Shown here one piece after another: positions 1 to 42,168 of a stretch of DNA of 42,168 bases. Made by a program: the position numbers and the translations under genes. Source of the DNA: Bacillus sp. ISL-55 (GTDB lineage: Bacteria > Bacillota > Bacilli > Bacillales > Cytobacillaceae); NCBI RefSeq assembly GCF_018613155.1, contig NZ_JAGGQU010000046.1, positions 1-42,168 of the forward strand. Reading direction: 5' to 3'. The notes below the pieces were generated by a model, which was not told the origin of the DNA, made no database searches, and saw only the letters and a program-made list of their open reading frames with translations. The stretch's first letter is position 1; each line of letters starts with the position of its first letter.

Positions 1-190
1 AACGTCGCAGAGAAGGAAAAAGGGTAAAAGGAAAGCCTCTGCATTACCCCAAAACTTCGCAGAGAAGGAAAAAAGGTAAAAGGAAACCTCCTGCATTACC
101 CCAAAACGTCGCAGAGAAGGAAAAAGGGTAAAAGGAAAGCTCCTGCATTACCCCAAAATATAGCTGGGAACGGAAAAAGAGAAAAACGAA
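1..190. repeat. Tandem array, 52-bp period, 3 copies plus a decayed fourth
   Basis: Three units start at 1, 53 and 105, each 52 bp, differing at a few positions. A degenerate fourth begins near 157. Copy 1 has GCAGAG and CTCTGC as inverted arms inside the unit. The unit is purine-rich on the + strand with a short pyrimidine end (ATTACCCC). The array reaches the left edge of the window, so the full copy number is unknown. It lies just 3' of the NERD-domain gene on the opposite strand. No reading frame runs through it. Confidence 0.9.
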
Positions 191-195
191 AAATA

Positions 196-1110
196 TCATG
201 TGTAATGTCGTGTATGCCTGTCTCCTACCGGTCTGAAATTTTTGTTTAACACTCTTCTAACTGCTTTGATAGGCAGTACTCCCTTACACCAATCAAAAAT
301 CAAAGCTGTAGTTAACTTCCTCTCCGGAAAAAGTAACCTTATTTCCTCGATACTTCGCATCACCGCGGAATCAATCTTTTCATGTGTTCCACAGTGGCTG
401 CAAACGAATTCCTTCCTTTCAATTTTATCCATGAGCTGATGACACTCTTTACACATAAGCCCTTTCGCCAATTGATCATATTCGTAACTTGGAATTCGCT
501 TATAAGGGGAGTCGGTTTGGTGCAATTGTAAAAGCTTCTCTGCAATTTTTTTATGAAGGTTTGTCAGTTTGGAATGTTTCTTGTTTAGATTTTTCATATA
601 ACGATTTAACTGGCTTGGAAAAATAATAGGTGCATCTTTAGGGGACTGGTATAGAGTGAATTCAGGGTTAATGAAGACAACGGAGGATCCAATCACAAGG
701 CGAAAGCCTAAGCTTTCAAATAGTTGTCGAAGCAGGGAGATACTCCGTTTTAATTGGAGCAGGGGATCTTTGATTTCACTTCCATTGATTTTTTTGAGGC
801 GTTCACCTTCGTAGTAGTAGTCACCTTCATAGTACTTTACCTCGAAAACTAGGATTGCATCTTGAATGATGATCAGAGAATCAATCTGGAAGGTTGTGCC
901 TCCTACTTCCAGGAGCAGGTCATTCAGTGTAAGATGTTCAATTTCAAGGCTTTCCATCCATATATCAAACTTGATTTCGCCTTCAAATCCTTTCCTGAGA
1001 TTAAAGTGCCTTTGTTTCTCTTTCTCGGTAAATTCCATCCGGGGTGCTAACCAGTCCAGCATTTTTAACTCATTTGATTTAACCCGTTCTTTTAAAATCA
1101 TACTCCACAT
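196..1110 (-). CDS. NERD (nuclease-related) domain protein with C-terminal zinc ribbon
   Basis: The predicted product is 304 residues. The N-terminal half matches the NERD domain pattern: a conserved Gly-rich entry (RKGFEGE), then a beta-strand core with DSLII and FEVKYYEGDYYYE, which carries the Asp...Glu-x-Lys pattern typical of restriction-like nuclease folds. The C-terminal third has two CxxC pairs (CKEC and CSHC, about 20 residues apart), a likely zinc ribbon. I chose the ATG at 1110 because a GGAGG lies 7 nt upstream; an in-frame ATG at 1134 lacks a site. No signal peptide or membrane helix is visible. NERD proteins are common in Bacillaceae and their substrate is generally unknown; a DNA-processing role is inference. 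Confidence 0.8.
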   Translation of the reverse strand: MWSMILKERVKSNELKMLDWLAPRMEFTEKEKQRHFNLRKGFEGEIKFDIWMESLEIEHLTLNDLLLEVGGTTFQIDSLIIIQDAILVFEVKYYEGDYYYEGERLKKINGSEIKDPLLQLKRSISLLRQLFESLGFRLVIGSSVVFINPEFTLYQSPKDAPIIFPSQLNRYMKNLNKKHSKLTNLHKKIAEKLLQLHQTDSPYKRIPSYEYDQLAKGLMCKECHQLMDKIERKEFVCSHCGTHEKIDSAVMRSIEEIRLLFPERKLTTALIFDWCKGVLPIKAVRRVLNKNFRPVGDRHTRHYT

Positions 1111-1228
1111 CCTTTCTCCTCCATTTTTAAGCAAAAGAGTTTAAATAGCCAGTGAACATTTTAAGGCAGTTTTTCTAATTAATCACCAGGACACTTATAT
1201 ACGATAAATGCCTGGTCCTTAGAATCAG

Positions 1229-1268
1229 CAAAATAAAACAGTGTGATCCGCCACGGATCACACTGATA
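1229..1268 (-). terminator. Intrinsic terminator of the M14 peptidase gene
   Basis: A perfect 12-bp stem (arms 1239-1250 and 1254-1265) has a 3-nt loop. Read on the minus strand it is followed by TTTTATTTT. It starts 10 nt past the stop codon of the peptidase gene. Confidence 0.9.
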
Positions 1269-1274
1269 AAAGAC

Positions 1275-2339
1275 TTATTCGTCTGCTTCTTCGCTCTGTC
1301 TGTTCGTCTGGTAAGGCAGGGTATCCCAGAAGCTGGTATCCATTGTTTCGATAGAGTCATCAGCAATCGCTCTTACTGTAGCATCCAAAGTGGTGATGGT
1401 CTGCTTGATCAGGTAGCCGTTGCTCTTCTGGCCTAAAGCATAAGGCTCGTAATAATGGTCGGACATGCCGCGCATTTCGAATAATAGAGTCGAGATATCA
1501 TAGCGGACAGCCGCACCGTTACGTCCAATGTTGGCACCTTCCCCGCCGCTATATTTGCCGATATGGCCCCAGCCAGTATCTTCAAGCGCATTGTATACGA
1601 CGGCACCAAGCTTCTTGGAGCCTTCCAGCACATCTGGCTTCACGTCAGGGTTCGTTGGGTAGAGAATCGATCCAGAAACAAGTTCACCTTCTGTTTCGCT
1701 GAGCGTGCCCTGGTGATGAAGGTCAATCATGTAATCGATTTCATATTTTTCAAAAACATTCTCGTGTAGTGCGCGTGCTTCTGGTTCCATCTCGCTAGTT
1801 GCCTTTGCGTGCTCACGATTTAAATCTACGTAGTTTGCGTTGTAGCGGGTAAGGTGGCGGTCGCCATCAGCGTGGTAATCTTCAAGTGAGAAGTCGACAT
1901 CGCCCATTGCTCCGTCCGCATTCAGCATCGGAATGACAAGGATGTTCACATTATCAAGTACATCACTAGTTTTACCAGTGCCTAAATGCTTGATGAATTC
2001 TAGTGCACCCTCAGTTGTCAGCTGCTCGTTTCCATGCTGCTGCGTTAAAAACAGGATGGTTGGATTATCCGGGTTGGAAATATACTTAGCCATATGAATA
2101 TCACGGCCTTTGACGGTCTGCCCGATCACTTCCAGCTCCATTGCCTCCTGTTTGGCATCCTGAGTCTTCAGGTAATCCACTAAACTTTCATATGTATGCA
2201 AAATCGATGTTTGTACGGATCCATTTCCGGCACCCGGTCCATTCCCGACAGCACCAGTAGGCAGGGCCACCGCAGTCACCGCGCCAAGAGCCATCATGCT
2301 TGATAAAGAAACCAATAGAACCTTCTTTTTCAAATTCAT
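1275..2339 (-). CDS. Secreted M14-family zinc carboxypeptidase
   Basis: The product is 354 residues. An N-terminal signal peptide is evident (MNLKKK, a hydrophobic stretch, then a small-residue Ala/Gly region), so it is exported. M14 metallopeptidase landmarks occur in order: the zinc-binding HGNE (HxxE), NADG (the family's NPDG position), VDLNRE (substrate-carboxylate binding Asn-Arg), DLHH (third zinc His), and FEMRG carrying the probable catalytic Glu. M14 enzymes remove C-terminal residues from peptides; in bacilli some cleave peptidoglycan stem peptides, but the substrate cannot be read from sequence. The ATG at 2339 is preferred over 2345 because AGGAGG sits 7 nt before it and only 1 nt before the other. 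It is monocistronic, with its own terminator. Confidence 0.9.
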   Translation of the reverse strand: MNLKKKVLLVSLSSMMALGAVTAVALPTGAVGNGPGAGNGSVQTSILHTYESLVDYLKTQDAKQEAMELEVIGQTVKGRDIHMAKYISNPDNPTILFLTQQHGNEQLTTEGALEFIKHLGTGKTSDVLDNVNILVIPMLNADGAMGDVDFSLEDYHADGDRHLTRYNANYVDLNREHAKATSEMEPEARALHENVFEKYEIDYMIDLHHQGTLSETEGELVSGSILYPTNPDVKPDVLEGSKKLGAVVYNALEDTGWGHIGKYSGGEGANIGRNGAAVRYDISTLLFEMRGMSDHYYEPYALGQKSNGYLIKQTITTLDATVRAIADDSIETMDTSFWDTLPYQTNRQSEEADE

Positions 2340-2507
2340 CGTCATTCCTCCTATAAACTAGATTCACTATACATGTTACTGAATTTTTAAAAAACATTTA
2401 ATAGAGTAAGATGCCTATTTATTAGACAAATTTCGAGCCTCGAAATAAGTAAAAATGATAGAGTTTTAAAAAGTGAAAACGGGGTTTGATAGGTAAAAAG
2501 TAAGTAG

Positions 2508-2537
2508 TTAGGCGAAATAAGCAGGAATCGCTATAAT
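2508..2537 (+). promoter_or_regulatory. Probable sigma-A promoter of the two-component operon
   Basis: A consensus -10 (TATAAT, 2532-2537) lies 35 nt before the response regulator start. The best -35 is weak (TTAGGC, 2508-2513, 18-nt spacer), which would fit an activator-dependent promoter. Confidence 0.4.
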
Positions 2538-2571
2538 AAACATAACTAGAACTGAGTAAGGAGACACAGTA

Positions 2572-3249
2572 ATGGCAGCAATCTTAATTGTCGATGATGA
2601 TCCTAATATCTTATTTTTGGTAAAAAGCCAGCTTCAGGGAGCAGGCCATGTTGTTTACCAGGCTCAGGATGGTACCGCGGCTTTGAAAATAGTGAATGAA
2701 ACTGTCATCGATTTGGCGGTAGTGGATGTGATGATGCCCGGAATGGACGGGTATGAGCTGACAAAGCAAATCCGGGAACTGCATGATATCCCGGTGATCA
2801 TGCTGACGGCGAAGGGGCAGATTGAGGACAAGGAGCAGGGATTCCTTTCAGGCACGGATGACTATATCGTAAAGCCATTCGACCCAAAGGAGCTGATTTT
2901 CAGGATCAACGCATTATTCCGGCGCTATCAGAAGCGGAGCAATCTGCTGATCACCATCGGCAATGTAACGATCAACCAGCAAAACTTCGAGGTCCAGGTG
3001 GGTGATAAGACACTGATTTTGCCTCTGAAGGAGTTTGAGCTTCTCTCTTATATGGCAGCGAAGCCGAATCAGGTGTTTACGAGGAATCAATTGATCGAGG
3101 AAATCTGGGGCCTTGATTTTTCAGGGGATGAACGTACGCTGAACGTCCATGTCAAAAGGCTTCGGGACCGGTTCTCCGAGCTGACCGAGGACTTCACGAT
3201 CAAGACGATCCGCGGCGTTGGTTATTTGGTCGAGGTACAAAGCAAATGA
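2572..3249 (+). CDS. OmpR/PhoB-family response regulator
   Basis: The product is 225 residues. The receiver domain (about 1-115) has the acidic pocket at D8-D10, the phosphoacceptor D52 in VVDVMMPGMDG, a switch Thr in MLTAKG and the conserved Lys in VKPFDPKEL. The C-terminal winged-helix DNA-binding domain (about 130-222) shows LPLKEFELL, ERTLNVHVKRLR and IRGVGYL. It should bind direct-repeat DNA as a dimer once phosphorylated by the kinase encoded next, whose start overlaps its stop by 4 nt. The start has a clear AAGGAG site. A candidate target is the repeat-bearing promoter at 4645-4676. The specific ortholog is not recognised. Confidence 0.95.
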   Translation: MAAILIVDDDPNILFLVKSQLQGAGHVVYQAQDGTAALKIVNETVIDLAVVDVMMPGMDGYELTKQIRELHDIPVIMLTAKGQIEDKEQGFLSGTDDYIVKPFDPKELIFRINALFRRYQKRSNLLITIGNVTINQQNFEVQVGDKTLILPLKEFELLSYMAAKPNQVFTRNQLIEEIWGLDFSGDERTLNVHVKRLRDRFSELTEDFTIKTIRGVGYLVEVQSK

Positions 3250-4637
3250 AATCCATCTATTCAAAATTTGTGATAGCGACCATAGCCATTATCCTGACGA
3301 GCACGCTGCTTGGATTTTTGATAGCCAATACCTACTATCATCAGCTGGTGAAACCATTGAACGACGAGAAGAATGTCAATGTTGCGGAGAATCTTTCAAG
3401 TTACATAGAGAGCCAGGAGAATATCGAGCTTGAAAACTATCTCGAAAGTGCCGCATCGATGGGTTACCAAATCTACGCAGTCAATGTAAGTGGCTACGAA
3501 CAATACTTTGGGGCACCTTTCAAAAACCCAAACCTTCAGAAGAGAGCCATAGATTCGGTATTGAGTGGGGAAATCTACCACGGTATGCGAGACTACCCGA
3601 TGGAAACGTTCGTCACTGGCTTTTTCGCCAATGAGCTCCGAAATACGGTAGGTGTGCCCTTCACCTTTAATAATGATCGATATGCACTATTCATCCGGCC
3701 TGACATTAAGCTTTTGTTCAGTGAAGTCCATGTGCTGATGGGCTGGATGATTTTGATTATGTTCATTATTAGTGTCCTTCTTGTACTGATAGCTTCAAAG
3801 TATCTTGTAAAACCGATCACAAAGCTGACATCCGCAACAAAAAAGATCCAGACGGGGAATTTTGATATCAATCTGGACATCAGCCGGAAGGATGAACTCG
3901 GTGTCCTGGCCAGAAGCTTTGAGGAAATGAGTTTGAGGCTCAGCCAGCTTGATCAGATGAGGAGAGAATTCGTCTCAAATGTATCGCATGACTTCCAATC
4001 TCCGTTACTAAATATCCAGGGCTACACCCAGCTGCTGGGCAAAGAGGATTTGAAGCAGGAAGAAAAGGCCCATTATATCCATGTGATCCAACAGGAAACG
4101 AATCGGCTGTCACTACTGACAAAGCAGCTGCTGTTACTGACATCCCTGGAAAAAGAAGAGTTTATCTTCAAGCCGGCTGCTTTCAATTTAGGCACCCAAA
4201 TGAAGGAACTCATCCAAAAATATGTATGGCAGCTGAATGAGAAGGGGATTGCCCTCTCCTTTCATTTGCCTGACGTCATCTTCCATGGCGATGGAAACCT
4301 TCTTCATAATGCCTGGGAGAATCTTTTGTCAAATGCGATCAAATACAATAAGGAAAACGGAGAGATCGAAATCACCCTTCATGAAGAAAACGACCTGGTA
4401 AAAATCATCTTTAAGGACACCGGAATCGGGATGTCCCCGGATGAGGTCGAGCGGATATTTGACCGTTTTTACCGTGCTGATCCATCGAGATCAAAGGAAA
4501 TTGAGGGCACCGGCCTGGGCCTGTCTATTGTAGACAGGATTATAAAGCTGCACCATGGAACCATCACTGTAAACAGCGAGCCAGGCAAAGGTTCTGAATT
4601 CGTTGTGCTCCTGCCTAAAGCACCGCCCCATTTGTAA
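3246..4637 (+). CDS. Membrane sensor histidine kinase (HAMP, HisKA, HATPase)
   Basis: The product is 463 residues. Two transmembrane helices (about 8-28 and 160-183) flank an extracytoplasmic sensor region of about 130 residues. A HAMP linker (about 184-236) follows. The phosphoacceptor is H248 in SNVSHDFQSPL, where the usual H-box DLRTPL reads DFQSPL. The ATP-binding domain has an N box (AWENLLSNAIKYN), a G1 box (DTGIGM), an F box (FDRFYR) and a G2 box (GTGLGL). The ATGA overlap with the regulator implies translational coupling and partnership. The signal is unknown; the downstream exporter genes suggest response to an envelope stress or a toxic lipophilic compound (inference). Confidence 0.93.
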   Translation: MKSIYSKFVIATIAIILTSTLLGFLIANTYYHQLVKPLNDEKNVNVAENLSSYIESQENIELENYLESAASMGYQIYAVNVSGYEQYFGAPFKNPNLQKRAIDSVLSGEIYHGMRDYPMETFVTGFFANELRNTVGVPFTFNNDRYALFIRPDIKLLFSEVHVLMGWMILIMFIISVLLVLIASKYLVKPITKLTSATKKIQTGNFDINLDISRKDELGVLARSFEEMSLRLSQLDQMRREFVSNVSHDFQSPLLNIQGYTQLLGKEDLKQEEKAHYIHVIQQETNRLSLLTKQLLLLTSLEKEEFIFKPAAFNLGTQMKELIQKYVWQLNEKGIALSFHLPDVIFHGDGNLLHNAWENLLSNAIKYNKENGEIEITLHEENDLVKIIFKDTGIGMSPDEVERIFDRFYRADPSRSKEIEGTGLGLSIVDRIIKLHHGTITVNSEPGKGSEFVVLLPKAPPHL

Positions 4638-4644
4638 TATCCAG

Positions 4645-4676
4645 TTCACCTTCTGTTCACTTTCGATTCTTATAAT
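4645..4676 (+). promoter_or_regulatory. Candidate regulated promoter with TTCAC direct repeats
   Basis: TTCAC occurs at 4645-4649 and 4656-4660, exactly 11 bp apart (one helical turn), ending 10 nt before a perfect TATAAT (4671-4676). OmpR-family regulators classically bind such repeats over a poor -35. The -10 falls in the loop of the terminator at 4648-4706, so a transcript starting near 4683 would begin inside the hairpin's 3' arm and read into the exporter genes. Binding by the adjacent regulator is inference. Confidence 0.5.
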
Positions 4677-4706
4677 GAGAATCGTAAGTAAACAGAAGGT
4701 TTTTTT
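4648..4706 (+). terminator. Long hairpin terminator after the sensor kinase gene
   Basis: Arms ACCTTCTGTT (4648-4657) and AACAGAAGGT (4691-4700) continue inward with ACTT/AAGT and CGATTCT/AGAATCG, interrupted by two single mismatches. The loop is 7 nt and seven T follow. The hairpin begins 11 nt after the stop codon. Confidence 0.9.
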
Positions 4707-4723
4707 ATAGAGGGGGATTTTTA

Positions 4724-5107
4724 ATGAAGGGTAAAAATTTGGCACTGCTTCGATTTTCAGCAGTGTTTTCAGTAGTCGGGGCGGTGCTTGGGGCTCATAT
4801 GGCGGGTGCGGGTTCGTATGCGTTCCGTCCGATCCATGCCCATATCCTGGTTGTCGGGTGGCTAACGTTGTTTGCCTGGGCAGTTTATTATGAGGTATTC
4901 ACGATCACGTCGAAAAAATTGGCTTCGTGGCACACATGGACAGCGATCATTGGCACGACAGGATTGACAGCAGGTATGTGGGTCCATAACCTGAAGCCGT
5001 TTGATTTACCAGAGGCTTTTTCACTCATCCTTTATATTGGTGGAGGGGTGACATTGCTTGTCAGCTTTATCCTCTTCCTGGTGTCGACATTCTTTATCGA
5101 AGGCTGA
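4724..5107 (+). CDS. Small four-helix membrane protein, resembles heme-copper oxidase subunit I fragments
   Basis: The product is 127 residues with four hydrophobic helices (about 8-30, 38-62, 70-88, 96-124). Helix 2 begins with PIHAHILVVGW, and helix 3 is preceded by SWHTW; such His placement recalls heme-ligating helices of the cytochrome oxidase subunit I superfamily, but the protein is far too short to be an oxidase subunit and the match is by eye. AGAGGGGGA lies before the ATG. It is first in an operon with the MMPL exporter (53 nt gap) and follows the two-component genes. Function is not known. Confidence 0.75.
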   Translation: MKGKNLALLRFSAVFSVVGAVLGAHMAGAGSYAFRPIHAHILVVGWLTLFAWAVYYEVFTITSKKLASWHTWTAIIGTTGLTAGMWVHNLKPFDLPEAFSLILYIGGGVTLLVSFILFLVSTFFIEG

Positions 5108-5160
5108 TTTCGAAAGATTGTAGCCTTATCGAAAGAAGTTAAAGAGGGGGAGAGGGAAGA

Positions 5161-6282
5161 ATGAAGTGGGCAAGGAAATTAACGGCTTTTTCGGGCAGCC
5201 AAAAAGGCTCGAAAGGAATCGTGGCCATTTGGGTCCTGGCAGCATTGTTGCTAGGCTGGCTTGCTCCAAGTGCGAGTGATTATGCGACAAGCATCAATGA
5301 GTCCGGGCTTCCTGAAGATTCCGTTTCACTGAAAGCAGATGAGAAAATCAATGAGCATTTTCCGGATGACGAGGGGATTCCCGCACTGCTCGTTTTTAAT
5401 AAAAAGGGAGAATTCACCGGGAATGATTTTGCGATCATTGACCAGGTCAGCAAAAAGCTGACGGAGGCGGAGTTAGAGGGTGTCAAGGCGGTAGTGCCGT
5501 TTCATCAGATGACGCCGCAGGCAAAAGCATCTTTTTTATCAGAAAACCATACGACACTTATTTTGCCAGTATCACTGAATGAAAATCTCGAACGCAGCAC
5601 AATCAATGACACTATTAAAAAGATAGGGCAGCTTGCCAAAAAAGAGTTGAAAGGGCAGGAGGAGGTTAAGCTGGCCATCACCGGTCCAGCGGGGATTGTC
5701 GCCGATATGATCGGCATATTCGCCCGGGCGGATATCGTGCTTTTGCTGGGCACAGTCGGATTGATCTTTATCCTGTTGATTCTGATTTACCGTTCGCCGC
5801 TGTTGGCGCTGGTCCCGCTATTGGGAGCAGGACTTGTTTATGAAGTGGTCAATAAAAGTATTGGGATATTAGGTTCTGCCGGGATGGAAATCGAGACACA
5901 ATCGACCTCGATTATGTCGATCCTGTTATTTGCGGCACTGACCGATTATTCGCTTTTCATCGTGGCGCGTTTTAAAGAAGAGCTAAAAAAAGCGGGAAAC
6001 AAATTCACAGCAATGAAGCGGGCGATGGAGGAAGTCACTGAACCGATTCTCTTCAGCGGCGGGACCGTACTCGCGGCCATGCTTGTGTTGTTCGCTGCCA
6101 TTTTTGAGCCATATCGCAACTTTGCGCCTGTTTTCTCGATTGCATTAGTATTGATTCTCCTTGGCGGGTTGACGTTGCTGCCGGCTCTTTATGTGCTATT
6201 TGGCAGGAAGGCGTTCTGGCCGTCTCTTCCGAAAGTGGACGACCAGGCACCTGCTAAAGCGGGCATCTGGTCCAGACTGTGA
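5161..6282 (+). CDS. MMPL exporter, N-terminal half (alternative reading)
   Basis: If the TGA at 6280-6282 is real, this gives a 373-residue protein. Helix 1 (about 22-38) is followed by an extracytoplasmic loop of about 150 residues and helices 2-6, including TDYSLFIVARFKEEL, the family motif at helix 4 with Asp-Tyr in the proton-relay position. It ends right after the sixth helix, so it could fold as a half-transporter, as SecD does relative to SecF. It shares the single operon start with the feature spanning both halves. Confidence 0.6.
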   Translation: MKWARKLTAFSGSQKGSKGIVAIWVLAALLLGWLAPSASDYATSINESGLPEDSVSLKADEKINEHFPDDEGIPALLVFNKKGEFTGNDFAIIDQVSKKLTEAELEGVKAVVPFHQMTPQAKASFLSENHTTLILPVSLNENLERSTINDTIKKIGQLAKKELKGQEEVKLAITGPAGIVADMIGIFARADIVLLLGTVGLIFILLILIYRSPLLALVPLLGAGLVYEVVNKSIGILGSAGMEIETQSTSIMSILLFAALTDYSLFIVARFKEELKKAGNKFTAMKRAMEEVTEPILFSGGTVLAAMLVLFAAIFEPYRNFAPVFSIALVLILLGGLTLLPALYVLFGRKAFWPSLPKVDDQAPAKAGIWSRL

Positions 6283-6303
6283 GATATCGTTGTAAAAAAT
6301 CCA

Positions 6304-7314
6304 GTGAAGAGTGGGGTCTTCGTGCTCATTCCTCTTGTGGCAATTGCCTTGAATACGGTCAATATCACATATTCATTCAATCTTATCAAATCATTTCCTG
6401 ATGACATCCAGTCAAGGCAGGGATATGAGATCCTGGAGAAGAACTTCTCGCCGGGTGAGCTGGCACCGACAACCCTGATCGTTGAAGGTGACAGTGAAAT
6501 CGTAAAAGAAGAACTGCAAGCCTTAAGGGGTGAGCTCCTTGATATGGCAGGGGTTGAACAGGTGAATCCTGATTTCGCCCTGCATGCTGATTCTTATTTT
6601 TCCAAAGATAAAAATGCAGCAAAGCTGGAGATCGTTTTTGCCGGCAATCCTTATGACCAAAAGACATTCGATCAGTTGAATGAAATCCGTATTCAGGAAG
6701 GAGAGCTGAAGAAAGGTGCTGGCCTTGAAGGAGCAAACTTCTACTATGCTGGTGAAACCGCTAAGCAGGCGGAAGTCCGCGAAGTGAATGACCGCGATAC
6801 TTGGGTGGTCGTCCTGTTAACGACCGTTGTCATCATGGTCCTGCTTGGTGTGCAGACAAAATCCATGATCGCTCCCATCTATATGATGGCAACAATCATC
6901 CTGTCTTATTTTACAGCGCTGGGAGCCGGATCATTCATCTTTGACCAGTTCTTCGGCTATTCCGAAATCAGTTACCGGATTCCGTTATACACGTACATCT
7001 TCCTGGTGGCACTTGGTGTGGACTATAACATCATGCTCATTTCGAGGATAAAAGAGGAAGCAAGGAAACAACCGATTAAAGAGGCGATCAGTCTCGGCTT
7101 ATCCCATACAGGTGGAGTCATTTCATCAGCAGGAGTCATTCTTGCCGCAACATTCGCCGTCCTGATCACCCAGCCAATCATGGAGCTGTTCATGTTCGGG
7201 TTCACCGTCGCGATCGGCGTCTTGATTGATACATTCCTGATTCGTACAATTCTAGTACCAGCGATTATGGTCAAGCTGGGAAGATACAGCCTTTGGCCTC
7301 ACAAAGTAAAATAG
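6304..7314 (+). CDS. MMPL exporter, C-terminal half (alternative reading)
   Basis: The in-frame GTG at 6304 would give 336 residues: helix 7, a loop of about 140 residues and helices 8-12 with GVDYNIMLISRIKEE, the second copy of the family motif. I see no ribosome binding site before this GTG, so independent translation is doubtful; restart or readthrough after the TGA 21 nt upstream would be needed. It ends at a strong bidirectional terminator. Confidence 0.5.
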   Translation: MKSGVFVLIPLVAIALNTVNITYSFNLIKSFPDDIQSRQGYEILEKNFSPGELAPTTLIVEGDSEIVKEELQALRGELLDMAGVEQVNPDFALHADSYFSKDKNAAKLEIVFAGNPYDQKTFDQLNEIRIQEGELKKGAGLEGANFYYAGETAKQAEVREVNDRDTWVVVLLTTVVIMVLLGVQTKSMIAPIYMMATIILSYFTALGAGSFIFDQFFGYSEISYRIPLYTYIFLVALGVDYNIMLISRIKEEARKQPIKEAISLGLSHTGGVISSAGVILAATFAVLITQPIMELFMFGFTVAIGVLIDTFLIRTILVPAIMVKLGRYSLWPHKVK

Positions 7315-7320
7315 AAACAA

Positions 7321-7351
7321 AAAAAGCGTGCTCAGCTGTGGCACGCTTTTT
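7321..7351. terminator. Bidirectional terminator between exporter and small gene
   Basis: GCGTGC (7326-7331) pairs with GCACGC (7341-7346). It is flanked by A5 on the left and T5 on the right, so it works for both the exporter operon (+) and the converging small gene (-). Confidence 0.85.
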
Positions 7352-7361
7352 AGTGGGGGCA

Positions 7362-7535
7362 TTAATTACTCTCTAGTTCTTCCTCGAAATAAAATGTGCT
7401 TGGGTATTCCTTCACAGTGTATGAATATCTTTTCATGTTTTTTACGTATTGGGACTTCATGATTGTCACTGTTTCGCCGGTTTCCTTGATATTGACCGAT
7501 TGACCTGTTTTATAAATGTTGCTTGCGCTTTTCAA
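7362..7535 (-). CDS. Small conserved-looking protein, 57 residues
   Basis: This frame begins with TTG at 7535, preceded by AAAGGG about 9-10 nt upstream, and ends with TAA just before the shared terminator. The product is soluble and basic in the middle (NMKRYSYTVKEYP) and acidic at the end (FEEELESN), without signal or membrane segment. The N-terminal part reads IYKTGQSVNIKETGETVTI, which looks like a short beta-rich fold. An extended -10 promoter (TGGTATAAT on the minus strand, 7563-7568) lies upstream. I cannot name the family. The TTG start makes it easy to overlook. Confidence 0.7.
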   Translation of the reverse strand: MKSASNIYKTGQSVNIKETGETVTIMKSQYVKNMKRYSYTVKEYPSTFYFEEELESN

Positions 7536-7562
7536 TTAGCCACGCCCTTTCATGTTCTTTTA

Positions 7563-7571
7563 ATTATACCA
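7563..7571 (-). promoter_or_regulatory. Extended -10 promoter of the 57-residue gene
   Basis: The minus strand reads TGGTATAAT, a TGn extended -10, 28 nt upstream of the TTG start. No good -35 is visible. Confidence 0.4.
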
Positions 7572-7656
7572 CATTTTCTGATCCACTTTTATTAATCCAT
7601 TATGGACTTTTGAATGATTTTTTATAAAACCCTGTTTTTAGAAAATTCCTAAATGC

Positions 7657-7685
7657 TTGCACTATCTTATCAATTCTGTTATTCT
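7657..7685 (+). promoter_or_regulatory. Sigma-A promoter of the cold-shock gene, with long 5' leader
   Basis: TTGCAC (7657-7662) and TATTCT (7680-7685) are separated by 17 nt. The start site near 7692 gives a leader of about 115 nt, typical of cold-shock genes whose leader RNA folds with temperature. Just before the AGGAGG, GTGTG and CACAC can form a 5-bp stem with a GATAT loop. Confidence 0.65.
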
Positions 7686-7806
7686 TAGGAAGAATTATTT
7701 TTGTTCGGTATGCAAGGAAAGAACATGCACTGCTTGATTCGCCTGGATATCACTGAGACAAGAATAGTAACAAATTGTGTGGATATCACACTAGGAGGCA
7801 ACAAAA

Positions 7807-8007
7807 ATGGAAAACGGTAAAGTAAAATGGTTTAACGCAGAAAAAGGTTTCGGATTCATCGAGCGCGAAGGTGGAGAAGACGTATTCGTACACTTCTCAG
7901 CTATCCAAGGCGAAGGCTTCAAGACTCTTGAAGAAGGCCAAGAAGTTTCTTTCGACGTTGAGCAAGGTGCTCGTGGACCACAAGCAGCTAACGTTACAAA
8001 ACTATAA
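7807..8007 (+). CDS. Cold-shock protein, CspA/CspB family
   Basis: The product is 66 residues, the standard size. It is a single OB-fold cold-shock domain with both RNA-binding motifs, KGFGFIE (RNP1) and VFVHF (RNP2), and the typical end [10 protein letters not shown]. It binds single-stranded RNA and DNA and acts as an RNA chaperone in the cytoplasm. Compared with the three B. subtilis paralogues it is mixed: the start [10 protein letters not shown] and the last residues resemble CspD, and the middle DVEQGARG resembles CspC, so I give no letter. AGGAGG lies 9 nt before the ATG. Codon choice looks strongly biased, as expected for a highly expressed gene. Confidence 0.97.
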
Positions 8008-8026
8008 TAACGGATTAGCCCATACA

Positions 8027-8060
8027 AACAAGCTCTGAGTCATCAGAGCTTGTTTTTTTA
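8027..8060 (+). terminator. Terminator of the cold-shock gene
   Basis: ACAAGCTCTGA (8028-8038) pairs with TCAGAGCTTGT (8043-8053) around a 4-nt loop. A run of T follows. Confidence 0.92.
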
Positions 8061-8082
8061 TGTTCATATATATATTTGAATA

Positions 8083-8136
8083 TTAAAAAAACCCCACTCC
8101 AATTGAGTGGGGTTTAATGCGGTAAAGCAATGGTTG
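8083..8136 (-). ncRNA. Candidate short terminated transcript (about 50 nt)
   Basis: On the minus strand an extended -10 (TGCTATAAT, -10 at 8142-8147) with a TTCACA 19 nt upstream (8167-8172) predicts a start near 8135. A strong terminator follows almost at once: GAGTGGGGTT and AACCCCACTC arms (8105-8114, 8090-8099), then seven T. There is no open frame with a ribosome site between them. It could be a small RNA, or the hairpin may instead serve as a second terminator for the cold-shock gene, though its T tract favours the minus direction. Confidence 0.3.
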
Positions 8137-8411
8137 TTCTTATTATAGCATAAGTATTACAGACACTGTGAAAAAAGTTTTCGGATTATAAACTTTGTTG
8201 GTTATATCCACAATATATCGACCCCTTTAGTTCCCTTCAAATATTTGAGACCAGCAATAAACTTCAGGAATACGACAGCAATCCTTTGTAATAGACATAA
8301 TCATGCAATTTTATCAAAAATATCTGAATTTTCCATTGAAGTATCCATAATGGGAGTAGATAATAATGGTGTAGGCATATATTCATATTCTGGAGAATCC
8401 TGGGGGATACA

Positions 8412-9647
8412 ATGGTAGAGTTTATAAAAGATTTGATCCTGCATTTTTCAATTATATTATCGCTCGGCTTCATGTATAACTTTCTATGGATGCAGAAGCG
8501 CCCGGTATATAAGAAACAAGTCTTTAAAATGGCCATTTTAGCAGCGCTATTAATGACAATGGCGTTGCCTGTAAGATTCCATGGTGGCATGGAATTCGAC
8601 TTGAAGCTGATTCCAGTCTTCATTGCCTTTTTTTATCTAAGCAGGACCGATAGCTTTTTGCTTGTGGCTGTCCTGTTGTTATTGCAGGGATTTGTGGGGA
8701 TGGACAAGCTCCCGGTCACGGCTGTCAATTATATTGTCATATTAATTTTATTTTTTTCAGTTGAAAAATTATATAAGAACACAACTGTTACCAGAAAAAT
8801 TGCGCTCGGCCTTTTTGTGTACGGCATGATCACAACGACAAGACTTGCGGCAATGATCAACGCCGGCAAAGCGGAGGACTACCTTTATTTGCTTGTATTT
8901 TCACTCGTCTCTTTCGCTGCGCTCTCGGTAACTATTTATATTATTGAAATCACCAACCTGCAGCTAAAACTGATGCATGAGCTTCACAAAGCTGAGAAAT
9001 TTTCAGCAATCAGCCAGCTCGCAGCCTCGGTTGCCCATGAAATCCGCAATCCGATGACCACGATCAGAGGCTTCATGCAGGTGCTCCAGGGAGAACGTAA
9101 TTTGAATGATAACCAGAATCTCTTCATCACAATATCCCTTCAGGAGCTGGATCGCACCCAGACCATCATTGATAATTTCCTCTCGCTGGCAAAACCAAAT
9201 ACAGGGAGCATGGCGAAAATTGATTTGAGTGAACTTTTAACAGAAACGATTGATTTCATGAGATCCTATTCTCATCTCGCCAATACGGAATTGGTGGAGG
9301 CGATCGATAAGAATCTTTGCATCAAAGGTGATGCTCATGAAATCAGACAGGTTTTTATCAATATTTTAAAAAATGGAATTGAAGCTATGCCTTCCGGCGG
9401 AAGCATCTACATCATCGCCAAGGTCGACAAGAATAACGTAAGAATCCAGTTCCGGGATGAAGGCGTCGGGATGAACAAAGAGCAGCTCAACAGACTTGGC
9501 CATCCTTATTACTCCACGAAGGAAAAAGGAACAGGCCTCGGCATGATGATTTCCTTTGATATTATTCAAAGAATGAAAGGCAGAATCAATGTAGATAGTG
9601 CAGAAGGAAAAGGCACCACATTCACGATTCTCCTGCCATGTGAGTAA
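8412..9647 (+). CDS. Multi-helix membrane sensor histidine kinase
   Basis: The product is 411 residues. The N-terminal 180 residues form about six hydrophobic helices with short loops and no large external domain, so it probably senses within or through the membrane. The kinase core follows: H209 in ASVAHEIRNPMTTIRGF, the N box NILKNGIEAMPSGG, G1 DEGVGM and G2 GTGLGM. The layout (polytopic sensor, NPMT-type H-box, short HATPase) is that of the KinB/NtrB-like kinases which in Bacillus often feed the sporulation phosphorelay. No response regulator is adjacent, so it is an orphan, which supports that idea but does not prove it. GGGGG precedes the ATG. Confidence 0.88.
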   Translation: MVEFIKDLILHFSIILSLGFMYNFLWMQKRPVYKKQVFKMAILAALLMTMALPVRFHGGMEFDLKLIPVFIAFFYLSRTDSFLLVAVLLLLQGFVGMDKLPVTAVNYIVILILFFSVEKLYKNTTVTRKIALGLFVYGMITTTRLAAMINAGKAEDYLYLLVFSLVSFAALSVTIYIIEITNLQLKLMHELHKAEKFSAISQLAASVAHEIRNPMTTIRGFMQVLQGERNLNDNQNLFITISLQELDRTQTIIDNFLSLAKPNTGSMAKIDLSELLTETIDFMRSYSHLANTELVEAIDKNLCIKGDAHEIRQVFINILKNGIEAMPSGGSIYIIAKVDKNNVRIQFRDEGVGMNKEQLNRLGHPYYSTKEKGTGLGMMISFDIIQRMKGRINVDSAEGKGTTFTILLPCE

Positions 9648-9672
9648 TGGAATACTTTTCTGATAGGCGGAG

Positions 9673-10036
9673 GGCTCTATCGGCCAAACGGAAGGCGAAC
9701 GCGTGGGAAAATGTCCGATAGAGGGGCTCTATCGGCCAAACAGAAGGCGAACGCGCGGGAAAATGTCCGATAGAGGGGCTCTATCGGCCAAACAGAAGGC
9801 GAACGCGCGGAAAAGTGTCCGATAGAAGGGCTCTATCGGCCAAACGGAAGGTGAACGCGGGGAAAAGTGTCCGATAGAAAGGCTCTATCGGCCAAACAGA
9901 AGACGAACGCGGTGGAAAGTGTCCGATAGAAAGGCTCTATCGGCCAAACAGAAGACGAACGCGCGAGAAAATGTCCGATAGAAGGGCTCTATCGGCCAAA
10001 CGGAAGGCTTACGCGTGGAAAAGTGTCCGATAGAGA
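9673..10036. repeat. Tandem array, 52-bp period, 7 copies, hairpin at each junction
   Basis: Units start at 9673, 9725, 9777, 9829, 9881, 9933 and 9985, every interval exactly 52 bp although the units differ by substitutions. Each unit opens with CTATCGG and closes with CCGATAG. At unit junctions CCGATAGAG-GGG-CTCTATCGG makes a 9-bp stem with a 3-nt loop in the best copies. The interior is GC-rich with A-tracts. It lies between the sensor kinase gene and its probable terminator at 10079. Confidence 0.95.
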
Positions 10037-10078
10037 ACCTACTGTACAGACGGAAGCCAGAAAACGAGATTGTAAATG

Positions 10079-10113
10079 AAAGAGAAGGCAGATATGACGG
10101 TCTTCTCTTTTTG
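10079..10113 (+). terminator. Intrinsic terminator
   Basis: AAAGAGAAG (10079-10087) pairs with CTTCTCTTT (10102-10110), followed by further T. It probably ends read-through from the kinase gene through the 52-bp array. Confidence 0.7.
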
Positions 10114-10137
10114 TATAGGTTCATAAGTTTACGAGAA

Positions 10138-10475
10138 ATTTGTCGGAGTTAAGCAGTCGCCTTCGCTTTTCTGGTTGTCTAGCTGCGGCTCCTAACTCCT
10201 CGAGACGCTTGTCTAGTGTTGCCTCCTAGAAACGCCGAAACTTCAACTCCGCCGGCAGAAGCAAAAAGCGCTTCTTTGTCGGAGTCTCCAGTTTCTTCGT
10301 TTCTGGACAGTCGGCTATACATTTCAATTTCGGTCCTGCCAATGAAGTCAAAGAGCGACTTCACTGTCAGGCACTCCGAGGCACACGATGTGCTAGACCC
10401 GCCAGCCACAGGACGTGGCGTTATAGGCGGGCAGCGCTTGTCGGAGTTAAGCAGTCGCCTCCGCTTTTCTAGTTT
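10138..10475. repeat. Composite interspersed repeat made of several hairpins
   Basis: A 33-bp sequence (10139-10171) recurs almost exactly at 10440-10472, framing the element. A left-end motif (about 10174-10210, GTCTAGCTGCGGCTCC) is loosely the inverse of the right end. Between them lie a long imperfect hairpin (about 10229-10306), GAAGTC/GACTTC (about 10345-10363), GCACA/TGTGC (about 10381-10393) and CCCGCC/GGCGGG around CCAC/GTGG (about 10398-10431). Similar hairpin-rich elements ending in CGCCTCCGCTTTT-like sequence are, to my knowledge, dispersed in many Bacillaceae genomes. No protein is encoded. It ends about 100 nt upstream of mtnK. Confidence 0.75.
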
Positions 10476-10513
10476 GGAAGTATTTTTTAGTGCGTCGAAA
10501 TACAATCTTAAGC

Positions 10514-10542
10514 TATAATAATTTTTAAAAGATTCCTATAAT
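10514..10542 (+). promoter_or_regulatory. AT-rich mtnK upstream region with two TATAAT boxes
   Basis: TATAAT occurs at 10514-10519 and 10537-10542. Neither has a convincing -35. I find none of the conserved S-box (SAM riboswitch) segments that precede mtnK in B. subtilis; the composite repeat occupies that place. Confidence 0.35.
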
Positions 10543-10570
10543 TGTTTTTGCGGGAAAGGGGAAGAGAAGC

Positions 10571-11791
10571 ATGGCTGATTTTAATACTTACTTTTTAATG
10601 AATGCTGATGAGGTCATTTTATATGTAAAAGAAAAGACCGCTTTCTTTGATAAAGATGCTGAATTGAGCTGCACTGAAATTGGGGATGGCAATTTGAATT
10701 ATGTCTTCCGGGTGATTGATGAGCAATCGGGAAAGTCATTGATTGTTAAACAGGCTGGTGATACTGCGAGGATTTCCGATGAGTTCAAGCTTTCCACAAA
10801 CCGGATCAGGATTGAATCCAATGTGCTGAAGCTTCAAGGTGAACTGGCACCAGGTTTGGTCCCGGATGTCTATCTGTTTGATGATGTGATGAATTGCTGC
10901 GTGATGGAGGATCTTTCTGATCATACTATCCTCCGTACAGCGCTTAATGAAGGCCGTATTTTTCCAAAGCTTGCCGATGACATGACGACTTTCATGGTCA
11001 ATACGCTTCTGCTCACTTCGGATGTGGTCATGGAGCATAAAGCGAAAAAAGCGCTTGTCCAGGATTATATCAACCCTGAATTGTGCGAAATTTCGGAGGA
11101 CCTTGTATACTCTGAACCTTTCACTGACCATAACAGCCGAAATGACTTGTTCCCACCCAACAAAGAGTGGATTGAAGAGAATATATACGGAGATGATCAA
11201 CTCCGCTTTGAGGCTGCGAAGCTTAAGTTTGCTTTCATGACCAATGCTCAGGCGCTTGTGCATGGGGATTTGCATTCGGGTTCTGTTTTCGTAAAAGATG
11301 ATTCGACAAAAGTGATCGATCCTGAATTCGCGTTTTACGGGCCGATGGGTTATGACGTTGGCAACGTGGTTGCGAACCTGATGTTTGCATGGTCACGCGC
11401 ACATGTAATTAATGCTGATGAGAAGTATGTTTCCTGGCTTGAGGAGACGATTGAAGATACGGTAAACCTTTTTGCTGAAAAATTCCTGGCAAGCTGGAAT
11501 GAAAATGTCACGGAGGTCATGGCAAAGGAGCAGGGCTTCGACCGCTGGTACTTGGATTCTGTTCTTAAGGATACGGCATCGGTAACCGGTATGGAGATGA
11601 TCCGCCGTATTGCCGGCCTGGCGAAGGTCAAGGATTTGACGACAATTGCAGACGAAAAGCAGCGTGTAACAGCAGAGAGAATCTGCCTGTCTGCAGCGAA
11701 GCAGTTCATCTTGGAATCAGGCGGCTTCAAAACGGGCGAACAATTTTTAAAAGTATTAAAGGATTCAGCTTCAAGCCATAATATGCGATAA
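10571..11791 (+). CDS. mtnK: S-methyl-5-thioribose kinase
   Basis: The product is 406 residues, against about 397 in B. subtilis MtnK. It phosphorylates 5-methylthioribose at C1 using ATP, in the cytosol, as part of salvage of the sulfur compound left after polyamine synthesis. Kinase-fold markers fit the family: the glycine-rich loop [11 protein letters not shown] (36-46), the catalytic loop [10 protein letters not shown] (231-240), and the metal-binding [13 protein letters not shown] (250-262). GGAAAGGGGAAG precedes the ATG. It is followed 46 nt later by the class II aldolase gene. The usual partner mtnA (isomerase) is not in this window. Confidence 0.95.
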
Positions 11792-11837
11792 TAGGACGTT
11801 CCCTATCTAGATTTTTAGAGAAAGAGAGGCGCATCGT

Positions 11838-12479
11838 ATGTTGCTTCTGGAAGAACGGATGAAAGTCGTAGAATACGGCAAGAAAATCATTTCTAGCGGC
11901 CTGACAAAAGGAACAGGTGGAAATATCAGCATTTTCAATCGAGAGAAGCAGCTGGTTGCCATCAGTCCGAGCGGAATCGATTATTTCGAAACCAAGCCTG
12001 AGGATGTTGTCATCATTAATTTGGATGGCGAAATCGTCGATGGCGAGAAAAAGCCGTCGAGTGAGCTTGACATGCATTTGATTTTTTACCAGCGCCGCGA
12101 AGATTTAAACGCGCTTGTCCACACCCACTCGCCCTATGCAAAAACGATAGCCACACTTGGCTGGGACATTCCGCCGATCACTTATTTGGTGGCGTTTGCC
12201 GGTCCGAATGTAAGGTGCGCTCCCTATGCCACATTTGGAACGAAGGAGCTTGCCGAAAAGGCATTTGAAGGCATGGTGGATAGAAGAGCTGTGCTGTTGG
12301 CGAACCACGGTATGATTGCCGGTGCCCATAACATCGAAACAGCATTTACAGTCGCTGAGGAAATCGAGTTCAGCGCTCAGATTTATTATCAGGCGAAAGC
12401 GATTGGCGAGCCAACAGAACTTACTGAAGAAGAAATGGCAGTTCTGTTCAGGAAATTTGAAAGTTACGGCCAGAGATGA
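11838..12479 (+). CDS. Class II aldolase, fuculose-1-phosphate aldolase-like
   Basis: The product is 213 residues, the size of FucA-type enzymes. Family residues are present: the phosphate-binding GTGGNIS (25-31) and SPSG (43-46), the catalytic Glu in SSELDMH (E76), and zinc ligands in HTH (H95, H97) and ANHG (H157). These aldolases use zinc to cleave a ketose-1-phosphate to dihydroxyacetone phosphate plus an aldehyde. Next to mtnK the likely substrate is 5-methylthioribulose-1-phosphate or 5-deoxyribulose-1-phosphate (the DHAP-shunt type of salvage), which is inference from context. AGAGAGG lies 8 nt before the ATG. A terminator follows at once. Confidence 0.88.
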   Translation: MLLLEERMKVVEYGKKIISSGLTKGTGGNISIFNREKQLVAISPSGIDYFETKPEDVVIINLDGEIVDGEKKPSSELDMHLIFYQRREDLNALVHTHSPYAKTIATLGWDIPPITYLVAFAGPNVRCAPYATFGTKELAEKAFEGMVDRRAVLLANHGMIAGAHNIETAFTVAEEIEFSAQIYYQAKAIGEPTELTEEEMAVLFRKFESYGQR

Positions 12480-12480
12480 T

Positions 12481-12511
12481 GACCCTCTATTTTGAGGGTT
12501 TTTCTTTTTTT
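12481..12511 (+). terminator. Terminator of the mtnK-aldolase operon
   Basis: ACCCTC (12482-12487) pairs with GAGGGT (12494-12499), followed by TTTTCTTTTTTT. It begins right after the aldolase stop codon. Confidence 0.88.
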
Positions 12512-12609
12512 GTCTGGGACTCTGAAACAACCTCCTCTTGCCTTTAGTCGGCCTGATAAGTTTTCGGTCCATTTTATAGTTAACTGTCAGCTATATTTCA
12601 TAAAAGGGA

Positions 12610-12638
12610 ATCACAAAGTCACCAGATTATGCTATGAT
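12610..12638 (+). promoter_or_regulatory. Promoter of the 45-residue membrane protein gene
   Basis: ATCACA (12610-12615) and TATGAT (12633-12638) are 17 nt apart, with TGC before the -10 (extended -10). Confidence 0.5.
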
Positions 12639-12696
12639 TATGAAAAGAAAAAAATGGACTTAATGGATAGTTTTACTAGAGGGGGACAGGCTGGCT

Positions 12697-12834
12697 ATGA
12701 GAGCAAGGACAAGGAAGAGTGAACCTTTTTCATTTGATAAACTGAAGGATTTTTTCACTACTGTGATTCTGCATCTTAGTTTTTATGCCTTCATCGTGTT
12801 TCTCGTAGTTTTTTTCATTGATAATTTTAGCTAA
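12697..12834 (+). CDS. Single-helix membrane microprotein, 45 residues
   Basis: This short frame starts with ATG at 12697 and ends with TAA at 12832-12834. The first 10 residues are basic (MRARTRKSEP). An amphipathic stretch (FSFDKLKDFF) and one hydrophobic helix (about 23-42, rich in Phe, Val and Leu) follow, so the N terminus is probably cytoplasmic. A GAGGGGG site lies 10-11 nt upstream, a little far. It has its own promoter and a strong terminator 10 nt after the stop. I do not recognise the family. Confidence 0.6.
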   Translation: MRARTRKSEPFSFDKLKDFFTTVILHLSFYAFIVFLVVFFIDNFS

Positions 12835-12842
12835 ATACATAA

Positions 12843-12882
12843 AACAAAACACAGCTGCCGTGATTGGCAGCTGTGTTTTATT
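12843..12882. terminator. Bidirectional terminator
   Basis: AAAACACAGCTGCC (12846-12859) pairs with GGCAGCTGTGTTTT (12866-12879) around a 6-nt loop. It serves the small gene (+) and the converging channel gene (-). Confidence 0.9.
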
Positions 12883-12885
12883 CTA

Positions 12886-14610
12886 TTATGGATTGAACGG
12901 ATTGTCGTGGTTATGCGGATCCATAGGATTATGGTTTCTGTTTTGGTTCGGATTGTTCAAGTTTGGACCAGTTCCAGGGTTCTGGTTCGGATTGTTCAGG
13001 TTTGGACCAGTTCCAGGGTTCTGGTTCAGGTTATTCAAGTTTGGCGGTGTTGCCGGATTCGGGTTGGTAGGGCTGTTTTTTTTCATTTTCTGCTGTTGAA
13101 CCGCCGCTTGGTCAATGCTGGTTTTTTCGATTTTTTCATCGAACTTGGTCAGGTATTTCGATGCGAAGTTCTTGCCGCCCAGACCGAATGCCAAGCCGAA
13201 TGCGAGCGCCAGCCCTCCAAGTGTCAGGATGAACGCCGCGTTCACGATTGCTGGTGCTACTCCAAGCTGGTCAAGTGCCATGAAGACCGCAATGGTGATG
13301 ATCGCATATTTTGCGACAGTTGCCAGCACATTTGAAGAGTCCCCTTGCAGGATGCTGCTGAGTACTTTCTTTGCAAGGCCGCCGAGCCATAGGCCGACAC
13401 CAAGGATAACAATCGCTGCAATCACATGAGGCAGATAAGCAATGACGCCTCGTGCCAGGTCGACGAAGAAATCAAGGTTTACTACATTCAATGCTTCAGC
13501 TACAAATAGCAGGACGACGATGACCTGGACGATATAGCCGACAATTTCCGATAAGCTTAATGAGTTAGGACGCTTTGCTGCGCCACCTACAATTACTCCT
13601 TTAAAATAGGAGTCGAAACCAATTCTTCTTAATAAATCAGCAGTGAATTTCTTCAGCCATTTACCAAGCCATAGGCCGATCATGACAAGAATGATGGCCA
13701 CGACGATATTTGGAATCATCGTCAGGATGTCATTCAACATTGCGATGGCTGGTTCAGATATTCCATCGACATCAAGTCGCTCGAGAGCGGCGATGACAGT
13801 CGGGATTAATATCAAGACGAAAGCAACAGTGCCGATCACGCGTGAAAGGCTAGTGCCTTCAAATAAGCGGGAAAGCCCGAAACGCTGGACTAAGGTTTCA
13901 GTGCCAATGCTCTGTAAAAAGTTCGTCAGGATATCACGAACAATTTTAGCAACAAAGTAACCGACTAAAAGAATCAGCGCTGCTGCAAAAAGTTTAGGAA
14001 TGAAGGAAAGGATCCCTGCGATCATGTTTTCGAAAGGCTCTGAAACGCCATGCAGGTTCAGTGCGGACAATACGGCCGGCAATGCCATCAGCAAGACAAG
14101 ATAGAAAACGATGTTCGCGACTTTATCAACTGCACTCGTCGTCTGAGAATTGTCGTCCGTAAGCTTGTACTTGCTTAATTTTTCATGGACACCTAGCGTC
14201 TTGCCGCCCTTCTGGATCAGGAATTTCAAGCCTGAAGCAATCAGCCAGGCAAATAATAGAATCAATCCTGCTTTCAGGATATTAGGAATCGCTGCGGCAA
14301 TCGTAGAGAACATTCCGACGAGCGGCTCCGTTAAAACATATAAATCTAAAATATTCAGGAACATGATGAAGACAAATACTAGAATTAAAATATAGACAAT
14401 TTTGCTGATGATTTTTTCAGCTGAGTACTTTTTATTGTTCACATTCGAAAAAAGCTTGTTATCAAGACTTGTCTTTTGAAGCCCCTTGTAAACTGCTTTT
14501 TCTATCAATTTTGCAACAAGCCATCCGACGAGCAGGACTGCAAGCGCAATCAGCACATTTGGGAGTTTGCCAAGAATGCTGTCCCAGCCATTATAAAAAT
14601 TATTGTTCAA
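12886..14610 (-). CDS. MscS-like / conserved TM-helix channel protein with repetitive tail
   Basis: The product is about 574 residues. The N-terminal 490 residues hold roughly a dozen hydrophobic helices in four or five repeated blocks, each a pair of helices with the pattern PN(V/I)..A...L..GW..AK (the conserved TM-helix repeat of CmpX-like proteins). The last block ends with LALAFGLAFGLGGKNFASKYL, the MscS-type pore-lining segment. The last 75 residues are low-complexity Asn/Pro/Gly with near-perfect 13-residue repeats (PNLNNPNQNPGTG). Such proteins are annotated as mechanosensitive channels; conductance here is unproven. I place the start at TTG 14610, with AAGGAG 8 nt upstream; the GTG at 14619 overlaps that site. 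Confidence 0.82.
   Translation of the reverse strand: MNNNFYNGWDSILGKLPNVLIALAVLLVGWLVAKLIEKAVYKGLQKTSLDNKLFSNVNNKKYSAEKIISKIVYILILVFVFIMFLNILDLYVLTEPLVGMFSTIAAAIPNILKAGLILLFAWLIASGLKFLIQKGGKTLGVHEKLSKYKLTDDNSQTTSAVDKVANIVFYLVLLMALPAVLSALNLHGVSEPFENMIAGILSFIPKLFAAALILLVGYFVAKIVRDILTNFLQSIGTETLVQRFGLSRLFEGTSLSRVIGTVAFVLILIPTVIAALERLDVDGISEPAIAMLNDILTMIPNIVVAIILVMIGLWLGKWLKKFTADLLRRIGFDSYFKGVIVGGAAKRPNSLSLSEIVGYIVQVIVVLLFVAEALNVVNLDFFVDLARGVIAYLPHVIAAIVILGVGLWLGGLAKKVLSSILQGDSSNVLATVAKYAIITIAVFMALDQLGVAPAIVNAAFILTLGGLALAFGLAFGLGGKNFASKYLTKFDEKIEKTSIDQAAVQQQKMKKNSPTNPNPATPPNLNNLNQNPGTGPNLNNPNQNPGTGPNLNNPNQNRNHNPMDPHNHDNPFNP
12945..13050. repeat. 39-bp coding repeats in the channel gene tail
   Basis: Two near-identical 39-bp units (starting 12945 and 12984) and a diverged third encode 13-residue Asn/Pro/Gly repeats at the C terminus of the minus-strand channel gene. 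The length is a multiple of three, so copy-number change would keep frame. Confidence 0.85.
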
Positions 14611-14899
14611 ACCTCTCACTCCTTATTTAAATTGGACTTTCAAAGCGAGCTGCGGATGTGTATGGATAAGAACTAGAACTAGTGCAGCATCAACCTGTGA
14701 AAAAAGTACTTAGTTAGCTAGCAAGCATACTTTAATCTACCCAAATATTGTCTGTGTAAACAAAGCAGAGAATCTTGTCTTATGAGGAAGAGATGTTTTG
14801 GAAAATCGATATTAAAAGAGAGAGTAAAGGGATTGTTGCTGGTATTTTAATGATGTCTTCAATTATTAGCGATTGATTTGAGAGGGGCATTTAATAAAA

Positions 14900-14923
14900 A
14901 AAACCGGGCAATCGCCCGGTTAT
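14900..14923 (-). terminator. Terminator overlapping the DedA stop codon
   Basis: AACCGGGC (14902-14909) pairs with GCCCGGTT (14914-14921). On the minus strand it is followed by a run of T. The stop codon (14920-14922) lies within the first arm as transcribed. Confidence 0.88.
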
Positions 14924-15498
14924 GCTTTCTTTGATCTTTTTAAATACGCGTAAATCAGGTATCCGACAATCACGACAACTCCTAAAATGATCGTGAGCAT
15001 CGCGAAGTTTTCTTCAATGAATGGCATTGCTTTGTCACCTAGAGCAACGATGATCGCTGCTTCAAGGAAGAAGCGCAGGCCTCGTCCAATGATGGACCAG
15101 ATGATTAATGTTGGAATCTTCACATTGGAGATTCCGGAAAAAATCGTGAACACTTTGTATGGGATTGGAGTGAATCCAGCTATTAAAATCGCCATCGCGC
15201 CGTACTTATTGAAGTACCCTTCTACTAGGGCGATTTTTTCTTCTTTTATAAAATAGCGCAGAATTGGTCGGCCAACTTTTTTACCAATGTACCAGCCAAG
15301 CAGGGCACCGATTACAGAACCTGCTGTTGTAATGAAGGCATACCAGAGTGCCTTGTCAGGATTGGCAATACCCATTGGGATCATCAAGACATCAGGCGGA
15401 ATCGGGAAAAAGGAAGATTCCAGGAAAGACACGAAGAATAGTCCCCAGGAACCAAATTCAAGCAGCCATTCTTCAAACGCATGTATCCATTCAGACAT
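14920..15498 (-). CDS. DedA / VTT-domain membrane protein
   Basis: The product is 192 residues with about four to five hydrophobic segments. Family signatures are clear: ESSFFPIPPDVLMIPMG near the start (E-x-x-x-P-x-P-x-(E/D)), a GALLGWYIGKKVGRP turn, GFTPIPYKVFTIFSG and GRGLRFFLE (the G-x-x-x-R motif). DedA/VTT proteins are lipid scramblases or undecaprenyl-phosphate and phosphatidylethanolamine transporters in different species; which lipid this one moves cannot be told. AAAGGAGA precedes the ATG by about 10 nt. It is monocistronic on the minus strand. Confidence 0.92.
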   Translation of the reverse strand: MSEWIHAFEEWLLEFGSWGLFFVSFLESSFFPIPPDVLMIPMGIANPDKALWYAFITTAGSVIGALLGWYIGKKVGRPILRYFIKEEKIALVEGYFNKYGAMAILIAGFTPIPYKVFTIFSGISNVKIPTLIIWSIIGRGLRFFLEAAIIVALGDKAMPFIEENFAMLTIILGVVVIVGYLIYAYLKRSKKA

Positions 15499-15713
15499 GA
15501 AACAGTATCTCCTTTAAGTTGTTATAGGAAGGCCGCAAAATGAGCCTAGTAAAAAGTATACCATGTTTAATTCTGCGAGAGCCAACTATTTCAGTAATGC
15601 GTTACTCGGGCGGGTTATAATCAGCCGCAGGTAAAAGATAAGTCAGCGATTATTAATTTTTAGGCTAAAAGTGGTACTCTATTAAGGAACTCGATAAAAA
15701 GAGAGGGTTGTCT

Positions 15714-16577
15714 ATGGAATATATACTCTATTTGCTGCTGGGCGGCTTGATCAGTGTTTTGTCCGGCTTTTTCGGGGTGGGCGGAGGTTTTATCCTGACG
15801 CCTATATTACTGCTGATCGGCTTTTCGCCGCTTGAGGCAATCACAACCAGCTTATTTTTCACGGTGGGTACATCGATTTCGGGGATTACCGCACATATTC
15901 GCATGAAAAATATCCTCTGGAAAGAGGGGCTGATCATGGGTTTGAGCGGAATTGCCGCGACACAGTTGGCACGGCCGATGGTGTATTCCCTGGAGGCTAG
16001 GGGCTGGGATAATATTGTCATTCCATTCCTCTATATTGTGCTGCTTGCTTATTTTGCGATAAAAATGGTTCGCCAGGGCAGGAAGAAAGACGAAGAGACC
16101 TCTGCACCTGCCGATTTTTCGCTGCCAAAACTGTTGGCTTTTGGCTTTTTCGGCGGCTTTGTCTCGGCAACGCTAGGCGTGGGAGGCGGGTTCATCATCG
16201 TGCCGCTGATCATCACATCGCTGGGCTTCAATCCGAAAAAGGCAGTCGGAACGAGTCTATTTGCGGTGCTGCTCATTGTCTCAGTAGGGTTTGTCTCCTA
16301 CGCAATCAATACGGATATCAATTACTTTATTGGTCTTATGCTAATAGCCGGTGCACTGGTAGGCTCCCAGTTTGGCGCAAGAATGACTTCCTATTTTGAA
16401 AACAAGGAAATGAACGCGCTGCTTGGGGTCCTGTATCTTGTCACGCTGGCAGGAGCTGTCCTGAAGCTTTTTGACCTGAATAAAACCGGCCTGGTGATCA
16501 TGGGAATGTTCATCGTCTACTTTTTTACAATGTCTATCAGCAAAATAAAGACAAAACGGGCAAAGGAAAAAGGCTGA
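15714..16577 (+). CDS. TauE/SafE-family sulfite or organosulfonate exporter
   Basis: The product is 287 residues with about eight helices in two similar halves. Each half contains the family glycine motif: GFFGVGGGFILTP (about 20-32) and ATLGVGGGFIIVP (about 157-169). TauE/SafE proteins are thought to export sulfite, sulfoacetate or related anions, or to move sulfur compounds in general; the substrate here is unknown. The ATG at 15714 follows GAGAGGG by 6 nt and is preferred to an upstream TTG (15708). It converges with the GNAT gene and shares its terminator. Confidence 0.9.
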   Translation: MEYILYLLLGGLISVLSGFFGVGGGFILTPILLLIGFSPLEAITTSLFFTVGTSISGITAHIRMKNILWKEGLIMGLSGIAATQLARPMVYSLEARGWDNIVIPFLYIVLLAYFAIKMVRQGRKKDEETSAPADFSLPKLLAFGFFGGFVSATLGVGGGFIIVPLIITSLGFNPKKAVGTSLFAVLLIVSVGFVSYAINTDINYFIGLMLIAGALVGSQFGARMTSYFENKEMNALLGVLYLVTLAGAVLKLFDLNKTGLVIMGMFIVYFFTMSISKIKTKRAKEKG

Positions 16578-16593
16578 CTGCTCAGCCTTTTTT
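16565..16593. terminator. Bidirectional terminator between TauE and GNAT genes
   Basis: AAAAAGGCTGA (16567-16577) pairs with TCAGCCTTTTT (16582-16592). The A and T runs suit both directions. The TauE stop codon is inside the first arm. Confidence 0.88.
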
Positions 16594-16597
16594 CTAT

Positions 16598-17455
16598 TTA
16601 TGCCTCAGATGTAACAGGGTGCATAATGAAGGGAGGGATCTCAAGTCCGGTTCTCTTTTTAACAAAAAATGCCCCATCTCTCTTAAAAGGCTCATGTTGA
16701 AATAAGAAATCACCTTGGTCGGGTGTGAAGTGGAATTTAATTATATCTGTGTCTCCAAAGGATGAAATAATGTCCTTCATGTTTACAGTTGCGGTGCTGA
16801 TTACATCATACAGGTGGACGGTCCTGTTTTCTCTCGTGAAAATCAAAATAGAATCTGCTTCTGCATGGCAGTATAGGTGGTCGGTAAATACATTAAGAAT
16901 ATGGTACATCGTAATCCCGGCGGAATTGGCAGTCGCAAAGGTGTTGGAAACCGGAACTCTGGTATAGACGGATCTTTCAATCATCTCAAGATCCTCAGGA
17001 ATCCTCAGTTTCCTTAATGGCAGCGGATCTGTCCCGATCAAAACTTTCGTCGCGTATTGATGTTCTTCAACTTGTTCAAACCCGAATTTCGGATAAAAGT
17101 CGAGCACACTGTCATTGGCGAACAGGTACATAAAATCATACTTTCCCTGATATACGTTCAAAACATGGTTCATCAGGCTTGCTGACAGGCCTTTGTTCCG
17201 ATACTGCGGATGGGTCATGACGGTGCCGATCTGCAGTGCTTTATAGCTTTTTCCTTCAATAATAAAGTCGAGTTCGTTTACCGATACATTGGCAACGATC
17301 TTGTCGCCATCTGCATAGGAGAATGGGATGTATCGCTCTCCCCAATATCCATGTTCATGCCAGCTTTCAAAATCAATCCCGAAAACATCAAGTGCCAGCT
17401 GCATGAAGCTTTTTCTCAAAGCCTTATTCTCACGGTAATGGCTTACTATCTTCAT
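16598..17455 (-). CDS. GNAT-family acetyltransferase with an extra C-terminal domain
   Basis: The product is 285 residues. The N-terminal 140 residues form a GNAT fold: the beta-4/alpha-3 region reads IGTVMTHPQYRNKGLSASLM, with the acetyl-CoA pyrophosphate loop QYRNKG (Q/R-x-x-G-x-G/A type), and FANDSVLDFYPKFGFEQ is the beta-5/beta-6 signature. The remaining 140 residues have no motif I can name; Eis-like acetyltransferases carry such an extra domain. The acceptor substrate is unknown. It is translationally coupled to rodA: its ATG overlaps the rodA stop as ATGA, with AGGAG 10 nt upstream. Confidence 0.85.
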   Translation of the reverse strand: MKIVSHYRENKALRKSFMQLALDVFGIDFESWHEHGYWGERYIPFSYADGDKIVANVSVNELDFIIEGKSYKALQIGTVMTHPQYRNKGLSASLMNHVLNVYQGKYDFMYLFANDSVLDFYPKFGFEQVEEHQYATKVLIGTDPLPLRKLRIPEDLEMIERSVYTRVPVSNTFATANSAGITMYHILNVFTDHLYCHAEADSILIFTRENRTVHLYDVISTATVNMKDIISSFGDTDIIKFHFTPDQGDFLFQHEPFKRDGAFFVKKRTGLEIPPFIMHPVTSEA

Positions 17456-18639
17456 ATATCAAAACTCCTGTCATTCGAGGCAAACATATATGTTTTATGA
17501 TGGAACCGGATACCGTAAATCAAACCGATTGCGAGCATATTGCCCATAAGCGAGCTGCCGCCGTAACTGATGAATGGCAGCGGAATCCCGGTAATCGGCA
17601 GCAGCTGGATCGTCATCCCGATATTCTGGAAGACGTGAAAGGTGATCATGCTGATGACACCCGCGCTGATGTAGGTATTGAATGGGTCATTCGTATCCAG
17701 TGCGGTTTTTGTCAAATGGTAGATTAGCAGGAAGTAAAGGCCGATGACAAAACTGCCGCCCGCAAAGCCAAATTCCTCGCCAATCACACTGAAGATGAAG
17801 TCCGTATGACTTTCGGGAATGTAGACTTCACTGCCGTTCAAGCCTTTTCCCGTCAGCATTCCTGATCCAATTGCACTGAGCGATTTTAATAGATGGTATC
17901 CATATTCGGGGTAGCTGTCAGGGTCAAGCCAAGCATAAATGCGCCCGAACTGATACGTCTTTACCCCGAGGTATTCTTTAAGGATTTCCGGCTTCCAGAT
18001 CACGAGATACAATATGCCTGCCCCAAGTGCCGCACCTCCGCCATAAAGCGGCAGGATGATTTTCCAGGTGATACCTGAAACAAGGATGATTCCTGTGAAA
18101 ATTGCAAGCACGACGAGAGAGGTTCCCAGGTCTGGCTGCAGCATGATCATTCCAAGTGGCAAGGCAGTGATGAAGCCAAGCTTGATGAAAAGCAGGAAGT
18201 CAGTTTGAAGTGTCTTTCGTGAATGTTTTTTATGGTGGGCATAGATCGTGCTGCTAAGGGCAAGAATCAGAAAGACTTTCATGAATTCAGAAGGCTGGAT
18301 GGAACCGAACGGCTCGATGAAAAACCAGCTTTTTGCACCATTCCTTTCCTCGGCTATGCTGGAGGGAGCTAAAAACAGGAAGATGAGCAGGAAGACTCCG
18401 AAGCCGTACAAATACCAGCTGAGCTTGCGGTACTGTTCGCTGTCGAACATCATGACGACACCGATGATCCCCGACCCAACGACGTACCAAAAGATTTGTT
18501 TGTATAAAAAGTTCTGTCCAACATACTGGCCTGTTCTCTGAGCGCTGTATATCGCAAGGCAGCTTGTCAGAAAGAACAAGAATAAAAAGAGCGTCAATGT
18601 CCAATCAAACCGGTCAAATTTTTTATTAGGCTTTTCCAT
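17452..18639 (-). CDS. rodA: RodA-type SEDS peptidoglycan glycosyltransferase
   Basis: The product is 395 residues with about ten helices. It polymerises lipid II into glycan strands during side-wall growth together with a class B penicillin-binding protein. SEDS signatures are present: GAKSWFFI, IQPSEFMKVF, LQPDLGTSLV (with the essential Asp), SHTDFIFSVIGEEFGF, and LPITGIPLPFISYGGSS. These favour RodA over FtsW or SpoVE, as does the lack of a long N-terminal or C-terminal extension; B. subtilis has several paralogues, so this may be a second RodA-like copy. It is first in a two-gene operon with a GNAT gene, an unusual partner. Confidence 0.88.
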   Translation of the reverse strand: MEKPNKKFDRFDWTLTLFLFLFFLTSCLAIYSAQRTGQYVGQNFLYKQIFWYVVGSGIIGVVMMFDSEQYRKLSWYLYGFGVFLLIFLFLAPSSIAEERNGAKSWFFIEPFGSIQPSEFMKVFLILALSSTIYAHHKKHSRKTLQTDFLLFIKLGFITALPLGMIMLQPDLGTSLVVLAIFTGIILVSGITWKIILPLYGGGAALGAGILYLVIWKPEILKEYLGVKTYQFGRIYAWLDPDSYPEYGYHLLKSLSAIGSGMLTGKGLNGSEVYIPESHTDFIFSVIGEEFGFAGGSFVIGLYFLLIYHLTKTALDTNDPFNTYISAGVISMITFHVFQNIGMTIQLLPITGIPLPFISYGGSSLMGNMLAIGLIYGIRFHHKTYMFASNDRSFDI

Positions 18640-18936
18640 TTGCTACACCCTGTCTCAATCCGTTTTTACAATATTATGCTAGCAGAGTTGAATTATCCTT
18701 ACAATCCCTTCTCAGGTAACATTTTCCGATGCAATTAATAGACGAATGAAAAGGGAGAATAGTTTCTATATGATAGGGATTCTTTTAACATGTTAGTGCG
18801 ATAATAATTATGTTTTTGAAGAGTAAGAATAAGATATTTTCATGTGTTTTTGTTAGAATGGAAGAAGTGTTAATTGTACGGAGCAAGAGTGTCGCTGGCA
18901 ATCATGCAGCTGAGAATTTTCCGGGAGGTTGTGCTT
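18640..18936. other. Divergent intergenic region without a gene
   Basis: These 297 bp separate the divergent rodA and unknown-protein genes. The sequence is AT-rich with several TATAAT-like hexamers (for example near 18800 and 18853), none paired with a good -35. I see no RNA structure or open frame worth calling. Confidence 0.5.
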
Positions 18937-19713
18937 TTGAAAAAGAACCATCCTTATAGCAGGGATTTACTATATGTCCATTTGAACGAGCGGGATCAGT
19001 ACGTGCTCTCGCATGGTATGGAATTCCATGAATTTGCGCGGGTCTTGTCAGATTCTCTTAACCATCTGCTGCTGTTGAAGCATCGCTATGAGGATGGTGA
19101 GTTCAATAGACATACCTTATTTGAATATGTACCTGAAGACAGCGTCGAAAAGTTGGTCGCCGCAAACGTCCATGCATATGGGGATTTTTGCTGGATTGAT
19201 TTTGAGGAAGTGGAAGCACTGAATGTGCTGACGGCCCAGGAGATTGCCGAGCTTCTTTATCTAGGCCATATCAAGCATCATCTGAAGCAGCCGTTTTATA
19301 ACCAGCTCGATAATCGATTTGTTTACCTTTCCCATGAGGATGGCTGGTTCAACAAAATATATTACCGCAACTTCAATGATTTTTTCCGGATGCTCGGAAC
19401 GGTCCTTTCTGGCAAGCTCGGGGAAATGAAACCGGAAAAAACACTGCTCGGCATCAGGAAAAAGAAGTCCTACCCAGCCGTCAGCAAGGAGATCCTGAAA
19501 TCGTTGACGCCAGCATTAAAAGAAGGGGCGGTTTTTTCGCTGAAAAACATCCAGCAAAACCGCAACAGAATTGAAATACCGATTTGGATTATCGGAGATT
19601 TTGCCAACATGGATGACATGCATGATGAATATAAAGAAGCAAGCCGCAGCAATCCAGATGGCAGGCTTGTCTTTGATAAAAAAGTAAAAGAATGGAGTCT
19701 GCTTGCCCAATAA
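18937..19713 (+). CDS. Uncharacterised soluble protein, 258 residues
   Basis: I do not recognise this family. The product has no signal peptide and no membrane segment. The first 150 residues are rich in His, Tyr and acidic residues (HGMEFHEFARVLSD, LGHIKHHLKQPFYNQL, LSHEDGWFNKIYYRNF), with helical character; the last 80 are basic then mixed (GIRKKKSYPAVSKEI). The TTG at 18937 is the best start because GGGAGG lies 8 nt upstream; an in-frame TTG at 18874 and ATG at 18904 lack sites. It stands alone just upstream of the cobalamin riboswitch, with no terminator in the short gap, but the riboswitch has its own promoter. Confidence 0.75.
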   Translation: MKKNHPYSRDLLYVHLNERDQYVLSHGMEFHEFARVLSDSLNHLLLLKHRYEDGEFNRHTLFEYVPEDSVEKLVAANVHAYGDFCWIDFEEVEALNVLTAQEIAELLYLGHIKHHLKQPFYNQLDNRFVYLSHEDGWFNKIYYRNFNDFFRMLGTVLSGKLGEMKPEKTLLGIRKKKSYPAVSKEILKSLTPALKEGAVFSLKNIQQNRNRIEIPIWIIGDFANMDDMHDEYKEASRSNPDGRLVFDKKVKEWSLLAQ

Positions 19714-19730
19714 AAGTCGAAAAAAATTTT

Positions 19731-19761
19731 TTGGAGCAATTTTTGGCAAAACGTGTATAAT
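19731..19761 (+). promoter_or_regulatory. Promoter of the riboswitch-controlled btu operon
   Basis: TATAAT (19756-19761) has TTGGAG 19 nt upstream (19731-19736). Transcription would begin near 19768, about 25 nt before the riboswitch aptamer. Confidence 0.55.
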
Positions 19762-19792
19762 GGGATTTAGCGGAAAATTACATATCGAAATG

Positions 19793-19948
19793 AACAGGTG
19801 TCTTTTTAAACAAGACTTAATAGGGAAGTTGGTGAAAATCCAACGCGGTCCCGCCACTGTAAATGGGAGCAAGCTGCAACATGCCACTGTACAAATGTAT
19901 GGGAAGGCGCAGCGAGCATTGACCATGAGCCAGGAGACCTGCCTGTCC
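19793..19948 (+). ncRNA. Cobalamin riboswitch aptamer
   Basis: Conserved segments occur in order: ACAGGTG (19795-19801), AATAGGGAAGTTGGTGAAA (about 19819-19837), AACGCGGTCCCGCCACTGTAA with the B12 box GCCACTG at 19853-19859, a second GCCACTG (19883), GGGAAGGC, and ATGAGCCAGGAGACCTGCC (about 19925-19943). ACAGG and CCTGT close the outer stem. It binds adenosylcobalamin or related corrinoids and should shut off the btuF-btuC-btuD/cbiZ operon when the vitamin is plentiful. Confidence 0.95.
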
Positions 19949-19974
19949 ATTGCACCAGCAAACCTACGAGGATA

Positions 19975-20064
19975 GGGAGGTGCCGACAGGCTCTATGTCT
20001 TTTTATGATAAAGTACATTTGCTTACTCGGACATCTCCCCTTCAGGTGGAGATGTTTTTTATTT
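19975..20064 (+). terminator. Riboswitch expression platform with terminator and antiterminator
   Basis: The terminator stem is ACATCTCC (20031-20038) with GGAGATGT (20048-20055) and a T tract. An alternative pairing joins GGGAGGTGCCGA (19975-19986) to TCGGACATCTCCC (20027-20039) with one G-U and one bulge, which would break the terminator. This is the expected off-switch logic: ligand binding frees the terminator. Confidence 0.75.
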
Positions 20065-20146
20065 TATTAATAGCTTTGTTGAAGGCCAATGCTGGTTTTA
20101 ACAGCCTGATTTAACGAAGCTGATCAAAAAATTGGAGGAGAAGCAA

Positions 20147-21103
20147 ATGAAAAAAATATTATTGTTGATGATGGCAGCTGCCATGATCCTGGTTGGCTGT
20201 GGTACTGAAGCACAGCCTGAAAAGAATGAAGGCGAAAAAACTGCACAGGAGCAAAAGCCGGGTTTCCCCGTCACTGTAAAAGATGCGCTTGATGAAGAAG
20301 TAGTCATTGAAGAAAAGCCAGAAAAGATCATCTCTCTTATTCCGAGCAATACCGAGATCGTTTACGCGCTCGATAGCGGTGATGCGATTGTCGGTGTCAC
20401 GGATTTCGACAATTATCCAGAAGAAGCAATGTCGAAGGAAAAAATCGGCGGGATGGAATTCAATATTGAGAAAATGATTTCACTGAAACCAGACCTTGTT
20501 CTTGCTCCAGGATCAACTGCCGACACTGTAAAAGAAGGTCTTCAGCAATTGAAGGACGCAGGAATTGCTGTTGTGGTTGTGAACGATGCGCAGTCATTTG
20601 AAGAAGTGTACCAATCAATTGAAATGATTGGCCAGGCAATCGGCGAGCCGGAAAAGGCAGATGAGCTTGTAGACTCAATGAAAAACAGTTTTGCAGAATT
20701 GAAGAAAAAAGCAGAGGCAATTAAACCAGAAGAGCAGAAGTCAGTATTTGTCGAGGTCTCTCCTGCACCGGAAATCTACACAGCCGGCAAAAATACTTTC
20801 ATTAATGAAATGCTTGAGTTAATTGGTGCCAAGAATGCAGCCGGCGATATGGATGGCTGGCCGAAGGTTGATCCGGAAGCAATCGTCGAGCGTAATCCCG
20901 ATGTTATTGTGACAACCTATGGTTATTACACAGAAAAGCCGATCGAACAGGTTCTTGCCCGAGCAGGCTGGAATAATGTAAAAGCGGTCAACGACCAGCA
21001 GGTATTCGATGTCCACTCTGACCTCGTAACCCGTTCTGGCCCAAGGCTCGCTGAAGGAGCAGAGGAGCTTGCAAAAGCCATTTATCCGGATGTTTTTAAA
21101 TAA
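20147..21103 (+). CDS. btuF: Cobalamin ABC transporter substrate-binding lipoprotein
   Basis: The product is 318 residues. The signal peptide ends in lipobox LVGC (Cys18), so the mature protein is anchored to the outer face of the membrane. The rest is a class III periplasmic-binding fold with KIISLIPSNTEIVYAL, LVLAPGSTADTVK and PDVIVTTYGYY, as in BtuF-like corrinoid binders. It delivers corrinoids to the permease encoded next. The ATG at 20147 has GGAGG 8 nt upstream. The cobalamin riboswitch upstream makes vitamin B12 or its precursors, rather than iron siderophore, the likely ligand. Confidence 0.93.
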   Translation: MKKILLLMMAAAMILVGCGTEAQPEKNEGEKTAQEQKPGFPVTVKDALDEEVVIEEKPEKIISLIPSNTEIVYALDSGDAIVGVTDFDNYPEEAMSKEKIGGMEFNIEKMISLKPDLVLAPGSTADTVKEGLQQLKDAGIAVVVVNDAQSFEEVYQSIEMIGQAIGEPEKADELVDSMKNSFAELKKKAEAIKPEEQKSVFVEVSPAPEIYTAGKNTFINEMLELIGAKNAAGDMDGWPKVDPEAIVERNPDVIVTTYGYYTEKPIEQVLARAGWNNVKAVNDQQVFDVHSDLVTRSGPRLAEGAEELAKAIYPDVFK

Positions 21104-22130
21104 AAAAGGATTTGCATATATCGTTTCAACAGCATTTTTAATCATTTCGATGCTGTTGGGCATATCGATCGGAACGGTTTCCATCCCTGTACCCGCTATT
21201 ATTGAAATCATTGGTGCTGAGGTTTTCCGCTTTCAGGGACAGGGAATCGATTCGATGCATGAAAGCATAGTCATGGACATCAGGCTGCCTCGCGTTTTGC
21301 TGGCAGGACTCGTCGGCGCCTCGCTTGCCATTGCCGGTGCCGCGTTCCAGGGACTGCTCCGCAACCCTCTGGCAGACCCTTATACACTGGGGATATCATC
21401 AGGAGCTTCGATCGGAGCGGTCATCACACTGTTTTTTGGACTCTCATTGCCTCTGGTTGGTGCATTCACCTTGCCGGTGCTGAGTATTCTGTTCGCATTC
21501 GCAACCGTGTTATTTGTGCTGTTTTTTGCCCGGAGAGTCGACAGGCTGCTCAGGGTAGAGACGATTATATTGACGGGAATCATTTTAAGTTCATTTCTTG
21601 GGTCATTCATTTCATTGATGATTGCCCTGTCCGGCGAGGAACTGCGGCAAATCATTGGCTGGCTGCTTGGCAGCGTGTCGATGCGCGGCTGGGAATACAT
21701 CAAAATAATACTTCCTTTCTTTATTATTGGTTTGGTGATTTTGCTTGCTAATACCAGGGAGTTAAATGCAATGTCCTTCGGTGAGGAACGGGCGCAGCAC
21801 CTTGGTGTCAATGTCGAGCGCCGCAAGCTGCTGATCTTATTGTCTGGTTCTCTTTTGACAGGTTCAGCAGTTGCGGTTTCAGGGACGATCGGCTTCGTCG
21901 GCCTCGTCATCCCGCATCTGACAAGGACCGTCTGGGGGCCGGACCATCGTCATTTACTGCCGCTATCCGTTTTGATTGGCAGCGGCTTCCTGATTCTTGC
22001 CGACCTTGTATCGAGGACAATCATCGCGCCATCAGAATTGCCGATTGGCGTGATCACAGCCTTGATCGGAGCTCCGGTTTTTGCATGGATTTTAATGAGA
22101 AATCGTAAGGAAAGAAGTGCTGGCCGATGA
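21090..22130 (+). CDS. btuC: Cobalamin ABC transporter permease, FecCD family
   Basis: The product is 346 residues with about ten helices. FecCD signatures include RLPRVLLAGLVGASLAIAG, FQGLLRNPLADPYTLGISSG and SGTIGFVGLVIPHLTR (the ATPase-coupling loop). It forms the homodimeric channel. The ATG at 21090 overlaps the btuF stop by 14 nt and has no good site; an in-frame TTG at 21069 does have AAGGAG 9 nt upstream and would add seven residues. I prefer the ATG by comparison with typical family starts. Its stop overlaps the next start (ATGA). Confidence 0.93.
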   Translation: MFLNKKGFAYIVSTAFLIISMLLGISIGTVSIPVPAIIEIIGAEVFRFQGQGIDSMHESIVMDIRLPRVLLAGLVGASLAIAGAAFQGLLRNPLADPYTLGISSGASIGAVITLFFGLSLPLVGAFTLPVLSILFAFATVLFVLFFARRVDRLLRVETIILTGIILSSFLGSFISLMIALSGEELRQIIGWLLGSVSMRGWEYIKIILPFFIIGLVILLANTRELNAMSFGEERAQHLGVNVERRKLLILLSGSLLTGSAVAVSGTIGFVGLVIPHLTRTVWGPDHRHLLPLSVLIGSGFLILADLVSRTIIAPSELPIGVITALIGAPVFAWILMRNRKERSAGR

Positions 22131-23569
22131 TTACAGTCAAGAGTTTGAAAGGCGGATATGCAGGCGGAGAGGTGTTGAAGGGAATCTCCTTTGACGTTTG
22201 CAAGGGGGAATTGTTTGGAATCCTAGGCCCCAATGGCAGCGGAAAAACAACGCTTTTAAAAATGATCAGCGGAGCTCTAGATTTTAGAGAAGGCTCTATC
22301 GACGTGGATGGGCGTCCGTTGACACAATACTCGCCAAAGCATCTTGCAAGGATGATGGCCGTCCTGCCTCAGCACGGAGAACAGGCCTTTCCTTATTCGG
22401 TAAAAGAAACCGTTTCACTCGGGCGCTATGCACACCAGAAAGGCTGGTTCAATAGCTGGTGTGATGAGGATGAACAGATTGTCCAGAAGGTGATGGAACA
22501 GACAGGAATAACTCGCCTCCAGGATAAATCGATCGTGGAATTATCCGGCGGTGAAAAGCAGCGGGTATTTCTCGCGCAGGCGCTGGCTCAACAGCCCAGG
22601 ATCCTCCTTCTTGATGAGCCGACGAATCACCTTGACCTCAGCTTTCAAAAGGAACTGCTCGACTTGCTGAAAAAGTGGGCAGCGGAAGAGGAATTGACGG
22701 TGGTCTCGATTTTTCATGACTTGAATTTGGCTTCATTATATTGTGACAGGCTGCTGTTGATGGAAAACGGGGAAGTCTTGATAGTTGACACTCCTGCTGA
22801 GGTTTTAAAGGAAGAACGAATTAAAAAGGTATATAAAACCCAGATCAAAAACCATCCGCATCCGGAAATTGCCAAGCCGCAAATGCTGCTGGTTCCCGAA
22901 GCGGATGGTGGTCATGAGGTTAATTTTATACTAGACGGCAGATTTCTCGAGTTAGGACAAGACAGGATTGTCCTGCAGTCACCGGTGAAATTGAGGACGA
23001 TGTCTTCCGGAATCACCGGTGCCGGGATTGGCTGGCACAGTTCGTTCGTACACCGGGTTGTTCTGATGGAATATGACTGCAGCGACCATAAGGCGGAAAT
23101 GGCAGAGTACTTGCAGGAAAATGGCTTTCTGCCTAGCGAGACGGTTGGGATGATGACAGCTGTTCCTGCAGAGACAGCATCATACCGCCTCTTTGCTGCT
23201 GACGGCCTTTCCATTTTCATCATTGTCTCTGCCGGGAATACCCAGCGTGACAGACCCCGGAATATCAATACATGGCTGTTCATTAATGGCAGGATTTCAG
23301 AGGAAGCTTTTATCCAGAGCGCAATGACCGCAGCAGAAGCGAAAATAAGCGTTTTGAATGAGCTTGAGGGAAGCGGGGCTCGCATTTCTGGACAGTCAGC
23401 TGGCATTTCGACAGACAGCATATGCATCGCCGCAACTCAGCAGGGGGAGCCGATTGCCTATGCAGGCACAGCCACCCCGCTCGGCAAGCTGATCAGTGAA
23501 GGAATTTATACCTGTACGAAGGAAGCGATATTGAAGTACAGAGCCAGTAAAGCTGCATTCAAGCATTAA
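22127..23569 (+). CDS. btuD: Fusion of cobalamin ABC ATPase and adenosylcobinamide amidohydrolase
   Basis: The product is 480 residues in two domains. Residues 1-250 are an ABC ATPase: Walker A GPNGSGKTT (34-42), signature LSGGEKQR (139-146), Walker B LLLDEPT with D163/E164, and the H-loop FHD. Residues about 270-480 match CbiZ, with HEVNFILDGRFL, AGIGW and a Gly/Ala/Thr-rich core (AGTATPLGKL). CbiZ removes the aminopropanol side chain from adenosylcobinamide to give adenosylcobyric acid, letting the cell reuse incomplete corrinoids. A BtuD-CbiZ fusion is known in some bacilli (YvrA-like). Coupled to btuC by a 4-nt overlap. Confidence 0.92.
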   Translation: MITVKSLKGGYAGGEVLKGISFDVCKGELFGILGPNGSGKTTLLKMISGALDFREGSIDVDGRPLTQYSPKHLARMMAVLPQHGEQAFPYSVKETVSLGRYAHQKGWFNSWCDEDEQIVQKVMEQTGITRLQDKSIVELSGGEKQRVFLAQALAQQPRILLLDEPTNHLDLSFQKELLDLLKKWAAEEELTVVSIFHDLNLASLYCDRLLLMENGEVLIVDTPAEVLKEERIKKVYKTQIKNHPHPEIAKPQMLLVPEADGGHEVNFILDGRFLELGQDRIVLQSPVKLRTMSSGITGAGIGWHSSFVHRVVLMEYDCSDHKAEMAEYLQENGFLPSETVGMMTAVPAETASYRLFAADGLSIFIIVSAGNTQRDRPRNINTWLFINGRISEEAFIQSAMTAAEAKISVLNELEGSGARISGQSAGISTDSICIAATQQGEPIAYAGTATPLGKLISEGIYTCTKEAILKYRASKAAFKH

Positions 23570-23621
23570 ATGAAGGAATTGCATCATTGAGTCTCGAATT
23601 CTTGTTTTAGAGGTGATGATG

Positions 23622-24005
23622 ATGGAATTGAAAATGGGTTATGTGATTTTATATGTGGCTGATCTGGAAAAAACAAAGCATTTTTACGGTGAGCTGCTTG
23701 GCCTTAACCTTCGAAATGAATTTGGCACTTATATTGAGTACGAAACCGGCAATACCGTGCTATCGATGAATACAAGGGAAAGCGGCCGCGAGATTACTAA
23801 TCTGCCGATTCCAGATGAAGTCAGGAAAGAACAAACCTTCGAGCTCGGATTTGTAACAGAGGACGTCCCGGGCGCAGTAGAAAAACTGCGAGCCGCTGGA
23901 GTCCCAATCCTGCTCGAGCCAACCGAAAAACCATGGGGCCAGGTCGTCGCCTATGCCGCCGATCCGGATGGGCACTACATAGAAATCTGTACCCCGATTG
24001 GGTAA
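23622..24005 (+). CDS. VOC-superfamily protein (glyoxalase/dioxygenase fold)
   Basis: The product is 127 residues, one module of two beta-alpha-beta-beta-beta repeats. It starts with MGYVILYVADLEKTKHFYGELLGL and ends with YAADPDGHYIEICTP, where the Glu is the usual metal ligand of the second half. A first-half His ligand is not obvious, so metal binding is uncertain. Family members range from glyoxalase I to antibiotic-binding proteins. Three consecutive ATGs follow AGAGG; I chose the last (8-nt spacing). It has its own terminator, 53 nt after the btu operon ends, and may also receive read-through from it. Confidence 0.87.
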   Translation: MELKMGYVILYVADLEKTKHFYGELLGLNLRNEFGTYIEYETGNTVLSMNTRESGREITNLPIPDEVRKEQTFELGFVTEDVPGAVEKLRAAGVPILLEPTEKPWGQVVAYAADPDGHYIEICTPIG

Positions 24006-24007
24006 AA

Positions 24008-24048
24008 CAAAGTCCTGCAGCTTAATGAGCTGCAGGACTTTGTTTTGT
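24008..24048 (+). terminator. Strong terminator of the VOC gene
   Basis: CAAAGTCCTGCAGCT (24008-24022) and its exact complement (24028-24042) enclose a 5-nt loop. TTTTGT follows. Confidence 0.92.
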
Positions 24049-24109
24049 AATTGATGTCATTAAGCCCGGGTGGAGCTGAAACTAAAGAAAAGTTTCCATG
24101 TAAGCTTAA

Positions 24110-24812
24110 ATGAGGCAGGAATCGCTGAAAAGGTCTCTATAGAAAGATTCTATAAGCCCGATTGAGGTTAAAACCCACGAAAAGGACCTATAGAAAGATT
24201 CTATAAGCCCGAATGAGGTTAAAATTCTCGAAAAGGTCCTATAGAAAAGTTCTATAAGCCCAAAAGAGGTTGAAATCCACGAAAAGGTCCTATAGAAAAG
24301 TTCTATAAGCCCAAAAGAGGTTAAAATTCTCTAAAAGGTCCTATAGAAAAATTCTATAAGCCCAAAAGAGGTTGAAATCCACGAAAAGGTCCTATAGAAA
24401 AGTTCTATAAGCCCAAAGAGGTTAAAATTCTCGAAAAGGACCTATAGAAAAGTTCTATAAGCCCGAATGAGGTAAAAATCCACGAAAAGGTCCTATAGAA
24501 AGAATCTATAAGCCCAAAAGAGGTTAAAACCCACGAAAAGGTCCTATAGAAAAGTTCTATAAGCCCGAATGAGGTGAAAACCCACAGAAAGGTCCTATAG
24601 AAAAGTTCTATAAGCCCGAATGAGGTTAAAACCCACGAAAAGGTCTTATAGAAAGATTCTATAAGACCAAATGAGGTTAAAACCCACGAAAAGGTCCTAT
24701 AGAAAAGTTCTATAAGCCCGAATGAGGTTGAAACCCTCAAAAAGGTCCTATAGAAAAATTCTATAAGCCCGAATGAGGTTGAAACCCTCAGAAACGTTCT
24801 ATAGAAGCACTT
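24110..24812. repeat. Tandem array, 51-bp period, 13 copies, hairpin in each unit
   Basis: The landmark TATAAG recurs at 24151, 24202, 24253, 24304, 24355, 24406, 24456, 24507, 24558, 24609, 24660, 24711 and 24762: eleven intervals of 51 bp and one of 50. Each unit has TATAGAA-n3-TTCTATA, a 7-bp stem with a 3-nt loop, then a spacer with GAGGTTAAAA. Copies differ by substitutions but almost never by length. It fills the gap between the convergent VOC and MFS genes; both ends decay. It accounts for most of the 845 bp without a gene here. Confidence 0.95.
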
Positions 24813-24850
24813 TCTCCTATACACAATCCTGGGTCAAGCTCAAAACAAAT

Positions 24851-26128
24851 CTAAGCAGCTTCCTTCACTGGTTTATTTGCAAGTAATGATGCAGTGATGC
24901 CTAAAATCGGAAGGATGATGGTCATCAGGAGAATTTCCTCATAACCGCCGAAATAATCGTAGGCGAGTCCGAATGGCAATGGCCCTAACGCTGAACCGAG
25001 CACAGTGACGGTCATTGCTGAACCTTTGATACTGCCAAGCGATTTTCGTCCGAAAAAGCTCGGCCAGACGTAGTTTAGTGTTATTCGCTCAAATCCTCCG
25101 CTGATTCCCCAGAATACCCCGAAAGCGATTGCGATGGCGGGTTTGTCAGCTGCCAGCAAAATGAGAATGAAAAGGATCTCCCCTGCGAAAATGCCTGCAA
25201 GCACATACTGCACTTTTACCCGGTCGAGGAGAGGGCCTGCTATCAATGTGACGGGGAAACCAATCAAAGCCATCAAGCTTAATACAAGAGCGGCTATTCC
25301 TGGTGAAATCCCATTCGACTTAAAAATAGATATTAGGTGAAACGTCAGTCCGGTGTTGACGAGAGACGGAATACCCACGCAAAAAAGCAAAAGCCAGTAT
25401 GCGCGTGTTTTGCTCGCTTCCTGGACCGTCCAGTTCACCTCTTCAATAGGCTTGGTGATTCTGTTAGATTCAGTCGTATTATTTATCCAATCAGGCTTGA
25501 TTCCATCAGGATGCTCACCGATGTCCTCAGGCTTGTTCCTGATCAAAAAATAAGCCAATGGCACGAAGACCACGAGAAGCAGGATTCCCCAAAGCATCCA
25601 TGAGAAGCTCCAGCCCCAGTTGGCAACAAGCCAGGCATTCAATGGGGGAAATACAGCAGAGCTGGCAAAGCCGCCGATTGCCATGAAGCTCATCGCTTTT
25701 CCGCGTTTCGTTATGAACCACTGAGGGACCAAGGTATTTGGGATCAACGTCATTGAACCCTGACCGAGAATCCTGATCAGGAAAAAGCCGATGAACAGCA
25801 TCGCTGTGTTAACAACCATACTGTTCCAGAAGCTGGCCAGCGCCAGCCCAATGCCAACAATAACTGACATTTTTCGTTGTCCCCATTTATCAACGAAGCG
25901 ACCGACAAAGAACATGCAAATCCCTGCAGCAAGTGTTGCAAGTGAATAAACCGCCGATACATGCGAACGGCTCCAGCCGAAATCTTTTATGTAAGAGTCT
26001 ATAAAGACAGATACCGAGTATGTTTGCCCTGGACCTGAAAAAAACACGCCAAGACCGGCAATAAATACGATAACCCAGCCGTAATAAAAATTAGTTTTGA
26101 ATGGTGCTGATAGTCCTGATGTCTTCAT
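24851..26128 (-). CDS. MFS transporter, monocarboxylate / oxalate-formate antiporter type
   Basis: The product is 425 residues with twelve helices. The N terminus NFYYGWVIVFIAGLGVFFSGPGQTYSVSVF matches the OFA/MCT branch (Y-G-W at helix 1, then G-P-x-x-T-x-x-x-S-V-F). The MFS loop motif between helices 2 and 3 reads GRFVDKWGQRK. The central cytoplasmic loop has RNKPEDIGEHPDG. Family members move monocarboxylates or exchange dicarboxylates; the substrate cannot be read. GGGAGG lies 8 nt before the ATG. It is monocistronic; no terminator is visible before the 51-bp array. Confidence 0.9.
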   Translation of the reverse strand: MKTSGLSAPFKTNFYYGWVIVFIAGLGVFFSGPGQTYSVSVFIDSYIKDFGWSRSHVSAVYSLATLAAGICMFFVGRFVDKWGQRKMSVIVGIGLALASFWNSMVVNTAMLFIGFFLIRILGQGSMTLIPNTLVPQWFITKRGKAMSFMAIGGFASSAVFPPLNAWLVANWGWSFSWMLWGILLLVVFVPLAYFLIRNKPEDIGEHPDGIKPDWINNTTESNRITKPIEEVNWTVQEASKTRAYWLLLFCVGIPSLVNTGLTFHLISIFKSNGISPGIAALVLSLMALIGFPVTLIAGPLLDRVKVQYVLAGIFAGEILFILILLAADKPAIAIAFGVFWGISGGFERITLNYVWPSFFGRKSLGSIKGSAMTVTVLGSALGPLPFGLAYDYFGGYEEILLMTIILPILGITASLLANKPVKEAA

Positions 26129-26297
26129 GTAAAAACCTCCCAGACCATCATATCAAAATCTAGCATTAAAAAGCTTGCAGGAAGAAAGGGTGGAAATACA
26201 TTTTTACATTTTAAGGTTTTTACCATACATATATGAAAAACAGAGATATCAGTCGATATTTGAAGGAATACCAAATTAATAGCGCTTACAATGGCGG

Positions 26298-26325
26298 TTG
26301 CTCGTTTTTGTAAATGTGTTATGAT
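26298..26325 (+). promoter_or_regulatory. Extended -10 promoter of the SulP transporter gene
   Basis: TTGCTC (26298-26303) and TATGAT (26320-26325) are 16 nt apart, with TGT before the -10. Confidence 0.55.
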
Positions 26326-26395
26326 AAATCCTGTTTTTATCGGACCCGGCTTGCTTGAGAGTAGGAAGCCACCAAAAATATTAAGGGGTGTTTAT

Positions 26396-27868
26396 TTGAA
26401 TACTAGTACAATTAAAGAACAATGGTTTGGCAACGTCAAAGGAGATGTCCTTGCGGGAATCGTCGTTGCGCTTGCTTTGATTCCTGAAGCGATTGCCTTT
26501 TCGATTATTGCTGGCGTTGACCCAATGGTAGGACTTTACGCTTCATTTGCGATTGCTGTGACAATCGCGATTGTCGGCGGCCGTCCTGGCATGATTTCAG
26601 CAGCGACCGGTGCGATGGCGCTTCTGATGGTGACGCTTGTTGCAGACCATGGTTTACAATATTTATTGGCAGCTACGATTTTGACAGGAGTCCTGCAGAT
26701 TCTGTTTGGTGTGTTTAAATTAGCGAGGTTCATGAAGTTCATTCCGCGTTCCGTTATGATTGGCTTCGTAAACGCACTTGCGATTTTGATTTTCATGGCA
26801 CAGCTGGAGCAGTTTGTAGACGCAACATGGGTAATGTATACAATGGTGGCGGGTGCACTTGCGATCATTTATCTTTTGCCGCGTGTTACGAAAGCAGTTC
26901 CGTCACCACTTGTAGCAATTATTGTTATTACATTAGTTGCAATCATGACCAACAGTGGTGTTAAGACGGTTGGTGATATGGGTACACTGACATCTGCATT
27001 GCCGATGTTCCTGATCCCGGATATTCCGCTCAACCTTGAAACACTAAAAATTATTTTCCCATACTCATTGGCTTTGGCTGTTGTCGGCCTGCTTGAATCT
27101 TTGCTGACGGCTCAAATTGTCGATGATATGACTGATTCTAATAGTGATAAAAATAAAGAAAGCCGCGGCCAGGGGATTGCGAACATCGTTGCCGGATTCT
27201 TCGGCGGCATGGCTGGCTGCGCAATGATCGGACAATCCGTTATCAACGTTAAATCTGGCGGCCGAGGAAGATTGTCTGCTTTAGTAGCGGGTGTGTTCCT
27301 GATGTTCCTGATCCTTGTTCTGGGAAATGTCGTTGTACAGATACCAATGGCTGCCCTAGTTGGCGTCATGTTCATGGTGGCAATTGGAACGTTTGACTGG
27401 TCTTCCATTAAAGGAATGGCCAAAACCCCGGTTACAGATTCAATCGTAATGGTTGTCACAACTGTCACAACAGTAGTTACCCATGACCTTTCTAAAGGTG
27501 TATTTGCTGGTATCATCTTAAGTGCAATTTTCTTCGTAGCGAAAATTTCAAAGGTGAAAATCACTTCAACATTTGATGTTGCAGCTGACCGCCGCACATA
27601 TTTTGTAACTGGACAGGTATTCTTCGCATCTGTTACTGACTTAATCGAAGCATTTGATTTAAAAGAAACAGCAAAAGAAGTCGTAATCGACCTGACACAT
27701 GCCCATGTCTGGGATGATTCAGCCGTTGCGGCAATCGATAAGATTGTCATCAAATTGAGGGAGAATGGCACAGTGGTCCGTTTGCACGGATTGAATGCTC
27801 CAAGTTCTCATTTGATTGACAAGCTAGCTGTCCACAAACAGGAAGGCGCAAAGCTCTCCGGACACTAA
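26396..27868 (+). CDS. SulP-family inorganic anion transporter with STAS domain
   Basis: The product is 490 residues. The transmembrane region begins almost at once ([35 protein letters not shown], the SulP signature region) and runs to about 390. A short C-terminal STAS domain follows ([22 protein letters not shown]), where the conserved phosphorylatable Ser of anti-anti-sigma factors corresponds to the DDSA position. SulP proteins carry sulfate, bicarbonate or other anions with sodium or protons. The TTG at 26396 with AAGGGG 7 nt upstream is preferred; an upstream in-frame ATG (26291) overlaps the promoter. The next gene encodes a universal stress protein. Confidence 0.9.
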
Positions 27869-27885
27869 AATGTAATAATTATTTT

Positions 27886-27921
27886 CAGAAAGCGCGTTGA
27901 CGAATCAGCGTGCTTTCTTTA
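27886..27921 (+). terminator. Terminator between SulP and usp genes
   Basis: AGAAAGCGCG and CGTGCTTTCT arms pair with one G-U around a loop of about 12 nt, followed by TTTAT. It is moderate, so some read-through into the stress-protein gene is possible. Confidence 0.7.
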
Positions 27922-27958
27922 TATATTAGATAATGGAAATTAATGTAGGGGGAATAAG

Positions 27959-28378
27959 ATGTTTAATAGAATCTTGTTAGCTTCTGATGGATCTGACCAT
28001 TCAGTGCGCGCGGCAAAAAAAGCAGTAGAATTAGCGAAACTTACCGGTGATAGTGAAATAACAGTAGTTTATGTTGTTGATGGACAGACTTCCAAGGAAG
28101 ACGTCCTTCACAATACAGATCGAACAGTAGTCGAGGAGAAAAGAAAAATCCGCCTCCAGCCGGTAACAAACATGCTTGAAGAAGCAGGCTTGAACTTTAG
28201 GTTTGAGAAATTGCTCGGTGAACCAGGACCGGCAATTGTCGACTATGCCAACAAAAATCAATTTGATGTTGTCGTCCTCGGCAGCAGGGGCTTGAATGGC
28301 CTGCAGGAAATGGTTCTTGGCAGCGTCAGCCACAAAGTCGCAAAGCGTGTAAAAGCACCTGTTCTCATTGTGAAATAA
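27959..28378 (+). CDS. Universal stress protein, ATP-binding UspA family
   Basis: The product is 139 residues, one Usp domain. It begins with FNRILLASDGSDHSVRAAKKAVELA and carries the ATP-binding signature G-2x-G-9x-G-S as GSRGLNGLQEMVLGS (about 112-126), so it is of the nucleotide-binding type. These dimeric cytosolic proteins help survival under stress and sometimes regulate a transporter encoded beside them; a link with the SulP protein upstream is likely but inferred. TAGGGGGAA precedes the ATG. Confidence 0.93.
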   Translation: MFNRILLASDGSDHSVRAAKKAVELAKLTGDSEITVVYVVDGQTSKEDVLHNTDRTVVEEKRKIRLQPVTNMLEEAGLNFRFEKLLGEPGPAIVDYANKNQFDVVVLGSRGLNGLQEMVLGSVSHKVAKRVKAPVLIVK

Positions 28379-28395
28379 GCTAGCTAACTATAATC

Positions 28396-28433
28396 AGCAG
28401 TCAGATCATTTTAATGATCTGACTGCTTTTTTC
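28396..28433 (+). terminator. Terminator of the usp gene
   Basis: AGCAGTCAGATCATT (28396-28410) pairs with AATGATCTGACTGCT (28413-28427), then six T. Confidence 0.92.
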
Positions 28434-28446
28434 GGTTTCTAATCCG

Positions 28447-28581
28447 ATATGGCTTTGAATGGCCTTTTAAAAGCAGTTTCACTCATGCGCAGTTTTGTAA
28501 ATCAGTTCATATGGCAGTTGATTGAATGGCCATTTAAAAACAGCTTCACTCATTCACAGAATTATAAATCAGTTCATATGG
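28447..28581. repeat. Imperfect direct duplication, about 62-67 bp
   Basis: ATATGG recurs at 28447, 28509 and 28576. The first two units share GAATGGCC, TTTAAAA, TTCACTCAT and AAATCAGTTC. The third is only a start. Nothing else is visible in the 420 bp between usp and ddl except an AT-rich stretch with a TGGTAAAAT extended -10 near 28755-28763, probably the ddl promoter. Confidence 0.75.
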
Positions 28582-28799
28582 TAATTTAGGCGCTGAATCT
28601 GGTTGATTGCCTATAAGTGACTTTGAAAGGGAAATTATTCAGCAGATGTAAACTTTTAACTCTCTGACAGGTTTCATGCTGTTAAAACAGGAAATAGTAT
28701 AGCTGGAGAGCAAATATTAAAAATTGATAACAATTCCTTAATTAAAAAATAAAGTGGTAAAATAATAAACGGATTGAATTTCATTGGAGGTCTATTTTT

Positions 28800-29882
28800 A
28801 TGAAGACAAGAATCGGGCTGCTCTACGGCGGCAAATCGGCTGAACATAAAGTATCAATGCAGACAGCTTTGGCTGTGACGAAAGCATTGGATTTTGAAAA
28901 ATTCGAGATTTATCCTATATACATAACGGAGGAGGGAGAATGGGTCAAGGGTCCCGAGCTCAATGCTCCTGCAGAGAATGTAAAAGCACTTGAGTTTTCC
29001 GATAACTCAAACCTGCCGACTCCTTCATTTACACCGGCATTATTCCAGGCGGGCGGTGCAGAATCCGGGCAGACTCTTGATGTCATCTTCCCATTGCTCC
29101 ACGGACCGAACGGGGAGGATGGAACGGTTCAAGGCTTGCTGGAATTGTTGAACCTGCCTTATGTCGGCAATGGTGTTCTTGCTTCTGCTGCAGGCATGGA
29201 TAAGATCATCATGAAAAATGTTTTCGCGCAGGCGGGACTTCCTCAGGTGGACTATGTGTCCGCTCTAAGAAGCGAATGGGAAAAGGATAGTGAAAAAGTA
29301 TACATCCAAGTTGAAGAAAGACTGGGATATCCTTGTTTTGTAAAACCTGCAAACCTTGGGTCCAGCGTAGGGATCAGCAAGGCTTCCAACAAGCAGGAGC
29401 TAGAGGAAGCGTTCAAAGAGGCCTTCCAATTCGACCGTAAAATCATCATTGAACAGGGTGTCGTTGCCCGTGAAATCGAAATCGGCGTACTTGGAAACGA
29501 TGAACCGGAATGCTCCGTCGTTGGTGAAATTGTTCCTAAAAAAGATTTCTATGATTACAAAGCGAAGTATGAAGATGGCGATACAGCGATGATCATCCCT
29601 GCTGAAATCACTGAGCAGCAATATGCTGATTTGAAAGAAATGGCAATCACTGCGTTTAAGGCGCTGGATTGTTCTGGACTTGTCCGGGCAGATTTCTTCC
29701 TGACAAAGGATGGCCAGCTGCTGATCAATGAAGTGAACACAATGCCTGGCTTCACGCCATTCAGCATGTTCCCGCTATTGTGGAAGCATACTGGTGTCGA
29801 ATACCCGCAGCTAATTGAAAAGCTAGTGAATCTTGGAATCGAACGCCACTCTGAAAAGCAGAAGATCAAATTTACATTTTAA
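28800..29882 (+). CDS. ddl: D-alanine--D-alanine ligase
   Basis: The product is 360 residues. It joins two D-Ala molecules with ATP to make the dipeptide that MurF adds to the peptidoglycan precursor. ATP-grasp features are all present: the N-terminal [52 protein letters not shown], and the metal site [23 protein letters not shown] near the active site is typical of enzymes that prefer D-Ala over D-lactate in second position, though Y/F selectivity should be checked. GGAGGT lies 8 nt before the ATG. murF follows in 63 nt, as in B. subtilis. Confidence 0.97.
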
Positions 29883-29895
29883 CCGATAAATCAAC

Positions 29896-29929
29896 CAGGG
29901 AGACACGGCGGCGGCCGTGTTCTCTTTTC
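29896..29929 (+). terminator. Possible weak terminator or attenuator between ddl and murF
   Basis: GAGACACGGC and GCCGTGTTCTC arms pair with one bulge around a GGCG loop, followed by only TTTT. It may reduce murF transcription or protect the ddl 3' end. Confidence 0.5.
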
Positions 29930-29945
29930 ATGGGAGGAAATAAAA

Positions 29946-31325
29946 ATGATTCAAAAACCATTATCAGAGATCGCCCAAATGGCTGGTGCCTTGAATGATG
30001 TCAGCAAATTTGCTGATGTAATCGTCAAGGGCGTTTCAATCGACACTCGTAAAATAGAAGCAGGAAATCTGTTTGTTCCTTTTAAAGGTGCAAGGACAGA
30101 TGGACATAATTTCGTCGCTGATGTCATTCAGAATGGCGGAGCTTCAGCAGCACTATGGCAAAAAGATGTTCCGAATCCTCCGGAGGATTTGCCGATCATC
30201 GTCGTGGAAGACACCACCATTGCCTTACAGGAGCTGGCAAGAGTCTACCGCAACTCGCTGGATATCAAGGTTGTCGGTATTACAGGCAGCAACGGGAAAA
30301 CGACAACGAAAGATATGACAGCAAATCTGCTGGCGCAAAAATACAAAGTGCAAAAGACCGAAGGGAACTTCAATAACCACCTGGGTCTTCCGCTGACGCT
30401 TCTTCGCCTGAGTGAAGATACAGAGGTTGCCGTGCTTGAAATGGGCATGAGCAGCAAAGGTGAGATTGAATTTTTAACAAAAATGGGCCGGCCAGATGCT
30501 GTGATCATCACGAATATCGGTGAATCTCATCTACTTGACCTCGGTTCAAGGGAAGCGATTGCTGATGCAAAGCTTGAAATCATCGATGGCCTTCAGGAGA
30601 ACGGACGGATCATATTCCATGGAGACGAGCCGCTTTTGCAGGAAAGGCTGAAGGATTATACGGGGAATGGTGAACTAAAAACCTTCGGGGCGAGCCGAGA
30701 AAATGATCTTTATCCGATCAATATTGAGTCGATCGAAAATGGTAACAAATTCAGGACTAACGTTGGTGATGAAACCTTCTATCTGCCGGTACTCGGCAAC
30801 CATAATATCCTGAATGCGCTTGCGGCGATGCTTGCAGCAGAGTTCCTGGGCGTTCCTTTTGCAAAAATGAATGAAGGCTTCGCTAGCTTGAAGCTGACGA
30901 ATATGAGAATGGAGCTCTCCGAAGGCGCTAATGGTGAAAAAATTATCAATGATGCCTACAATGCGAGTCCGACATCCATGAAGGCTGCAATCGACCTTGT
31001 TGCCGGCCTTTCAGGCTACAATCGTAAAATCCTTGTGCTCGGTGACATGCTTGAGCTGGGGCCCCTTGAGGAAGAGTATCACTACAAGCTTGGCGCTTCC
31101 ATCGATGCGGAAAAAATTGATTATGTATTCACCTTTGGGAAGTTGAGCGAAGGCATCACCAAAGGGGCAAAAGAAGTTCTTGGCGACGACAGAGCATTTT
31201 CCTTCCGGGATAAGCAACAGCTGAGCAATGAACTGAAGAAATACGTAACAGATGAAACAATCGTGCTTGTAAAAGGTTCACGTGGCATGGCGCTCGAAGA
31301 AGTCGTCCACGCATTGCAGCAATAA
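29946..31325 (+). CDS. murF: UDP-MurNAc-tripeptide:D-Ala-D-Ala ligase
   Basis: The product is 459 residues. It adds D-Ala-D-Ala to UDP-N-acetylmuramoyl-tripeptide, the last cytoplasmic step for the UDP-linked precursor. Mur-ligase markers: the P-loop GITGSNGKTTTKD (about 114-126), NFNNHLGLPLTLL, the metal/carbamate region EMGMSSKGEIEFLT, NAYNASPTSMKAAI (here DAYNASPTSM) and LGDMLELG. It ends with GSRGMALE. GGGAGG lies 7-8 nt before the ATG. It forms the conserved ddl-murF pair. Confidence 0.97.
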   Translation: MIQKPLSEIAQMAGALNDVSKFADVIVKGVSIDTRKIEAGNLFVPFKGARTDGHNFVADVIQNGGASAALWQKDVPNPPEDLPIIVVEDTTIALQELARVYRNSLDIKVVGITGSNGKTTTKDMTANLLAQKYKVQKTEGNFNNHLGLPLTLLRLSEDTEVAVLEMGMSSKGEIEFLTKMGRPDAVIITNIGESHLLDLGSREAIADAKLEIIDGLQENGRIIFHGDEPLLQERLKDYTGNGELKTFGASRENDLYPINIESIENGNKFRTNVGDETFYLPVLGNHNILNALAAMLAAEFLGVPFAKMNEGFASLKLTNMRMELSEGANGEKIINDAYNASPTSMKAAIDLVAGLSGYNRKILVLGDMLELGPLEEEYHYKLGASIDAEKIDYVFTFGKLSEGITKGAKEVLGDDRAFSFRDKQQLSNELKKYVTDETIVLVKGSRGMALEEVVHALQQ

Positions 31326-31333
31326 AAGTCCGC

Positions 31334-31368
31334 CAACAAGATGTCCTGCAAGCAAGGGCATCTTGTTG
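31334..31368 (+). other. Hairpin after murF without a T tract
   Basis: CAACAAGATG (31334-31343) pairs with CATCTTGTTG (31359-31368), with CCT/AGG inside. No T run follows, so it is more likely an RNA-stability hairpin than a full terminator. Confidence 0.5.
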
Positions 31369-31472
31369 CAATTAACGATATTATGACAAAAGGCATGATC
31401 AAGGAATTTCCGGGTTAAATGTTCTAAAATGGGGAAAGATTAAATACGAGAAAAACTAATGGGTGATGGGTT

Positions 31473-32183
31473 ATGATAGGTTGTCTGCTAATACATGGTT
31501 TTACCGGGTCGCCGTTCGAAGTGGAACCACTTGCCCAGTCGCTGAAAGAAAGAACCGATTGGAAAATAGTTGTTCCTACCCTTCCTGGCCATGGCGATGA
31601 GCTCAGATTGAAGGGAATCAAGCATGATGAGTGGCTTAACCATGCCGAAAACGAGCTGAAGGCGTTATTGAAAGAGTGTGACACCGTGTATGTTGTCGGA
31701 TTTTCGATGGGCGGGCTGATTGCCAGCTATCTCGCCTCGAATTATCGGGTTGACAAGCTTGTCCTTCTCAGTGCGGCTGCTTACTATGTGAATCCGAAAC
31801 AGCTTGCTTCTGACATCAAGGAAATGATGAGGGACACGTTAAAAGGGAATCTTAAAGAAAACGAGTTATTCAGGCGTTATACACGGAAAATCAAAGAAAC
31901 ACCCATGACCGCTACCTTGCAGTTTCGCAGGCTTGTGAGCAAAATCAAGCCTATTCTCAACGATGTGAAGGTGCCTACATTGATCGCGCAAGGCGAGAGT
32001 GACGGCATCGTCCCCCCGAAAAGCGCCCATTACTTATATGAAAATATTGGCGCTGAAGAAAAACGGCTGATTTTTTATAAGAACTCCAAACATCTGATCT
32101 GTCACTGTGATGAAAAAGAACACTTATTTGACGAGGTATATGATTTTTTGACCTCTAAACCGAGAGAAGAAATCAGAAGCTGA
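31473..32183 (+). CDS. Alpha/beta hydrolase, carboxylesterase type
   Basis: The product is 236 residues. The fold starts at once with GCLLIHGFTGSPFEVEPLA (oxyanion HGFTG). The nucleophile is Ser in VGFSMGG, the acid is probably Asp in GESDGIVP and the His is in NSKHLICH, completing the triad. It resembles the cytosolic Est30-type carboxylesterases of bacilli and monoacylglycerol lipases; the natural ester is unknown. It lies between murF and cshA, where B. subtilis has no gene. The binding site before the ATG is weak (GGGTGATGGG). Confidence 0.9.
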   Translation: MIGCLLIHGFTGSPFEVEPLAQSLKERTDWKIVVPTLPGHGDELRLKGIKHDEWLNHAENELKALLKECDTVYVVGFSMGGLIASYLASNYRVDKLVLLSAAAYYVNPKQLASDIKEMMRDTLKGNLKENELFRRYTRKIKETPMTATLQFRRLVSKIKPILNDVKVPTLIAQGESDGIVPPKSAHYLYENIGAEEKRLIFYKNSKHLICHCDEKEHLFDEVYDFLTSKPREEIRS

Positions 32184-32199
32184 AGCAATTCCTCAAAAA

Positions 32200-32228
32200 T
32201 TGCTTTTCCTTCCTAAAGATGGTATCAT
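32200..32228 (+). promoter_or_regulatory. Promoter of a short terminated leader before cshA
   Basis: TTGCTT (32200-32205) and TATCAT (32223-32228) are exactly 17 nt apart, with TGG before the -10. Confidence 0.55.
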
Positions 32229-32234
32229 GAATAT

Positions 32235-32297
32235 TGAGTGTCTAACTGAGAAAATCCTTTAAGCGGACATACTCCCGTGTTGGAGATGTCTTTTTTT
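32235..32297 (+). ncRNA. Candidate terminated leader RNA, about 60 nt
   Basis: From the promoter at 32200-32228, transcription would start near 32235 and meet a terminator at 32266-32297 (GACAT-A-CTCC with GGAGATGTC, then seven T). No frame with a ribosome site fits inside. It could be an attenuator ahead of cshA or a small RNA. Confidence 0.35.
32266..32297 (+). terminator. Intrinsic terminator upstream of cshA
   Basis: GACAT and CTCC (with one bulged A between) pair with GGAGATGTC around a CGTGTT loop. Seven T follow. Confidence 0.8.
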
Positions 32298-32510
32298 GCT
32301 AATATTTCAGGTTCTGTGCTTCAGCGTGTTGTAACTGCTGATTCAGCCCTGCTTAAAACACAAGGTACTAACACCTATTTTGCCGTAAAGGTACAATAAA
32401 CTAACCAGAATCAGAAATGGTTTGGATCCTTAAACAGCCACTTAAAATAAACGAAGTGTCGGTTGTAACCGGTGCGGGATAAATGTAAACATAAAGGAGA
32501 ATGAGCAAAG

Positions 32511-33986
32511 TTGACAATGTTTCAAGACATGGGCATTAGCCCCGCAACATTAAAAGCTGTAAAGAATATGGGTTTTGAGGAAGCAACTCCAATTCAAGCA
32601 GAAACGATTCCAATCAGCCTTGAAAATAAAGACGTGATTGGCCAGGCGCAGACAGGTACTGGTAAGACTGCTGCTTTTGGTATTCCTCTAGTGGAAAAAA
32701 TTAAGAAAGAAAACCATAACATCCAGGGAATCATCATCGCGCCAACTCGTGAATTGGCAATCCAGGTTTCCGAGGAATTATACAAAATCGGTGCTGGCAA
32801 GAGATTGGGCGTTCTTGCAATCTACGGTGGCCAGGATATCAATCGCCAGATCCGTGCATTGAAAAAAGGGCCTCATATCATCGTTGGAACGCCAGGACGA
32901 CTTCTTGACCACATCAACAGAAAGACGATCCGTCTTGATACGGTCGAAACTGTAATCCTTGACGAAGCAGATGAAATGCTGAACATGGGCTTCATCGAAG
33001 ATATCGAAGCAATCCTTGCAAAAATCCCTAGCGAACGCCAGACATTATTGTTCTCGGCAACAATGCCAGGGCCGATCCGCAAGATCGCTGAGCGCTTCAT
33101 GAAGGATCCGGAAGTTGTTCGGGTCAAAGCGAAGGAAATGACAGTTCCTTTGATCGAGCAATACTATGTTGAAGTACAGGAGAAGAACAAGTTCGATGTT
33201 CTTACACGACTTCTTGATATCCAATCTCCAGAATTAGCAATCATCTTCGGACGCACGAAGCGCCGTGTTGATGAGCTTGCTGAAGCCTTGAACCTGCGCG
33301 GCTATACTGCTGAAGGAATCCACGGAGACCTTACGCAGGCGAAGCGTATGTCTGTTTTAAGAAAGTTCAAGGAAGGTTCAATCGACGTTCTAGTTGCAAC
33401 AGACGTGGCAGCTCGTGGACTTGATATTTCCGGTGTAACGCACGTATACAACTTCGACATCCCGCAGGACCCTGAAAGCTATGTACACCGTATCGGTCGT
33501 ACGGGCCGTGCAGGTAAAGAGGGTATGGCGATCACGTTTGTCACACAGAGAGAGACTTCTTACCTTCATGTAGTGGAAAAAACGACAAAACGCCGCATGG
33601 AAAAAATGACTGCTCCAACCTTGGACCAAGCACTTGAAGGTCAGCAAAGAGCAGTTGTTGATAAGATTACACAAACAATCGAGTCAAATAACCTTCAATA
33701 CTACCGCCAGGCTGCAGATGAGCTATTGAAAAATCATGATGCTCAAACAGTCGTTGCTTCTGTATTGAAAATGCTGACTAAAGAACCTGATACAACTCCT
33801 GTTAAGCTTACTGAGGAAAAGCCTCTTCCAAACAGAAACAAAAAGCCTCAAGGAGACCGCAGAAGATACGATAACAGAGGCAGCGATGGACGCAATAAAA
33901 AGCCTTACAAGCCACGCTCTGGAACAAAACGCACAGGTGGCGGCGGCAGAGAAGGCGGCAGCTTCAAATCAAGATCACCACGCTAA
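32511..33986 (+). CDS. cshA: DEAD-box RNA helicase CshA
   Basis: The product is 491 residues. It unwinds RNA duplexes with ATP and in Bacillus joins the RNA degradosome, ribosome assembly and cold growth. Motifs in order: Q motif [17 protein letters not shown], Ia [63 protein letters not shown]. The tail (about 420-491) is basic and Arg/Gly-rich ([16 protein letters not shown]), for RNA binding. TTG at 32511 is chosen because MTMFQDM aligns with the B. subtilis start; AAAGGAG lies 11 nt upstream. The 5' leader of about 115 nt or more is long. Confidence 0.96.
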
Positions 33987-33997
33987 AATAAAACACC

Positions 33998-34034
33998 AAA
34001 CCCCCCGTTTTTTAACTAAACCGGGGGTTTTTTA
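33998..34034 (+). terminator. Terminator of cshA
   Basis: AAACCCCC and GGGGGTTT arms, with an A/T-rich loop partly pairing (TTT/AAA). TTTTTT follows the second arm. Confidence 0.85.
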
Positions 34035-34132
34035 TTTGAAAATGTGTACCTTTTAACTGAATGATCTTATAAATTAAGTTGATTTATCGGAAATATCCTG
34101 CTTAACCACCTATTGCATGAACCTCTTGCTGA

Positions 34133-34255
34133 GATTTCGACCACATTTCAAGATATATCGACCACATTTTAAAATATATCGACCACTTTCAGCGTTTTAT
34201 CGACCACTTTCCAAGATAATTCAACCACATTCCACATCATTTCGACCACCCTCAT
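34133..34255. repeat. Tandem array, 21-bp period, 6 copies
   Basis: The core CGACCAC (one copy CAACCAC) occurs at 34138, 34159, 34180, 34201, 34222 and 34243, all exactly 21 bp apart. The spacers are AT-rich (ATTTCAAGATATAT and variants) and diverge more than the core. It lies between the cshA terminator and uvsE and explains most of the 340-bp gap. It could bind a protein on one face of the helix. Confidence 0.93.
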
Positions 34256-34327
34256 ATAAGCGGTGATTTTACCCATCCCCACCTTTAAAATTGGGCATAC
34301 TACCATTAAAAAATGGGGGTGGCTGAA

Positions 34328-35293
34328 ATGACGATCGTCAGGCTAGGGTTTGTAGCGATGAGCGAGGAACTGAAGAATGCTTCTCCGTCACAGACGATGA
34401 CTTTCAAGCAATTCCAGGGAATCAAAGACAGGGACGCGGCCATCAATAAACTGGAAAGAATTGCAGTGTCCAACCTTGAAAACTGTCTGCGTCTATTAAG
34501 GCATAGCAAGGCGAACGAGATTCACTTTTTCCGGCTGAGCTCGAGGCTCATACCTCTTGCCAATCATGAAGAGCTTTCCGACTGGAAGTATATGCGCGCG
34601 TTAAAAGAACCATTAAAGGAAATAGCGGATTTTTTACAGGAGAATCCGATGCGTGTTGATTTTCACCCGGATCACTTTGTCCTGCTGAATACACCGAAAA
34701 CTGAAACACTGAATAATTCGATCAAGACGCTTGCGATGCATCATGCATTATTGAAGGGGATGGAGATCGACCCTGAGCATCGATGTGTCCTCCATGTCGG
34801 CGGAGTCTACGAAGATCGGGAAAAAGCGCTTGAGCAATTCATCCATAACTGGGGACTGGTTTCAACAAGGCTGCAAGACATGATCATGCTTGAAAATGAT
34901 GATACATCGTTCACGCTCCACGATACGCTTTACCTTTGCGAAAAGCTTGCAATCCCGCTTGTATTCGATTATCACCATCACCTGGCCCATCATGAGGACA
35001 TTAACTGGCAGGAGCAATGGGGGCGGATCGTTGGGACATGGGAACACTCGAAGCTGCCGGTGAAAATGCATATTTCGAGCCCTCGATCGGAAAAAGAGTT
35101 TCGGGCGCACGCTGAATATGTCGATGCTGAGATGTTCAAGGATTTTCTTAACGGAATTAAAGGTTCTGTCCCGGAAATCCACTGCATGATTGAAGCGAAA
35201 AAGAAGGATCTTGCCCTATTCAAGCTGGTTGAGGATCTAAAGCAAATGCCTGAAGTAGAAGCCATTGACGGCAGCAGCTTCCTCTTAAAATAA
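34328..35293 (+). CDS. uvsE: UV damage endonuclease UvsE (UVDE)
   Basis: The product is 321 residues. It nicks DNA 5' of cyclobutane dimers, 6-4 photoproducts and some abasic sites, starting repair independent of UvrABC. The TIM-barrel metal site is visible in RLGFVAMSEEL, HFFRLSSRLIPLANH, RVDFHPDHFVLLNT, MLENDDTSFT, PLVFDYHHHLAHHE, KMHISSPR and CMIEAKKKD, all matching the family. The ATG at 34328 lies 5 nt after GGGGGTGG. B. subtilis has the ortholog (ywjD) at a different locus, so this is a rearrangement. No SOS (LexA) box is seen upstream. Confidence 0.95.
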   Translation: MTIVRLGFVAMSEELKNASPSQTMTFKQFQGIKDRDAAINKLERIAVSNLENCLRLLRHSKANEIHFFRLSSRLIPLANHEELSDWKYMRALKEPLKEIADFLQENPMRVDFHPDHFVLLNTPKTETLNNSIKTLAMHHALLKGMEIDPEHRCVLHVGGVYEDREKALEQFIHNWGLVSTRLQDMIMLENDDTSFTLHDTLYLCEKLAIPLVFDYHHHLAHHEDINWQEQWGRIVGTWEHSKLPVKMHISSPRSEKEFRAHAEYVDAEMFKDFLNGIKGSVPEIHCMIEAKKKDLALFKLVEDLKQMPEVEAIDGSSFLLK

Positions 35294-35393
35294 TCAGAAT
35301 ACCTCATTTTCCTCCCAATATAGTGCCATACATATGTATTGTTGTTGTATACTTAGGAAGGTGCTATTAATTGGAAAAATGGGAGGAGACTTT

Positions 35394-35876
35394 ATGACGA
35401 TTTCTGAGCCGCAAAAGCGGATTTCCGAGCAGGCATTGACTGTATGGAAAATTGCCGCAACCCTTCATTCCCTTGTGGTATGGGTATTAGCGGGCGGTCT
35501 GATCGCCATTACGCTTATTTTTGATTTTCCAAAATGGATTATCGCTGCAGCTATAGCTGTGGCTGTTGTATATAGCTATTTATTTATCTTGTTGCTGCCG
35601 ACCTTGCGCTGGAAACGCTGGCGCTACGAAGTGAGAGAGCAGGAAATTGAGCTTCAATACGGTGTATTTATCATTAAAAGGACGCTTATTCCGATGATCC
35701 GAGTCCAGCATGTTGATACACAGCAGGGGCCTTTGCTGCGGAAATACCGATTATCGACAGTGACGGTTTCGACAGCTGCAACCATCCATGAAATACCTGC
35801 GCTTGATATGGAGGAAGCCGAAAACTTGAGGATTTCCATTTCAAGACTTGCGAGGGTGGCGGATGAAGATGTCTGA
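35394..35876 (+). CDS. ydbS: PH-domain (bPH2) membrane protein YdbS
   Basis: The product is 160 residues. Two helices (about 24-43 and 47-70) precede one bacterial PH-like domain (YEVREQEIELQYGVFIIKRTLIPMIRVQHVDTQQGPLLRKY). With YdbT it forms a conserved pair in Firmicutes; in B. subtilis the pair is linked to resistance to amyloliquecidin-type bacteriocins. The ATG at 35394 has GGGAGG 8 nt upstream. A TATACT (35348-35353) may be its -10. It overlaps ydbT by 14 nt. Confidence 0.92.
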   Translation: MTISEPQKRISEQALTVWKIAATLHSLVVWVLAGGLIAITLIFDFPKWIIAAAIAVAVVYSYLFILLLPTLRWKRWRYEVREQEIELQYGVFIIKRTLIPMIRVQHVDTQQGPLLRKYRLSTVTVSTAATIHEIPALDMEEAENLRISISRLARVADEDV

Positions 35877-37335
35877 TCCGAAAAGGCTGCATCCGATTGC
35901 TGCTGTCGTCAATGCGCTGCGCCAGCTGAAGGAAATGATTATTCCTTTCCTCATTTTCGTTGTTTTCGGGAGCAGGGGAACGGATTGGGATCTGTTTTAC
36001 TTCTTTGGGTCGATTGGCGTTGTCGTGCTGGTGTTAGTTTATGGTGTTTTATCATGGTACAGATTTACATACCGCATCGAGCAAGGTGAATTGCGAATTG
36101 AATACGGATTGATCGTCAGGAAAAAGCGCTATATTCCATTTGACCGAATCCAAAGCCTGGATTTGTCAGAAGGGATTTTACAGCGGCTGTTCGGCCTTGT
36201 GAAGGTGAAGGTAGAGACAGCCGGCTCCGGCGGGATGGGGCTGCAGGATGGAGAAGCGGTACTCACGGCAATCACAAAGCAGGATGCCCAAGCAATCCAC
36301 GACTATCTGGTTTCTATCAAAAAGTCGGGACAAATCCTCCAAGGGGAAGAAGAGCCAGAATCATCCGATGACCTTCTATATAGAATATCGGTTTCAGAGT
36401 TATTGATGCTTGCTACAACATCAGGCGGAGTCGGTGTTGTCATTTCCGCGGTGTTTGCGTTCGTTTTCCAATTTGAAGAATTCATTCCTTATGAGCAGAT
36501 TTTTGATGGGGTCGAGCATTTTGTCCAAAATGGTGTTGTTTTTATCAGTGTCGTGGTCTTTCTCGGGTTCCTGCTTGCATGGATGATCGCGCTGTTTGGC
36601 ACGATGCTGAAATACGCTAATTTTACCGTGAGAAAAGTGGATAATGATCTTGTCATTACCCGTGGATTGCTGGAAAAACGCCAGTTTACAATTCCGCTTA
36701 ACCGAATCCAGGCAGTCCGCATCAGCGAGAACCTTATCAGGCAGCCGCTAGGCTATGCCTCGGCCTATGTAGAGAGTGCCGGGGGCTCGGCACTGGATCA
36801 GGAAAGTTCCAAGGTGCTTGTCCTGCCGATCGTGAAAAAAAGAAAAATTCCCGTCCTGCTTGAACCTCATTTGACGGAATATCACTTCCGTGTCAATATA
36901 TCGCCTGCACCCGTACGGGCATACAGCAGATATTTATTGAAGAGCTGGCTGTTCACGCTGCCGATCATCATTGTGGCTATCTGGTTTTTGAAGCCATGGG
37001 GCTACGCTGCGCTGATTTTGCTGCCAATATCGGCATTATGGTCCTACCTTAATTATAAGGATGCTGGCTGGAGCCTTGACCAGGGAATGCTGACCTTTCG
37101 ATACCGCAATATTGTCAAGAACACAGTGTATATGAGGAAAAATAAAGTCCAGTCCTTCAGCGTCAAAGAAAGCTATTTCCAGCGGAAAAAGAATCTGGCC
37201 ACCGTCGAGGCAATTGTCAAGTCGGGGCACGGCGGCGCTGGCGGCAAAGTCATTGACCTTGAGAGAAAGCATGTCGACATGATGTATCATTGGTACTCAC
37301 ATGAAACAGTAGAGCAAGAAAATCTTAAATTTTAA
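35863..37335 (+). CDS. ydbT: PH-domain (bPH2) membrane protein YdbT
   Basis: The product is 490 residues. It has three bPH2 modules: about 65-140 (YRIEQGELRIEYGLIVRKKRYIPFDRIQSLD), about 250-330 (VRKVDNDLVITRGLLEKRQFTIPLNRIQAVR) and about 400-480 (MLTFRYRNIVKNTVYMRKNKVQSF), each preceded by a pair of membrane helices. It partners YdbS. The ATG at 35863 has GAGGG 6 nt upstream; an ATG six nt later is also possible. The overlapping start implies coupled translation. A bidirectional terminator follows. Confidence 0.92.
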   Translation: MKMSDPKRLHPIAAVVNALRQLKEMIIPFLIFVVFGSRGTDWDLFYFFGSIGVVVLVLVYGVLSWYRFTYRIEQGELRIEYGLIVRKKRYIPFDRIQSLDLSEGILQRLFGLVKVKVETAGSGGMGLQDGEAVLTAITKQDAQAIHDYLVSIKKSGQILQGEEEPESSDDLLYRISVSELLMLATTSGGVGVVISAVFAFVFQFEEFIPYEQIFDGVEHFVQNGVVFISVVVFLGFLLAWMIALFGTMLKYANFTVRKVDNDLVITRGLLEKRQFTIPLNRIQAVRISENLIRQPLGYASAYVESAGGSALDQESSKVLVLPIVKKRKIPVLLEPHLTEYHFRVNISPAPVRAYSRYLLKSWLFTLPIIIVAIWFLKPWGYAALILLPISALWSYLNYKDAGWSLDQGMLTFRYRNIVKNTVYMRKNKVQSFSVKESYFQRKKNLATVEAIVKSGHGGAGGKVIDLERKHVDMMYHWYSHETVEQENLKF

Positions 37336-37345
37336 CCTTCTACAA

Positions 37346-37373
37346 TAAAAAAGCGCCCCTGAGGCGCTTTTTA
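37346..37373. terminator. Bidirectional terminator between ydbT and the rhomboid gene
   Basis: AAAAAGCGCC and GGCGCTTTTT arms enclose a CCTGA loop. A runs on one side and T runs on the other serve both genes. Confidence 0.9.
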
Positions 37374-37380
37374 CATTAAC

Positions 37381-37965
37381 TTATCTTCGGTAAATCGCGG
37401 CACCTGTCAGGAAACCGGCAAGCATACCAAAAATATGGGCGGTAATATTGATGTTCGACTGGACGAATGTCATGATCACGGCGATGATGGCGATGGTCAT
37501 GATTGTCTGGGAGTTTTCACGCGACATCATGGCTTTTCGGAACATAATGATAGAAATATAGAAACCGAACAGTCCGAAGATCGCGCCGCTTGAGCCGACA
37601 TGTGTGTAAGTCAGCGGCTCGAGGATCAGTGTGGCGATGTTTGCGGCGATGCCTGTAAAGAGATAAAGCAGGATGAATTTCGTTTTCCCAAGCAGCTGTT
37701 CGAGTGCCGGGGCGAACAGGACGAGTGAAAAGCTGTTGAACAGCATATGCGTAAAACCCGCATGCATGAAGATCGGTGAGACTACCCTCCAGTACTCACC
37801 ATTCACAACGTACAAATTCACACCCGCTAAAAGCCCAAACAGGTATTTACTCGGGAAAATTGGCAATGCCGTCAGCAAGTATAATAAGATATGGATGGTA
37901 ATGATGATTGAAATAACCGGGTAAAGCCGGATGAAGTCGCGCAAGCTTTCAGTTCTTGTAAACAT
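37381..37965 (-). CDS. Rhomboid-family intramembrane serine protease
   Basis: The product is 194 residues with six helices. The catalytic Ser is in GSSGAIFG and the His in NITAHIFGMLAGF, with the supporting NGEYWRVVSPIFMHAGFTHMLFNSFSL, including the HxxxN motif at helix 2. It cleaves membrane proteins within the bilayer; substrates are unknown. It corresponds in position to B. subtilis ydcA. The ATG at 37965 has GAGGAGG 5 nt upstream, better than the in-frame ATG at 37986. Unlike its neighbours it lies on the minus strand, as in B. subtilis. Confidence 0.93.
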   Translation of the reverse strand: MFTRTESLRDFIRLYPVISIIITIHILLYLLTALPIFPSKYLFGLLAGVNLYVVNGEYWRVVSPIFMHAGFTHMLFNSFSLVLFAPALEQLLGKTKFILLYLFTGIAANIATLILEPLTYTHVGSSGAIFGLFGFYISIIMFRKAMMSRENSQTIMTIAIIAVIMTFVQSNINITAHIFGMLAGFLTGAAIYRR

Positions 37966-38123
37966 GGAAACCTCCTCGGTCCTCATTATCGTGAGAAACG
38001 GATATTTGTAAATAAAGAGTGCGTTATGCGTAAAAGTCCTAATTTAAAGGATAGCCTTAATCGGCGAAAGTTGTACACTATTTTCTATGCGGCATTCATC
38101 TTTTTTAGAAGGGAGCTGGAAAA

Positions 38124-38477
38124 ATGATTATCGGAACGGGAATCGATATCGTGGAAATTGGCCGGATTCGCAAGCTGGTGGAATCGCAGCCGCGTTTTCC
38201 AGAGCGGGTTTTAACGGAAAAAGAAAGGGAAGTTTACAGGCAATATAATGAACGGAGAGGAATTGAATTTCTTGCCGGTCGCTGGGCGGCAAAGGAGGCT
38301 TTTTCAAAAGCGAAAGGGACTGGCATCGGCAAGGAATTGTCCTTCATGGATATCGAGATTGAATCCGACCCGCACGGCCGTCCTCTTGTCACAAAGCCTT
38401 ATATGGAGGGAGTCCACCTCTCCATTTCACACAGTGAACAATATGCGATTGCGCAGGTGGTCATTGAAAAAATTTAA
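38124..38477 (+). CDS. acpS: Holo-[acyl-carrier-protein] synthase
   Basis: The product is 117 residues. It moves the 4'-phosphopantetheine arm from coenzyme A to acyl carrier protein, which fatty-acid synthesis requires. The Mg-binding residues are seen in GTGIDIVEIGRI (Asp8) and RWAAKEAFSKA (Glu), and SISHSEQYAIAQV is the usual end. AGAAGGGAGC lies before the ATG. Gene order (rhomboid, acpS, ydcC, alr) matches B. subtilis. The 250 bp to the next gene show no clear feature. Confidence 0.96.
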   Translation: MIIGTGIDIVEIGRIRKLVESQPRFPERVLTEKEREVYRQYNERRGIEFLAGRWAAKEAFSKAKGTGIGKELSFMDIEIESDPHGRPLVTKPYMEGVHLSISHSEQYAIAQVVIEKI

Positions 38478-38724
38478 ATGCTTGTGCACTTATGTTTTTT
38501 AAAAATTAAGCAAGGGTAAATCAAAAATTTTAAAATGCTTGTCAATCCCGGGGGCATATTCGCCCAGGTTGTCTCATATATTCATAATGCAGTAAGGGAG
38601 ACAAGGCTAGGGCGGCGAGAACAAGGCTGCACGAAGACTACTCAAGCAATTTTGCAGCCAGTGTCTTATTCCTGTCCTTTCTTTCCCTTTACACGTTTAA
38701 ATGAGACTAAAAGGGGTTGGAAGA

Positions 38725-39738
38725 ATGAAGAAAAGGTTATTGCTGCTTCTCGCCGGGCTCATGGTTATTTTTGCTCTGGCTGCCTGCGGTACAAAATCAC
38801 AGGAATCTGTGGTTAAGGAGTTGGATGGAACGCTTGAAGATCTGAAGAGCTACAAGGCTAAGGCAAAGATGACATTGCAAATGGGTACCGAGCCGCAAGT
38901 GTACGATGTGGAGATTTGGCATAAAGATCCGTCATTTTACCGTGTGAACCTAAAGAATGCCCAGAAGGACCAGAGCCAGATGATCCTCAGGAATGAAGAA
39001 GGAGTATTTGTTTTGACGCCTGCCCTTAACAAAAGCTTCAAATTCCAGAGTGACTGGCCGAAAAACAGCAGCCAGGCGTACCTTTACGAATCTTTAATCA
39101 TGGATATTCTCGAGGATAAGCAAGCGAAATTCTCGGCGACGAAGGAACATTATGTGTTCGAAACGAAAACAAGATATCAGAACAACAAAATGCTTCCGAT
39201 CCAGGAAATCAAGCTGAACAAAAAGAACCTGGCGCCAGTCAGCGTCAAGGTGATGGACCCAGACCGGAATTCACTGGTAACAGTTGAATTCTCAGATGTA
39301 AAATTCGACGCAAGCTTTGACAAAGATGCGTTTGATATGAAGAAAAACATGACAGGTGCACAGCTTGATGTTCCGGTTATGGCAGAAGGTGAAGACAAGG
39401 AATTCACTGTGAAATATCCAGTCGCTGAAATCCCTGGAGTGACATTGATTGATGAAAAAGAAATCACGACAGAGAACGGAAAGCGTGTGGTGCTCACATA
39501 TGACGGCGAAAAATCATTCACGCTGATCCAGGAAAAAGCAGACGCCATGCCTGCGATGTCCTCTGCGATCAACATGACTGGAAAACCTGTCGACCTCGGA
39601 TTCACAATCGGTGCCATGAACGAAACCTCGGTGTCATGGACGCACCTCGGAGTCGATTATATGCTGGCTTCAACAGATCTATCACCAGAGGAATTGGAAA
39701 TGGTAGCTAAATCGGTCCTGGCTGATATGGAAAAATAA
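38725..39738 (+). CDS. ydcC: YdcC-type lipoprotein, LolA-like fold
   Basis: The product is 337 residues. A signal peptide ends in lipobox LAAC, so it is anchored outside the membrane. The mature part begins with VVKELDGTLEDLKSYKAKAKMTLQMG, the entry of a LolA/RseB-like half-barrel that in other bacteria binds lipids or lipoproteins. In B. subtilis ydcC is expressed during sporulation in the mother cell (sigma-E); I see no clear sigma-E promoter here. The ATG at 38725 has AAAGGGG upstream at a slightly long distance and a nearer GGAAG. Confidence 0.9.
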   Translation: MKKRLLLLLAGLMVIFALAACGTKSQESVVKELDGTLEDLKSYKAKAKMTLQMGTEPQVYDVEIWHKDPSFYRVNLKNAQKDQSQMILRNEEGVFVLTPALNKSFKFQSDWPKNSSQAYLYESLIMDILEDKQAKFSATKEHYVFETKTRYQNNKMLPIQEIKLNKKNLAPVSVKVMDPDRNSLVTVEFSDVKFDASFDKDAFDMKKNMTGAQLDVPVMAEGEDKEFTVKYPVAEIPGVTLIDEKEITTENGKRVVLTYDGEKSFTLIQEKADAMPAMSSAINMTGKPVDLGFTIGAMNETSVSWTHLGVDYMLASTDLSPEELEMVAKSVLADMEK

Positions 39739-39746
39739 GCTTCCGA

Positions 39747-39781
39747 ATGCAGGCTCAGTGTAACCTGGGCCTGTTTTTTTG
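39747..39781 (+). terminator. Terminator of ydcC
   Basis: CAGGC and CAG (39750-39758) pair with CTG and GCCTG (39765-39773) with one T-G pair. Seven T follow. Confidence 0.85.
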
Positions 39782-39948
39782 TGAGGTAAGAAATATGTAA
39801 GGAATATAATGCGAGTTTAAAGGAGAAGAATCTATTTTTACGTTGTTAAGGAATAAATCTGCTTATTTTCGGAATAAAGAGTGTTGAAGTTCAACCCGCG
39901 TTCCTCCTCCGCATACTTCCTGATCCAAAATCCATAAATATTATCCAT

Positions 39949-39977
39949 TTGACATTGAGTTCTTTCGGTTTGATAAT
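39949..39977 (+). promoter_or_regulatory. Sigma-A promoter of alr
   Basis: A perfect -35 TTGACA (39949-39954) is 17 nt from GATAAT (39972-39977). The start would be near 39984, giving a leader of about 40 nt. Confidence 0.85.
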
Positions 39978-40022
39978 AAAACAATATAAATAACGTTCGG
40001 GTTGAAGGAAGTGGAGTTTTCG

Positions 40023-41180
40023 TTGGAGGAGCAAGGATTTTTTTACCGTGATACATGGGCGGAAGTTGACCTGGATCGAGTCAAAATGAATGTGAAAGAG
40101 GTCAAGGGTCATCTGCCTGAAGATGTTGAATTTATTGCAGTTGTGAAGGCTAATGCCTATGGCCACGGAGATTCCCAAGTGGCAGAGGCGGCGTTGGAAG
40201 CGGGAGCATCAATGCTTGCGGTGGCGTTCATGGATGAGGCGCTTGCGTTAAGGAAAAAGCGGATTACTGCCCCGATTCTTGTACTTGGTGCAAGCAGACC
40301 AGAGGATGTGAATATCGCCGCTGAAGAAGGGATCATTCTGACCGTTTTCCAGGAGGAATGGCTGGAAAAAGCGCAGGATGTGTTGAAAAAGGATTCAACC
40401 CTTATGCTGCATATAAAAATAGATACCGGAATGGGCCGGATCGGAATTCGGTCAATTGAGGAATTGAAGGCAGTAGAGAGACTGAGTGAAGAAGATGCGA
40501 GATTACAGCTTCATGGGATTTACACCCACTACGCGACAGCTGATGAACTGAATGATGCGTATTTTAACAAGCAGCTTGCCTTGTTCAGGGAAATGCTGGG
40601 CTCAATGGAAAAGCAGCCGCCGGTCGTACACAGCAGCAATAGTGCCGCAGCCCTGATGCACGCAGATGCACAATTTAACGCTGTAAGAGTAGGAATCGCC
40701 ATGTATGGACTAGCGCCCTCGATGGAGATTGCCCCCGAGTTACCGGTGGATTTGCAGGAGGCATTCACGCTCCATTCGAGGCTTGTGCACGTAAAGAAAC
40801 TGGAAAAAGGAGAAAAGGTCAGCTACGGCGCAACCTATGAAGCACCAGAAGAAATTTGGGTAGGAACACTTCCGATTGGGTATGCTGATGGATGGATACG
40901 CAGACTTCAGGGCCAGGAAGTACTGGTCGATGGCAAAAGATCCCCCATCATAGGGCGTATTTGCATGGACCAATGCATGGTGAAGCTTCCGAATGAAGTT
41001 CCTGTCGGCACAATCGCTACCCTGATTGGCAGCCAGGGAGATGAGACAATCTCTATCAATGAGATTGCCAGCAAGCTAGAAACCATCAACTATGAGGTCC
41101 CATGTATCATCTCTTCCAGAGTCCCGCGGCTGTACAGGCAGGACGGCAAAGTAGTCGATTTAAACAATTCGCTTTTATAA
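40023..41180 (+). CDS. alr: Alanine racemase
   Basis: The product is 385 residues. It interconverts L- and D-alanine using pyridoxal phosphate and feeds Ddl. The PLP lysine is in [11 protein letters not shown], and the second catalytic residue, a Tyr, is in [19 protein letters not shown]-like [13 protein letters not shown] is the C-terminal signature. TTG at 40023 has GTGGAG 6 nt upstream and gives [17 protein letters not shown], which lines up with other Alr starts; the longer frame from TTG 40002 lacks a site. It has its own strong promoter. Confidence 0.96.
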
Positions 41181-41278
41181 ACAATTCCAATTATTAACAA
41201 ACCTGTTCAATTTGGCTAAAAACCTGAATAAAACACTATTTTTCTGGCGGATAATACAGAAGAATTGCGGATTTATCT

Positions 41279-41306
41279 TTGCATCTTGCATAAATAGTGA
41301 TAAGAT
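41279..41306 (+). promoter_or_regulatory. Promoter of the ndoAI-ndoA operon
   Basis: TTGCAT (41279-41284) and TAAGAT (41301-41306) are 16 nt apart with TGA before the -10 (extended -10). Confidence 0.65.
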
Positions 41307-41372
41307 TAGAAATGGTAGAGAGATAACGAACTTAATAATGGTATGTAGTGATGATGGTGGAGGTGTATGTTT

Positions 41373-41654
41373 GTGTCTGAATCCAGCGCGACAACGGAGA
41401 TCTTGGTAAAGTTACCGCAGCATCTTTTAAGTGAACTAGATGGATTTGTTAAGCAAGAGAACGTAAACCGCAGCGAATTTATTTATCAGGCAACAAAAAT
41501 GTTCTTGCGTGAGAAGAAAAAGAGACAAATTCGTGAATCCATGAGACGTGGCTATATGGAAATGGCCAAAATTAATCTGACCATTGCATCTGAAGCATTT
41601 CAAGCAGAATACGAGGCAGAACACACAGTTGAACGTCTAGTCAGCGGAGGATAA
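41373..41654 (+). CDS. ndoAI: Antitoxin EndoAI (MazE-like, ribbon-helix-helix)
   Basis: The product is 93 residues. It binds and inhibits the NdoA toxin and probably represses the operon. The N-terminal half is a ribbon-helix-helix DNA-binding domain ([32 protein letters not shown]). The C-terminal half ends with [13 protein letters not shown] and TVERLVSGG, nearly identical to B. subtilis EndoAI, and is the toxin-binding part. The GTG at 41373 with GGAGG 9 nt upstream gives MSESSATTE, matching the known N terminus; the ATG two codons earlier is too close to the site. Confidence 0.94.
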
Positions 41655-41658
41655 TCCT

Positions 41659-42009
41659 TTGATTGTCAAACGTGGTGACGTCTATTTTGCGGACCTATCC
41701 CCAGTTGTTGGTTCAGAGCAAGGCGGAGTGCGCCCTGTCCTGGTCATCCAAAACGACATCGGGAATCGGTTTAGTCCCACAGTCATTATCGCAGCGATCA
41801 CAGCACAGATCCAAAAAGCCAAGCTTCCCACTCATGTAGAAATAGATGCGAAGCGGTACGGTTTTGAACGAGATTCGGTCATCTTATTGGAGCAAATACG
41901 CACAATTGACAAACAGCGCCTAACCGATAAAATTACCCATCTCGATGACGAAATGATGGAAAAAGTGGATGAAGCCCTTCAGGTAAGTTTAGGTCTTATC
42001 GAATTCTAA
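41659..42009 (+). CDS. ndoA: mRNA interferase toxin EndoA (MazF/PemK family)
   Basis: The product is 116 residues. It cleaves single-stranded mRNA at UACAU-type sites in B. subtilis and slows growth when the antitoxin is lost. The family core is complete: [50 protein letters not shown] and [17 protein letters not shown], with the catalytic Arg (GVRPV) and Thr (AAIT). TTG at 41659 has GGAGG 8 nt upstream and follows the antitoxin stop by 4 nt. A terminator comes right after. In B. subtilis the rsbR-sigB operon follows. Confidence 0.97.
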
Positions 42010-42016
42010 ATGAACA

Positions 42017-42043
42017 GCACGCTCTTTAATGAGCGTTTTTTTG
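42017..42043 (+). terminator. Terminator of ndoA
   Basis: ACGCTC (42019-42024) pairs with GAGCGT (42031-42036), then seven T. Confidence 0.88.
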
Positions 42044-42056
42044 TAACCGAACACCT

Positions 42057-42147
42057 GGCCTGCCAGCAGGCCTTATACATAACCATAAAATAAAAAACGG
42101 ATGTTTTCTGTGTGGAGAGGCAAGCTTAGCGGCTTGTCTCTTTTTTA
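42057..42147 (+). other. Two further hairpins after the toxin gene
   Basis: GGCCTGC-CA-GCAGGCC (42057-42072) is a perfect 7-bp inverted repeat with a 2-nt gap and no T tract. At 42115-42147, GAGA and CAAGC pair with GCTTG and TCTC, with two bulged bases, followed by TTTTTT, a second possible terminator. No gene is visible to the window end. Confidence 0.6.
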
Positions 42148-42168
42148 GTGTGCGCCCAGCATGGGTGC

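Follow-up and report, generated by a model that had tools for sequence, protein, structure and literature searches.

What fixes the period of the tandem repeats in a Bacillus genome is the question raised by four arrays in the window, the 42,168-nucleotide stretch of Bacillus sp. ISL-55 that was analysed. This stretch corresponds to contig C41 in a 69-contig draft genome of 4.52 Mb, whose nearest named relative by mtnK is Mesobacillus selenatarsenatis (94% identity). An earlier note had described the four arrays as intergenic repeats of unrelated sequence with periods close to whole helical turns, and had proposed that such phased units add up on one side of the DNA. The arrays themselves were readily recovered: TRF gives periods of 52, 52, 51 and 21 bp, and none of the four overlaps an identified gene (Table 1), a 139-aa ORF that crosses part of the 24127 array being without support. 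The 39-bp repeat that had been set apart as coding does lie within the 577-aa mechanosensitive channel ORF. A 67-bp duplication (about 6.4 turns), absent from the earlier note, falls outside both of the size classes defined below.

Table 1. Repeats of the window and the genes beside them
Feature	Position	Strand	Remarks
Class I array, 1-191 type	1..191	+	TRF: period 52, 3.7 copies, cut by contig end
NERD-domain protein	196..1134	-	End adjoins 1-191 array
Histidine kinase	8412..9647	+	5' of 9671 array
Class I array, 9671 type	9671..10034	+	TRF: period 52, 7.0 copies
mtnK, S-methyl-5-thioribose kinase	10571..11791	+	3' of 9671 array
Mechanosensitive channel ORF, 577 aa	12886-14619	-	Contains 39-bp coding repeat
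Coding repeat, 39 bp	12940..13044	-	TRF; inside mechanosensitive channel gene
Class I array, 24127 type	24127..24806	+	TRF: period 51, 13.3 copies
MFS transporter	24851..26128	-	Converges on 24127 array
67-bp duplication, non-coding	28455..28581	.	TRF: period 67, 1.9 copies
RNA helicase cshA	32511..33986	+	5' of 34137 array
Class II array	34137..34249	+	TRF: 34137-34231/34249, period 21, 4.5-5.4 copies
UV endonuclease uvsE	34313..35293	+	3' of 34137 array

Unit sizes were tallied over 1.64 Mb from three Mesobacillus genomes: 442 kb of the host genome (G000), including the window, 800 kb of the complete genome G028, and 400 kb of G057. Strong arrays, defined as non-coding by an ORF rule and with a TRF score of at least 100, were assigned to size classes of 50-54, 102-106 and 152-158 bp, or of 19-22 and 39-43 bp. 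These classes hold 77 of the 81 strong arrays (29/30 in G000, 34/36 in G028 and 14/15 in G057), the exceptions measuring 45, 62, 67 and 120 bp. The earlier note had anticipated an excess at multiples of 10.4-10.5 bp; the distribution is indeed very far from flat, but its peaks lie at about 21, 40-42, 51-53, 104 and 156 bp and not at every such multiple. G028 also has one array of 32 bp and one of 34 bp that score below 100. Two genomes of other genera (200 kb each) gave few strong arrays, 3 in G030 (39, 39 and 54 bp) and 1 in G048 (52 bp).

The raw sequences of the three ~52-bp arrays of the window differ, as had been stated, but one layout is common to them. The 9671 unit contains GAAAA or GAAAG, TGTC, N19, GCCA and a spacer (box span 27), with GCCA as second box in all seven units and GACA in most relatives. 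The 24127 consensus reads GAAAA, GGTC, N19, GCCC and spacer (span 27), and the 1-191 consensus A-run, GGGT, N20, ACCC and spacer (span 28), the purine-rich strand of the latter being the + strand. Since the 1-191 array begins at the contig end and contig C29 opens with an array of the same type (93% identity), its 3.7 copies may not be the full length. Inverted repeats had been claimed for the units of three arrays; against 200 shuffles they are significant in the 9671 (p 0.01) and 24127 (p 0.02) units, but not in the 1-191 unit taken alone (p 0.135).

This layout holds well beyond the window. The 113 arrays of the ~52-bp class (class I) form 35 clusters at 70% circular identity, and those of one family combine a common core with a locus-specific spacer, which is largely identical among the units of an array. 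In the core, an A-run is followed by two matching boxes that flank 19-20 bp of dyad symmetry, the box pairs being TGTC/GACA, GGTC/GCCC or GGGT/ACCC. TGTC and GACA are both present in the consensus of 54 arrays (16 of the 35 clusters) and span 27 bp in 53 of these 54; the other 59 arrays are without this pair. In a direct count over 2.04 Mb, TGTC-N19-GACA is found 196 times and each remaining span between 15 and 44 is found 11-45 times; GACA-N25-TGTC is found 233 times, and each remaining span between 25 and 44 is found 13-38 times. Consecutive TGTC-N19-GACA frames in the same 2.04 Mb are spaced 52 bp in 129 of the 144 pairs under 400 bp; spacings of 50, 51 and 53 bp occur once each, and the others are of 104-105, 156 or 208 bp. 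The 51-bp family has a period of 51 in 13 of the 14 members shown, and higher-order units of 104 and 156 bp occur. Both boxes are also found in 6 of 27 published consensus repeats, with a span of 27 in five of the six. In class I, box span (27-28) and period (51-52) stay constant while other sequence changes.

The dyad and its flanks carry signs of constraint. An inverted repeat exceeds shuffles at p <=0.02 in 19 of the 35 clusters and 67 of the 113 arrays, and at eight of the nine inner positions pairing is more frequent than expected (for positions 8 and 20, 0.82 vs 0.45), while the innermost pair matches below expectation and one family frequently has a mismatched arm pair. At positions -3 to -1 before the box, A is found in 13, 14 and 11 of 16 clusters. 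Within arrays of at least four units, free of indels and with the boxes in the consensus (n = 39), divergence is 0.06-0.08 in boxes, arms and A-run versus 0.137 in spacers, that is, about half.

The arrays are scattered over many loci. Within the host genome, the 24110 query gave 13 matches at 11 loci, the 1-191 query 19 at 9, the 9671 query 23 at 19 and the 34130 query 12 at 12. Counting the host, the 9671, 24127 and 34137 types were matched in 11, 6 and 10 of 61 genomes of the family; three further array searches gave no match in G048 or G030, and one of them none in G057 either. At the histidine kinase-mtnK gap, compared in the window and eight relatives, the window and four of the relatives carry arrays of one family, between about 1.3 and 7 units long, and three relatives have no array; M. 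subterraneus DSM 13966 has a different 52-bp array 5' of mtnK, and its upstream flank is also different. Gap types were counted for arrays with an ORF on each side within the stretch, coding status and gene strands being set by an ORF rule rather than by annotation in this multi-genome sample. Convergent gaps, such as that of the 24127 array, are over-represented among class I arrays (17/55 vs 76/676, p 2e-4); class II arrays, those of about 21 bp, show a smaller enrichment (11/43, p 0.01), and divergent gaps are weakly depleted of arrays of both classes together (12/98 vs 144/676, p 0.04).

The orientation of the arrays was compared with the direction of replication in G028, whose GC skew changes sign between 4.46 and 4.47 Mb and again near 2.2 Mb; positions of 4.40 and 2.20 Mb were used, the interval from 4.40 to 4.47 Mb being free of loci. 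If a place was matched on both strands, the higher-scoring match was kept. By homology, 11/11 loci of the 9671 type (among the best 11 of 21 candidates) and 8/9 of the 24127 type (among the best 9 of 13) run with replication, as do, among the matches listed, 12/12 of the 1-191 type and 32/33 of the L162 type. The L158 type, the most palindromic family, is the weak one, agreeing in 20/29 of its listed matches. For another of the family searches, the best 40 of 46 candidates were scored. After deduplication, 70 of the 80 loci of five families run with replication among the matches listed (p 3e-12 against 0.5), and 48/56 of those listed at 100 bits or more. ORFs are themselves on the leading strand in 82.5% of cases (1062/1287), a rate that the 70/80 do not exceed (p 0.15), although three families grouped post hoc do (55/56, p 3e-4).

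A second measure rested on strand composition in an unbiased sample: of 46 class I arrays, 42 have their purine-rich strand as the leading strand. This count drew on the same arrays with an ORF on each side, leaving out those with a weak purine excess (9/55 in class I and 15/43 in class II) and two class II arrays in weak GC skew. One of the four class I exceptions (L214, period 54) resembles a coding-type repeat. In co-directional gaps the purine strand of class I arrays follows replication in 21/23 and the genes in 17/23; where the flanking genes oppose replication, it follows replication in 4/4, and in convergent or divergent gaps it is the leading strand in 21/23. The polarity of class I arrays thus tracks replication better than transcription. 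Gaps without arrays have a mild purine excess on the leading strand as well; compared with this background, the arrays stand out in convergent or divergent gaps (21/23 vs 43/65, p 0.03) and are not above it in co-directional ones (21/23, p 0.37). Elsewhere, 10/10 loci on contigs C11 and C25 of the host genome run with replication, and in G048, of another genus, the nearest skew sample is consistent with all five loci of the 9671 type; agreement in G030 reaches at most 3/4, one locus lying between skew samples of opposite sign.

The 21-bp arrays differ from this pattern and are best read as a second class (class II), direct-repeat sites without clear polarity. The 34137 unit consists of TCGACCAC(A/T)TT plus a degenerate A+T-rich linker. 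In 32 chains, selected by TCGACCAC so that conservation of this 8-mer is conditioned and that of positions 10-11 is not, the steps are 79 of 21 bp, 18 of 20, one of 19 and 22 double steps of 40-42, with a mean of 20.7. Some chains are all 21 and others alternate 20/21, no clear phase compensation between the two steps being apparent by eye in the 32 chains. Nearest exact copies of TCGACCAC on the same strand lie 19-21, 41-42, 60-61 or 120 bp apart, and never 31, 52 or 73. Polarity is not significant in this class, either by purine strand (15/26) or by homology in G028 (10/14).

Our leading interpretation, still a tentative one, is that the three ~52-bp arrays of the window belong to a single class of REP/BIME-like satellites that function as duplex DNA, polar with respect to replication, as sites for a putative dimeric protein serving chromosome organisation or segregation. 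The boxes would be the half-sites of this DNA-binding protein, which would load at 52-bp steps along an array, and the arrays may thereby contribute to the organisation of the chromosome or its segregation. A DNA-level site at fixed spacing is supported by these data; among the readings, what was added here speaks more for a DNA-level, replication-polar element of fixed box geometry than for an RNA role or a general rule on helical turns.

The strongest competitor, to which we give a clearly smaller but substantial chance, holds that replication itself generates the arrays as selfish or neutral by-products: a sequence able to form a hairpin, exposed with its neighbouring bases on the template of the lagging strand, would be copied or slipped into tandem units, the fixed size reflecting the copying step and not a host function. 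Polarity with replication, the common core with its locus-specific spacer, the variation between about 1.3 and 7 copies at one orthologous gap that is empty in three relatives, and the higher-order units all agree with such a process. However, it leaves aside the stronger conservation of boxes, arms and A-run than of spacer within arrays, as well as a span and period that are exact across species. Nor does a Y1 transposase fit as the agent of the copying. It was found in 51 of 61 genomes, with 3 matches in G000, but G003 bears both array types and none appeared among its 10 candidates, so that presence of a Y1/RAYT transposase does not track the arrays and it was rejected as driver. Mobility on plasmids or phages was likewise set aside: phage and plasmid records were searched with two arrays, 9671 and 24127, and neither had a DNA match there.

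That the arrays act as RNA, either as hairpins in 3' untranslated regions or as small RNAs, is improbable. Many units do hold hairpins, the 9671 array lies between the stop codon of the histidine-kinase gene and that gene's probable terminator, and transcripts of 52-nt repeats are reported in B. coagulans (PMC8625621). However, the 3'-untranslated-region model suggested by the 9671 array failed across the array sample: at 64 facing 3' ends, a terminator stands before the array in 25, only after it in 6 and in neither place in 33. The sense strand is not favoured, folding energy being lower on it in 17/27, no Rfam match at gathering scores was found over the window arrays and seven further loci, and polarity tracks replication.

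A general rule by which intergenic tandem repeats span whole helical turns, through bending or one-face phasing, is very unlikely and is not supported: 52/5 gives 10.40 bp/turn and the mean TCGACCAC step, 20.7/2, gives 10.35, but only sizes of 2, 4, 5, 10 and 15 turns are frequent, arrays of 3, 6, 7 and 8 turns are nearly missing (one of 62 bp among the 81, and none near 31, 73, 83 or 94), and 45, 67 and 120 bp occur. As the peaks amount to two unit sizes plus their multiples, the helical reading depends on two numbers. Moreover, at 10.4-10.5 bp/turn a period of 51 bp slips by about 36-51 degrees per unit and by more than one turn across 13 units, so the proposed summing on one side of the DNA, that is, strict one-face phasing, fails for that family.

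A bolder extension of the preferred reading, which we consider somewhat less probable than the by-product model, is that the 52-bp satellites serve some Firmicutes as a replication-polar address system, in which oligomeric proteins would assemble on TGTC-N19-GACA (or GGTC-N19-GCCC, GGGT-N20-ACCC) dyads every five turns, and a hundred or more direction-marked arrays would serve segregation or nucleoid folding, in a KOPS-like manner but as satellites with freely drifting spacers.

KOPS and SRS are the polar motifs of FtsK and SpoIIIE, SRS being GAGAAGGG, and the arrays resemble them in their orientation from origin to terminus. They differ in that array number does not rise toward the terminus, the loci in G028 numbering 17, 13, 17, 18 and 15 per fifth from origin to terminus. 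Exact GAGAAGGG is absent from 19,333 bp of arrays, where 2.0 were expected; with one mismatch it occurs 53 times versus 27 expected, about twofold over shuffles, in these 19.3 kb. REP/BIME elements with RAYT consist of many palindromic intergenic copies, in several families per genome and with tandem arrangements, and have a GTAG foot. Arrays of the window type are similarly palindromic, intergenic, numerous and divided into several families; they carry an A-run instead of a GTAG-like foot 5' of the hairpin and keep a rigid 52-bp period, and a Y1 transposase, with 3 matches in G000, was not seen among the 10 candidates of G003.

The closest match is in print. The earlier note knew of no described system of this kind in Bacillaceae; however, Subirana and Messeguer (2021) surveyed 176 Bacillus genomes and reported 4029 tandem repeats, of which 1886 measure 51-53 nt and 781 measure 20-21 nt, sizes that stay constant while the sequence varies (PMC8161180). 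Both sizes occur in B. selenatarsenatis (49 of 51-53 nt and 30 of 20-21 nt among 82), which shares repeats with B. boroniphilus and B. subterraneus, so the central observation had already been published. The window arrays are likewise non-coding, of 51-53 nt and in several families per genome, and two of them exceed that study's limit of at least four repeats (9671 with 7.0 and 24127 with 13.3), whereas 1-191, cut by the contig end, has 3.7. The 34137 array is comparable to the 20-21-nt repeats, equated there with two helical turns, in being non-coding with a short conserved motif, as seen in the 32 TCGACCAC chains. The same authors noted short characteristic sequences often accompanied by their reverse within a repeat, proposed a role with nucleoid proteins or small RNAs, and likened the constant and variable regions to CRISPR (PMC8161180). 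The likeness lies in a palindromic constant part joined to a variable part at constant length; here, unlike in CRISPR, the variable part changes little from unit to unit within an array. Cross-species sequence conservation, a 27-bp box span and replication polarity are not reported in PMC8161180, and the latter two, which come from this analysis, were not found in the literature searched either, the authors' 2020 J Bacteriol paper lying outside that scope. The constant satellite size was published as an enigma, with neither sequence conservation nor an assigned function; the common box geometry offers a concrete probe for the putative binding protein, and replication polarity makes replication, segregation or copying coupled to the fork, and not mRNA control, the place to look. 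What is added to the published sizes is a common box layout, slower divergence of boxes, arms and A-run, and polarity with replication.

Higher-order units that span two or three 52-bp periods (104 or 156 bp) are frequent, being found in 15 of the 47 class I arrays (non-coding tandem repeats of ~52 bp) with a score of at least 100 in the stretches of the draft ISL-55 genome and the complete Mesobacillus genome G028, as if expansion copied two or three units per event. The longest match run of the 52-bp family, by far, among those seen covers ~3.7 kb (G028:C1:2750163-2753845). One array type opens two contigs of the draft genome, the window (1-191) and C29 (18-253), with 93% identity, and the assembly may therefore be split within a single array.

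A dispersed repeat containing CTGCGGCTCCTAACTCCTCGAGACGCTTG adjoins arrays in the window (10140-10490) and in the examined stretches L078 (9620-9890) and L077 (16074-16174), and in L077 it is itself tandem (three copies of 34 bp). The window also contains two Rfam matches.

Rfam matches in the window
Feature	Position
cspA thermoregulator	7613-8057
Cobalamin riboswitch	19779-19960

Regarding relatives, the mtnK gene on a contig titled Chryseobacterium sp. ISL-80 (L081) is 88% identical to that of the window and has the same gene neighbourhood, so that the record title looks wrong for this contig. In Neobacillus piezotolerans (L089), a 52-bp array of 23 copies lies directly downstream of mtnK (11361-12554); its core differs, yet the TGTC-to-GACA span of 27 bp is kept.
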